Shown here: in pieces, positions 1-50,107 of the stretch
How positions within the stretch are numbered: position 1 is the stretch's first letter
Layout: every line of letters starts with the position of its first letter
NCBI GenBank assembly: GCA_029834535.1
Contig: JAQMWT010000326.1
Coordinates: 1-50,107 of the forward strand
Direction of reading: 5' to 3'
Length of the DNA stretch: 50,107 nucleotides
Origin: Chrysophaeum taylorii
Taxonomy: Eukaryota; Sar; Pelagophyceae; Pelagomonadales; Pelagomonadaceae
Notes under the pieces: model-generated
What the model was told of the DNA's origin: nothing
The model's input: the letters and a program-made list of their open reading frames with translations, nothing else
Database searches by the model: none
Made by a program: the position numbers and the translations under genes

Positions 1-2185
1 AGGCGATCGTCCGTCTCGCTGTCGTGTAGAAAACGACGGCGTCCTTGCTTCTGACCTCGCTCACCATGGTCGCCATTGTGGTTCCAAGATCGGTGAGGGC
101 CGTTTGATTCATTTTGAAGGCGATCGTGCGTGGCGTTCGCAGTCGATGCATCATCACGAAGCCCAATCGGACCGCGATATGGGCTTCTTCTGCACTGGTT
201 TCGCTACCACATTGCACAGTAGTAACGATCCGGATCGCGGTTGCAAACTACGCGACTTCCGTGTTCATCGTCATCATGGGTGGTCAGAAGAACCCACGGA
301 GCACGTTTATACCCCACGAAAATGGTGCTGCGAAATCAGCGGATCATATTCCCAGACGGTTTCCATCGCTATGGCGCTGAACGATCGGAGGCCGTGACGC
401 GACCTCCCCGCCCCCGCGGCGGTTTATTCGATTTCGGATTAGGTTGGCCTTGATCCTTCCTCCTCCATCAACTTGTAGTCAGACATCAACAGCGCCATAG
501 TAATAAGCGCCAGCATCGAGCTTCAGTAACATCAGGATGTCCGCTCCTCATAGTCCGCACACGGTCCTCAACAACGGACGTCAATCCACTGATAAATGCG
601 GTCGAGGATATGACATCATCCAGCGCGGCTGGACACGAACAAAACTCCAAGGCTCCAGGTGGAATCACAATTTGAATACGCTTAGACGTGCCGCTCCCCA
701 GACTTCTTCGAAACTGGGCCTGGGTGACCTTCCGCAAAAGCAGCTCGCGCTGCGTGCGCGGAGGTCGGCAAGTCGATCTAAAATAATCCAAAATCTTGTC
801 GCCAATACGTCTTGTTAAGACGACGGATACGACGAACCGAGACTGCGCATTTCATCGTCCGTATCTAATTTCAAGTAAAACGACGGGCCGTGTGGTAGCT
901 CATGGCAAGCATCCTTGTATTTCTGCAAATTGTTCCTCAAAAACTGGTGCAACGGTGTCCCGTAGATGCACAGGTAGTAACGTATGGTGCTCGACCGAGT
1001 AATGGTCATCTGCTAAAAGGCATCATCGCCGCCGAATCCAAATTAAATTGCCGTTGGTCTCGGCCGTCGATGACGAGTTTGAGTTATCAGGCTTCAAACT
1101 GGAAGTGGGTCGATGGGATCGGCTCAAGTTGCCCTTTTCGAAGGCGTTGGCAACCGTGTGCGATATTCCCCGCGATAATTCCCGTAAAATTTTCGTACCT
1201 TTCATTCTCAATGTCCGCCCTACCCTCATTCTCCGTATCGACTCAGGGGCGGAGGTTCATTCCCCGTTTCAGTGTTCCTTTCCGGTTCAGGCGGCCTCAC
1301 GGGCGTTTCCGGTTCAGGTCGACTCACGGGTCGTTCGCGGCTACTCTCCCGACGCGCACGTTCGGCTAACAATTCATCTCGTTCACGACGAAATGGTGAA
1401 CGGCATTTCGCGTAGGGTCTTCGAGGTCTCAATCTCTTGTTGTAATGTATCATTGAGCATATCAACTTTGCCGTCAAGCAACCTCTTTCGCTTCAGCCCT
1501 TTCACGAGCAAAAGCTCGGCTAATTGTTCATTTTCGCGACGTGCCGCTCTAGGTGTTCCACGAAGTGGGCTTCAGGCTGCAGATCCGCGCTCAATAGTAA
1601 CACGCTTAGCACGATCCGGAGTCGTTGGACTCAACGGCAGGAAAATGGCAGTATCCGGAGGCACATCAGGGGCACGTCAGCAACGTCGACTGCGCTCAGC
1701 CTCTCTTAATTCACCGTCCTCGCGGCCTATCTCAGGGGCGGCGGGAAGAACTGGAGGAGTTTGGCTCCTCGCACACGCGCGTTTATCTCCATACTGTCAA
1801 ATTTCGATCGAGAATGCTAAACACGTCCGGATCCGATCACCGTGTTCACGTCGATTCCAACAACATGCTGTCGCTGTAAAAACAGCACTCGCTGGCAATC
1901 CGCTGGCAGTTCAAAATAGCCCGTGGGTAGATACTCGCCAAACAGCACCGTTCAGCTATACCAAAATCAATTCGGGCGAATGCGCTGCCATTTCCAACTC
2001 GCACGCGTTCGTCGTCACTCGGATCGTACGAACACAAACAACGTTCGCGTATATTCTCAACGCAAACTGGTCCAATGGAACTCCGTTGCTTGATCAGGGC
2101 GCACGTACAAATCCGGACCACGTGACCGCGAACAACGGCAGCACTCAATCCGGCGACCGATGTAGTCGCACGATACGGTATCCGC
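1..2185 (-). pseudogene. gag: Gag polyprotein of Gypsy B copy 1 (decayed, partial)
   Basis: Gag is the structural protein that packages retrotransposon RNA. This copy is spread over several minus-strand frames. Positions 2199-1846 resemble the N-terminal segment encoded downstream of the LTR in copy 2. Positions 1477-1226 hold the charged coiled-coil-like stretch FRRERDELLAERARR followed by a P/E-rich tail. Positions 791-486 match the gag core of copy 2 (TQRELLLRKVTQ versus TQQELLDSLRKVTQ). Below 480 come the PPRGRGGR tract and an HDDDEHGSRVVCN segment equivalent to the Cys/His cluster of copy 2. Frameshifts and stops separate every block, so it is not functional. It continues beyond the left edge. 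Confidence 0.7.
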
Positions 2186-2483
2186 TCCACCGTCGGCACA
2201 GACTCCCCGACCCCCGGGTGACAAAGGTACTCACCGACTTAGTCCTAGACCTCACTGAACGAGGAAAACACGGACGCGGGGTCGGATAAGCTCGCCACAC
2301 ACACTTGCTCACGCTCACCAAGCCTGCTCAACAAGATGGAGGATGGATGGATAGCAAGGAAACTACCAGAATACAGCAGAATGGCACTCACAAGAGAGGG
2401 TGATGTCTAAGAGATCGAGGAAAGGTGTCCCGTTGAACAGGTATCCAGCCTCGAAGAGAGGGGCGGTCAGGGTTGCCGCCACA
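2186..2483 (-). repeat. 5' LTR of Gypsy B copy 1
   Basis: Read on the minus strand, the LTR starts TGTGGCGGCAACCCTG, matching the LTR at 26778 across most of its length (for example GCTTGGTGAGCGTGAGCAA). The 5' tip is secure from the two-copy comparison. The 3' end is placed by alignment to position 27104 of copy 2 and could be off by tens of bases. No target-site duplication can be tested because the other end is outside the window. Confidence 0.6.
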
Positions 2484-2510
2484 GCCCCTCGGGCGTCGCT
2501 CGCGCACTGT

Positions 2511-2580
2511 AGGTGAACTTACTGGGCCAGGTGAACTTGGGCGTTAGAGATTGGGACTAGTGAACTTTGGCCTGCACTTG
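2511..2580 (+). repeat. Short GGTGAACTTACTGG repeat block ending in GGCCTGCACTTG
   Basis: Three imperfect units of GGTGAACTTACTGG, with the spacer TTAGAGATTGGGACTA, end in GGCCTGCACTTG. The same order, left flank (CGCGCAC.GTAGG) and right end occur at 15519-15870. The block lies between the Gypsy B LTR and the broken end of Copia A, so it marks either an insertion or the junction that truncated Copia A. Confidence 0.7.
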
Positions 2581-5241
2581 GCAAAACCAAATGGAAACAG
2601 CCCACCCCAACCAGATCAGCCACATCAACAAGTGGATGAATTCCACTTCCCTTGAATGGCGCGAGCCGCGGTTGCTTATATATTTTGAGTTGCGACCATA
2701 TACGGCGATTCGTGCTGTGGGGCATCGTCGAGCGACCACGTATGCCAGGTGATCCTGGAATGCGGAATCCTCGTGCCAGAGATGCGCCTTGAGTTTGTCA
2801 CTCTGGTTGCGATGCACGAAACTGGGGTAAAACTGAATCGTCGAGAACAATCTCACGGGCGATCCTAAGCGTTTGGGCATCGGAATGCTACCATCCGGCG
2901 GAGGTGGCCGGTTGAGGAACGAAAAATCCAGTTCAGGTGTCTCGTCGCTGACGGGACTTGGATCAGCAGTGGAGGTTGGATCCGGTTCTTTGTGCTCGTC
3001 GCCATCGTCGGGTTTGTCATCCTGGTCGTCATCTCGAGTCTCGCCCTCATTTTTCAATTCCTGTCTAGCTTCCGGCATTTTCTGTTCGCTTATAGCTGGG
3101 AGCGGGCCCTCTTGCCGTGCCTCTGTTGGGATCTGCATGAGTGCTTATCAGGCCGATCTCGCTCATTGCGGTTGACTGGCATGTCTTATCAACGTGGAAG
3201 TCGTTACAGGTGACGATTTTTCCATATCGGCCCTGATGTACAAGCAAGATAGAGCATGAACATCACGGATAAATCGGTCCGTGCCGGGAGGTTTGAGGAC
3301 ATGTATTGCTGTTGAGATTGGAGGCGGAGACGCTGCAGAGGTTCCAGCGGCTTTGAGGTAGACAAAGTGTGACAGGTTCGCCAAAGGGAAGGAGCTTCAA
3401 GAGCAGTGCCATGGGTGACATGATGCGCGGGGGACGGTACAGTGTGTTTGCTGCACCGAAGAGCAGTCCATGAGCGCTGGTTGTCGGCTTGGATCTTATG
3501 CAGCAGAGCAAATGGGTGATAATACTCGGCGGCAATGGGCTTTCCTTCGATGCGGACTTTGCGCAGGTTGAGGAGGCGAACTACAGTGCCTCGGGTGTTT
3601 TCCTTAATGATGTTTTCCGCGAAGTTCCGCTGGTGGAGGTGGCGACCAATGATTTGAAGCTGGATACCGAGTTGCACCTTGAGCGGGTGGAATGCTTCGG
3701 AGCGGGAAGTTGAAAATGCATCGGACGAGATGATTTTCACGTTTACATCGAATTCGACCTTAATCACATTGACCACGCAGAGGATGCCAGCCAGAACGTC
3801 CTGCGCGTCTAGTTTCCTCAGGAAATAGACCCACTTCTGTGCTGAGATAATATACACAAAATGTATGATGTAACGAAAGCCACCATAGCGGCAATGCTGG
3901 GTATGATACATCATATGGAGATGTTGGCCAGGAGCATAGTGCCGTCCATCTGTGACCAGGGCAGTTGGCTGTGACGGAAGCTGACATGCGATTGACAGCG
4001 CTTGCGCATTCGCTGCAGTCTTGCAGATGCCATCATCACCTGGGCGGAGATCTCGTTACATTAGCGGCAATCGTGCGGCGAAGAAGCTCTGGTTGCTGGG
4101 TAGTGTATTCGGTGCCAGCGAGTGTCCAAAAGCACTCTTTTGGCGTGCTGAATGGTGCCGGGCTTGTGCGAGGGGGCAGAGCGGCATCAGCCGAAGCGGG
4201 GCTGGGTCGCTTGTCAACTCGGACTTTAGCAACGGTGGCCTCGGCAAGCGTCTCGAGCTTTTCGATTTGCCACAACGCGGATCGCATCATGGCGAGAGCA
4301 TCTGCTACGGCATTGAAGAGGGAGGTGAGGTTGGGTCCTCCTCTGCTAGAGACGGCTGGAGATGTTCAGGAAGAAATTTGCCCTGGTTGATGTCCAGGGC
4401 TGGGGATGCCATTGCGTTTTGTTGCCCATTCGATGTGAAAGTTCACGTGGTGGTGCGATTGTGAAGTGCGAGGACAGCGTACTTTATTTGCCTGCAGCAT
4501 GTGGTGCGGGACGGCGTTAGCCAGTGCCTTAAACGCGAAGTACGGCGGGTGCTGTTTGGAACAGGCGGAGCTGTTCCGGGTCAAGTGGTGTCAAACTTTG
4601 CGATTTCGTTGAGGGTCGCAGCGGCAGTGTGGTCTGGAGATATCAGCAGCGAGGCGTTAGAGTAGCTCGTGTTGGTTGGGTATGAGCCAGTGACCGAGCG
4701 GCACGGTGCTTTCTGAAAGCGTGTCGCCGATGTGGCCGATGTAGTCCGCGTAAGTGGGACGTGCTTCGGACATTGTGAGTCCCTTGGGGTCATCGAGAGT
4801 AATTCTCCCTCGTGATCGATCGCGGCAAAGCCAGGATGCGAACGATTCATGTGGTGGACCCAAGTGGAGGGGCGCGAGCAGCTGTGAGCGGCGGCCAAGG
4901 ACGTGGTGTAGGCGACGACCAGAAAGGCGGTGCCCTTGGGAACATCCAGGGAAAAGGCGTGCGTTGGGGAGAAGACTGCGGGTTGGTGATAACAGGCCAA
5001 TATATGAGGGGGCCTGGAGAGTAGGGTGAGGGAAGCGCGCGGGAAGTAGCCACAGGCGACGGCAGTAGCCACAGGCGACGGCAGTAGCGACGGTGCCGGT
5101 GATCGCTCCATCCAATTGGTAAGCACATTGGGGCTCTGAGGCATAAAAACAGCGGAGAGTGTTCCAAGCGGCGAGAGTTGGATGTTGCGACAAGTGATTA
5201 TGCAGCAATGCGAAAACCAGGAGGTGGGAGACGTGGGTCAT
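2557..5241 (-). pseudogene. MTase motif X, unknown linker and Copia integrase (Copia A, decayed)
   Basis: The segment continues in the same frame after the TGA at 5272-5274 that ends the protease-MTase ORF. DGTPYSTMTHVS is a plausible MTase motif X. YIGHIGDTLS aligns with YIGYLRGSDRKL of Copia B. From about 3914 to 3204 the integrase core is recognisable by comparison with Copia B: RYGGFRYIIHF versus EWGGFTHIIVF, and KIISSDAF versus RTLYSDAF, which carries the second catalytic Asp. The first catalytic Asp is not clear. Positions 3138-2557 hold an acidic, P/T-rich tail typical of the region after a Copia integrase. At least five frame changes occur. Integrase would insert the element cDNA; this one is dead. 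Confidence 0.6.
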
Positions 5242-5271
5242 GGTAGAATAGGGGGTACCGTCGGCGTCGAG

Positions 5272-6945
5272 TCATAAATCCGTGAAGGGCTTCTTCGAGC
5301 GAGCAAGCATTTGACAGATGCGGACATTTTCGGAAATCGAGAGTTTAGAGGCGTTGGCGGGTGCGTAGGAAAAGGTGGCCTTGTGCTGGTAATAAGCCAA
5401 GGTGGAGCGGGGCACGGTGCCACGAAGGGCGGGGTTGGCGATCCAGAGATCGTCGGGGATAGTGTGACTGGGGTCCAGGAGCGGAACCATGCTCGGAGGA
5501 GATGTTAACCAAGGAGAAGCGGTTTTCTCGAGGTTGTAATCGGTGAGCGGGCGGGCATAGACAGCGAGATAGCGGGTCTTGCTTATGACGTCGCCAAAAT
5601 CGGAGGCATTGTAGACTCCGGAGTGTCTGAAGTAACCTAAGCGCTGATAGCATTTGGCGAGTTGGGTGTACTCGTGATGAGTTCGGGGGTTGGGAGGGAC
5701 GTTCTCGACAATGGCGTAGGTCGGGAGCGTGCAGCGAACAAAGCGGATTTGTTCTGTGACGAAAAGGTCGGCGGTCACCGGAGTGGCGTAGCCGTCGTAT
5801 TCTTTCATTACACTCAAATGTTGACATGGCAGTGTGAAAACTGCTAAGTCGAAATGAGGTAGTCGTATTTTGCCGGTTTGCAGGGCGGCATTGAGCTTTC
5901 TTAGATCCGCATAATGCTGAGCGTGCGGAAAGAGTTGTTGCGCGCGGGCGCGCATAATAGGGTGAATTTCACAGGTGACCACGACAGTAATACGTTTGTC
6001 GAGGCGCTTGCGAAAAGAGGTAAAGCCTTCTTGGTGGAGTCCACCTGCAATAATGGCTGTTTTTAGCGGAGGGGGTTGTGCTTGCACAGAGAGGTCCGCT
6101 GAGCCAGTGAATGCATATTGGACGACAGTACGCGGGAGGCTAATGAGTTCCGATAGAAATAGTGAATGATGCTGTAAAATTGCGAAATCTAACATATGGG
6201 ATTGCGAGCGTGTTGTTGCGACATGCTGCGTGATGTGTGCGAGCTCATCTTTGAGTGACATTCGCGTTCCGGTGTGGAAACCAGGCACAGCGCGGAGTGT
6301 TTGCTTTGGATGAGACGGCAGGGACAACAGACCATTGGTTTGGCGATTGGCGAGAACTACAGCTGTTTTGCCTATAAGCGTCTTATAATCGTGGGGATCT
6401 GCGGTCGACGTGTTCATAAGCTCGTAGAGGTATGGTTCGTGTGGCAATGGCGGGTCGGTTGCTTGTACGTTCAGAGCTTTGAGCTGAGATGTCGCTATAA
6501 CCTGTAGACCTTTTCGGAAGTGCGGGACGACCAGAAAGACGAGATATAAAGCGCAACCTGTTGATTCTTTTATATCCTTGGAGGAGAGACCTGCGGCCTG
6601 CAAATACAACGGTTTGACGACGATGAAATGGCTGGTTAAGGTGCCTCTTCCCACACGTATGGTGTGTTCGGGAATCCGGCGTCTGGACTCGGGAGCACAG
6701 TGTTGAATGGCGCGAGTGAAGCAAAATGATGCGCCACCGTCAATTAAAGAAGCTTCAGTGCCGGGTCCATTGCATCCGTGTGGCGAGTTAGTCTTCTTTG
6801 ATGTCTTTCCTGGAGTGTAAGTGGCACAATGAAAATCTGCGACTCTGGGGGGGATTGTTGATGAGGTCGGGAAATTCGTCATCGTGAGGCTTGGTGCCTG
6901 ATTGAGTAAGATGTGGTTGGCGGCACAGGGGTCGTCGGCAACCAT
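5272..6945 (-). CDS. Aspartic protease - C5 DNA methyltransferase ORF of Copia A (557 aa, uninterrupted)
   Basis: N-terminal residues 1-200 carry a retropepsin-like active site, SLIDGGASF (DGGAS in place of DTGAS). From about residue 290 follows a C5-MTase fold. Visible parts are a weak glycine loop (KTAIIAGGLHQEG), VTCEIHP at the end of motif II, LPCQ as motif IV with the nucleophilic Cys at 5824-5826, VENVP as motif VI at about 5698-5706, DFGDVISKTRYLAVYAR as motif VIII, and KLSISENV as motif IX. Such enzymes transfer a methyl group from S-adenosylmethionine to cytosine C5. PCQ and ENV are intact, so catalysis is possible. The ATG overlaps the gag stop in TGATG, suggesting coupled re-initiation. 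A TGA at 5272 cuts the frame before motif X, which lies just downstream in the same frame. Confidence 0.8.
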   Translation of the reverse strand: MVADDPCAANHILLNQAPSLTMTNFPTSSTIPPRVADFHCATYTPGKTSKKTNSPHGCNGPGTEASLIDGGASFCFTRAIQHCAPESRRRIPEHTIRVGRGTLTSHFIVVKPLYLQAAGLSSKDIKESTGCALYLVFLVVPHFRKGLQVIATSQLKALNVQATDPPLPHEPYLYELMNTSTADPHDYKTLIGKTAVVLANRQTNGLLSLPSHPKQTLRAVPGFHTGTRMSLKDELAHITQHVATTRSQSHMLDFAILQHHSLFLSELISLPRTVVQYAFTGSADLSVQAQPPPLKTAIIAGGLHQEGFTSFRKRLDKRITVVVTCEIHPIMRARAQQLFPHAQHYADLRKLNAALQTGKIRLPHFDLAVFTLPCQHLSVMKEYDGYATPVTADLFVTEQIRFVRCTLPTYAIVENVPPNPRTHHEYTQLAKCYQRLGYFRHSGVYNASDFGDVISKTRYLAVYARPLTDYNLEKTASPWLTSPPSMVPLLDPSHTIPDDLWIANPALRGTVPRSTLAYYQHKATFSYAPANASKLSISENVRICQMLARSKKPFTDL

Positions 6946-9246
6946 CAGCGAAAAAGCAGACTCTGGTGTAGAGCACGCATGTAGTCGCTGTGACGTTGTG
7001 CGTAGTCTTCGGCGGAATCATTTTCATCATTGATTTCGGGGATGGTGTCGTCGTAGAGGCCTAGCTGTCCGTGGTCATCATAGAAACCGAGGTGGCCTTG
7101 GTCATCTTTTTCGTCAGTTTCGCCCTCATCAGGTGGATCATCCTGAGGATCGGACGATAGCACCTGAAGAAACTCCGCGGCATCGCAATCTGCTTCGGAG
7201 AGAAGTATCTCATCGGAGATAGTGGTGATGAGGTTGATTAACTTGTTCATGCGCTCGGAGTTGGACGTATGTTGGCGACCGGCTTGGCTCAGATTCCGCA
7301 TGGTTTGGAGCTTGCGACGGACTTCACGAAGGGGGACCTTGAATCGTTGGTCAGGAGTAGATGGCTTTGGTGGATGCGGTTGGGTGGGAAAGGTGACCTT
7401 GCGAAGGTGCGGGTGCTCGCGTTTGTCGGGGGTGACAGGAGCAGCACGGGGGTTTTGCTTGTTCTTCGTTGGGGTGACAGGGGGAGCCTTGGGCTTGGGG
7501 CTGTCATTGATGTCATAGTACGACGGAGAGCGAGGATTGGGAGGCTTTTTGGGGGGAGGCTTCTTGGGATGTCGCGTGAGCTGTTTCTTTCTATAGGCGT
7601 GAAGGTGTTGGATGAGATCATTGTCGTCATCTTCATCGAGGTTGGCTTCAGTGAGAAAGACGGCAACAGGGTCGGTGTCGTCATTGGAGGCTTCATTGGG
7701 ATCCGGAGGGATGTCATCTTCAGAGGGGGTGTCTTCTTATGCGGCGAAGTGGAGACCATGACGGCGGGAGCGAAAACGTGGATTATCCTGGTCCTTAGTC
7801 GGTAGACGACCAAAGTCAGTGACGAATCGCAACGGCTTGAAATTGAGGTTGGGATGAGGCTTAAGGCGAGCCCAAAAGTTGCGCTCGAAAGTGGAGATAA
7901 CCGTGATGCGGGCGATCTACTTGGGAAGGTGATTAATGGCTTCTTTGTCTTCGTCGAGTAATAGCGAGTCGTTTGGAGTACGTAGACAACTGGCAAGACG
8001 CGCGAAGCCCTTGATATGCGTTGGGGCGCGGAGTCAAGCAAGCTCGGGGGGTACTTGAAGCGAAGAATTTGGTGAATTTCCTCGAGGATCTTGTCGTCGG
8101 AAAGTTGGAGAGAGGCATCGTTGGTGATTTGGCGGAGTTGCTGCTGAACATAGCGCATATAGTCTATACAATGCGCAGGCTCGTGGATCTCCGGGTTGAA
8201 CGGCGTGTCCAGGAAGGCATTATAGACATAATGCGCATGGTGGACGTGGTTCTGGCCCGTGTGCTTGTCAAGTGCGAGGCGAACTTGGAGTACAAATTCG
8301 AGTCCTATCGGATGGGAAGATCCGAGTGCGTCAATTTCGACGGTATGCTGGGTGCTTGACGGAGTCGGTACCGGCATGTAGGAAACGGCGAAAGAGGGGG
8401 TGCACGGTCTCGCGGATGTACACGATGAAGTCGGCTTCTTTTCCTTGGAGGTGATGTTGAGTGATCGGATACAACTTTCCTTTTGTCGTATCGGTCGTGT
8501 CCTTGTCTTGGTCTTTAAGTTCTTTGGGCTTTGGCTCGTAGACGTTCTCCAAGAAGTGTTTACCGAACTTGCGGTAAATACCCTTGTAGTAGACGTAACG
8601 GCCTTGGAAATCTCGCGTGTTCCCGGCGGTAGAGTGGCTGTCGGGGTCATTGTCGTATTCCTTGATGCAGTGGCCGAGAAGAGCGTCAGCGAGATCATTA
8701 GATCCGCGCAAGACGGATTCCCACGTGTAGAAGCCCTGCAAAGAGTATTGTGCTATGCCTGTTTCACGCATCAGATGTTCGACGAACAACGGCATAACGC
8801 GTAACGAATGCATTTGGGGTGTGACTTGCGCGGAGTCCATTGACTTGAGGACGGCGCTAGGTGGGTCACTAAAGGTGTTATTAGCCTTGGTCTTGGGGTC
8901 TTGTTGAGCTGGAGTGAGGGGTGGAGCCGCAGCAGCGACGGCAGGTGGTGGTGCTCCTTGCGTAGCTTGCATTTGTCTCAGCATATCGCAAAGGTCTTGA
9001 ATGTCTTGTTTTTGTGCTTGCATCTCCCTTTGATGCCGAGCTTCGTACGCTTGAGCTTGTTGTTGCATGTCCCTTTGGTACTTTGCTTCTAAGCATGCTT
9101 CTTGTTCTTTTATCTCCTCCTGGAGTTATTGATTGGCTGGCATCTTGTTCGGGTTCAGGAACGTCAGGGAGCGGAACTCTTATGGAAACCTGGGGCTCTG
9201 CTGATACCGGGACTGGTGCCCAATACCTAGAGAACAGTAATTTCAA
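6945..9246 (-). pseudogene. gag: Gag of Copia A (decayed, several frames)
   Basis: Three minus-strand blocks make up a long gag. About 9246-8331 begins PLPDVPEPEQ and has a Gln/Glu-rich coiled coil (MQQQAQAYEARHQREMQAQ) followed by a globular part. About 8370-7950 continues in another frame (EIDALGSSHPIG to HQILRFKYPP). About 7935-6945 forms one frame containing FVTDFGRLP, a P/K-rich stretch and an acidic C-terminus, with one internal TAA at 7737-7739. No CCHC zinc knuckle is visible. The gag stop TGA (6947-6945) shares its A with the ATG of the protease-MTase ORF. Gag would build the particle and bind RNA. The start codon cannot be fixed because of the frameshifts. Confidence 0.6.
9195..9208 (-). 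other. Possible primer-binding site of Copia A
   Basis: On the minus strand GGTATCAGCAGAGC closely resembles the widespread TGGTATCAGAGC primer-binding site complementary to initiator tRNA-Met. It sits between the LTR-like sequence and the start of gag, where a PBS is expected. The extra bases and the missing first T make this tentative. Confidence 0.35.
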
Positions 9247-9500
9247 CTGTGTTACCCTTCAGCAGAGCGATGGGCCGTGGTAGTCTACCCTCGAATCTGT
9301 CTCCTAGAACGAGGACAGTCGGTGTGAATAACACAGCGTTTTCTTTCATCAAAAGGTGCTAAAGTTAAGGGAACTAACCCTAGAATGGGGGGGGACACTA
9401 ACCCTAGTTCAAATTTTCTACCTCTACTAACCCTAGATGAAACTTTTGATCTCTCTAACTGGTCCTTTGGGTGGGTCGACACTAAAAATCACCCGACACT
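9209..9500 (-). repeat. Probable 5' LTR of Copia A with TAGGGTTAG motifs
   Basis: The minus strand here matches the sequence at about 35765-35980: AGAAAATTTGA then TAGGGTTAGT and a run of C, later ACTACCAC.GCC and CTCTAGGT. The match between two gag-proximal sites identifies it as LTR/leader. It contains three copies of CTAACCCTA (plus-strand view, 9369-9440). The 5' end lies near 9480-9500, where the DDE transposon begins; exact ends are not resolved. Confidence 0.5.
9369..9440 (+). repeat. Three telomere-like CTAACCCTA motifs
   Basis: ACTAACCCTAG occurs three times at roughly 30-base spacing inside the Copia A LTR. The units are interspersed with unique sequence, so this is not a telomere tract. 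The corresponding site at 35785 in the other copy keeps one TAGGGTTAG motif. Confidence 0.8.
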
Positions 9501-9506
9501 AAAAAT

Positions 9507-10725
9507 TGCCCGCTCTTTCGAAACTCAGCTTCCGCAGCTAGGAAGGCCACCAGAGCCAAGCCGAAGGTGGCGAAGCGCCCCAAGGCACGGAAGGAGCCTG
9601 GGCGGGCCCCTATGACAGCCCGGGAGAAGCGGCAGCGAGAAAAAAAGGCTCCGAAGCGAGTTTTCAACAAGATAACGGCTGCGTTGGACGAGGAAAAGAA
9701 ACGCCAGCAGCAGAAAGCCTTCGCGGAGGCCTTAGCGTATTGCGAGAAGGAAGGAGTAGGGGCCAAGAAGTGCATGACTGACCACCCAGAGTGGATTGAG
9801 CTCATCACCTGGAGACAGCTCGACGATAGACTGAAGGAGCGTGCTTTGTTTGATGAAAGAGCCGCGACGCACACTCGCTCGGACCGGATGTCGCTCACGC
9901 CGAAGGAGGAGCAGGCGCCTGTGAAATGGATTGTTGAGAGCAACAAGGCCCGCGCCGCGCCAAGCTGCGAAGAGATTTGAGTCAAAGTGCGCCATGTTTT
10001 ACTCAATCGTCGACTTCAGAACCGGCGCGGCGGACGCAAGAAAGCCCCGTTCAACAACGCCAACTACAAACTTGTGTGCGGCCATTCGCCCTCGGTAGAA
10101 TTATTCATAGGTTTCTTCGCCCGCAACTCGCACCGGATCAGCACGAAGATCAAGCAAAATAATCGATGCGAAGCGTGCCGCCGTGAACTGCGACGAGATG
10201 GTCGAGGAATACTTTGCGGGCACCCACGGACTTCGCGCCGAGCTCGAGGCCGCGGGGATTATGGACGAGCACGGCGCCATATCTGACCCCCGCCTTGTCC
10301 TGAACCTCGACGAGACGCCCCAGTTCGTGGACTACGCCGACAACAAAGGGAACGCCAAGACCAAGTTTGGGGCCGGCAAGAGTGACGTCTGCTGCGCTGA
10401 GGCCTATGACTACCGCGAGTGCAACACTGCCATGATGTGCTGGGGCCTGTGCGGGCCGCGATGGACGCGGCTGTCTCGGCATGCTTCGAGGCGTGGCAGC
10501 GCTGCAAGGACGGCTGCGTCTGCGGCCTTGACAACGGCGCCGTGTGCGACGCCAGCAAACTCAAGTACTGCGAGATCTGCAGGGACCTCAAATGGAAGCG
10601 GTGCAGTAAGAAGGCGTGCAAAAAGGCGCTGGAGGATCTTGCATTTGCCGTGCCGGATGATGCTGATGCTGAAGATGAAGATGAGGAGGACAGCAACGCC
10701 GAATTCGAGCGCGGCGAGGGGCTTA
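9507..10725 (+). pseudogene. DDE-superfamily transposase, decayed, with C-terminal Cys-rich segment
   Basis: 9567-9980 encodes a basic N-terminus and an MTAREKRQREKKAP stretch. 9987-10160 (another frame) encodes a helix-rich segment ending HRISTKIKQN, like the end of a transposase DNA-binding region. 10183-10440 encodes DPRLVLNLDETPQFVDY, the LDET block typical of DDE_1-type transposases, in which the Asp is catalytic. The rest of the catalytic domain is deleted. 10450-10720 encodes a Cys-rich tail (CVCGLDNGAVCDAS, CEICRDLKWKRC) and a long acidic run. It would excise and re-insert its own DNA if intact; two frameshifts and the internal deletion make it inactive. The gene is cut at about 10725 by the 3' end of Gypsy A. 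No TIRs were found. Confidence 0.6.
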
Positions 10726-12410
10726 GTAGGATCAAAAACACGAGGATCATCGTGCGGTCCCAAATCGGTATAGTAGTGAAGCGCAACTGTATCATTGTCG
10801 TGATCATATTCTTCATAGACTTCGGCAACGTAGATCCGCTTCTTCCGCGCGTTGGATCGTCCTTTAAACCTGAAAATCGCGAACTTGCCATGTTTGAAAC
10901 GGTCGCGGCCTGAAGGTAAATGCAGAGGGGCTGAAGAAGTGTCGATGGTTGGCACTTTCAAAGGCACAATCTGTTTTACAGATACGACAACCGACTCAGC
11001 ATCATCGTCGTTGACATCCCGACTTTCGTAAACGACGGGAGAGATCTTTCTGGTAACTATGTAAGGCCTGCGCCAAATGGGCCGTAGTCTGTGGCGCGTC
11101 TTAGGCACGAAACGCAGAACATAATCACTTGGGGGAAACTGGATGTCGATTTGGTGGGCATCATAGCTGAGTTTCTGGCTCTCCTGTGCTTTTTGGTGAG
11201 CTCGTGTAACGAGTCGACTATAAAATTCAAACTTGTTCTTAAAGTCCATCAAAATCTGCTGACGCGATTGCGGTAGATCACGCTGTTCACTCAAAAGATT
11301 GTAATCGGGTGGTAACAGGGGTTGCTTGCCAGTACGCATCATGAAAGGTGAAATCTTCGTTCCCGGAATGTACATCCTATTGTACATGAATGCGACATAT
11401 GGGAGGAAATTCGACCAATCTGGCTGACGCTGTTCATCGATCGCAGCTCTCAAGAAGGCTATGATAAATCGGTTGACACGTTCAGTGTGGTTACTCTGAG
11501 GGTGATACGGAAGAGTAGTACGATAACGTGCGTTGAATTGACGAACAAACGTGCGAAATAACCTGTTCGCGAACTCATTTCCATTATCCGTGACTATGCA
11601 CCATTGAAGACATCCCTCAAGTAAAATCTTGTCCACAAACGCGTTAAAAATTGAATAATCATGCTTGGTGTTGATCAGAGCCAATTTCAAGAAATGCGAC
11701 GCTGCATCGTACATCGCGAGTATGTACGTGTACAGGTCAGCGCCTCGCAGAGGCCCAATCAGATCCATACCTAGGACATAGCAATCTCCGACGCGATTCG
11801 GTTGACAGAGCGAGCGATGACGCTTAGGCATGGTGGATCGAATCTTCTGGCAAATAACGCAAGCATTGATGAGCTCATTAACTGACGATGAGACGTTTGG
11901 CCACCAATACCGTTCTAAGATTCGATTCGCTGTGGAGTCTCGTCCTACATGGCCTCCGAACAATCCTCGGTGATGCATGGCGATTACACGCTTTCGCATC
12001 GACTGAAGGACCACAATAAGGCGTTGAGAATCCGAATCATCGACCTTATACGACACGCTGTTATCAACTTCATACGGTACGGATGACTGTTCGCCTCGAT
12101 CTTTCTGCTCAGAATCCAGATTTCGTCTGATTCGCTTGCATGTGTCATCTTCAGCTTGTTCTTTCGCTATCTCATCGAGAGTGATCTCATCCTCCGCTTG
12201 ATCCGCAAAAGGGAGACGTTCGACGGAGTCAACTGGCTCAGATTCGTACGAGAATTGAGGCGGTTGTACGTTCTGTCGCGTACTAACTGCTGCCATAGCT
12301 GCGGTGGGTCCGCTGTCCGTCGGTATAGGCATCGTCACCGAAGAGAAGGTAAAACAAGCTGTGCCAAGTGCATCGGTGGGGATTTCTTGGAAAATCAAAA
12401 AAAGCTTCAT
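10726..12410 (-). CDS. Ty3/Gypsy integrase (Gypsy A), all catalytic blocks present, with C-terminal SH3-like extension
   Basis: Integrase joins element cDNA to host DNA. Visible are the HHCC zinc finger (HHRGLFGGHVG to ACVICQ), the catalytic triad as GMDLIGP, VTDNGNEF and TERVNR, and a GPY-like region (LRPIWRRPYIV). Beyond it, about residues 500-570, GKFAIFRFKGRS then YVAEVYEEYD and VALHYYTDLG looks like a small SH3/Tudor-type beta barrel, a position where chromoviruses carry a chromodomain. That last assignment is inference. The N-terminus is joined to RNase H by a frameshift around 12300-12390. The annotated frame continues past 10726 into unrelated transposon DNA, so the native C-terminus is lost. 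Confidence 0.85.
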
Positions 12411-12830
12411 TGATCGGTTCCCCGTCTTCGTCTTTCTCGATCAACTTGTCGATAGGGTTGCGCGACAGACAATCCGGGATACGCATGCCAGGGGAATTTC
12501 CAGGCTTGTATCCGAGCTCCCGGTCGAACGCAGCAAGCCGCATAGCCCATCACGCTAACTGTCCAGACGCATGATTCGAATCCCGAAGAAACGTTAAATT
12601 ACGTGATCCGTCTCTAATTTCGTCTGATGACCTTCGATATAAAACCGGAAATTTTCCAAGAGCGGAGAGTACTGCGAGGAGTTCCAAGCACCGAGGATCA
12701 TACTTCCTCATCGACTTAGGCACAGTTCGACTCCAGTACTCAACAACTCTCTCTTCTATTCTTTCTCTTCCATCGTCGTCAACGACGGGCACCTTTTGAA
12801 ATAGGTAAGCACCCAACCCATGCGCGGAAG
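12283..12830 (-). pseudogene. RNase H domain of Gypsy A
   Basis: It degrades the RNA strand during reverse transcription. From 12816 the frame reads MGAYLFQ, EERVVEYWSR, then CLELLAV (catalytic Glu), SRNLTFLR and, after one stop, WAMRLAAFDRELGYKPG. The homologous Gypsy B domain (35029-35553) has ARWAMRLAIFD where this copy has A-stop-WAMRL, so the TGA at 12550-12552 replaced an Arg CGA codon. A frameshift near 12840 separates it from the RT, and another near 12300 from the integrase. The third catalytic block (TDHRNLTF in Gypsy B) is changed to GSRNLTF. Confidence 0.75.
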
Positions 12831-14291
12831 CATCGGTTCGAAGTAGAAAGGCAACGAGTAGTCAGGATGGCAGACACCCTTCGAAGTGACAATAGCCCCG
12901 ATGATGGCATCCCAAGCTTCCTGGCACTCTTTCGTCCACTTGAATTTCACGTCCGGCAACGTCAGTTGTCTTAATGGCTCTGCAATCTTCGCAAAATTCC
13001 TTACATAACGCCGGCAAAAACTCCCCATTCCAAGGAAAGACCGCACTTGCTTCTTTGGGTCAGCATGCGACAAAGCGCCAGGAATTGGCATGTGTCTGAT
13101 GGCTTCTAAAGACCTCGGTGATGGAAGAAGTCCGTTCGGGGTGGATAAATGATCCAAAAACTCAATGACTTCTTGCGTGAAGTGGATCTTCTTGATATTG
13201 GCGCTGTACCCTTTCAAGGCAAGATGTGGAAAAACTTGCACAGGGCACTGCAAGTAATTCTTTGTATCAGCGTGACCGGCGAGAATATCGTCGATATATG
13301 CCACGAGATCACGATATAGCCATTTCGACAAGTCAGTGTTTAGCTGCCTACAAAACAAACTTCCGGCTGGTTTGACTCCCAAAGGTAGACGCATGTGGCT
13401 GTACGCTCCCAGAGGACTAGTGAAGGTTACCACATCTTGTGCATCTAGCGACAATCGTAAATTGTGATAGCCCCAACGAATATCCAAACTGGAACGACAT
13501 AACTTGTCGATGAGAAACATCAACGCGTCAGCCATGCTCACACTCGGCCAGCCATCATCCTTGAGCAATGCATTGAGGCGCCGTAGGTCGACAGCTACCC
13601 TGTAAGCATTGGAAGTGCCAGGCTCAGCACCTTTCTTAGGCAACATCAAAATAGGGAAACCCCATGGAGAATTCGCGGGACGAATAACCCTGTCTCGGGT
13701 CCATTCTTCAATCTGCGTCCGCAAGCATTCAGTCTTTTCTTTCGACAACCGATATGGCGAGAGTTTGACGTGAGTCGGCTTCTCTTCTTTTAACCGGAGC
13801 GTCAATTCAGGTGAATCAACAGGTCACATCACATCATCGAAAAATGCCCACGAATACGAGATTACATGCTTCATCATCAGCTTCTCGTCATCATCTAAAG
13901 CAGGATGCTCTGTAATACCCAACTCAGTCATCACCTCTTAGACCTGAGCGACGGTCGGAGGGATGACCTGCATGCTCTCCTGTTCCGCTAAATGAGGTGG
14001 CATCACCGGTAAAGGTTGACCATGTTCGTCGTGTGGCACGTCCGCCCACGGAACGTCGTACTTATTAAAATACGCAGGTCGCTCCTTCGCGGCGCCTTCT
14101 TTTTCAGCAGTTGTGGAAGGCTGGTTGTTGGCTTGGTTGCTCTGCATAACAGCAGTGGCGACGGTGCCCCCTGCGAAAGATTGAGCCGCCCCAGGCGATG
14201 TAACCGAAGGGGGTGGTGGGGTGGTGGTGGCAGCAGCTGATGGTGCAGGACTCGCAGGAGAATAGAGTTCATCGGGCGAGATCCATGACAC
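12756..14291 (-). pseudogene. Reverse transcriptase of Gypsy A with N-terminal linker
   Basis: 14291-13938 is a P/A/T-rich linker ending FNKYDVPWADVPHDEHG, matching EKFDVPWEDAPCDADG of Gypsy B. The RT core runs from 13805: RVIRPANSPWGFPILMLPKKG (finger region), RVAVDLRRLN, LDIRWGYHNLRL, SPLGAYSHMRLPLGVK and YIDD at about 13287-13298 (catalytic YxDD), then the thumb SFLGMGSFCRRYVRNF. It copies RNA into DNA. The frame is interrupted by stops at 13938-13940 and 13823-13825. The latter is TGA where Gypsy B has the Arg of IMRPVDSP, consistent with CGA to TGA. The catalytic core from 13805 to about 12840 is open. Confidence 0.85.
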
Positions 14292-14342
14292 ACCTCGAGT
14301 GGCAGGGTCGAGCGTTGGAATGCGCGACTCGACAGCAAAGGG

Positions 14343-14837
14343 TTAAAACCGTAGAATATGGTGATCGGGTTGGGCTATCGTAGTCGTCGCAATATTCCGC
14401 AACTTACCCAAATTTCGAAGTGAAGGGTCAAACGAATTGTGCCCTGCTAGCGCGATCCGCGTCATAGTCGCGGGTGGCACCATACTGCCAAGCATCTTCA
14501 TAGCTGCTGTCTCTGATACTTTCTCGCCCCATTGCCACGTAGCAGGAACGGCCATAATTTCCTGGTGTGTCTACAACGTGAGTGGACGGGTGTTCGAGAA
14601 ATGAGGTCCCATCTGCAATTTGTTGCGCGTCACTGTGAAGGCAGGGCCTATAGCCGGGCGCGTTGATGAGAAACTATTCACTATAATGAGCGGGTGGCCG
14701 CCAAAAAATCCAAACGCTGGCCCAACACGGTCCCGTAAATTCGGTGGTACACGCGATAATAACGGCAGTTCCAAGCGAACATTGCAAGCAAGTAGGCGCG
14801 TGCGCGAGCACAGCAACTCTGGTGTCTTAACTACTAA
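14343..14837 (-). pseudogene. C-terminal half of the Gypsy A C5-MTase (motifs VIII-X)
   Basis: Read leftward from 14835: CSRTRLLACN (motif VIII, Arg-rich), a target-recognition-like segment, AFTVTRNKLQ, then RPLTL-stop-THQEIMAVP (motif IX) and LGSMVPPATMTRIALA (motif X, normally GNxVPP). Gypsy B has the matching blocks CRARLLVSS, AYTVTRVPL, TLTMTAELLAMP and LASVVPPDTLAILALD. The frame is open except for TAG at 14571-14573 and TAA at 14343-14345. This half is separated from motifs I-VI by the insertion at about 14838-15880. Motif X brings the S-adenosylmethionine site together in this family, so the insertion abolishes activity. Confidence 0.75.
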
Positions 14838-14842
14838 TCGAC

Positions 14843-14883
14843 AGATGTTTGTCTGTCTGTTTGTCTGTCTGTCTGTTTGTTTG
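14843..14883. repeat. (TGTC/TGTT)n microsatellite
   Basis: About 40 bases of GTCTGTCTGTTTGT-type tetranucleotide repeat at the left edge of the insertion in the Gypsy A MTase. Confidence 0.9.
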
Positions 14884-14928
14884 TCCCTCGATTTAGGGTA
14901 AGGATCAGGTAGGCACGCGAGCCACGCA

Positions 14929-15480
14929 GTGATCCTCCAAGCCGTCTACAGCGACCTCGCAGACTGTTTCCACGACCCGCGGCGGCTCTTTCAGCGCGCC
15001 ATTCTCACGCCCCGTCGAAACGATGTTGTCGATGCTGACAACGCGCGCATGACCGCGGCCTTTTTTTCCCGGAGACGAGGCGTCGGAGTTCTTTTCGGCT
15101 GACTAGGCTGGGTCGGAAGACGACGCCTCGCTCTCAAGAGTCGAGTTTTGAACTCCCTGACAACCAACGGCATGCTGACTTTGATCGCGAGCTTAAAGTC
15201 TTCGCAACCTCGACCCGTCGCACGGCCACTGCAACGGTACCAGATACATGATCGATCGTGTCGTTGTCACCGAGGCTCCTCCAACCTGTATCCCGTAAGG
15301 CCCGCCGACGCCAAACGATCACCAAGAGCTAGGGCCAGACGCCCCGCGAGGTCGGCGTCCTCTTGGCGAAGCCCGTCTTCTGCCACGTCCAGCTCTACGT
15401 GGCTCTCTGTCGATCGGCAACCCCGAGGATATCCTCTTCTGAGTCGACGACTCCACCCTACCCCACACGTGCTGCGCAAT
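14929..15480 (+). pseudogene. Helitron (PIF1-type) helicase, C-terminal fragment
   Basis: Successive plus-strand frames give VYSDLADCF, FQRAILTPRRNDVVDADN, FPGDEASEFFSAD, VEFLNSLTTNG, LRNLDPSHGHCNGTRY and GQTPREVGVLLAKPVF then VQLYVALCRS. These match, in order, the C-terminal third of Helitron Rep-helicase proteins (RAIL.P.N, FPG....SAD, FLNSL.P.G, LRNLDP..G.CNGTR, KSQGQT, QLYVALSR). The PIF1-like helicase unwinds DNA during rolling-circle transposition. It is broken by frameshifts, a TAG in FSAD-stop-AGSEDD and a TAG in place of the Gln of KSQGQT. The Rep nuclease part and the front of the helicase are absent. Confidence 0.8.
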
Positions 15481-15518
15481 ACCGATAAGCCCCCTCCCGG
15501 CGTCTACACGCGCACGGT

Positions 15519-15870
15519 AGGTGAACTTACTGGGACCAGGTGAACTTACTGGGGTTTGAGATTGGGACTAGGTGAACTAAGTGACCAGGTGAACTTACTG
15601 GGACCAAGTGAACTTACAGGGGTTTTTATAGTGAACGCAAAGGCTAGCGGCGTGTACGGATAAAAGCGGCTTAGATTGGCGGAGGTGAGAGCGACGAGCT
15701 CGAAGGAGAGTGGGGTGAGTGGGTGTGAGCACGAGTGGGTTTACGCCGAACTTACTGGGGTTAGAGATTGGGACTAGGTGAACTTACTGACCAGGTGAAC
15801 TTACTGGGACCAGGTGAACTTACTGGGGTTAGAGATTGGGACTAGGTGAACTTACTGGCCTGCACTTGTA
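15519..15870 (+). repeat. Minisatellite of GGTGAACTTACTGGGACCA units
   Basis: Repeated imperfect units GGTGAACTTACTGGGACC and TTAGAGATTGGGACTA are arranged in two clusters (15519-15620 and about 15745-15868) around a copy of the 80-bp R3 repeat. The array ends GGCCTGCACTTG, as does the small block at 2511-2580, which suggests a mobile unit with a fixed right end. Confidence 0.85.
15628..15712 (+). repeat. R3 dispersed repeat, copy 1
   Basis: About 80 bp related to copies at 18384 and 21667: AAAGGCTAGCG, GCGGCTTAGATTGGCGG and GGTGAGAGCG are shared. This copy is the most diverged. No coding potential is seen. Confidence 0.7.
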
Positions 15871-16607
15871 ATACTATAAAAATCGACAATGCGCGGCACA
15901 TAAAATTTGTGATGCACGAAAGGGATCACTGATGGTTCCTGCTCGAGCGTGCATCGTCCAATTACACAAGGTGCGTTGCGGAAATGGCGCAGGATCCAAG
16001 AAGTAATAATAGCGCCCTTGCGTGCGTCCCTGTAGTGCAAATTGGCAGTCGACCCATAGATACACGGCGGACTTGCGTGAAAATAAGAGTGCTTCCAAAA
16101 ATCTGAATGTAAATACGACAACACCAAGTCGTATGTACGACGATGAGATTTCCCCGACTCGTGCAAAACATAGGGAATCTTAAGAAAATTAAGCTCGAAG
16201 GTGGCTCGGGCTTGGGGACAAGCATCCAACGCCAAGACAATGCGAAACGAACTGCCATATAGCTCATTGCATCGCCGGATACCCATCGTTGATCATCCAG
16301 CGCCAGCAAAATAGACGACGACAAAGGTGTAGGTGATGGGTATCCAAACCAAGGAGGCGTGCTTAGATAGCAGCTCCTGAGTACTCGCCTCCATCTCCAT
16401 TTCTGGTGTTTTTTTTTTCACTTCTTCATCTGGAGGTGGCTCAGGGGGAGGTCTGTCACTCAAGACATCCTCCTCGACTTCATTCTCGTCAACAGCAGCC
16501 ATGAGAGTCGCATGACAAACGTCCTCAGTGGCCTCTAGCTGCATGTCGACACATCCTTCATGGGGCATGGCCTCGCCTTCCACCTTACGCTGCAACTGCA
16601 TAACCAC
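15852..16607 (-). pseudogene. N-terminal half of the Gypsy A C5-MTase (motifs I-VI)
   Basis: An acidic, P/E-rich spacer (LSDRPPPEPPPDEE) leads to WIPITYTFVVVYFAGAG-stop-STMGIRRCNEL, the motif I glycine loop of a C5-MTase. Gypsy B reads FSGAGGSTLGLQRANEL at the same place. The stop TGA (16293-16295) replaces the third Gly codon (GGA) of the loop. Then follow VLALDAC (motif II), HASPPC (motif IV; PPC at 16062-16070, Cys being the nucleophile), and CTLEQEP. There the Glu of motif VI appears as EQ rather than ENV; Gypsy B has WLIEQEA. The frame is otherwise open to VDFYS, where the 1-kb insertion interrupts it. It would methylate cytosine in DNA, perhaps the element's own cDNA; this copy is inactive. 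Confidence 0.8.
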
Positions 16608-17512
16608 GTGTTAACCTCATCCTGGGTCTTGGTGATTTGCTCGGTGAATGGCGAAAACGTGATACGAGTCATACCAACAGTTTCCTTCTTGATCTTAAGT
16701 AGCTCTTCTTCGTTATGATGACGCGCTAAACCAGGGTCCGCATGATGCTGCGGGGTAGGCTTCGGTCGACTTCGCGGTGGCTGATCATCGGTCAGTGCCG
16801 ATACAGCGTCATCCTCTTCGGGCGTAACACGCGTGGCATCCGGAGAGGCTGGCCGTGCCTCTCGAGCATGCGCCCGCGTGGATTCCTCCACCATTCGTCG
16901 AAGTCGATCGTTGTCGATCCGCTGCCGCTCCACTTCTGAGCGTTGTTGCTGCGCGTCGTGGCGGGTGCGCTCAATTTTACGTAGGACTTGTTCGATCTGC
17001 GACTGGCACATCTCGAATCGTTCGATGATGGCCTGCAGAATTCCGGGGTCGGTATCCACTCGAAGATCTGCCGCAGCTCTCGTATTCGCGGATGGTGGCC
17101 TAGGAGGTGCACTCTCCTCTGGTCCACGCATCGCCGTAGTAAGTCCGGGGTCCGTTCGAGATGACTCCGTAGCATTCATCGCACATTCGTAGGGTCGTGC
17201 GTACGGGAACGTCGGCTCACCCGGTCTTGAGGTTGCGTCTGGCGCAACCGTAGCCCCCCCTTCGAAGGCGCGTGGATCCGGAAGGATGACCACGCTTGGG
17301 GGGCTGTCATGGCTATCAGATGATCTTGCCTCTCTTCCGATGCCGCTTTCCTCGGCTTCCGGCCGTTGAAAGGGCGTGCTGAACGGTGTTCTTCCAATAG
17401 ACGCAAATGGAGTCCCTGCACTGAATCGTTGCAGACGCGCCTGTGCGCCCCGAAACCATTGCGGTCGTTCTGTCATTGGCCTTTCTGCCATGACCGCGCT
17501 TTGCCCGGACAA
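16535..17512 (-). CDS. gag: Gag N-terminal region of Gypsy A (325 aa, truncated)
   Basis: An open frame starting MSGQSAVMAERPM. The first 150 residues are disordered, rich in S/P/R. About 155-235 form a charged coiled coil (FEMCQSQIEQVLRKIERTRHDAQQQ). Near the end TRITFSPFTEQITKTQDEVNTWL resembles the start of a Gypsy gag core. The frame then runs out of homology where the gag C-terminus and protease have been deleted and MTase sequence begins in another frame at about 16607. Gag would assemble particles; without its core this copy cannot. It is assigned to gag from its position behind LTR, PBS and leader. Confidence 0.6.
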   Translation of the reverse strand: MSGQSAVMAERPMTERPQWFRGAQARLQRFSAGTPFASIGRTPFSTPFQRPEAEESGIGREARSSDSHDSPPSVVILPDPRAFEGGATVAPDATSRPGEPTFPYARPYECAMNATESSRTDPGLTTAMRGPEESAPPRPPSANTRAAADLRVDTDPGILQAIIERFEMCQSQIEQVLRKIERTRHDAQQQRSEVERQRIDNDRLRRMVEESTRAHAREARPASPDATRVTPEEDDAVSALTDDQPPRSRPKPTPQHHADPGLARHHNEEELLKIKKETVGMTRITFSPFTEQITKTQDEVNTWLCSCSVRWKARPCPMKDVSTCS

Positions 17513-17909
17513 TAGGATTGATCCGAACGCTCACAACTCGCTTGTTGCACTCTTTTTCGTCGGACGACAATTGCCGGCAGCCGACTGACTGCGCGCTGTG
17601 CCGGTGCGCTGGACTCGCGGAGTTTTTGCCTTGCGTGTGAAGGCTATGGACGGCCTCCCCGGTGCTGTCCCTCGCCGTCAGTTAGGTGGTCTGCCTCGCG
17701 CGAGCTAGGTTAGGGCTTACTTGTTTTGCCTAGTCAGGTGTTACGATGTTTGCCTAATTGAGTCGTAGTGACTCCACTCCCCGTTCGATCCGAATCACGT
17801 AAAATGAACTCTGCAGTAGTACCGTGATCCCCTGGATCTTCACCCACAAACGCGTCGGCTTCGCACTCACTCGACCGTTACGAACCGAATCGCCGCCGAC
17901 AAACAGGAG
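17513..17909 (-). other. 5' leader of Gypsy A (non-coding)
   Basis: No gene is seen between gag and the PBS. Segments such as AATCACGTAAA and CGTCGGCTTCGCACTC match the internal part of the TRIM-like element at 25802-26413, showing that the latter derives from this leader. Confidence 0.7.
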
Positions 17910-17938
17910 ATCGATAGTCCGGGAGTTGGACTATCGAT
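17910..17938 (-). promoter_or_regulatory. Conserved hairpin just downstream of the Gypsy A PBS
   Basis: ATCGATAGTCC and GGACTATCGAT form a perfect 11-bp stem around a 7-base loop, directly after the PBS. The TRIM-like element keeps the same stem at 26368-26396 with a 5-base loop. The position fits an RNA dimerisation or packaging signal; that role is inference. Confidence 0.7.
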
Positions 17939-17955
17939 TCCCGTTTCTGATAACA
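17938..17955 (-). other. Primer-binding site of Gypsy A
   Basis: One base after the LTR end, the minus strand reads TGTTATCAGAAACGGGAA; the TRIM copy reads TGGTCTCAGAAACGGGAA. The implied ancestor TGGTATCAG... starts like the initiator tRNA-Met primer site. Confidence 0.7.
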
Positions 17956-17956
17956 C

Positions 17957-18288
17957 TGTAGTGGTTTTCTCAGATACCCGCCCCTCTTGGCCAGGCCAGA
18001 GGCCTCAACAACCCTTTCTCCCAACCCGAACCACGGGTAAAACCACCACACGCCCGATCTCAGCGTAAACACCTCACGCCATCATAAAATTGGACAATCA
18101 AATGAGGGTAATAGCAAGAAGACAGCAAGAAAGCAATACAAATGCCTGGTACATTGGGTTCAATGGAAGCGCAGGTGAGGATGTCAAGATGACACCCCCC
18201 CCCATAATGGCAAGGTCAGTGCCAGGGCAACAACCAGGGTAAGTCAGGTGGCAGGCAGGCAAGTGGGGGGATGGGCGTTACTACCACA
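17957..18288 (-). repeat. 5' LTR of Gypsy A (332 bp)
   Basis: Minus strand: starts TGTGGTAGTAACGCCC and ends ACCACTACA, with TG...CA ends and a short inverted tip (TGTGG/CCACTACA). It matches both LTRs of the element at 25478-26736 over its length, including CTTGTTGTCTTCTTGC-like and GGGGGGTGTCA blocks. It is followed directly by the PBS. The partner LTR is missing. Confidence 0.85.
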
Positions 18289-18944
18289 GTCCTCGTCGAG
18301 TTTGGTCCTTGGTCCTCAGGGTGGTCCGTGGTCCTTTTAGTACCTAAGGGGATGAGCAATGTCAGGGTTAGGGTTAGGAGTAAACTCGGAGGTTAGCGAA
18401 CGTGCGCTGATCAAAGCAGCTTACATTGGCGGTGGTGAGAGCGTCGAGCTGAAATGAGAGTGGTACTGGGGTTAGGATAAGCACATAGTTCTCTCGCTAA
18501 TCTGATGTGCTGCGTCCAGCGGTATGAACCATGAGATACGCGCCCAATGCTGTGACTATCCTATCACCGGCGAGCGATGGCCTCGTAGGCACCTGCAATC
18601 CGGCACAGATGTGCTTCTCGACGCCAACGGTCGCCTCATCACCTTCAACCGCGTCATAATGCACGACTCAGCGCGGACAGTCTAGGACGACGACATGCTC
18701 CACCGCGTCGTCGGCACCATCCGAGGGGCCTTTCGCATCCCCGTCCTGTCCGAGATCTTTGACATTCTTGCCGACGTCGTCGCTCCTGCGGTCCGCTTGG
18801 GACTCTACGGCCGGTACCGCGACAGCAACTTTGCCCATCGCCATGCAGTGCCCACACGACATCATCTTCAATCTCGAGCGTGGGCACCTCTAGGTCACCA
18901 AGACGCTATCCAGGGGGACGACGTATGCGGCCGGAGCCCTTCAC
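18289..18944 (+). other. Unassigned stretch: GGTCCTCGG repeats, TTAGGG motif, R3 copy, decayed coding-like DNA
   Basis: After the LTR come short GGTCC(T)TGG-type repeats, GGGTTAGGGTTAGG (18364-18378) and an R3 repeat. From about 18540 to 18880 one plus frame is nearly open with a single TAG: RPRRHLQSGTDVLLDANG, then ITFNRVIMHDSARTV-stop-DDDMLHRVV and ADVVAPAVRLGLYGR. This suggests an old gene fragment that I do not recognise. It directly abuts the left arm of the hAT-like transposon. Confidence 0.4.
18384..18462 (+). repeat. R3 dispersed repeat, copy 2
   Basis: GTAAACTC then TTAGCGAACGTGCGCTGATC and AAAGCAGCTTACATTGGCGG: nearly identical to 21667-21738 and related to 15628-15712. Confidence 0.8.
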
Positions 18945-19274
18945 CCCGCCATGTCAAAAAGCGCGCTTCTGGAGTCCACGGCGACTATGTTTATGACTCC
19001 TACATTTCCGGTAATGCCGACAGAGAGGGTGGTAATTACCGGAAATTGCCGGTAGTTTCCATTACCCAAGTAATTGCCGGTAACGAGGGAGGAGATTCCT
19101 GAGATGCGTGGCGGTGCGGTCATAAGTGTTCGAAATGATGTCGTAAGGTTCCGTGGGTGCGGCCCACACAACGAGCCCCCGTTAGTGTCGGTACTTACGT
19201 CCATACACCTGGCGTCGGTGTTGGAGCCGGTGTTGGTGCGGGGTTTCGGAGTAAACTAAAGGAAGCAACGAACC

Positions 19275-19490
19275 CAGGGTTCGCGTTCGCTTCGAGTTCG
19301 AGTTCGCAACTGGTTCGCGTTCGCAGCCGGTTCGCGTTCGATTAGTTGGTTCGCGTTCGCGGCGAGTTCGGGTTCGCTACTGGTTCGCTTTCGCCGCGAG
19401 TTCGGGTTCGCTACGGGTTCGCGTTCGCGGCGAGTTCGGGTTCGCTACGAGTTCGCGTTCGCGGCGAGTTCTCGTTCGCTGCCTGTCCGC
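19275..19490 (+). repeat. Left sub-terminal array of GGTTCGCGTTCGCGGCGAG units
   Basis: About ten imperfect units of (G/C)AGTTCGGGTTCGCTAC and GGTTCGCGTTCGCGG occur inside the left end of hAT 2. A matching array lies inside the right end. In hAT elements such sub-terminal repeats usually bind the transposase. Confidence 0.85.
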
Positions 19491-19944
19491 ATTCGCGATT
19501 GTCTGCCCTCTGCACTAAGTCTTACTCACTTTTTGATAGTACAACTGCGTTGCCGCGGCCGCAATTTGTGGACGAGGCAGTTTTGGGGTTTTGGGGAGGG
19601 GGAGGAGGAGAGGGGAGGGGGAGGAAGGGTTAAAGGTCGACTGCTAAGAGGGGTGGGGTTGGTTGCAGAGTTAACTCTAAGGATAAGGCGGGGCTGGCAA
19701 AGAAGGAAGGGGGGGGGATCAAAGCCGGAGCCTTGAGTGAGGCGAGAGCAGAGCGAGGGGAGGGAGGGTTGGGAGTAAAGGGGAGGGGGTAGTAGGGAGG
19801 GTGGTGGTGGTGGTCGAAGCTGCGGCATGTCCTAGAGTCTTCGACGTTCCGAGACACGGCACCAGGCGCATGTGAAAAGAACATGGCGGTCATATATATC
19901 GTGTTGTGTCGTATATATCGTGTTGTTTTGATGCCTCTCAGTCG

Positions 19945-20660
19945 TCAGAAGTCGTTGTCGTTCTCTTCCTCCGCATCTTCGCCGTCATCATCATCATCGA
20001 CGTCAGTTTCTTCGCCTGGAAAATCATGATCGCCTAGTGTGTTCGGCGTCTTCTTGTAGATTTCCCACATGCGGCCATAATCAATGTCGCCATGCACGTA
20101 CTTCCAGAAGGGGTAGTTGTGTTTGATGACGACAAACGAACCAAGAAGTATCGGCGATAGACTTGAACGGAGCACGCTTCTCGTCAGTTTCCCAAATCGG
20201 AACACACGTTCCTCGTGCACCTCAGCTCGAGTCGCGCTGCCTTTACTTTCGAACATGAGCGTCGCAGTCGGGTAATCTGCCCGGATCTTGGGATCAGCGT
20301 ACATTTGACGCAGGTCCACTCGCTTGCCTCGAATGCCATCTTCTTTGACGAAACGTGACCATTCTGTCCTGGGCATAGAGAGGAACTTCGCCTTTTCTAC
20401 TTCTGCCTTGTGGGCTTGCGGAGCAGTTGCGGTCTTCGAGTTGTCGCTGTCGTCACCTAAATCTAGCGGATCGTCGTCGTCGTCGTCGTCGTCGTTGTCA
20501 TCACTATGGCTCGTTTTGCGTCGCTTCATTGGGGAAGGCAGCGTTGGCTCCGCTGCTTGCATCAAGTCCAACGCGCGCGCTGCCTCTCTCCATTTACGGT
20601 CGAACCGAGTCTCATGACTAAAGTAGCCTGCGCAACAGGGAGCACTTTTTCAATACTGAT
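19945..20660 (-). pseudogene. hAT 2 transposase, C-terminal part with dimerisation region
   Basis: The longest open stretch is 208 aa (20571-19945). It starts inside FDRKWREAARALDLM, a segment open further upstream. An acidic run (about ten Asp) is followed by SKGSATRAEVHEERVFRFGKL then LRSSLSPILLGSFVVIKHN, which is the hAT C-terminal dimerisation pattern (ErvFS......R..L.p......l..lk.N). A second acidic tail ends the protein. The region mediates transposase assembly. The catalytic DDE part is largely missing, and a stop lies upstream near 20650. Confidence 0.7.
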
Positions 20661-20763
20661 CGAAGGGCTCAGCATCATCGGGTTGCCGACTGCCTTCGGT
20701 GGGGCGAACTGCGTGCAGCGCCTCTCCGCTTCTTTTATGCAAATGTCCCGAGCAGTTGAGACC

Positions 20764-20921
20764 TAACTAAACTAACTTCAGACCTCTCCCGAGCATGGGA
20801 GCCAGGCCGGACCGACAGGAGCCAGTCCGGAATCACGGGCCTGTAGACGAGGAGCGCCGAAAGGTCGGTCGGCGGAGAGTGACCATCAAGCTTGTCGCAA
20901 TGCGACGAGGAGACCGCGATG
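20764..20921 (-). mobile_element. SINE-like retroposon (158 bp) with (TTAG)n tail
   Basis: Flanked by the perfect 8-bp duplication TTGAGACC (20756-20763 and 20922-20929). Read on the minus strand it runs from CATCGCGGTCTCC to GGGAGAGGTCTGAAGTTAG and ends in a TTAG-type tail, as LINE-mobilised elements often do. A nearly identical copy lies at 34613-34778. The 3' 65 bases are shared with 31601-31759 and 34780-34915. No clear tRNA A/B boxes are seen, so the class is inferred from tail and duplications. Confidence 0.7.
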
Positions 20922-20975
20922 TTGAGACCAATCCATCGCATTCCCCCCATTCCACCTCATGGAACTTGCGCGTGT

Positions 20976-21242
20976 TCACGAGGCCCGTCTCATCATCGGT
21001 ACCTGAAGTGTGTCTCGTTTCAGCTTGTTGAGTGCGCGGACGGTGAAGGCGCGAGCCATATCGACGACCGGGACGTCGCCTTCGGTTTGGAGTGTCAGCA
21101 CATGCAGAGGCTTCATGAAGCCTTCCAGTTGAGCACTACATCGCCAGTCTCTCGACGACATCGCAGGGACTCGGGGCTGTGATGGCGGATTCGAGCTGAA
21201 TGATGATGGCTTAAATGGCTTCTCCTCGTCATCATCGGACAC
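20976..21242 (-). pseudogene. hAT 2 transposase, N-terminal or middle fragment
   Basis: A 88-aa frame starts MSDDDEEKPFKPSS and contains CSAQLEGFMKPLHVLTLQTEGD, the 'L...L.P....T..LQ.....' block that precedes the C-terminal half of hAT transposases. It is separated from the C-terminal part by the SINE-like insertion and frame changes. Too little remains for activity. Confidence 0.55.
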
Positions 21243-21423
21243 GTCACAAGATTATGTGCACGAGCATTATTAGTATACCCCGCTGAAACGCGCGACGTCA
21301 CGTAGTTACGGTGTTAGGATACAAGTAGGAAATCCACACTACGTGTAGGGAGCTGAGGAAAAAAGTACGACTCGTATTCGAAACCACGGCCATCGCTGCG
21401 TGTGTGCCTTGAGTGCCTGCAGG

Positions 21424-21610
21424 CTGCGCGGTGAGTTCGCGTTCGCGACGGGTTCGCGTTCGCGGCGGTTCGGGTTCGCTACGGGTTCGCGTTCGGGGCG
21501 AGTTCGGGTTCGCTACTGGTTCGCGTTCGCGGCGAGTTCGGGTTCGCTACTGGTTCGCGTTCGCGGCGAGTTCGCGTTCGCGCGCTGTTGGGAAGCGAAC
21601 CACAGCGAAC
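21424..21610 (+). repeat. Right sub-terminal array of GGTTCGCGTTCGCGGCGAG units
   Basis: Same repeat type as 19275-19490, inside the right TIR of hAT 2; inverted GCGAACGCG units follow at 21594-21650. Confidence 0.85.
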
Positions 21611-21666
21611 GCGGACCGAGTCCGCGCGTCGAACGCGAACCAGGTCGTGGTTCGTTGCTTCCTTTA

Positions 21667-21738
21667 GAGTAAACTCAAAGGCTAGCGAACGTGCGCTGAT
21701 CAAAGCAGCTTAGATTGGCGGGGGTGAGAGCGTCGGGG
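21667..21738 (+). repeat. R3 dispersed repeat, copy 3
   Basis: GAGTAAACTCAAAGGCTAGC then GAACGTGCGCTGATC and AAAGCAGCTTAGATTGGCGG. This copy was the insertion site of hAT 2. Confidence 0.85.
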
Positions 21739-21775
21739 TTAGGATTGACAGCAAAGCACGTGCGTCCGGTCGAAC

Positions 21776-24631
21776 CTAGACGCCATCGACGTCGTGGAGG
21801 TCATCGTCGATGCGGCGTCGAGAATTTAAGAGGGCGGTCGTTCTCGTCATCATTAGAAGGGCGGCCTCGTTGTGGAGGAGTGAGCTCCTCTTCAGATAAC
21901 GCCAGTGCCCGGCCGCGACCATCGGGTATTGAGGGTCGTCGACGTAGTCGTCGAGTTTGAGTCCCTGTTGGGGAGGCGCGGTGTTGTCCCATTGAACGTC
22001 GTAATTGTAAACTCGCGCTCTTGGCTTGTACTTGTGAATTTCGCCGAACCACCACAGCTGGCTCCTGAAGCTCACGGAGGTATCTTCGTAGCACAGCAGC
22101 ACGTAGAGAGGCTCACGTTCGTTCTCGCATAGGAAGGTTGCCGGTTTCTCGACAAACGTCAAACCCGGCGGGATTTCAAACTCTTCGAAGTACAGGAGAC
22201 GGTCTCTGTCGTCTCAATCTTCGCCGTCATCCTCGTCATCGGCATCGTCCATGGTGCTCTCGATCGCCTGGTTATCGGCTGGTAGATAGTCCTTGATGTC
22301 TATGCGCTGAAGATCGCCAAGAATCTCGTCGGCATGCTGCTCGCTCATGGTAGCCTTGACGACGTTTTCGAACGAGGCGACGACCGGACTCTCCGAGTTG
22401 TAGAGTAAGATCTCGTTGGTGAAGACGTAGAGGGCACGTCTCGTGTTGACGTTGCCCATGCTGGCTCGCGCCTTTGAATGGACCATGCCGTGATTCTTGT
22501 TGATGCGCTCGACGCCAGCCGCGTGAGGGACGATGGAAAGAACGTCGACGACCATCTCGCAGAAGCAGGACCGGTCTTCTGTCAGGTTCCTCTGTTCTTC
22601 CGAGGCCTTTGACGATGACGCGCCCAGTGCCGATTGCGCCGTAGTCCTTCTGGTACGCGATGAGCAAGAATGTCGGGTCTCTCTTCACTTCGTCGTCGAG
22701 TCTTTCGATGATGCGAGCAACTGTGGGCCTGGTGACAGAGCGGATGGCCGCCCATTTCGGGCCGTATATCGACTCCTTGGCTTCGAATGTTGCGAGCTCA
22801 GAGAAAAGCATGCCGTATTTGCCGTTATGCTCTCCGCCGCAGAATTTGAGAAGGGCCGATTGCACATCCAGTTCGGTGAACGACGCGTCGGCGGCCTCGA
22901 GCATCCCTTCGCCCAGAGCGTACTGCACGATGAATCGGATAGTGAGGTCAAGGTCGAAGGCGAGGAAGTGCGCGACGTGGCGGACGCCAACGCGTTTGCC
23001 GGTGCCGAGCCAGCTTTCACGGGTGGCGTGGATGATGTTGACGACTGTCGACCCTACGTCGGGCTCGTAGGTGGCGTCTTCGGGCAGGACTTGGACTTGT
23101 TGGTGGAGGACGACAAAGACGGGGAGTACATGCAACAGCGGGACCTTGTCGCCTTCGAGATAGTGGAGCCCATTTGACAGGGGTTGGAAGAGGCAGGCGA
23201 CAGCGTCGCCGCGGCGTTTGGTTGAAGCCGACTGCGCGAGATCCTCGAACCTCGGAAGTCGCGACGGGCCTTGGTGTTGTTGTTGTTGTTGTGCCGCTTG
23301 AGCAGCGTGTACTCGGGAGTATCAGACAGCGAGCCCACGATCGACCAGTTCCGGGCGATGGACAGGAGCCTGAGGTAGGCATAGGCGAATCGCGTGTCCA
23401 GAAACGTCTTGATGTTAAGCATGCTAGCCGACGAGTCAGCCCGCCGGTGCTCCTTCTGCTCCCGCAGGAACGTCTCGTGGAGAAGCGATAACCGCAGCAG
23501 AAAGACGACGAGGAATTCAAAGTCCGCGATGATATTCTTCATCTCGACGAGCTTGGCGAATGTCCTCATAGAGGAGATCGAACACATGGACGCAACAGCC
23601 GATAAGATACAACCAGGGGAACTTGTCCTTGATGTAGCCGAAGAGGCCCGACGACATCGAACCCGTATTGTCGGCCACCATCGCGATGAATTCCTTGCCG
23701 TCGCCCATGGCCACGATGAGCTCCCCCGAGGAAGTCTCCCCCGTGTGTCGGCGCGGCCCGAACCAAACGGTGGTGAAGTACGCCACGAAGCCAACGTTCG
23801 CAAAGGAGATGTTCATGACCTGGATCTTGCGCCGGTCATTGAAGCCGTCCACGATCGCCGTCTTCTTCCCGGGGAGCTTGCTCATCTTGGCATCGACCCT
23901 CTCCCGCGTCTCGGCTTGCATTCGCTCCAGATGCGTCGTGCGCAGCGCGTCAGCCCTAGGCATGTGCACTGCACACGCCGGGTTTAGGGCCTTGATAGCT
24001 CGACGAAAAGCCCAGTGCACAATGACGAAGAACGGAATGCAGCAGATAAAGAAGAAGGCGGCGATGAAGTATGTAAAGGGTCGCGATTTGCACCGAATTG
24101 AGACGACGGAGCTTCATATGGTCACGGGTTTGTTGGCGCTCGTCGATCTCTTGCTCGGCAGCCGCCGCATTGGATCTCTGCTCGACACAAGCAGGATCCT
24201 GCTCCGGCGCCGTCTGCTGCTTCTTGCGCCGCTGTTCGAACGCAATCAGCCAGCCTTGGCCGCCTTCGCTCGCTGCAGAGCACGGACTTGCTATGTTCAG
24301 AGACGCTCGTGCATTTCAGCAGCACGACTTCCGTAAGCTTGGCCAAAGGGTTGATCGCCAACGCTGTGTGGAGGTGGGAGCACTTTCGGTCGGCCTTGAG
24401 CGTGAGTTTCGTCTAGACGTTCGATTTGACCGACAACTTCGACGGCGTAGTCCGCGTGAAGACTTCAGGGACGTCAAGCACAGTCTCCTCTATGAAGAAC
24501 CCCAAGACCTTTTGTGATTCACCCCGAATTGAATTGAATTTCTGGTCGCGCAGTGGCGCGCTCATCGCTTTGAAGACCGCCGGGTGCACGTTCCGGCCGT
24601 CCCACTCGCGCTCGTCACCCATTCTTCGCAC
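21776..24631 (-). pseudogene. hAT 1 transposase (DUF659-like), decayed
   Basis: Five blocks over three frames. 24631-24413: N-terminal segment. About 24290-24030: charged helix (AFEQRRKKQQTAPEQD). 24020-23517: the best domain, PFFVIVHWAFRRAIKALNP, KKTAIVDGFNDRRKIQVMN and MVADNTGSMS to LYLIGCCVHVFDLLYEDI, the pattern of DUF659/hAT catalytic regions with Asp in VDGF and ADN. 23135-22600: VNIIHATRESWLG and LLKFCGGEHNGKYG. 22555-22214: SIVPHAAGVERINKNHG, a C-terminal dimerisation-like block. 22162-21776 encodes WWFGEIHKYKP then WDNTAPPQQGL and HWRYL, which resembles a Tudor-like barrel. It would cut and paste its own DNA; frameshifts make it inactive. Confidence 0.65.
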
Positions 24632-24790
24632 AAGACAGGAAAGTCATCACTTTCATCATCACCGACCGTTTTACCGGCCCTGGAGCCCTTTGGTAATTTC
24701 CGGGAATTGCCGGTAATTACCTTACCGGAAATTACTCCTTTTTTTACCCTAGGAGTCATAACTACGTTCGCTCGTTGCGACTTCGATAAG

Positions 24791-25477
24791 GCCGTTGCCC
24801 GACTGCGCCCCACCACCACCAGGTCTCCCGGGCCCCGTCGAGCAGCGCCTGCGCATAAAGGTACCGTCGATGGCCACGTTTTCGGCGCCTTCGGAGTGGC
24901 CACCGCGGCGTGCCACATGCTCCAACACACGGCTGCTCGATCGTCGACACGTCTGCTCGACGCGGATTGAGCAGACGTCGGTCGACACATGGGCGGCGCC
25001 AACGTCACCGAGGCCACCGCGGCCCAGCCCCGCCGCATGTACCGCGAGTATGGCGTCGCAGCTGCCTTTGGCCGAGCTCGATGCGCCCTCATCGCCCTCA
25101 GCCACGTCGCTGTCTCGGGCAATCCTACCCACACTGCCTGCGCTCAGCTAGACGTTACACTCCGTCGCACGTTTCACCTGCGACAGAACGCTTACGCCCT
25201 GCGAGCTCAACCCGTCGCCTCTTGTCATATGAACCCCGGCTCAGCGGCGACCCTGTCTAAGTCCTTTCGGGGGATCCGCCAACGATGCCCTCCTGTAACC
25301 CCGTCCTCTTCGCGCCCTCCTCCCCTATGCCCTCCACATTTAGCAGTCGAGTATGGAATCCCGTAGGTAACGAGCACCCCCAAGGAGCGAGGGCACCAGG
25401 AGGGACGAGGAATGCCGAGGACTTTAGGGGGACCAAAGACTCCCGGAGGACCGAGGACTCCCGGAGGACCGAGGACT
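24791..25477. other. No gene recognised; contains a strong hairpin and GGACCGAGGACT repeats
   Basis: A partly open plus frame (24989-25250) has no recognisable domain. A near-perfect inverted repeat lies at 24943-24986. From 25425 to 25477 GGACCGAGGACTCCCGGA units are repeated up to the edge of the TRIM-like element. Confidence 0.5.
24943..24986. repeat. Inverted repeat able to form a 16-bp hairpin
   Basis: GTCGACACGTCTGCTC, a 10-base loop, then GAGCAGACGTCGGTCGAC: stems pair with one extra base or two. Function is unknown; it could be a cruciform or the end of an eroded element. Confidence 0.7.
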
Positions 25478-25801
25478 TGTAGTGGTTTCTCAGATACCCG
25501 CCCCTCTTGGCCGGACCAGTGGTCACGACAAGCCCTTCTCACCCAGTCCAAACCGCGGGTGAAACCACCACACGCCCGACCTCCGCGTAAACGCTCACGC
25601 CATCACGAGATCGGACAATTCTCTGAGGGTAATAGCAAGAAGACAGTAAGAAAACAATACAAATGCCTGGTACATTGGGTTCAATGGAGTAGCAGGTGGG
25701 GGTGTCAAGGTGACACCCCCCCCACACAATTACAAAGTCAGTACCAGAGCAACAAGCAAGGTAAGAGTCAGACAAGTGGGGGATTGGGCGTTACCGCCAC
25801 A
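25478..25801 (-). repeat. 3' LTR of the TRIM-like element
   Basis: 324 bp, minus-strand TGTGGCGGTAACGCCC to GAGAAACCACTACA; homologous to 26414-26736 and to 17957-18288. Confidence 0.9.
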
Positions 25802-26367
25802 GGAGCCCCATACTTGAGATGAAGTCGTCCTCGACTTCAAGGGTGACGAAGGTCGCGCTCACGAAAGGCATGATAAGCTCGTTCAGCGACATCAGCAGGC
25901 TTTGTATTCTGGTCTTAAGCGTCGCTATTCAGCAGATGTGGTCGCAAAACAAACGTCAGTCTCCTCTAGTTTCCATGGTGCGGTTTCTCTCGGATGGCAA
26001 CGGCTATCTCGAACACCAAAACCTTACGTCGAGCAGCAAATTTTGCCGTCTACTGTTCGACTCGCGCGCTTGACCGGTGCGACGGACTTACTCGGCACAA
26101 CGCCTTTTGCCTCGCCAGAGACTATGGTTGGCCTCTCCGGCCTTCTTGCTGCCTCTTTCCGGAGACTGTGGTCGGTCTCCTGGGCTCGCTTTTTGTCTTG
26201 AGACTCACAAAAATCCGCTCAAAGTCCGAGGAGTACTCCGTCGGCGTTTATTCCGATTCACGTAAAGAACGTGCGATTGCCCTTTCGATCCGTCGGAACC
26301 GCGTACCAGCACGTCGGCTTTGCGCTCGTTCCAAAAGCCGAACACTGATTCGCCGACGAAAACGGAG

Positions 26368-26396
26368 AATCGATAGTCCGGGATGGACTATCGATT
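26368..26396 (-). promoter_or_regulatory. Post-PBS hairpin of the TRIM-like element
   Basis: AATCGATAGTCC, loop GGGAT, GGACTATCGATT: a perfect 12-bp stem, also present next to the Gypsy A PBS. Confidence 0.75.
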
Positions 26397-26412
26397 CCCG
26401 TTTCTGAGACCA
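26395..26412 (-). other. Primer-binding site of the TRIM-like element
   Basis: Minus strand TGGTCTCAGAAACGGGAA, one base after the 5' LTR; the same site in Gypsy A differs at two positions. Confidence 0.75.
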
Positions 26413-26413
26413 C

Positions 26414-26736
26414 AGTAGTGGTTTCTCAGATACCCGCCCCTCTTGGCCGGACCAGTGGCCACGACAAGCTCCTCTCACCCAGTCCAAACCGCGGGTGAAA
26501 CCACCACACGCCCGACCTCCGCGTAATCGCTCACGCCATCACGAGATCAGACAATTCTTACGAGGGTAATAGCAAGAAAACAGCAAGAAAACAATACAAA
26601 TGCCTGGTACATTGGGCTCAGTGGAGTAGCAGGTGGGGGTGTCAAGGTGACACCCCCCCACACAATTACAAGGTCAGTACTAGAGCAATAACCAAGGTAA
26701 GAGTCGGACATGTGGGGATTGGGCGTTACCGCCACA
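26414..26736 (-). repeat. 5' LTR of the TRIM-like element
   Basis: 323 bp; the last base differs from the canonical CA end (ACCACTACT), otherwise a close match to 25478-25801. Confidence 0.9.
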
Positions 26737-26777
26737 GACTCTCGGAGGACCGAGGGCCCCTTAAGGACCGAGGACCC

Positions 26778-27104
26778 TGTGGCGGCAACTCCTGACCGCT
26801 AAGGCTTACCCCGCTTCTCAATGCTGACACCCGTTCAACGGAACCCCTTTTCCTTATTTTCCTTGTGATGTCATGCGATTTTGTCCTACTGATGTCACCC
26901 TGTTCTCTCGATAAGGAAGTATCTTGCATCTTCTATCATAAATCAACTCTACAGCCTCAAGTTGGGAGGCTTGGTGAGCGTGAGCAAATGTTGTGGCGAG
27001 TGTAACCGACCCCGAGTCCGCATTTACCTCGAGCAGTGAGGTCTCCGGCGTGTCGGTGAGTCCCCCCTCTGTTACCTCGGGTCGGGAACGTTTTTGCCGC
27101 CACA
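26778..27104 (+). repeat. 5' LTR of Gypsy B copy 2
   Basis: Starts TGTGGCGGCAAC and is proposed to end TTGCCGCCACA at 27104, an 11-bp inverted repeat of the start. The start is confirmed by the copy at 2483. The end is less certain, since similarity to copy 1 continues past it and no PBS follows immediately. Confidence 0.6.
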
Positions 27105-27109
27105 AGGAT

Positions 27110-29621
27110 ATGAGATTCGTGCGACCATATCGGTCGCCGACGGACGAGTGCCCGCGTTGCACTACTATCTATTACGCGGTCCGGATCCACGTGCACGCCC
27201 TGATCAAGCGTGCCAGATTCAAGAAGGCCGAGTTGCGTAGAGAGTTCTACGCTGATTTGAGTTGTTCGTGCGTCAATTAGACGACGAGCGCGCGTTTCGG
27301 AAGACCGCCGCGTGAACCCGGGAAATCGTTAGGACGGCGGAAGCTGTCGAGCGTGTGAGTTAGCTACTCACTGCGGACGGGAAGTTAACCACTGTTCCCA
27401 GATTCGATTGGGCAGTGAAGGATCACGTTGAAAATTATAACGCGTGCTCTGATCGAAGAGCGACGGACCCCCGCAGGACCTGGAGATTCAGCATCATCTA
27501 TAGAATGGAGGGCGCTGATGAGCATGAAGAATGACCACCTCCGAGGCTCCCTGCAGCCGGTGAAACAGGCCGTGAGGAAGGAGAAATCCGCGACGACGAA
27601 AACGTCGACGTTACTGAAACACCCGCCGAAACTGCGATTTTCTCGCCGCTAAGTCCAGCAGCCCCTGACCGCGGCGAACGCGTTACGGCCGAGCCCGAGA
27701 CGGACTATCGAAGTCGGATTCGAGAGGACCTCGAACGAACTCGACGCGAGAATGAACGGTTAGCCGAGCGATTCGTCCGGGAAAGGGCAGAAGCAAAAGA
27801 AGAAGCAGCTCAACAGGAACTTCTCGAGTTAAATGACGCAATACGGCAAGAACTCGAGACCTCGAAGACCTTGCGCGAGCAGGTCGACCAATTTCGACGT
27901 GAGCGGGACGAGCTGGCAGCAGAACGAGCAACTCGACGACCGAGTAGCCACGAACGCCCCGCGAGACGGACCGAACCGGAAAGGAGCACGGAACCCAGGG
28001 AGGAAACCCGTTCCAGACCTGAAGAGGGATCCGATATTAAGGCGGAACCCGAAGATGAAAGTACGAAGTTTTTCGGGGATTATCGGAGACATTCGCGACT
28101 GCCTTCGAAAAGGTCAGTCGACCCCGCCGCCCTAACTCCGGCTTGAAAGCCGACACTTTCAAATTAGTGGTCGACGGCCGCGACCAGCGACAATTCAACC
28201 TGGACTCGGAAGCAGTGATGAGCTCGTTGTCAGATGAGCACTCTTCGGTTGAAAAGCTTCGATATCTACTGCCCGTGCACCTACGTGACACGGTCGCTCC
28301 GATTTTCGAAGAGCATTTGAAGAAACATGAGCAGCTCTGCGAAGAGTTAGAGCACGCTCCGTCCTTCTACCTCAAATACGAGGCGGACGATAAGAATCAC
28401 GGACCGGCGGTACGTCGGATCCGTCGTTTGAATAAAGAATACTGTGAACGCATTTTAGGTTACATCCGATCGACCAGCGGGCCGCCGATTACGCAGCAGG
28501 AGCTCCTCGACTCGCTCCGGAAGGTCACCCAATCGTCGGTTCCCAAAAAGAGCGGAGAACGACATGTGCAGACGTATTGCGCGAAATTTCAGACGGTAGC
28601 GTTGGCCTTTATTTCCGCATCCACACGCACGTTGGACGATGTCGACATCATCGACTACCTGATCAGTGGGTTAGAGTCGTAGGATTTACGAACCCGCGTG
28701 CGGACTATAAGGGGCGGCCATCCCGACAGCCATCTCACATTTAAAGCTACGGTGGCGCTCATCACATTATTTGAGAGCGATTTTTGGAAATTGGTCGAGG
28801 AAAAAAAGGAGCAAGGACAGCGGCCATCCTCGAATCCGAAATACAATAAACCGCCTCGAGGGCGGGGAGGTCGAGCTATGGCCTCGGATCAGCAGACGAA
28901 AGACACTCCGGGAAAACCGCCAGGGAATCCTGTTGTGCGAATCGAAGATAACCCCAAAGAATGCTGGCTGACGTGCAAGAACTGCGGATATTTCTGGACC
29001 TCACATGACAGTGATGAGCACGGGAATCGAGTGGTGTGCAATAATACCCCGAATCCCGATTATCTCGCGATGCACATGCGCATTATGAAAGATAAGAAGA
29101 AGCCGATGCCCCGGACAGCCTGGGCGAGGCAAGTCGCCGCCCCCAGTGCACACGCTACGCGCGGATCGGAATCCACTCACGACCTCAGGATGGCGCTCTC
29201 CGAGATCGGATCCGCAATGGCGTCGATGAGAGATGAAATTAAAAGTACGAGGGACGACCAGTCGTCGTCTCCAAGGTCACGAGACGATCAATCGTCACCT
29301 ACTCGATCGTCACGCCGACGCCGAAGTAAGAGCCCGACCAGCGGGTCAACAGCCGAACACCCAGTTCGAGCCCCCGCCGTCGCCGAAATAGCCGGAGCCC
29401 CAGTCGAAATTCGCGCCGGCGCAGCCGACGCCGACCACGCGACGAGGAGTACGACGGCGGACGTTATCAAGATATCGAGGGCCATTCGTTGCGTTCCAGG
29501 CCCCGTGCGAAGCGCAGTTGCCGTTGGGAGTTGTTATCTACCCAAAGACTCGCTCCGCCCAAACCTTCGACGACATTGCCGATGCCGCCGCGCCGAGCAA
29601 CCGTCGTTTGCGACCGGATGA
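27110..29621 (+). pseudogene. gag: Gag of Gypsy B copy 2 with unusual Cys/His cluster
   Basis: Blocks in order: a basic N-terminal segment (27110-27280, HVHALIKRARFKKAELR), a coiled coil (about 27700-27960, REQVDQFRRERDELAAERA), then a long frame 28143-29621 with a single TAG at 28680-28682. This frame holds the gag core (VEKLRYLLPVHLRDTVAP, TQQELLDSLRKVTQ, DVDIIDYLISGLES-stop-DLRTRVRTIRGG), a basic PPRGRGGR tract, and CWLTCKNCGYFWTSH then HGNRVVCN. The last could bind zinc but is not the usual CCHC knuckle. An SR-rich tail follows. It packages element RNA. A frameshift near 28140 separates the first blocks. Confidence 0.7.
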
Positions 29622-31308
29622 AACGATCGCTGACGCTCAGATTGCTCGATGTCCTTCCACCACGACGATGGAAGGAACATCAGTCGAAGATTTGGAATCT
29701 CCGCGCTACTGGGAAGACTCGGATGCGGAGGAGGACGACCCAGCGCTCCAAGATCCAGTGTCCCCCAATTTGTCAATGTGCATGTCGTTCAGGGACGAGC
29801 GCGCTGACGACGTCACACCCACCGAGTTGACGTCGGGGACGACGTCTTCTTTTCCTGCTGCCCCCCCCGAAACGGTTTTGGTCACGACAGATCAGACCAC
29901 AGGTGCACCGATGGAGGAGAAGTGGGCAGAAATGCCCAACTTGACGGACGAGCGATTGCAGGAAACGTCCGATGAAACGAAGGAGGAGGTGAATGTACCT
30001 CCGATTGAGAAGTGTCAGAACTCGCTGCCCGTGACCGATGAGGACAGTCGAAGCGCCGATGAAGCTGCGGAGGGCACGATTGACGGGTACGCGAGCTGGA
30101 TGAAGTCGTACAGCTTTCGCGGAAATAAGACAACGTGGAGCTTTCGCTTTCAGAAATTGTGCACGAAGGCTCAGAGCTTCCTGCTGAAGAGACCGCCGGA
30201 GAAAAGAAGGAGTCGATCGCCGAGCTGCAGCGATGAAGCCGCGAGGAGCCGACACCAGACTGGAATCGGTGGTGGAGAGCGACTATCCGAGGGCGAGTCG
30301 ATGGATGTGTCGTGGGAAGACGAAATGAACGCCATATGGGAGAACCCAGAGGCGCCAGCGAAACTTGGAGATGAGGAAGCAGCTGAAGCGCCGAGTTCAC
30401 CCGAGGTCGCGATGGAAAAAGAGAGAAAGACACCAGACAAAGAGATGGCGGCGGGCGCTAATGTAGAGCCAGAGACGAGACGCGTGACGCCTGAGATGGC
30501 AGCTGTGTCGATGCAGATGCCGGGCGACGCGGATCCGAAGAGGAGATGCCATCATACCGCCCTGTCGCCGCGCGATGGGAAGAAGATCGAGGAATACCTC
30601 GTCGCCATCGGTTGTTTGGATACTGACATGCTTACGTTCACATTTGGACATATTTACAAAAGACGAGACGGGCCGAAGTTCGCCACGATCATAGGTGTGG
30701 ATGGAATGGCTGATGCTTCCTATATTTGCCGCGAGATGGTCGCCAAGTTGGCAAAGGATAAGATAATCTTCGACCAAGGCGAACTCCCAGTCGAGCGCAC
30801 CCTGTACGGGTCGGGATTGAACAAAACGACTATCTACAAATGAGTTGCGTTGCGAATCGCTCTTGCGGACGACGTGGCAGTCCCAGTGGTTGCTATCGTA
30901 CACGAATCATTTATTTTTATTGGGAGCGCGCGATATTCGAAGCTGAGAGCCGTGGTGGACTACCCGCACGATCGTATTGCGTTTCTTCGCACGCAAGTCG
31001 CATATGGGCGCATGTGGTTGAAGGTGCAGGGTCAACGAGTCGATTCCCCTATCCTGACGTTCCGATCAGCTTATGAGCGCAACCCCGTGGTAGTACCGAT
31101 CTACGGTCACCAGAACCCCGCGATGAAGCTGAGCCTGAACACGGTCGAGGATCGCGTTTTCGCTCGTTTGTGCGCGATTAGAGACTCCAGAGTCCACCGC
31201 CAGAACGAGCGGCAGTTTCGACGACTTGGAGAGTCTCGACTGTTATGCCTTCTCAAGTTTCGAGCAGCGCTGCCCATGAAGTGGTGGCCTACGCTGCGCG
31301 CACGATGA
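29518..31308 (+). pseudogene. Acidic spacer and retropepsin-like protease of Gypsy B copy 2
   Basis: The frame (29518-30843) overlaps the end of gag and is shifted +1 relative to it. It carries an acidic, disordered 330-aa spacer, then FATIIGVDGMADASYI, a plausible aspartic-protease active site (VDGxADAS in place of DTGA-S). After TGA at 30841-30843 the same frame continues VALRIALADDVAVPVVAIV then FIFIGSARYSKLRAVVDY, which fits the second half of a retropepsin (IIG/ILG motif as FIG). It would cut the polyprotein. The TGA in the middle inactivates it. Confidence 0.6.
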
Positions 31309-31600
31309 AGGTCGAGCCTGGGCGCACTTACTGCGTGCCAGTCACCCTCCCAGAGCCCTTGGAAGACGGGCAAGTTTTCGTTGCTACATCCCCTGGATAC
31401 GAGCAACTCCGGGTAGTCGATGGAATGTGTTCCTCTTCCGAGGATCACGACAAGTCCGCCGCTCGAGTGGCGATTTCCTCCACCCAAGATGTGCCGACCG
31501 TGATTACTCAAGGCGAAGTACTCGCTCTGGGTCATATAATTCATAATGATGACGAGTTGAGTGTTGCTACGGTCGAAGAATTAACGAAGGACTGTGAGGC
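31245..31600 (+). pseudogene. Linker between protease and MTase (Gypsy B copy 2)
   Basis: Frame encoding MKVEPGRTYCVPVTLPEP, VVDGMCSSSEDHDKS and TQGEVLALGHII, ending LTKDCEA. It resembles the beta-rich segment that precedes RT in many Gypsy polyproteins. The frame then enters the SINE-like insertion and ends in it at 31742; the protein resumes after the insertion as EYDKANLSF. Confidence 0.55.
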
Positions 31601-31759
31601 ACAAGATCGCGCGCAGTGGCGGTCCACCATCAACAAGTCCGTCCTCGTCCCTCGCCTCTGCCCCAACTGCGCGATTTTCCTCTGTGATTGCGCACCGGCT
31701 CCTGCCGGTCCGGCCTGGCTCCCATGCTCGGGAGAGGTCTGAAGTTAGTTAGTTGGTCG
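31601..31759 (+). mobile_element. SINE-like retroposon (159 bp) with (GTTA)n tail
   Basis: Flanked by GTGAGGC at 31594-31600 and 31760-31766. It ends GGGAGAGGTCTGAAGTTAG plus a TTAG-type tail, as in the copy at 20764-20921. Removing it rejoins the linker frame (DCEA to EYDK), which supports a true insertion. Confidence 0.75.
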
Positions 31760-31799
31760 TGAGGCCGAGTACGACAAGGCCAACCTGTCGTTCACTGTT

Positions 31800-32915
31800 T
31801 CGGTCGCAAGTCATATGACGCAATGCGAAGCGGCCCCCGCGCCGATGCTTTTGAGCTCGGTACAAAGGCGGCCCCGTATGCCGAAAAGGACGTGACCTCT
31901 CGTCAGGAATCGCTCGGTAACGACGCTTTCGACCGACGATCCGACGAAGAGGAAAAGAAGTGCCGAGAGGCTACAGAAGGCGAGATTCGCCGAAGATTTG
32001 AAAAGGTCCAATGGCTGCCGATCACGTATCGCAAAGTGGTGATGCTATTCAGCGGCGCCGGAGGCAGCACTTTAGGGCTGCAACGAGCGAACGAGTTGTG
32101 CGGGACGTCGTTTCGAGTCGTCCTTGCGCTTGACCTTCAGCAGCTGCCAACAAGATCCATCAGAAGAATTTCCCAGAGGTGCCGGTGGTTCAGCATACGC
32201 TCTGCAGACGCTACGAAACGACCCTCCGATTGATAAAAGGCTATTTGCCTGAAGTGGAATGGTCGTCGTCGATGTGCATCGCGTCCCCGCCCTGTGTTCA
32301 TTCGGCACTCTGCAATCTGACGTCCAAAGATGTCGGCAAGGGAGTTTCGGCCACTCATTGGACGATGAAGTTGTGCAAAATGGCTGGCTTCATGATGTGG
32401 CTGATTGAACAAGAGGCGTTAATCATCTCTTTTATTGCGCGTTTACACCCCTACCTGTACGTCGTCCATCTTATATTGCGCCTTTACACCCCTACATGTA
32501 CGTCGTCCATTTTCACGACATCACGCCCACTTTGATGAGCTGTCGCGCGCGGTTGTTGGTCTCCAGTGACCCACTGCACATACAAGAAGCTCCGAAGACT
32601 TGTGCGAATATGCACCAAAAATTCGCTGCAGCATAGGTTATGCAGATGAACGCAACCTGCTCCAGCTGAATAATTTAGGCTCGTCCCGAGAAGCGACGGA
32701 TATGGCTTACACCGTTACGCGAGTTCCTCTTCGCTTATGACCGCACCGTTCGGACACTCAGCCTTTTACTCTCACAATGACCGCAGAGTTGCTCGCGATG
32801 CCGCTGGACCATGAGTCGGCTGTGACCTGTCTAAGACAGACTCGTTCAAGCACCTGGCGTCTGTCGTGCCCCCAGACACCTTGGCAATTTTAGCCCTCGA
32901 TCTGCATAACTCCGT
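31800..32915 (+). pseudogene. C5-MTase of Gypsy B copy 2 (all major motifs, frame-broken)
   Basis: WLPITYRKVVMLFSGAGGS (motif I glycine loop intact), VLALD (motif II), then in the next frame CIASPPCVH (motif IV; SPPC at 32284-32295) and WLIEQEA (motif VI Glu as EQ). Next come YVVHFHDITPTLMSCRARLL (motif VIII), AYTVTRVPL, TLTMTAELLAMP (motif IX) and LASVVPPDTLAILALD (motif X). It would methylate cytosine in DNA using S-adenosylmethionine. At least three frame changes exist, one being a 41-bp tandem duplication at about 32431-32512. The order and spacing match the Gypsy A MTase, so both descend from one captured gene. It lies between protease and RT. Confidence 0.8.
32431..32512 (+). repeat. 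41-bp tandem duplication inside the MTase
   Basis: TTTACACCCCTACCTGTACG and TTTACACCCCTACATGTACG recur 41 bases apart, each followed by TCGTCCAT. As 41 is not a multiple of three, it shifts the frame just before motif VIII. Confidence 0.9.
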
Positions 32916-33174
32916 GACCCGAGGTTTCCGCCAAAGTGGCGAAGTCCTGCCGACCGCGTTGAGCCCTACAGATCGACACGACACCACCCTTCGGCACGTA
33001 CAGGTTCCGCTGCTGAATACGCGCACCCGTGTCGTTAAGTGGGTGTCAAAAGATGATCTCCAGGATCGCACCAAATGGAAACCGCCGGAAGTACCTTTGC
33101 TTCCGCTTCCAACAGATGCGCCGGGGCGGCTCGTGCTTCTTCTGCTGCCCCCCCCGACAACTAAAATTGGACGT

Positions 33175-34370
33175 TCCGCCGGATCCTGAACCTGATCGGG
33201 AGCCGAAAGTGAGGAGCGAACCGAGTGTGAGCGTCAAAGGTGAAAAGACCAACAAGCGCCATCCCGACGTGAGGCTCAAATACGAAGAAAAGTTCGATGT
33301 GCCGTGGGAGGATGCGCCGTGCGATGCAGATGGTGCGCCGCTGCCGCAGACCCCGGAGCGCATCAAGGACAACGAAGCGATGAACGTCGAAACTCCGACG
33401 AAAGAAGAAGTCGAGAAGGTTGTTCGAGAACTGGGAATTTCCGACAATCCGCATCTGGATGAGGATGCGAAGATGATGTTAAGCCACTGCGTGCAATGCG
33501 CGTCGGCCTTTTTTGACCCGATTATGAGACCTGTGGACTCGCCGCCGGTTTATCTACGATTTAAGGACGCAAACCCACGACCGATCAAGATGACGCCTTA
33601 CAGGTTGACGTCAGCGAAGCCCGATTGTCTCAGAAAGCAGATCACCGAGTGGTGCCGCGATGGAGTCATCCGACCGGCGAACTCTCCGTGGGGATTCCTG
33701 TGCTGATGCTGCCCAAGAAGGGAGCAGAGATCGGGACGTCGAACGCTTTTCGTGCGCAGTTGACTTGCGTCAGCTCAACGATCAGCTGGTCAATGATAGT
33801 TGGCCGAATATTCGCCAAGATGACGCGTTGGCCTTTCATGCCATGCGCCGTTGGCGGACGTGCATTGATATTCGATGGGGATACCACAACCTGCGTTTGG
33901 ACGCCGCCGCTCAGGACGCCGTCACGATGGTTAGCCCACTCGGAGCCCATAGTTTATTGGGCTTGCCTCTGGGAGTGAAAACAGCAGGAGCTCTTTTCTG
34001 TAAGCAGATGGCCCGCGATTTGTCAGAATGGATGTATAGGGACTTGGTCGCGTTTGTCGACGACATTATGATGGGATCGGACGACCTCCACCGTCACTCA
34101 CAAGTCTCGATTGAAGTACTGTGCCGCTTGGCACAACGAGAATACAGTGGACGAACAGCGAAGTTTCACCTCCTCCATGATGAAATCGAGTTTCTGGGAC
34201 ACATTTCGACTCCGGCAGGCACGAATGAACCCGAATCCTAAGACGTTAGAAGCGTTGCAGCAGATGCCGATCCCCGGAACGCTGCCGAACACGTCTCCGA
34301 AGACCCAGATTCGATCTTTCATCGGCATGAGCAACTATTGCCGCCGATATGTGAAGAATTATTCGAAGAT
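33175..34370 (+). pseudogene. Reverse transcriptase of Gypsy B copy 2
   Basis: Linker EKFDVPWEDAPCDADG leads to the RT: MTPYRLTSAKPDCLRKQI, GVIRPANSPWG, then after a frameshift VLMLPKKGAEIGTSNAF, VDLRQLN, IDIRWGYHNLRL and FVDD at 34053-34064 (catalytic YxDD with Phe). The thumb MSNYCRRYVKNYSKI follows. It copies element RNA to DNA. At least three frameshifts (near 33700, 33750 and 34230) inactivate it. The thumb is interrupted by the SINE-like insertion at 34371, which is flanked by a 12-bp duplication of the SKI codons. Confidence 0.8.
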
Positions 34371-34915
34371 ACTGCGGCGGCCCCGGCCGTCCCGGAGTGA
34401 GACGGTGCCTGCTCGCCTCCCGGGCTGGCCGGTTAGCACCCGGAAAGTCCGCGCTGGGATGGGGTTCGCTCGGTTGGGCAGAACGCGACGGACAGGTCGA
34501 TTGTTCGTGGACCAACACGTTTGCGGCCTGCGACGCTTTTGCACGACTTCGCACAAGACCGCGCGCAGCGGCGGTCCGTCATCAACGAGTCCTCGTCCCT
34601 CGCCTCTGCCCCTAACTAACTAAACTAACTAACTTCATACCTCTCCCGAGCATGGGAGCCAGGCCGGACCGACAGGAGCCAGTCCGGAATCACGGGCCTG
34701 TAGACGAGGAGCGCCGAAAGGTCGGTCGGCGGAGAGTGACCATCAAGCTTGTCGCAATGCGACGAGGAGACCGCGATGTGACTGACAACCAACTCGCCGA
34801 TAACCTTCCGTCTTCGCCCAACTGCGTGATTTTCCTCTGTAATTCCGGATCGGCTCCTGCCTGTCCGGCCTGGCTCCCATGCTCGGGAGAGGTCTGAAGT
34901 TAGTTAGTTGGTTAG
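34371..34915 (+). mobile_element. Composite SINE-like insertion (545 bp) with 12-bp target duplication
   Basis: TTATTCGAAGAT flanks it exactly (34359-34370 and 34916-34927). The 3' part (about 34800-34915) matches the SINE-like family and ends in GTTAGTTAGTTGGTTAG. A second family member sits inside it in inverted orientation (34613-34778, nearly identical to 20764-20921), giving facing copies that can pair as a hairpin. The 5' 240 bases are unassigned. A long duplication and TTAG-type tail point to LINE-driven insertion. Confidence 0.8.
34613..34778 (-). mobile_element. Nested SINE-like copy, inverted
   Basis: From the shared GAGACCGCGATG end to the TAAC-rich tail it is almost base-for-base the same as 20764-20921, implying recent activity. 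No clear duplication flanks it. Confidence 0.75.
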
Positions 34916-34927
34916 TTATTCGAAGAT

Positions 34928-35553
34928 TGTAGAGCCGTCGAGGCGATTGTGTCTCGAGTCTCGAGACCGTGCCGTTCAAGTGGACGCCCGAGTGCCAAAA
35001 GGCGTAGGATACGATCATCGAAGCCCTGGTGGACTCTCGCGGAGGCTATCACCCGGACTACGATCTTCCCTTTCAGATCCGCCCGGATGCTTCCAAGGAC
35101 GGCCTGGGCGCGTATCTTTTCCAACTCGTGGAAGTCACGGACGACACCGGAAAGGTGACACGAGAAGAACGAGTGGTCGAGTATTGGAGCCGAGCTGTGC
35201 CGAAAGAAATGCGGAACTATGAGCCCCGTCGGCTGGAGCTACTGGCAGTTATTCTTTCTCTCGAACATTTTCGCTTTTACATTGAAGGGCACAAGAAGGT
35301 CCTCGAAACGGATCACCGCAATTTGACGTTTTTGCGGAAGGCGACGCATTCGTCTGGTCAGTTGGCTCGATGGGCGATGCGACTTGCCATCTTTGATCCT
35401 GAACTGGGCTACAAACCAGGGAAGTCACCGGGAATGAGTATCCCTGACTGCCTCTCTCGCAATCCCATCGATCGCGTTATCGAGACGGACGAGTTTGGTG
35501 AACCCTTAAATCATGCCTATTTGGCGTGCCAAAAAACGTCCTCGGCCTATTGA
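34928..35553 (+). CDS. RNase H domain of Gypsy B copy 2
   Basis: From 35029 the frame is open: YDLPFQIRPDASKDGLGAYL (first catalytic Asp), EERVVEYWSRAVPKEMRNYE, RRLELLAV (Glu) and LETDHRNLTFL (Asp), followed by ARWAMRLAIFDPELGYKPG and PDCLSRNPIDR. It removes RNA from the RNA-DNA hybrid. All three catalytic acids are present, unlike in Gypsy A. The preceding connection to the RT thumb (34928-35028) is in other frames. It ends with TGA at 35551-35553; decayed integrase N-terminal sequence follows. Confidence 0.8.
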
Positions 35554-35769
35554 TGACAAAGGAGTACCACTAGCTGGGTGTCATGTCGTTTTGTCTTTTA
35601 TCACGACTGAGTTGCCTGCGGAGGAATAAGTAGATGATCGCGACGACCCGATGCAGTTGGCTACGTCTCACGCCACGAGACAACGTCAGAAGAAGCGTCT
35701 GCGATCCCCGCCGATTATTTTCCGAGATGCCGATGATCACCAATAGCACATCGACAAGATTCCGGATAA
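35554..35769 (+). pseudogene. Remnant of the Gypsy B region between RNase H and integrase
   Basis: About 200 bases in which short frames (QRQKKRLRSPP, HIDKIPDNL) weakly match the start of the Gypsy A integrase (LDEIAKEQAEDD...IRRNL). Homology stops where the Copia A-like LTR begins. Confidence 0.35.
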
Positions 35770-37390
35770 TTTGTAGAGATAGAAAATTTGATGTAGGGTT
35801 AGTACCCCCCCCCTCACTCACACTCACACCCAATAACCAATAAAATCACTGTGTCGAACACCGTGCCGCTCTTTGTGTCGTTAGAGACAGGGCGTTAAAG
35901 ACGGCACTACCACTGCCATCATTCTCTACCAGGGGCACAGTGAATTTTTTATGCCTCTAGGTTTGGACCCAGTCGGGTACTGGTAGAAAAACGTCCCTCC
36001 GAGAGACATCGATCTCGATCGACGTTTCGGACAGAGACCCAGGATTTCCAGGTAAGAGCAATCTCCTGAAGTTCCCGAAGTTCCTGAAGTTTCTAAGACC
36101 GTAGTCAAGTCTAATCGCTTGCTACTAGTGAAAAAGTGTGAAAAAGTGTGAAAGGCCACCAACAACGCGCAAAAAGCAACCCCAACAACATAGCGACTCG
36201 CGACATACAAGTCCCGAGTCTGGAAATTAGCGACGCAGTTCGCTACACCACAAGAACAACAAGCTCTCTGGCAACAGCTCAAAGCTGATTTCTTTGATAA
36301 GCTCGCCGCAAGAATCGAAGCTCTGAACGAAAAAAACGCTGCCTTACAAGCTAAGATCGCCGCAAGAAACGAAGCTCAAGACGAGCAGCTCGATCAAGAC
36401 GAGCAACTCGACCAGGACGAGCAACTCGAACAGGCTTCCCCACAAGCTGCTCATACGGCAACCCCCCTCAAGCCAACTTCTCTCGAAGTCGCGACCCAAG
36501 ACCCGATCATCTCGATGGTCACCCCCCCTCCTGCTGTTCAACACGTTCTCGAACACGGACAAAACCCACCTCCTGCCGTCCACCCCGCCGGATGTCAAAC
36601 ACCCCACGGCAAAGTCTCGGACCCCACTGCCTTCCCTCCGGACCCTGGCATAGCCAAGGTTACTCCACAACCTGGCACACCTCACATTCACGAGGACACT
36701 CCACCTTGTTCGAATATCGCACCAGCGATGTTGAACACTCCACCACCACCACCACTCTACATTACTCCCTTCACTCCACCAACTCCACCGGAGCCTCCAC
36801 CTCCTTCACTGGAGACTAACTCCCCACCGTCGGACCCTCCTGTCCGATATCCATCATCTTCCGCAAGTCACTCTCCTCGAGACTTTCACCTCCACCCACA
36901 ACACCATGCCACCTACGGCCACGACGGCCCCGGCATTTTCATTCCTACCCAAGCTCCTTCCGCGGCTCAAGCTACTGCCGCCACAACATCGGACCCTCCC
37001 GCCCGATCTTCGTCACCTTTCGAAAGTCGCTGTCCCCCCGCCTATCACCTCCACCCGCGTGATTACGCACTCCACGGCTACGACCCTTCTCCCGTCTCCA
37101 CCCAAGCATCACTCCGCCTTCTTTCTCCAAGTTCCAATGCACCTCCGTCTGGGCTCCAACGCGATTTGGCCAACACTCAGGCTGCACTCCACTCCCAAAC
37201 CGCCGAATTGGCCGCAACCAAGGCCACGCTCACTCTCGAGGACGACGCTTTGTCCTCCACAGCCGCCAAACTCGCCATAACCGACGCTGCCTTAGCCTTC
37301 GTCACAGCCAAGCTCGCCACCCAAGCCGACGAATTGGTCTACACCCACGCGGAACTTCGTCGCAAGGACACCCAGTTCAAGGCACGCGAA
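35770..37390 (+). mobile_element. 5' end of a second Copia A-like element (LTR, gag N-terminus)
   Basis: AGAAAATTTGATGTAGGG and TTAGTACCCCCCC at 35775 match the Copia A LTR (minus strand, about 9430-9390). ACTACCACTGCC and CTCTAGGTTTGG further on match it too, and PEVPEVPEVS encoded near 36070 resembles PLPDVPEPEQ at the Copia A gag start. AATAAA lies at 35839-35844. The element breaks at about 37390, where it abuts Copia B in opposite orientation. Confidence 0.6.
35773..35990 (+). repeat. Copia A-like LTR with polyadenylation signal
   Basis: Homologous to the LTR at 9209-9500. It includes ATAACCAATAAAAT, a 14-mer also found in the LTR at 48768-48781 of the right-hand Copia. Ends are not resolved. 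Confidence 0.5.
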
Positions 37391-37576
37391 CATCTGCCCA
37401 AGGCTTGCGAGAAGTCAGGTCTGCAGGCAACTTGCATGAACACCAGCTTGCCAAGGAGGGTGGCAAAGTGCGAGTTGATGTACAACTATGTTTCAGAGCT
37501 GGGAGTGCCATCTTTATACTTGAAGGACGATGACATAGGATATTTAAGCGGGGTCTGTTGCTGCAAGACTGGGTGA
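36194..37576 (+). CDS. gag: Gag N-terminal region of the Copia A-like element; reading frame runs into antisense Copia B
   Basis: The frame is open from 36194 (first ATG at 36515). Residues from ATPQEQQALWQQLKADFF form a coiled coil with DEQLDQ repeats. A 200-residue P/S/T/H-rich stretch containing two near-repeats (SPRDFHLHPQHHATYGHDGP and PAYHLHPRDYALHGYDPS) follows, then an Ala-rich helix (LANTQAALHSQTAELAATKA). After about residue KDTQFK the frame leaves the element at 37390 and reads antisense through the Copia B RT, so the last 60 residues are chimeric. Its role as gag is inferred from position behind the LTR; no gag core or zinc knuckle is present. Confidence 0.55.
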   Translation, partial: RLATYKSRVWKLATQFATPQEQQALWQQLKADFFDKLAARIEALNEKNAALQAKIAARNEAQDEQLDQDEQLDQDEQLEQASPQAAHTATPLKPTSLEVATQDPIISMVTPPPAVQHVLEHGQNPPPAVHPAGCQTPHGKVSDPTAFPPDPGIAKVTPQPGTPHIHEDTPPCSNIAPAMLNTPPPPPLYITPFTPPTPPEPPPPSLETNSPPSDPPVRYPSSSASHSPRDFHLHPQHHATYGHDGPGIFIPTQAPSAAQATAATTSDPPARSSSPFESRCPPAYHLHPRDYALHGYDPSPVSTQASLRLLSPSSNAPPSGLQRDLANTQAALHSQTAELAATKATLTLEDDALSSTAAKLAITDAALAFVTAKLATQADELVYTHAELRRKDTQFKAREHLPKACEKSGLQATCMNTSLPRRVAKCELMYNYVSELGVPSLYLKDDDIGYLSGVCCCKTG

Positions 37577-38460
37577 TCAGCGAAGAGTTCATCCAGCTTG
37601 GCTTGCACATCCAGAGAAATGGAGCCGTCAGATGTGCGACACACACGCATGCCTAGGAGGGTATGGACAGGTTCAAACTGCTCTACAGCATACCGTTTGT
37701 GGAGGGCATCCTGTAATTCAGTACGAAGAGGGTCGTCATTGGACACAATAACAATGTCGTCTACAGACAGACTGCATACGACGAACTTAGCATGTGCGGA
37801 TACTCGAGCATATAGGCAAGAGTCCGAATGCAGGCGTTTGTAACCAAGGCTACGAAATAAGCCGTCTATCTATTTGTTCCAAAGGGATGGTGATTGCCTA
37901 AGTCCATAAAGTGACTTCAGCAGTTTCGGTAAGCGTCGGCCCTTGTACTTAGAGTCATCGGGGTCGATAAGCTTGATGCCGTCTGGTAATTGAACATAGG
38001 CATTGGCATCGATGTCAGACTGAACGAAGGCGTTCGGGACGTCTGCATGGTAGACAGGCAATTGCTTGTATGCTGCAATAGCTAGTAGTACCCGGATTGC
38101 GGTCATAGTGGCCATGGGGCTGAAGGTACCAAAGAAATCGGCGCCAAGAGATGCTAGGAAGCCACGTTGTACGAGGCGAGCCTTGTGCTTAACGTATTTG
38201 CCTGCAGAGTCTGTTTTGATCTTCAGCACCATCTTGCTGTCAATAGGACGAGAGACACCGTCGGGTAAGGAAAGTTTGAAGCAGCCAAAGCGGATAATGT
38301 CGTGGAGTTCATTGGCGATGGCCTTGAGGTAGGCGTGCCTGTTTTCAGGCGACAAACCGTGGAGGCACTTAAGTTTATATTCGTCAATGGAAACGTCCGC
38401 TTCTTGGACCTTATATTCGTCAGGACCAACAACGGCTGGTGAATTATAGTTTAGCGACGT
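37390..38460 (-). pseudogene. Copia-type reverse transcriptase (Copia B), 3' truncated
   Basis: NRHAYLKAIANELHDIIRFG starts the RT (RVT_2 pattern). KMVLKIKTDSAGKYVKHKARLVQRGF, YHADVPNAFVQSDI, LKSLYGLRQSPSLWNK, and SVDDIVIVSND with VDD at about 37756-37764 (catalytic) follow. MTTrunc-style connection LLGKLVFMQVACRPD begins the link to RNase H, which is then lost. In-frame TAG codons stand at 37870-37872 and 37486-37488. The frame differs from the preceding integrase frame (shift near 38455). Confidence 0.85.
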
Positions 38461-39400
38461 TGCGGTCGAGGCTTGTGCGCAACTTCGGGATAAGCGGAAA
38501 CAGCGTCAGTAGGAGTAGTAGGGGCAGATTCCAGTTGGATATGGATAGTAGGGTCGGTACGTAAGACCTGGGTGATGAACTCTGTAGAGACCAGAAGGTA
38601 TTCCTCCAAGTCAGCCAGAGATGCAGAAGTAGCGCCAAACTCGGATGAGTTGTGATCAATAAAGCTGGTCGGCGCCAGGTACGTAAGTGCATATTGTAAG
38701 GAAGAAGTGCCAAAGGCAGCAGCGTGTTCAGTGAACGCAGATAAAAGGGGCTGAGGAATAGGGCACGTAGGTGAAGCATCCGCAGTTAAGACGGTTGCAG
38801 CTGGGATGCTGGATGCGCACTTGGCGTGGGCGAAGTAACCATCGACGTACGGGTAGCGGGCAAGTAAGTCAGTGCGCAACGGGAGAAGAAGACGAGCTAA
38901 CAACGCATGTTCCCCCTCTGAGCAGATAGCAGACCAGAGGATACCACCACGGAGATGAAGGGCGGAGAGGGCGGGAGACTTGAACGTAAGAAAGTGGTGG
39001 CGAAGATCCCAGCGGAAATCGGCGAGCTTGCCACCAGCGGCTTTGTAAGCACCAATAGTAGACGCTTGTAACCGGGCTCGGATATTTTTCATAGAAGTGG
39101 CCTTGCGAGTGTTAGGCTGTTTGGAACCTGGGACAAGAATGAGGTCATCTTGTGCAAAAAGGTCTTTGTAAGAAGGAAGCAAGGGCGGCGGTGACATAGA
39201 GCCAGATTCGTCGGCGAGAGCGTCAGAAGAGGGAGAAGAGGCCGGAGTAGGGGACGAAGAAGGAGCTGAAGGAGGTGGGGAGTGCCCCCTCTGAGGATGA
39301 GGAGTCCTTGCCCCCCTCTGAATGACATGGTCTTGGATAGGGGTGTGGGGTGTGAGCGAGAAAGGCGCGGAAGGAGCGTGAGGCGGAGGAGCTAGTTCAG
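38451..39400 (-). CDS. Extra domain of unknown function between integrase and RT (Copia B)
   Basis: Part of the 444-aa frame 39785-38451. After a P/S-rich linker (THTPIQDHVIQRG) and a short acidic-aliphatic segment comes about 210 aa of ordered-looking sequence: KNIRARLQASTIGAYKAAGG, LRHHFLTFKSPALSALHLRG, EGEHALLARLLLPLRTDLLA and LADLEEYLLVSTEFITQVL. Most Copia elements have only a short disordered linker here. I do not recognise the domain; the high content of Leu and hydrophobic heptads suggests helices. It is open throughout, so it may be under selection or simply young. Confidence 0.5.
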
Positions 39401-41728
39401 GATCAGGAGTAGGATGCTGCAACATGTAGAGGAATTGCAGCTTGGACGAAACACGAATTTGTCCGTTTTCAGGGTTGAGGACGACGTCAGCGAGATGGTC
39501 GACGCGTGGGGAGACGAGCGGGTTTTGCGCGTTGGCGCAACAGAGATACAGATATTTGCGGCGGCACGGTTCCCACTTGTGGTGTTCATGGGGCTCCAAT
39601 AGGAGGTAACATTCAGCGCCGAAAATCTTGAGCATATCGTGTTGGGGAGTGTTTAGTTGGTTGTAGAGTAGCTGTTGCGGACTCAGAATAGCATGATGAA
39701 TGCGCTCGAGCGTGGCGTTCGGGAGAAGGTTATAGCTTTGAACGGTGTGTATCACCGCCCACGGAAACATGATGGCTGGTTCCACGATCTTGGCGCCACG
39801 ATAGTGAGCATTAAGGAGAGAACGAAGGCGAGTTGAGGAGGCGGAGGCGATGAAACCGATGGCGGACTCAACTTCAAAGTAAAGTGGTGCATGTACGGCG
39901 GGAAGGCGATGAGTTGAATGCCCTTATCGACGCGGTACGGGGAGGTAATGTGCTGGCTAAAGTAGGGCTTGAAGGCATCGGAGTAGAGGGTGCGCATGTG
40001 CACGTTGAGTTGTGTACGACAAAAGTCATACACAAAATCCAGAGCTTGAGTGAACTCCGTGGCGTTGGTGGTGCGTGTAAAGTACACCAAGAGAAATTTC
40101 GAAATGAGTTCCTTGAAGACGATGATATGTGTGAAGCCTCCCCATTCGGATGGGATGGTCACATAGCCGCCGTCGCACGCCCAGACTTCGCCGGCTTTGT
40201 GAGTTTGCTCAAAAGAAGGCTTGGTCGCATTGAAATGCTTGTGCGGGTGGCGCTTGTTGTGTGCGATGCAGTCGGTGCATAAGTCGCGATATGGTATGTC
40301 AGAAGCAGAGAATCCAGGGCGAGCAAGTACGTTGGGGGCCTTGGCAGCGACGTTGTCGGGGCAGTGATGCACCCGGTGAAAGCGATTGGCACGTTCTTTG
40401 GCATTGAGATATTCGGTGGATCCGTGTGCGAGGGACTTACGAGGAATTGGATGAGCGGGAATGTGCCGTTTGCGCCGAACATCGAACTTGAGTTCGGTGT
40501 CTAAGGCAGGGGAAGGCGGTGCGTCGTCATCCTGGTGCGCAGCAGGGTCACTTGGAGGTGCATCCTCATCATCACGAGTAACGAGAGTATCTTCGTAGGA
40601 CGAAGATATATAGTTTAACGACATTTCGGTCAAGCAGTTGCTGGAAATAGACATCATAAAAGCTTGTGCTAAAGACAAGGTATCTGTGCTGCACGTGGTG
40701 GAAGCTTGATTAATGGTCATGAAATTGGATACATAGGATTTCTTAGTCACTGCAGCAGTATGTTGAAAGGTAGGGTCCAACATAAGGGATTTAATATCGG
40801 CAACGAGGAGCGAAAGGTGCTTGTACAGAGTGCTGTACGTACCGGCAGGCAGAGCATTGCTGAGCATGTCACAGCAAAGGTCATGGCGTAGAGACAATAG
40901 GAAGGATTCCTGTTGTTTGGTGTGGTTGTTAGCACGAATCAACTCCGGTCGAGTGGGGTAGCGTAATTTTCCGTTGCGAGGGTCGAGTAAAATAATATTG
41001 GCATACCCTCGGACGGTTGGCAATGGAGCAAGCATTGAGTGGATTTTAGAGCCGAGTTTGCGGTCACTTCCACGAAGGTACCCTATATAGCGACTATGAG
41101 ATAAGTGGTGATCTTCCAGAGCAAAATGAGAGTCCTTGTAATCGAAAGAGTTGTCGGTGGCCTTGTAGGTAAGGCAGCCAGGCATCACAAGAGCGCATCT
41201 GGACAAGAGTTTTTGTATGGCGGTGCCATAGGTGGCAGCGGAGCCAACTTGGGGAAGGGCTTGGACTATCCACAAGTAACCCATAAACGGCTCCAAATAT
41301 ATGGACCTGTCCCGGTCGCGGGGGATGTCGGAAGCAGTGAACGTATACGTGCTTCCAAAGGCGTTGATGGGGGTTTGCTGTTTGGTGGTGGCATTCTCTA
41401 TGGTGAGGTTGCCGTCGGAATGGTGGCCACCAGTTAAGAAGTAGGAGTTGTGTGATGTTGATGAGGTTGTAAGTAATAACCTGTGTGACGGTTGGTTAGT
41501 TTCAAAAACGGTTATGTAATAGGACACAGGAGTGGGTGAGTTAGTGTGTAAGCTGGCAAACAAGTTATAGAGGATTGTAAAAACCTTGACGTGTATAGGA
41601 TGTGTTGCATTGGGTAATGGCTCCATAGAGGAGCGTTTAATGCACAACTGATGATAAGTACACTCGGATTGAACAGAGTGAGTACGTTGTTCGTGAGCCT
41701 GTTGTGAGTGAAGGCGAAGCAGTAACAT
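39400..41728 (-). pseudogene. Copia B: MTase motif X, unknown region, zinc finger and integrase
   Basis: The frame 41728-39752 (658 aa) begins with the end of MTase motif IX and has LPNATHPIHVKVFTILYNL as motif X. About 350 residues of unassigned sequence follow (FMGYLWIVQALPQ, HSRYIGYLRGSDRKL). Then comes the HHCC finger (RVHHCPDN to DLCTDCIAHNKRH) and the integrase core: EVWACDGGYV (first Asp), EWGGFTHIIVF, and RTLYSDAFK (second Asp). After a frameshift near 39850 the frame 39785-38451 gives the C-terminal part, including FGAECYLLLEPHEHHKWEP then RRKYLYLCC, a signature of Copia integrases. The catalytic Glu block lies in the broken part. It inserts element cDNA; the frameshift inactivates this copy. 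Confidence 0.75.
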
Positions 41729-41737
41729 ATTGAGGGA

Positions 41738-42533
41738 TTAAAGGTCAGCCATAGTAAGCTGAGCAGAACCTGTGCGAGAGTAAGGTGCAAAAGTTTTAGG
41801 GACGGGGATGTATGGAGGATCGGGGAACACCCGGATCCAGTCTTTGGATATGTGGTTAGGTAGCCAAAGGCGCTTGGGAATAGCTTGTAGATCATCCACG
41901 ATCTTTAGGAAGGGGCGTGGATGGATGATGGGCCACGATAATAGGTTAATTGGTCCAGTAGAATATCTGCGTGCGATGCATATCCATATTTCTCTAGATT
42001 GGTAGTCGCCAGAGGTAGGTCGGGAACCTATCAACAACATCGACACAGTAATCAAGTGTAGTATGGATAAGGTTGGCTACTGCGATGTGGTCTTGATGAC
42101 AGTACTTATGCGGAGGCGTCATCTCAGCCAGTAGTACCAAGGGCTGGTTTAGCTTGATGACAGACAACATGCTGTCGAAAAGAGAGTCGTCCAGCAGGCT
42201 GTGTAAGTCTTCTGTCTTGTGCTGTTTTAGTAAATTCCTGTTTGTGCAGGGAGGAGTGATCTCAATTATATCACAATGGAATGTGCGCCTTTCCTCTGGT
42301 GAGATTAGGTGAGGGTGATTAATAAAGGCGATGAGAGATTCAAATAATAATACAGTAGGAAAACGGTGGCGTAACATACGAACAAGCGTATCATCAGACT
42401 CAACAACAACTTTTACATTGATATTTAAGCCTAAGTCATTAGTGGCTTGAGACAGGAACGCCGGAGTTGACAAACCAGAACAAAGTAACATGACAGAGGG
42501 TTTGCGGAGATTGGACTCTTGTGAGAGAAACAC
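41738..42533 (-). pseudogene. C5-MTase of Copia B (one frameshift)
   Basis: The frame is continuous with the upstream protease except for TGA at 42549-42551. Visible: VMLLCSGLSTPAFLSQA (motif I), VVVESDD (motif II), EITPPCTNRN (motif IV; PPC at 42246-42254), LVLLAEMTPP (motif VI with Glu), then after a frameshift near 41997 SREIWICIARR (motif VIII) and a P/I-rich target-recognition-like stretch. QLTMADL-stop-SLNMLL is motif IX, with TAA at 41738-41740. Motif X follows in the next frame (41728 on). It would methylate cytosine; PC and Glu are kept. The glycine loop is unusual (SGLSTP). The order protease-MTase-integrase is the same as in Copia A. Confidence 0.75.
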
Positions 42534-42548
42534 TGGGCGTGAGAGTAG

Positions 42549-43871
42549 TCAGGTTAATGGCTGCGTGTTCTGCTGAACAAATTTGTTCTGTTTCCGAAGA
42601 TTGAGAACCAAAGGGCGAATCCACGAGCGATCTGGTAAAACTCTTTGGAGTAGGTAGTTGTAGTATGCCAGTAGATCCCTGTTTTCATGGTATCGCTTGA
42701 GGGGAAATGCGAGAGAGCGAAGTTCCAGCCGCTTGTCGCGCGCGATGTTGTAAGTGAGACAAGGGAGAGCGGGTAAATTAGCTGCTACATAGTGTATGGG
42801 TATACGTACATCTTTGTCTATGCGGCTCGTGACAGCGCTGAGCTTTGGCTCAGCTCGATCATTGAACACAGTGGTCAGGTTTGTCTGGTTCCACTCGAGC
42901 ATACTCAGGATAGCGAGATGTCGGTCATGCACTGGCTGAAGACATAAAGCGAAGTCGATCTTAACATAGCCAACTTGTGGATGATCTGGTAGGGGAATAA
43001 CGATGTTACGTGTTAACATCATGTGTGATGCCCGTTGTTGTCCTGTAGCCGTCTGAATAACAATCGGCGCGTATTTGGAATCCAATGGAATTATATGATT
43101 GGGTATTGCGAAATCGCAAGTGGGCATCATCAATGAGATGGTAGCACAAGAGTCAAAATGTAGAAAATAGCAATGTGGAGGGAGACTGTTTACCTTCATG
43201 TAGTTGGTGAGGAAGGCGTTTTCCGAATGTGGGCAAGTAGTGGAGAGGCTGGCTGTGAAGAAGTTCTTCAGCAATAACAGATTCGTTGGAATAATGATCG
43301 GTTGAACAGGTGGTGATGGTTCGTCAGCCTCATCAGCCATGCCGTGCTTTTCATCAAATGACGATAGCGAAGTATGATCGGCATCCCTTTTGGTTTCGGC
43401 GTGTGATGATGCGTTGAGGGCAGATTGGACCTGTGAAGATAGCGAGGACAATAATGCTGGTGGTAAAGCCGAGATGGCGGAAGCGGTAAAGAGGTTAGGC
43501 ACGGTATTAGAAGGATTACCCTGTGTGTTTGTAGTAGGAGGAGTTGCCTTTGGGGTGGGAGCAGTAACAACAGTATGGTGTTGTGGCTCCACGTAGTTTA
43601 ACGACTTTTCGGTCGAGGATAGATGAACGTCTACATCATAAATGATGTCTTCTGCAAACATGAGCTGTTCGTTTAGACGAAGTAAACTACTGTTGTCCTC
43701 AGTAGATGTCGTTGACAGAATGTCAGCTGATTGTAATAGAGTCTCAAATAACTTGTTGATATTCTGTTGTAGCTGAGCCGTGGTATCATTATCTGTCACA
43801 TGCTTCGTAAGTTCACTACACTGTTCTCGCAGGGTGTTTAAGGTGTGGTTTGTTCGATCTAATAATTTCAT
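42549..43871 (-). CDS. Copia B spacer and aspartic protease (440 aa)
   Basis: The ATG (43871) overlaps the gag stop as ATGA. Residues 1-110 are helical and Gln/Leu-rich (NTLREQCSELTKHV); 115-200 are T/P/S-rich and disordered. From residue 230 comes the protease: CYFLHFDSCATISLMMP has the active site DSCAT in place of DTGAT. Later VGYVKIDFALCLQPVHDRHLAILSMLEW has the shape of the second half of retropepsins. It would process the polyprotein. The Gly to Cys change in the active site is unusual and may mean loss of function. It runs without interruption to TGA at 42549. Confidence 0.65.
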   Translation of the reverse strand: MKLLDRTNHTLNTLREQCSELTKHVTDNDTTAQLQQNINKLFETLLQSADILSTTSTEDNSSLLRLNEQLMFAEDIIYDVDVHLSSTEKSLNYVEPQHHTVVTAPTPKATPPTTNTQGNPSNTVPNLFTASAISALPPALLSSLSSQVQSALNASSHAETKRDADHTSLSSFDEKHGMADEADEPSPPVQPIIIPTNLLLLKNFFTASLSTTCPHSENAFLTNYMKVNSLPPHCYFLHFDSCATISLMMPTCDFAIPNHIIPLDSKYAPIVIQTATGQQRASHMMLTRNIVIPLPDHPQVGYVKIDFALCLQPVHDRHLAILSMLEWNQTNLTTVFNDRAEPKLSAVTSRIDKDVRIPIHYVAANLPALPCLTYNIARDKRLELRSLAFPLKRYHENRDLLAYYNYLLQRVLPDRSWIRPLVLNLRKQNKFVQQNTQPLT

Positions 43872-45412
43872 GTTAGACCGAGAGGACCTGTCAAAAGTGC
43901 GGGGTAAATTGGACGGTCATGGGACTGTCCGGCAGTTTTCTTGGTGACGTAAGAATCACCAGGACGATAATACGATAAATCGCTGCGAGAGAAAGGCTGG
44001 CGAGCATCATTAGAGTTACGCAAGCGTCTAGCATTAAACGTGGAAGATGTACCAGGTTGGGACGAAGTGATGAAGGCGAGTGTGTTAGCAGTTTGAGTCA
44101 GACTTTTGTCTGATGAGTCCAAAGTGTTTGTAAGTAGTAACTTTGGCTTTGGTTGAGATGATAAACCTTCGACATAGGGTTGCCAAGAAACAGGGCGTTC
44201 TAAGCGTCTTTTGTTCGACCCATTTGATACTACATTGTAAAGGTCTAATGCGCATTCTAAAATGTAGCTAGGGTTGGTAGGGTGACACAATCGTTCAGCT
44301 TCTGGCACAGGTCGAGATGAAGATCGGGTTTCGTACATATAACACCAATCTACCCAACCACGATCGTAACGGTTGTTGCTGGTATTATCGGCATAATGCC
44401 GATGTATCTCTTCATAGATTTTCCTACAAAGAGTGCCAAAGTCGAATTGAAGGTCAGTCTCTTCCTGGTTAAGTTGGTAAGAGATTTGCCTAAATGCTAG
44501 GACAGCTTCGATAAATACATGGACATACCAGTTAGGATTATAAACAACAGAGTTAAATTGCTGTTTCAAATAGGACACATCAGTAGTCGTAACAGACTCG
44601 TAGTGACTAAAGGCGATGAGCATAATAGCTCGAGCCTTGTTGGGTAAATAACTTTTGTTGTATACCTCATTGATGGCGGGCCAGGCCGCAAGTGCCGGTT
44701 TTCCAACACTTTCAAGATTGAAGTAAGTATGCAAGAATGTAGCGTACGTGTTCTGATAAGTGTGCCAGTCAGCAGTTAACGAAAACGTGGTAACAGGGGC
44801 ACGAACACGGGTGTCGAAAGCTAATGCCTTCGGGTGCGCGCGATTTAAGATTCGTTCCTCTTCTAAGAAACGAGCATTGATTTAAGGACGTAATGCCTTG
44901 ACTTCATAGTCGTAACAGACAGTAGCTACCTGAGCTACTTCTGCATCAGGTAAGTGGGGGAAAGCTTCGTTGGTGAAATGCCATTCCTGATACTCAGGGG
45001 GCAATTCATCAACAGCTAAACGGAGATCAGCAGCCCTATCGGTCTTCCATTCCAGGAAAACGCGATCGAGAATTTGATTCCGGAGGATCTCGTAGTCCTT
45101 GCATGGCCGAGTATATGCTTCGTACGAGTCGTAATCGAGGAAAGCATCGGCATGACTGGACCGTAGTAATTGCTTGATATGCTTCATTTGCAAGGATACC
45201 TTGCGGTTCTGAAGCTGGAATCGATTTCCGTTGTTAAGAAACCCAACTACAGGAGCTTCGAGCTTCAATATATCCGCACCTGTGATCGCCTTGGGTGCGG
45301 CTCGTGCTGCGTGTTCTGCCATAGCAGTTGACAGGGAACCTGTGGGTTCAGTCACGCAACTGACACTGTCTAGACATTCTAAGGGGGTCTGTCTATCGGT
45401 GTCTATGTACAC
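43868..45412 (-). pseudogene. gag: Gag of Copia B (one internal stop)
   Basis: A single frame from ATG 45412 to TGA 43868, broken only by TAA at 44882-44884. The first part has ILKLEAPVVGFLNNGNRFQ and SYEAYTRPCKDYEILRNQIL. The second has FLHTYFNLESVGKPALAAWP, LPNKARAIMLIAFSHYESV, NPNWYVHVFIEAVLAFRQIS, DWCYMYETRSSSRPVPEAE and LERPVSWQPYVEG. The copy starting at 49114 shares YTFFNFES..KPAL.MWP, PNKLRAVMLLA and WCKLYETRSG, confirming a gag family. No CCHC knuckle is visible. It forms the particle. The C-terminus overlaps the protease ATG (ATGA), hinting at coupled re-initiation. Confidence 0.75.
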
Positions 45413-46100
45413 TCATCGTTTTCGATGGAAAGATGTCTATTCATAGTAGTGTCGCTAAACGTAGTCACTCAGGCAGCTGGTTAGTTTTGGTGCTCTCAAG
45501 GAGCTTGTTAAGTGCATTGCCATGAAATGTACGAGTGGACGTACCCAAAATATTCCATAACATGTGTGCTAGAGTACAGGTTAGCCAATTACACGCACAT
45601 CAACATTGACATGACAATACGATACTATGAACAGGTGCACACAAGGTTACACGATCACGTGTGCAAAAAGAAAAATTATATACAGCCCAATGGTAATGGC
45701 GTTGTATTCACAAGCGTGTTTTCGTGTCGAGGCTAAACAGGCGCGGTAACTGTTCAAAACCCATAGGTTACGTGCACGTTTTAACACAAGGTTTCTCAGG
45801 GACCCGCCCGGGCCCATAACCTGCAGAGCATTAGCAAGCAGTGGTAAGTCACCTGGGAAACCATCCCGTCTCATCATGAACGTCTGGAAGTATTTAATTC
45901 GGGGAATGAAAAGGTATGTTCCCTATATCCTCAGAACACGACAGGCGGCATCTAGAACTACACGAGAAAGGTAAAGTGTATAGTGCTACATACCTCGGGA
46001 CGCGCTAGACCATGATGATGAGCGTAGGCACAAATCAGAGGACTATTTGATTGTGTAGAAAGGAAGAAGAAGGGTAAGGAAGAGATCACGCTCTCAACGG
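45413..46100 (-). repeat. Probable 5' LTR and leader of Copia B
   Basis: No ORF of note. CTCTGCAGGTTATGGGCCC (minus strand, about 45812-45830) matches CTCTCCAGGTTATGGGCCC at 48558-48576 in the region upstream of the related gag at 49114, so both are LTR sequence. LTR ends could not be fixed. Confidence 0.45.
45671..45683 (-). promoter_or_regulatory. Possible TATA box of the Copia B LTR
   Basis: TGTATATAATTTT on the minus strand, about 260 bases upstream of the gag ATG, inside the presumed LTR. Confidence 0.35.
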
Positions 46101-46104
46101 ACGG

Positions 46105-46481
46105 ATAAGGGTAAGAGGCAGCAGATTTCTCTGCACTATCTCCGCCAACCTTCAGGGAAAGACTTGCTACTAGATTATGATGCTCACGACAATCCCCTTC
46201 CATCGGACATGTCGTTCATACGTAACAGTCCTATACTTGGAGACTCTGCCTCTGCTATTCATCTATCTAATAATCCCGACAGTGCGACTAAGGCCAAAGC
46301 TATTAGCACACGCTGGTTCCGTATTCGCGACTACGTACAGTTAAAACGTATACGTCTACATCATGTTTCCGGTACCCATAATATCGCCGATGGATTTACT
46401 AAACTCTTTGGAGCTCCGCTCTTCAGCAGATTTCGCACGTTACTCGGCTTGCAACGACCCATAGCTCAACAAGATGGTTAA
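46105..46481 (+). pseudogene. Copia RNase H, C-terminal part, of the right-hand Copia
   Basis: EAADFSALS (about 46117-46143), then in the next frame SPILGDSASAIHLSNNPDSA, KAISTRWFRIRDYVQLKRI, LHHVSGTHNIADGFTKLFG and FRTLLGL. These match the Copia RNase H end (DN.SAI.L..NP, KHI..R.HFIR, V.T..Q.AD..TK). It removes RNA from hybrids. The DN of the family is DS here. The upstream RT part is absent; the fragment begins where the Copia B LTR region ends, so a deletion or rearrangement lies at about 46100. Confidence 0.8.
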
Positions 46482-46554
46482 TCATTACCCTTCATTATAT
46501 CCGAAATGACTTTAACTAACCCTCCTATGTAAAGGAATACTGGCTCGCTAAAAT

Positions 46555-48318
46555 GTGAAATGCAATGAAAGATGTGATGTGGAGATCCCTTTCAAGATGA
46601 ATCCCACTAAAAACAAAGATGCTGCGAGCCGGCGCCATTCTGTCCTGAACCGTGGCCGTGGTGGTGTGTCGTCACTATCCCCACCTTTTAATGCCCTCAA
46701 TCCAAGCGCTGCTCCGACTAGTTCTCCTAATCGGAAGCATCAAACCTATCTGTCGGTGGCTCAAGGACATCAATCTACGCCCGTTACGCCTAAGGCGCCC
46801 AAGGCAACTGTCCAACGACAGTCTAAATCGCCAACATCAAAGTCTGAGTATTTCCTGTTCAAACATTGCAAGTTTGACGCACTTGCGATGATGTCAGGGA
46901 ACATCACTGCTCTTGGTTCGTCCCCGCCGAATTTTCTTATCCCGCAGCATAAGGACCCTCAGTGCTGGCTTAAGTCTTTGCAGCAGCTGCTTACCGAAGC
47001 ACAACAGACAGAGTTTGTGGATAATGTCCAATATTCAAGTTCATTGCTGTGCGTCAAAGCCAAGCGCATTCGGAATGCCCCCGCTATATCACCTAATGAA
47101 GGTATTCGCTTTCACCGCTTTCCACCCATTAAAGGGGTTGTCAAAGTACATGTGGCGTGTACAAAATGTTATAATAAAACCGATATGCCGGGTACACCCC
47201 TTGTGCTCATCATACGTACTGAAGATGAGCTTAAAACTGACAGGGTACGCCAAATTATTGAGGATCATCTCGCGTCTGAGCAACATGCATCGCACTGCTT
47301 CGATGTACCGCGCCCTTTCTTTCTGTTGATTTGCGTGATGTGCAACTTGTCAAATCACGGGATAGCGTTAATTCGCAATAATCAGCATCCCTTCCAACTC
47401 TCTTGTTATAATGATCCAGCTGCCCACATAAGAGCTATAATCCTCCGCCTTGGAAAGTCCATTGCTATTAACAAGCTGCTCAAAGAGGCGCTCATGCAGA
47501 CTACAACATCCCTTAACGTTGATGCTTCTAAAATTCTCGTCAACCCTGACGCTCACGCCCCGCTTTTACTTCAGCTGCCCTTCATTTCGAGTGTAAATCT
47601 GGAGATCCTTGTAGCAGCTTGGTCTTTGTTACAGTCCGCCGAAGATAAAACCTGTGTAGTTACCAATCCTGAGGAGTTACTTAATGTGCTCATCGAACGC
47701 TTTGTTAACGATGTTTCTCATCAACTTGACGCAACTTCTTCCGAGACGGTACCGCCAATGCTTAACTACTTTCGCCAACTTCCACCTGATCAACAATTAG
47801 CATTTAAAAACGTGTTAGTCCAAGTTGGCTACCCATCCCATATAATTGATACCTTCTCTGATAATACCTCTTCTGAAGATGTGTCACCAGCGCCGATCGA
47901 TAATCCACCCGCTGAGCCCACGCCAGATAAAGCTAACGACAATATGGCTGAATCTTTACACCAATTAAAAGAAGAGATTCGGTCTTTATCCTTACGTCTC
48001 ACTAACACCGAACAGCAATTGATGGCACGAGAACATCAACTATCGCTTGCACTAACTTCTCTCACACAGATGCAAGAAACCTACGAAACTCTAAATACTC
48101 AAGTGACCGAGAACATCAAACATGTTTCTTTGTTAGATAACATCTTGTCAAGTCTTCAAATGCATATCCAGAGAGCTACACTATTATGTGTGCGACACTG
48201 GAACATTTCACACCTATCTCTACACGAGGGTTTTCTCTCCGTAATACGGCTTTCCCTCTCTCCTTCTTTCCTTACCCCTTCCGCCCTTTTATCTCAGATT
48301 ATGAAGAACCCAATCTGA
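46555..48318 (+). CDS. Extra 587-aa ORF downstream of Copia RNase H (unknown function)
   Basis: An uninterrupted frame on the same strand, 74 bases after the RNase H stop, in the position where some LTR elements carry an additional or env-like gene. The first 95 residues are basic and S/P-rich (RRHSVLNRGRGG). About 100-330 look globular with a possible zinc-binding set: VACTKCYNK, HLASEQHASHC and ICVMC. A P/E-rich linker (EDVSPAPIDNPPAEPTPDK) precedes a coiled coil (about 465-545, LHQLKEEIRSLSLRLTNTEQQ). No signal peptide or membrane span is evident, so it is not a typical envelope protein. I do not recognise the family. Being open for 587 codons among decayed neighbours makes it worth noting. 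Confidence 0.7.
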   Translation: MKCNERCDVEIPFKMNPTKNKDAASRRHSVLNRGRGGVSSLSPPFNALNPSAAPTSSPNRKHQTYLSVAQGHQSTPVTPKAPKATVQRQSKSPTSKSEYFLFKHCKFDALAMMSGNITALGSSPPNFLIPQHKDPQCWLKSLQQLLTEAQQTEFVDNVQYSSSLLCVKAKRIRNAPAISPNEGIRFHRFPPIKGVVKVHVACTKCYNKTDMPGTPLVLIIRTEDELKTDRVRQIIEDHLASEQHASHCFDVPRPFFLLICVMCNLSNHGIALIRNNQHPFQLSCYNDPAAHIRAIILRLGKSIAINKLLKEALMQTTTSLNVDASKILVNPDAHAPLLLQLPFISSVNLEILVAAWSLLQSAEDKTCVVTNPEELLNVLIERFVNDVSHQLDATSSETVPPMLNYFRQLPPDQQLAFKNVLVQVGYPSHIIDTFSDNTSSEDVSPAPIDNPPAEPTPDKANDNMAESLHQLKEEIRSLSLRLTNTEQQLMAREHQLSLALTSLTQMQETYETLNTQVTENIKHVSLLDNILSSLQMHIQRATLLCVRHWNISHLSLHEGFLSVIRLSLSPSFLTPSALLSQIMKNPI

Positions 48319-49113
48319 AGCTCTTTTCCAACATGGAGTAGGCCTCCAGGTGCGTACCGTCGGGTATGGGGTTTTCTGTTTAATTAACAGAGACTTCGTT
48401 CCTCGTTGTCAGTGTAAACGCTTCTATGGGACCTAGTGTCCTTGAGGAGTTAGGGCTTAAATCCCTACCTTGTGTAGTAGCATGTGACAAGCGGAATGGT
48501 CTGTACACGCCTAAGACTGCCCGCAGTCTCTACCATGTACCCGGAGAGGGTCAAATCTCTCCAGGTTATGGGCCCAGATGCGTAGGTGTGTCAGTCCAAC
48601 TGTGTTGTACGTCTAAATGGAGTGATCAATTTACGCCGGATCACGAGTACAATGCGACAATATGTTTGGCGGTGGTCTACTGTACATATTTGTTGTGTGA
48701 CGGTATGTGCCCACCAGTTAATTTGGTTTGTGACCGAGTTGGGTCGGTCACTGGTCACATGCACTCGCATAACCAATAAAATTATTTTTTTTTCCTATAC
48801 AAGCCGCGGAAACTTGTACGGGTTTTTCCTTCCATTCCCCAACAAAAGACTGACTGCTCGAGAACTAATCCATTCTTCAGTCTCAAGTCACCCTGTTTTA
48901 AATAGCATGTTGATTTGTTTGGTCTTGTAAATAAGCCCACGTTTAAAATAGCGTACTGTACATATAACCCGCACTTGAGAAACCCTTCATTCTTATGTGT
49001 CGAATCTGTTTATCAATCCTCTAACCTACCTTGATCAGTCACGATACTTCTCCTAAAAAATACCAATATCCGGAATGCTCCGGAATACAGCCAAATCCTT
49101 GATAACGAAGTAG
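48319..49113 (+). repeat. Probable LTR between two Copia units
   Basis: Non-coding; shares CTCTCCAGGTTATGGGCCC (48558-48576) with the Copia B LTR and ATAACCAATAAAAT (48768-48781) with the Copia A-like LTR. It is preceded by the extra ORF of one element and followed by the gag of another, so a shared or tandem LTR is likely. AATAAA is at 48775-48780, followed by a T run. Ends are not defined. Confidence 0.5.
48775..48780 (+). promoter_or_regulatory. Polyadenylation signal AATAAA
   Basis: Within the presumed LTR, directly upstream of a T-rich run; the same 14-base context occurs at 35832-35845. Confidence 0.5.
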
Positions 49114-50078
49114 ATGCCATCTTTTCAAGATGGATATCCGAGAAAATTAACGAATTACATCTGCATTAATGAAGATGCCCTGCCCGAACATTTAAAGACT
49201 TGGCACGTCAACTCTTCCCATCAACTAACAGTTGATGTCCGTAACAATCTCGAACGACTTTATTACCAAGAGTCGTGTAATCTCGTTCGTCCTGAATTAA
49301 ATAAGGATGTCAAACGTGTCCTCACTTTATTAGATACCCGACTCCCTAAATCAATTGTGTATGATTCATCTTTAACTAACATATCCTTTACAGGTCTCTC
49401 TGATGCCGACTGGATCAAACACTGCGAAACTTAATAAGCTGGTTTCTTGTACACATTCTTTAACTTTGAGTCCCAAGAAAAGCCCGCTCTCGTTATGTGG
49501 CCTCAACTAAAGAAGATTTATGCAAATACTGCACATCCTAATAAATTACGTGCTGTAATGCTTTTAGCTTACCATTACTATGAGACAGTGTCTTGTACAG
49601 ATGTAACTGAGCTTAAATCTCAGTTTAATCGAATGTCTCTAAATGTTAATTGGTATGCCCATGTTTTTGTCGAACAACTCCCTGCCTTCCAGTCTCAGGC
49701 AAAGCAATTAAATAACGATGAAGCATCAATCCAATTTAATAACTCCATAATCACTCTTAAAGCTCACGAGGAGATCTACCGTCATATGCTAATCCCTCGG
49801 ACCACGAGCGCTATTCTCAATCTTTATTGGAATGGTGTAAACTCTACGAGACACGCTCTGGTAACAACTCGAGTCACGATCCCGAATTGTTAAAGCTAGT
49901 TGATCCTAACGACGTTCGTCCACTATTGGAATTCTTGTTAAAGATATACAATGAAACAAAGTTTTCTTCTAACCGACGCTTGGATAAACCCGCTTCCTGG
50001 CTCCCTTACATCCCTGGTACTACCGCTACCAAGCCACCTAAGGTATTATTGATGGACACTATTCATCAATCCCAATGA
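49114..50078 (+). pseudogene. gag: Gag of a further Copia B-like element (5' part, decayed)
   Basis: From ATG 49114 the frame gives an N-terminal domain (VDVRNNLERLYYQESCNL), then two consecutive stops (TAA TAA at 49432-49437). It continues in the same frame as FLYTFFNFESQEKPALVMWP, PNKLRAVMLLAYHYYETV and LNVNWYAHVFVEQLPAFQ, the counterpart of the Copia B gag. A frameshift near 49800 moves it to the frame with WCKLYETRSG and RRLDKPASWLPYIPG. It ends at TGA 50076-50078, and the window ends 29 bases later; the protease ORF would follow. Confidence 0.75.
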
Positions 50079-50107
50079 ACCTCACAGCAATACGTAACTG
50101 AACGAAG

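What the first reader, a model, noticed from the sequence alone, without database searches (positions are those of the whole stretch)
1..50107. C5-MTase in three element families of one locus, downstream of the protease in the three that retain it
Copia A (5272-6945), Copia B (41738-42533) and Gypsy B (31800-32915) encode an MTase just downstream of the protease. In Gypsy A (14343-16607) the protease is deleted but the MTase still lies before RT. The placement is shared although the pol order after it differs (integrase first in Copia, RT first in Gypsy). This suggests either repeated convergent capture with a positional constraint, or exchange of a protease-MTase cassette between Gypsy and Copia elements.
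Basis: partly seen in the sequence, partly recalled or inferred. Interest (0 to 1): 0.9.

Follow-up and report, generated by a model that had tools for sequence, protein, structure and literature searches.

The report
Methyltransferases inside algal Copia and Gypsy
In a marine alga, two unrelated kinds of jumping gene each carry their own DNA-methylating enzyme in the same place of their polyprotein, apparently picked up separately and kept by selection.

The parts
6948..8674 (-). Copia A gag remains
   Evidence: tblastn of L069 gag ORF, 60-64% identity
6447..6807 (-). Copia A protease-like region (LIDGGASF motif); no profile support
   Evidence: reading of ORF 5275-7017; no Pfam hit for the L069 counterpart; interval computed from tblastn register
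4446..6066 (-). Copia A C5-MTase, motifs I to X (TLPCQ at motif IV, ENV at motif VI); frame broken near 5272
   Evidence: PF00145 3.9e-9; full extent
3423..4052 (-). Copia A integrase region; no RT follows in this copy
   Evidence: tblastn of L069 Pol; rve in L069 E 0.0061, below cut-off
44183..45376 (-). Copia B gag
   Evidence: tblastn of L070, 94%
42666..44179 (-). Copia B protease-like region (FDSCAT motif); frame break near 43900
   Evidence: tblastn of L070; motif reading; no Pfam hit
42549..42551 (-). In-frame TGA followed by CTA between protease region and MTase of Copia B
   Evidence: TGA in 28 of 28 junctions found (27 distinct copies, the window counted twice as L039 and WIN) among 32 stretches with Copia B
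40777..42512 (-). Copia B C5-MTase, motifs I to X (TPPC, AEM, QSRER, NALP), one frame break near 42011
   Evidence: homology to Copia A, joint profile, extent
39953..40201 (-). Copia B integrase core
   Evidence: rve E 0.0031, below cut-off; position
37375..38472 (-). Copia B reverse transcriptase
   Evidence: RVT_2 8.2e-27 in 37873-38505; tblastn
16538..17530 (-). Open frame upstream of the Gypsy A MTase, probably gag
   Evidence: ORF; no Pfam hit over a cut-off
15867..16508 (-). Gypsy A C5-MTase, first part (motifs I to about VIII)
   Evidence: tblastn of L080, 78.5%
14826..15866 (.). Stretch with tandem repeats that splits the Gypsy A MTase
   Evidence: gap between the two tblastn pieces; repeat family D5
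14352..14825 (-). Gypsy A C5-MTase, second part (TRD, motifs IX and X)
   Evidence: tblastn of L080, 76%
12759..13823 (-). Gypsy A reverse transcriptase
   Evidence: RVT_1 1.6e-11 in 12756-13805
10413..12440 (-). Gypsy A integrase frame (H2C2 and rve)
   Evidence: Integrase_H2C2 2.1e-16; rve 3.9e-5, below cut-off
30570..31070 (+). Gypsy B protease-like region (VDGMADAS motif), approximate
   Evidence: ORF reading compared with L071; no Pfam hit for the L071 counterpart
32006..32900 (+). Gypsy B C5-MTase, motifs I to X, spread over more than one frame
   Evidence: PF00145 7.7e-6 in L071
33125..34220 (+). Gypsy B reverse transcriptase
   Evidence: RVT_1 4.2e-13 in 33609-34238; tblastn
34960..35535 (+). 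Gypsy B RNase H
   Evidence: RT_RNaseH 6.6e-26 in 35008-35550; tblastn

Best explanation
These are LTR retrotransposons of the alga Chrysophaeum taylorii whose Pol carries a complete C5 cytosine methyltransferase between the protease region and the next Pol domain. One MTase was captured by an ancestor of the Copia lineages A, B and C, and a different one by an ancestor of Gypsy A and B; each then descended with its element. Shown: homology, position, conserved catalytic motifs, purifying selection in Copia A and B, high copy number, agreement of MTase with RT and IN. Inferred: the MTase is made as part of Pol (in Copia B by reading through a conserved UGA, in Copia A from a UGAUG stop-restart or a -1 shift), is packaged with RT, and methylates the element's own cDNA (or, less likely, its RNA) before integration, which spares the new copy from host recognition or sets its chromatin state.
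Against: No activity data. No clear CG-decay signature: C-to-T differences at CpG are commoner than at CpA and CpC but not than at CpT (Copia A: CpG 0.073, CpT 0.076, CpC 0.060, CpA 0.035; Copia B: 0.037, 0.036, 0.030, 0.021); CpG observed/expected is 0.83-1.22 in six element stretches, near 1, though lower than in two host-gene stretches (1.26, 1.46), which would fit some CG methylation or plain base composition. 15 of 44 Gypsy A-type RT places have no listed MTase, so MTase-less relatives are not excluded. Motif VI in Copia B and Gypsy and motifs I and VIII in Copia A depart from the usual. dN/dS used only copies with open MTase frames. Lack of detectable Gypsy-Copia MTase similarity cannot rule out a very old exchange.
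Confidence: 0.7

Rival explanations
1. A protease-MTase cassette moved between a Gypsy and a Copia element by template switching, so all MTases here are one family in the same slot.
Confidence: 0.1
2. Three or four separate captures, one per family, drawn into one slot by a functional constraint, as the finding's first alternative reads literally.
For: Shared slot; Copia A and B MTases are only 19-20% identical.
Confidence: 0.07
3. The MTase domain acts on RNA (primer tRNA or genomic RNA) or works as a nucleic-acid binding chaperone, not on cDNA.
Against: The DNMT2 similarity of Gypsy B is confined to motifs I-IV; the Copia profile hits bacterial DNA MTases and DNMT1 better than DNMT2.
Confidence: 0.2
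4. Chance: decayed host DNMT pieces nested in transposons, or an assembly artefact.
For: Window copies are all broken.
Against: Over a hundred matched places per query, near-constant spacing to RT in Gypsy A, purifying selection, and one-frame Pol copies.
Confidence: 0.01

Closest known systems
KnitGypsy-Dnmt3 of Klebsormidium nitens (de Mendoza et al. 2018, PMC5890265)
   Same: LTR Gypsy element with a C5-MTase inside the Pol frame; key residues kept; Ka/Ks below 0.2 (section and passages read).
   Different: DNMT3-related in a charophyte; here no DNMT3 assignment, a pelagophyte host, two Gypsy families, and Copia elements as well. Its position relative to the protease is in a figure I could not see.
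SymbioDIRS-Dnmt3 and SymbioLINE-Dnmt of Symbiodinium (same paper)
   Same: C5-MTase in retrotransposon coding regions, hundreds of copies, more than one element type in one genome.
   Different: DIRS and LINE elements, not LTR Copia or Gypsy; the paper states that the Copia elements of Symbiodinium lack any DNMT domain (passage).
Orchid Ty3/Gypsy elements with an AlkB-like m6A demethylase (PMC9289625)
   Same: Capture of a nucleic-acid modifying domain by LTR elements (passages).
   Different: RNA demethylase in an additional ORF, not a methyltransferase inside Pol.
Tca2 of Candida albicans (PMC2194720, start of abstract in a search listing)
   Same: UGA stop between two retroelement frames, as in Copia B here.
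   Different: There the UGA separates gag from pol; here it separates the protease region from the MTase.

Membership tests
C5 cytosine methyltransferase (PF00145) | Profile match over the curated cut-off | tested here: met
   Copia A 36.8 bits, isolated Gypsy B domain 26 bits, Gypsy A 34.4-37.6 bits, cut-off 22. Not met by Gypsy B inside its whole polyprotein (18.6 bits) nor by Copia B alone (no match); the joint Copia profile matches C5-MTases.
C5 cytosine methyltransferase (PF00145) | Motif IV cysteine and motif VI glutamate | tested here: met
   Both invariant in 17 of 17 aligned Copia A rows, 7 of 7 Copia B rows and 5 of 5 Gypsy rows, PPC and EQE; rows were chosen for open frames. Motif VI differs from ENV in Copia B and Gypsy. 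Motif names are recalled.
C5 cytosine methyltransferase (PF00145) | Methyl transfer to cytosine C5 | not testable with these tools
   Needs biochemistry.
DNMT3 family (as in known retrotransposon DNMTs) | Closest to DNMT3 among C5-MTases | tested here: inconclusive
   No DNMT3 chain among the listed PDB hits; only the dcm superfamily in NCBIfam, below cut-off; no broad tree was built.
Ty1/Copia | RVT_2 with integrase before RT | tested here: met
   L069, L070, L077: RVT_2 far over cut-off, rve before it but below cut-off (17.2-17.9 bits against 32.6); an SH3_retrovirus match over cut-off in L077.
Ty3/Gypsy | RVT_1 and RNase H followed by H2C2 and rve integrase | tested here: met
   L071, all four over cut-off; in window Gypsy A RVT_1 and H2C2 over cut-off.
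LTR retrotransposon | Long terminal repeats | tested here: inconclusive
   No long direct repeat pair was seen flanking a window copy; the fetched stretches L069-L071 show none and may not reach both ends.
Retroviral-type aspartic protease | Profile match or D[ST]GA active site | tested here: not met
   0 of 3 regions match Pfam at E up to 10; motifs read DGGA, DSCA, DGMA. Position and a LLGGRDIR..GAIVDF stretch in Gypsy B still suggest a diverged protease (my reading).

The most novel reading that the evidence does not exclude
Gypsy and Copia elements of one alga captured unrelated C5-MTases independently and both set them at the head of Pol just behind the protease because the enzyme must be released early and be present in limited amounts in the particle where cDNA is made; in Copia B its dose is set by readthrough of the UGA in front of it.
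Probability: 0.25. Interest if true: 0.82.

Novelty: new variant of a known kind. Interest (0 to 1): 0.62.

Why it matters
C5-MTases inside retrotransposons were known from dinoflagellates (LINE, DIRS) and a charophyte (Gypsy). A genome in which both main LTR superfamilies carry their own MTase, at high copy number and, at least in Copia, under selection, opens the question why a mobile element would methylate DNA to direct test, with two independent cases sharing one host and methylome. It adds Copia and the ochrophytes to the list. I found no such report in the searches (open-access library only, listings). [quoted passage not shown] The genome paper's main text has 0 occurrences of 'transpos', 'retro' and 'repeat'.

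Tried and rejected
Rejected: that Copia A and B MTases are separate captures. Rejected: chance insertions. Tried without result: protein relatives of the Copia A and Gypsy B MTases among 5.8 billion proteins (980 and 882 candidates, 0 hits); viral contigs with the Copia A MTase only (20 pattern matches, 0 confirmed); profile comparison of small alignments, too shallow; PDB searches with single-family profiles: Gypsy B and Copia B gave only unrelated proteins, Copia A three C5-MTases of four hits at 0.021 or weaker, Gypsy A+B two C5-MTases at 0.063 and 0.96; AlphaFold2 of the window's Copia A MTase with Copia B as second row, mean pLDDT 37, not used, so no fold search was run; protease homology; CpG decay (see evidence against). 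The conserved UGA in Copia B is modest evidence on its own: 26% of 3-base stretches around it are invariant in the 27 copies compared; for the UGAUG of Copia A, 13% of 5-base stretches in 16 copies.

Rows dropped or doubled: the first dN/dS and Mantel runs held some copies twice (L004 with L011, L019 with L069); one search repeats them without doubles, with the ratio of Copia A going from 0.151 to 0.153 and no change of reading. dN/dS used only copies whose MTase frame is open over more than 93% of its length, and pairs with dS above 0.02 (210 of 210 and 168 of 171). The Mantel test kept copies covering more than 85% of each region (21 to 31 of 34 stretches). One search found the junction in 28 of 32 stretches (not in L044, L066, L067, L068, where the search motif did not match); one search gave 22 rows, 18 distinct places. 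One search left out L004, L006, L009, L019 (Copia A) and L006, L039 (Copia B) and copies cut short. One search used 44 RT places that I assigned to Gypsy A by the end of their profile match (203), out of the list (150 of 611 candidates scored), and 136 of the 143 matches (4 Gypsy B and 3 very short ones left out).
Full report
What the window is. It is contig C326 of a 70.8 Mb, 697-contig genome. A host gene from the same assembly, a DNMT2-like protein in L001, is 100% identical to CTAYLR_008533 of Chrysophaeum taylorii, and the published assembly of that pelagophyte (71 Mbp on 702 contigs, PMC10366177, passages seen) fits in size. Much of the window is decayed LTR-element sequence on both strands.

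More than chance? Searches with the window MTases gave 155, 150 and 150 matches, each limited to 150 scored of 628, 872 and 696 candidates; matches are pieces, so they are not element counts. Listed Copia B copies are mostly 90-97% identical to the window's, so recently spread. The Gypsy A MTase gave 143 matches, the last ones being Gypsy B at 43% or short pieces. From the RT side, 29 of 44 Gypsy A-type RT places have a listed MTase upstream on the same strand, 19 of them with a gap of 774-799 bases, none at control positions. Both lists are capped, and the RT class was assigned by me from the profile end, so the 15 misses may be unlisted, may lack the MTase or may be another family. Two Copia loci picked by RT hit and long frame (L077, L078) both carry the MTase C-terminal half before integrase and define a third lineage, Copia C; their motifs I-VI were not in the stretches read. 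Of the 57 PF00145 places in the genome, 55 overlap Copia A places by my comparison of the two lists; the other two are host genes (DNMT2-like L001; L002, perhaps DNMT5-like with a RING match far below cut-off). That list holds no Gypsy place although Gypsy copies pass the cut-off, so it is incomplete. The Copia MTase evolves under purifying selection: dN/dS 0.153 over 210 pairs of 21 distinct Copia A copies and 0.142 over 168 pairs of 19 Copia B copies; copies with broken MTase frames were left out, which favours low values. One Gypsy A pair gives dN 0.13 with dS 1.46, one Gypsy B pair 0.017 with 0.060; two further Gypsy pairs were too far apart or too close to use.

Positional constraint? In Copia the MTase lies between the PR-like region and IN, in Gypsy between the PR-like region and RT. 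With two events and about five possible slots, agreement by chance is roughly one in five (my estimate). The protease label itself rests on motif reading: DGGA in Copia A, DSCA in Copia B, DGMA in Gypsy B, none with Pfam support. The slot is real; the constraint is a conjecture.

How it may work. Copia A: gag ends in a TGA overlapping an ATG of the Pol frame (TGATG) in each of the 22 junction rows found (18 distinct places), including L037 where the neighbouring T run is broken. That favours stop-restart over -1 shifting, both unproven. Copia B: the PR region and the MTase share a frame interrupted by one TGA in 28 of 28 junctions found (the window copy counted twice, as L039 and WIN), followed by CTA in 25 and by ATA or ATG in L049, L062 and L063. 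TGA-CTA is, from memory, a known readthrough context; papers in the listing hold the phrase 'UGA CUA' (PMC11166343, PMC4207609), and I did not read them. If read through, MTase-IN-RT would be the minor product, much as in the gag-UGA-pol layout of Tca2 (start of abstract). I infer that the MTase is packaged with RT and acts on cDNA, as proposed for Symbiodinium DIRS elements (PMC5890265: abstract, first part of Results, charophyte section and Discussion read). Evidence on CG methylation is mixed: CpG transitions are not in excess over CpT, and CpG is near expectation in the elements but lower than in two host-gene stretches.

Compared with what is known. Retrotransposon C5-MTases are an established kind. 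Same: domain inside Pol, catalytic residues, dN/dS below 0.2. Different: Copia hosts, an ochrophyte, two LTR superfamilies in one genome, a very long TRD in Copia, EQE for ENV in Gypsy, and no DNMT3 assignment. The 2018 paper says Symbiodinium Copia lacks any DNMT domain (passage). A 2025 paper's phrase about Copia (section read) cites that paper and may be a slip.

Verdict. Observation right in substance, with corrected extents and an unproven protease. Interpretation half right: convergence yes, but twice, and no sign of cassette exchange. New variant of a known kind.

Noticed in passing
42549-42551; Copia B loci listed: In-frame TGA, mostly TGA CTA, between protease region and MTase of Copia B in 28 of 28 junctions found (27 distinct copies): possible programmed readthrough.
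   Followed up: partly
about 6948 (window) and Copia A loci listed: Gag stop and Pol start of Copia A overlap as TGATG in the 18 distinct places read.
   Followed up: partly
49174-50000 +: Start of another Copia element, gag 36-40% identical to Copia B; perhaps lineage C.
   Followed up: no
19261-21622: 17-base tandem repeats rich in GTTCG in two blocks about 2 kb apart.
   Followed up: no
20763-20922 and 34620-34779: A 160-base repeat at 98% identity, in part present inverted at 31684 and 34839; one copy lies inside Gypsy B: perhaps a short mobile element.
   Followed up: no
G000 contig C696: Eight listed reverse transcriptase hits on one contig of about organelle size; probably group II introns of the mitochondrion.
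   Followed up: no
L002 (G000:C621:15462-18998): Host DNMT in a 2086-residue frame with a weak RING-like stretch, possibly DNMT5; with L001 (DNMT2-like) the only non-Copia A places in the capped PF00145 list.
   Followed up: partly
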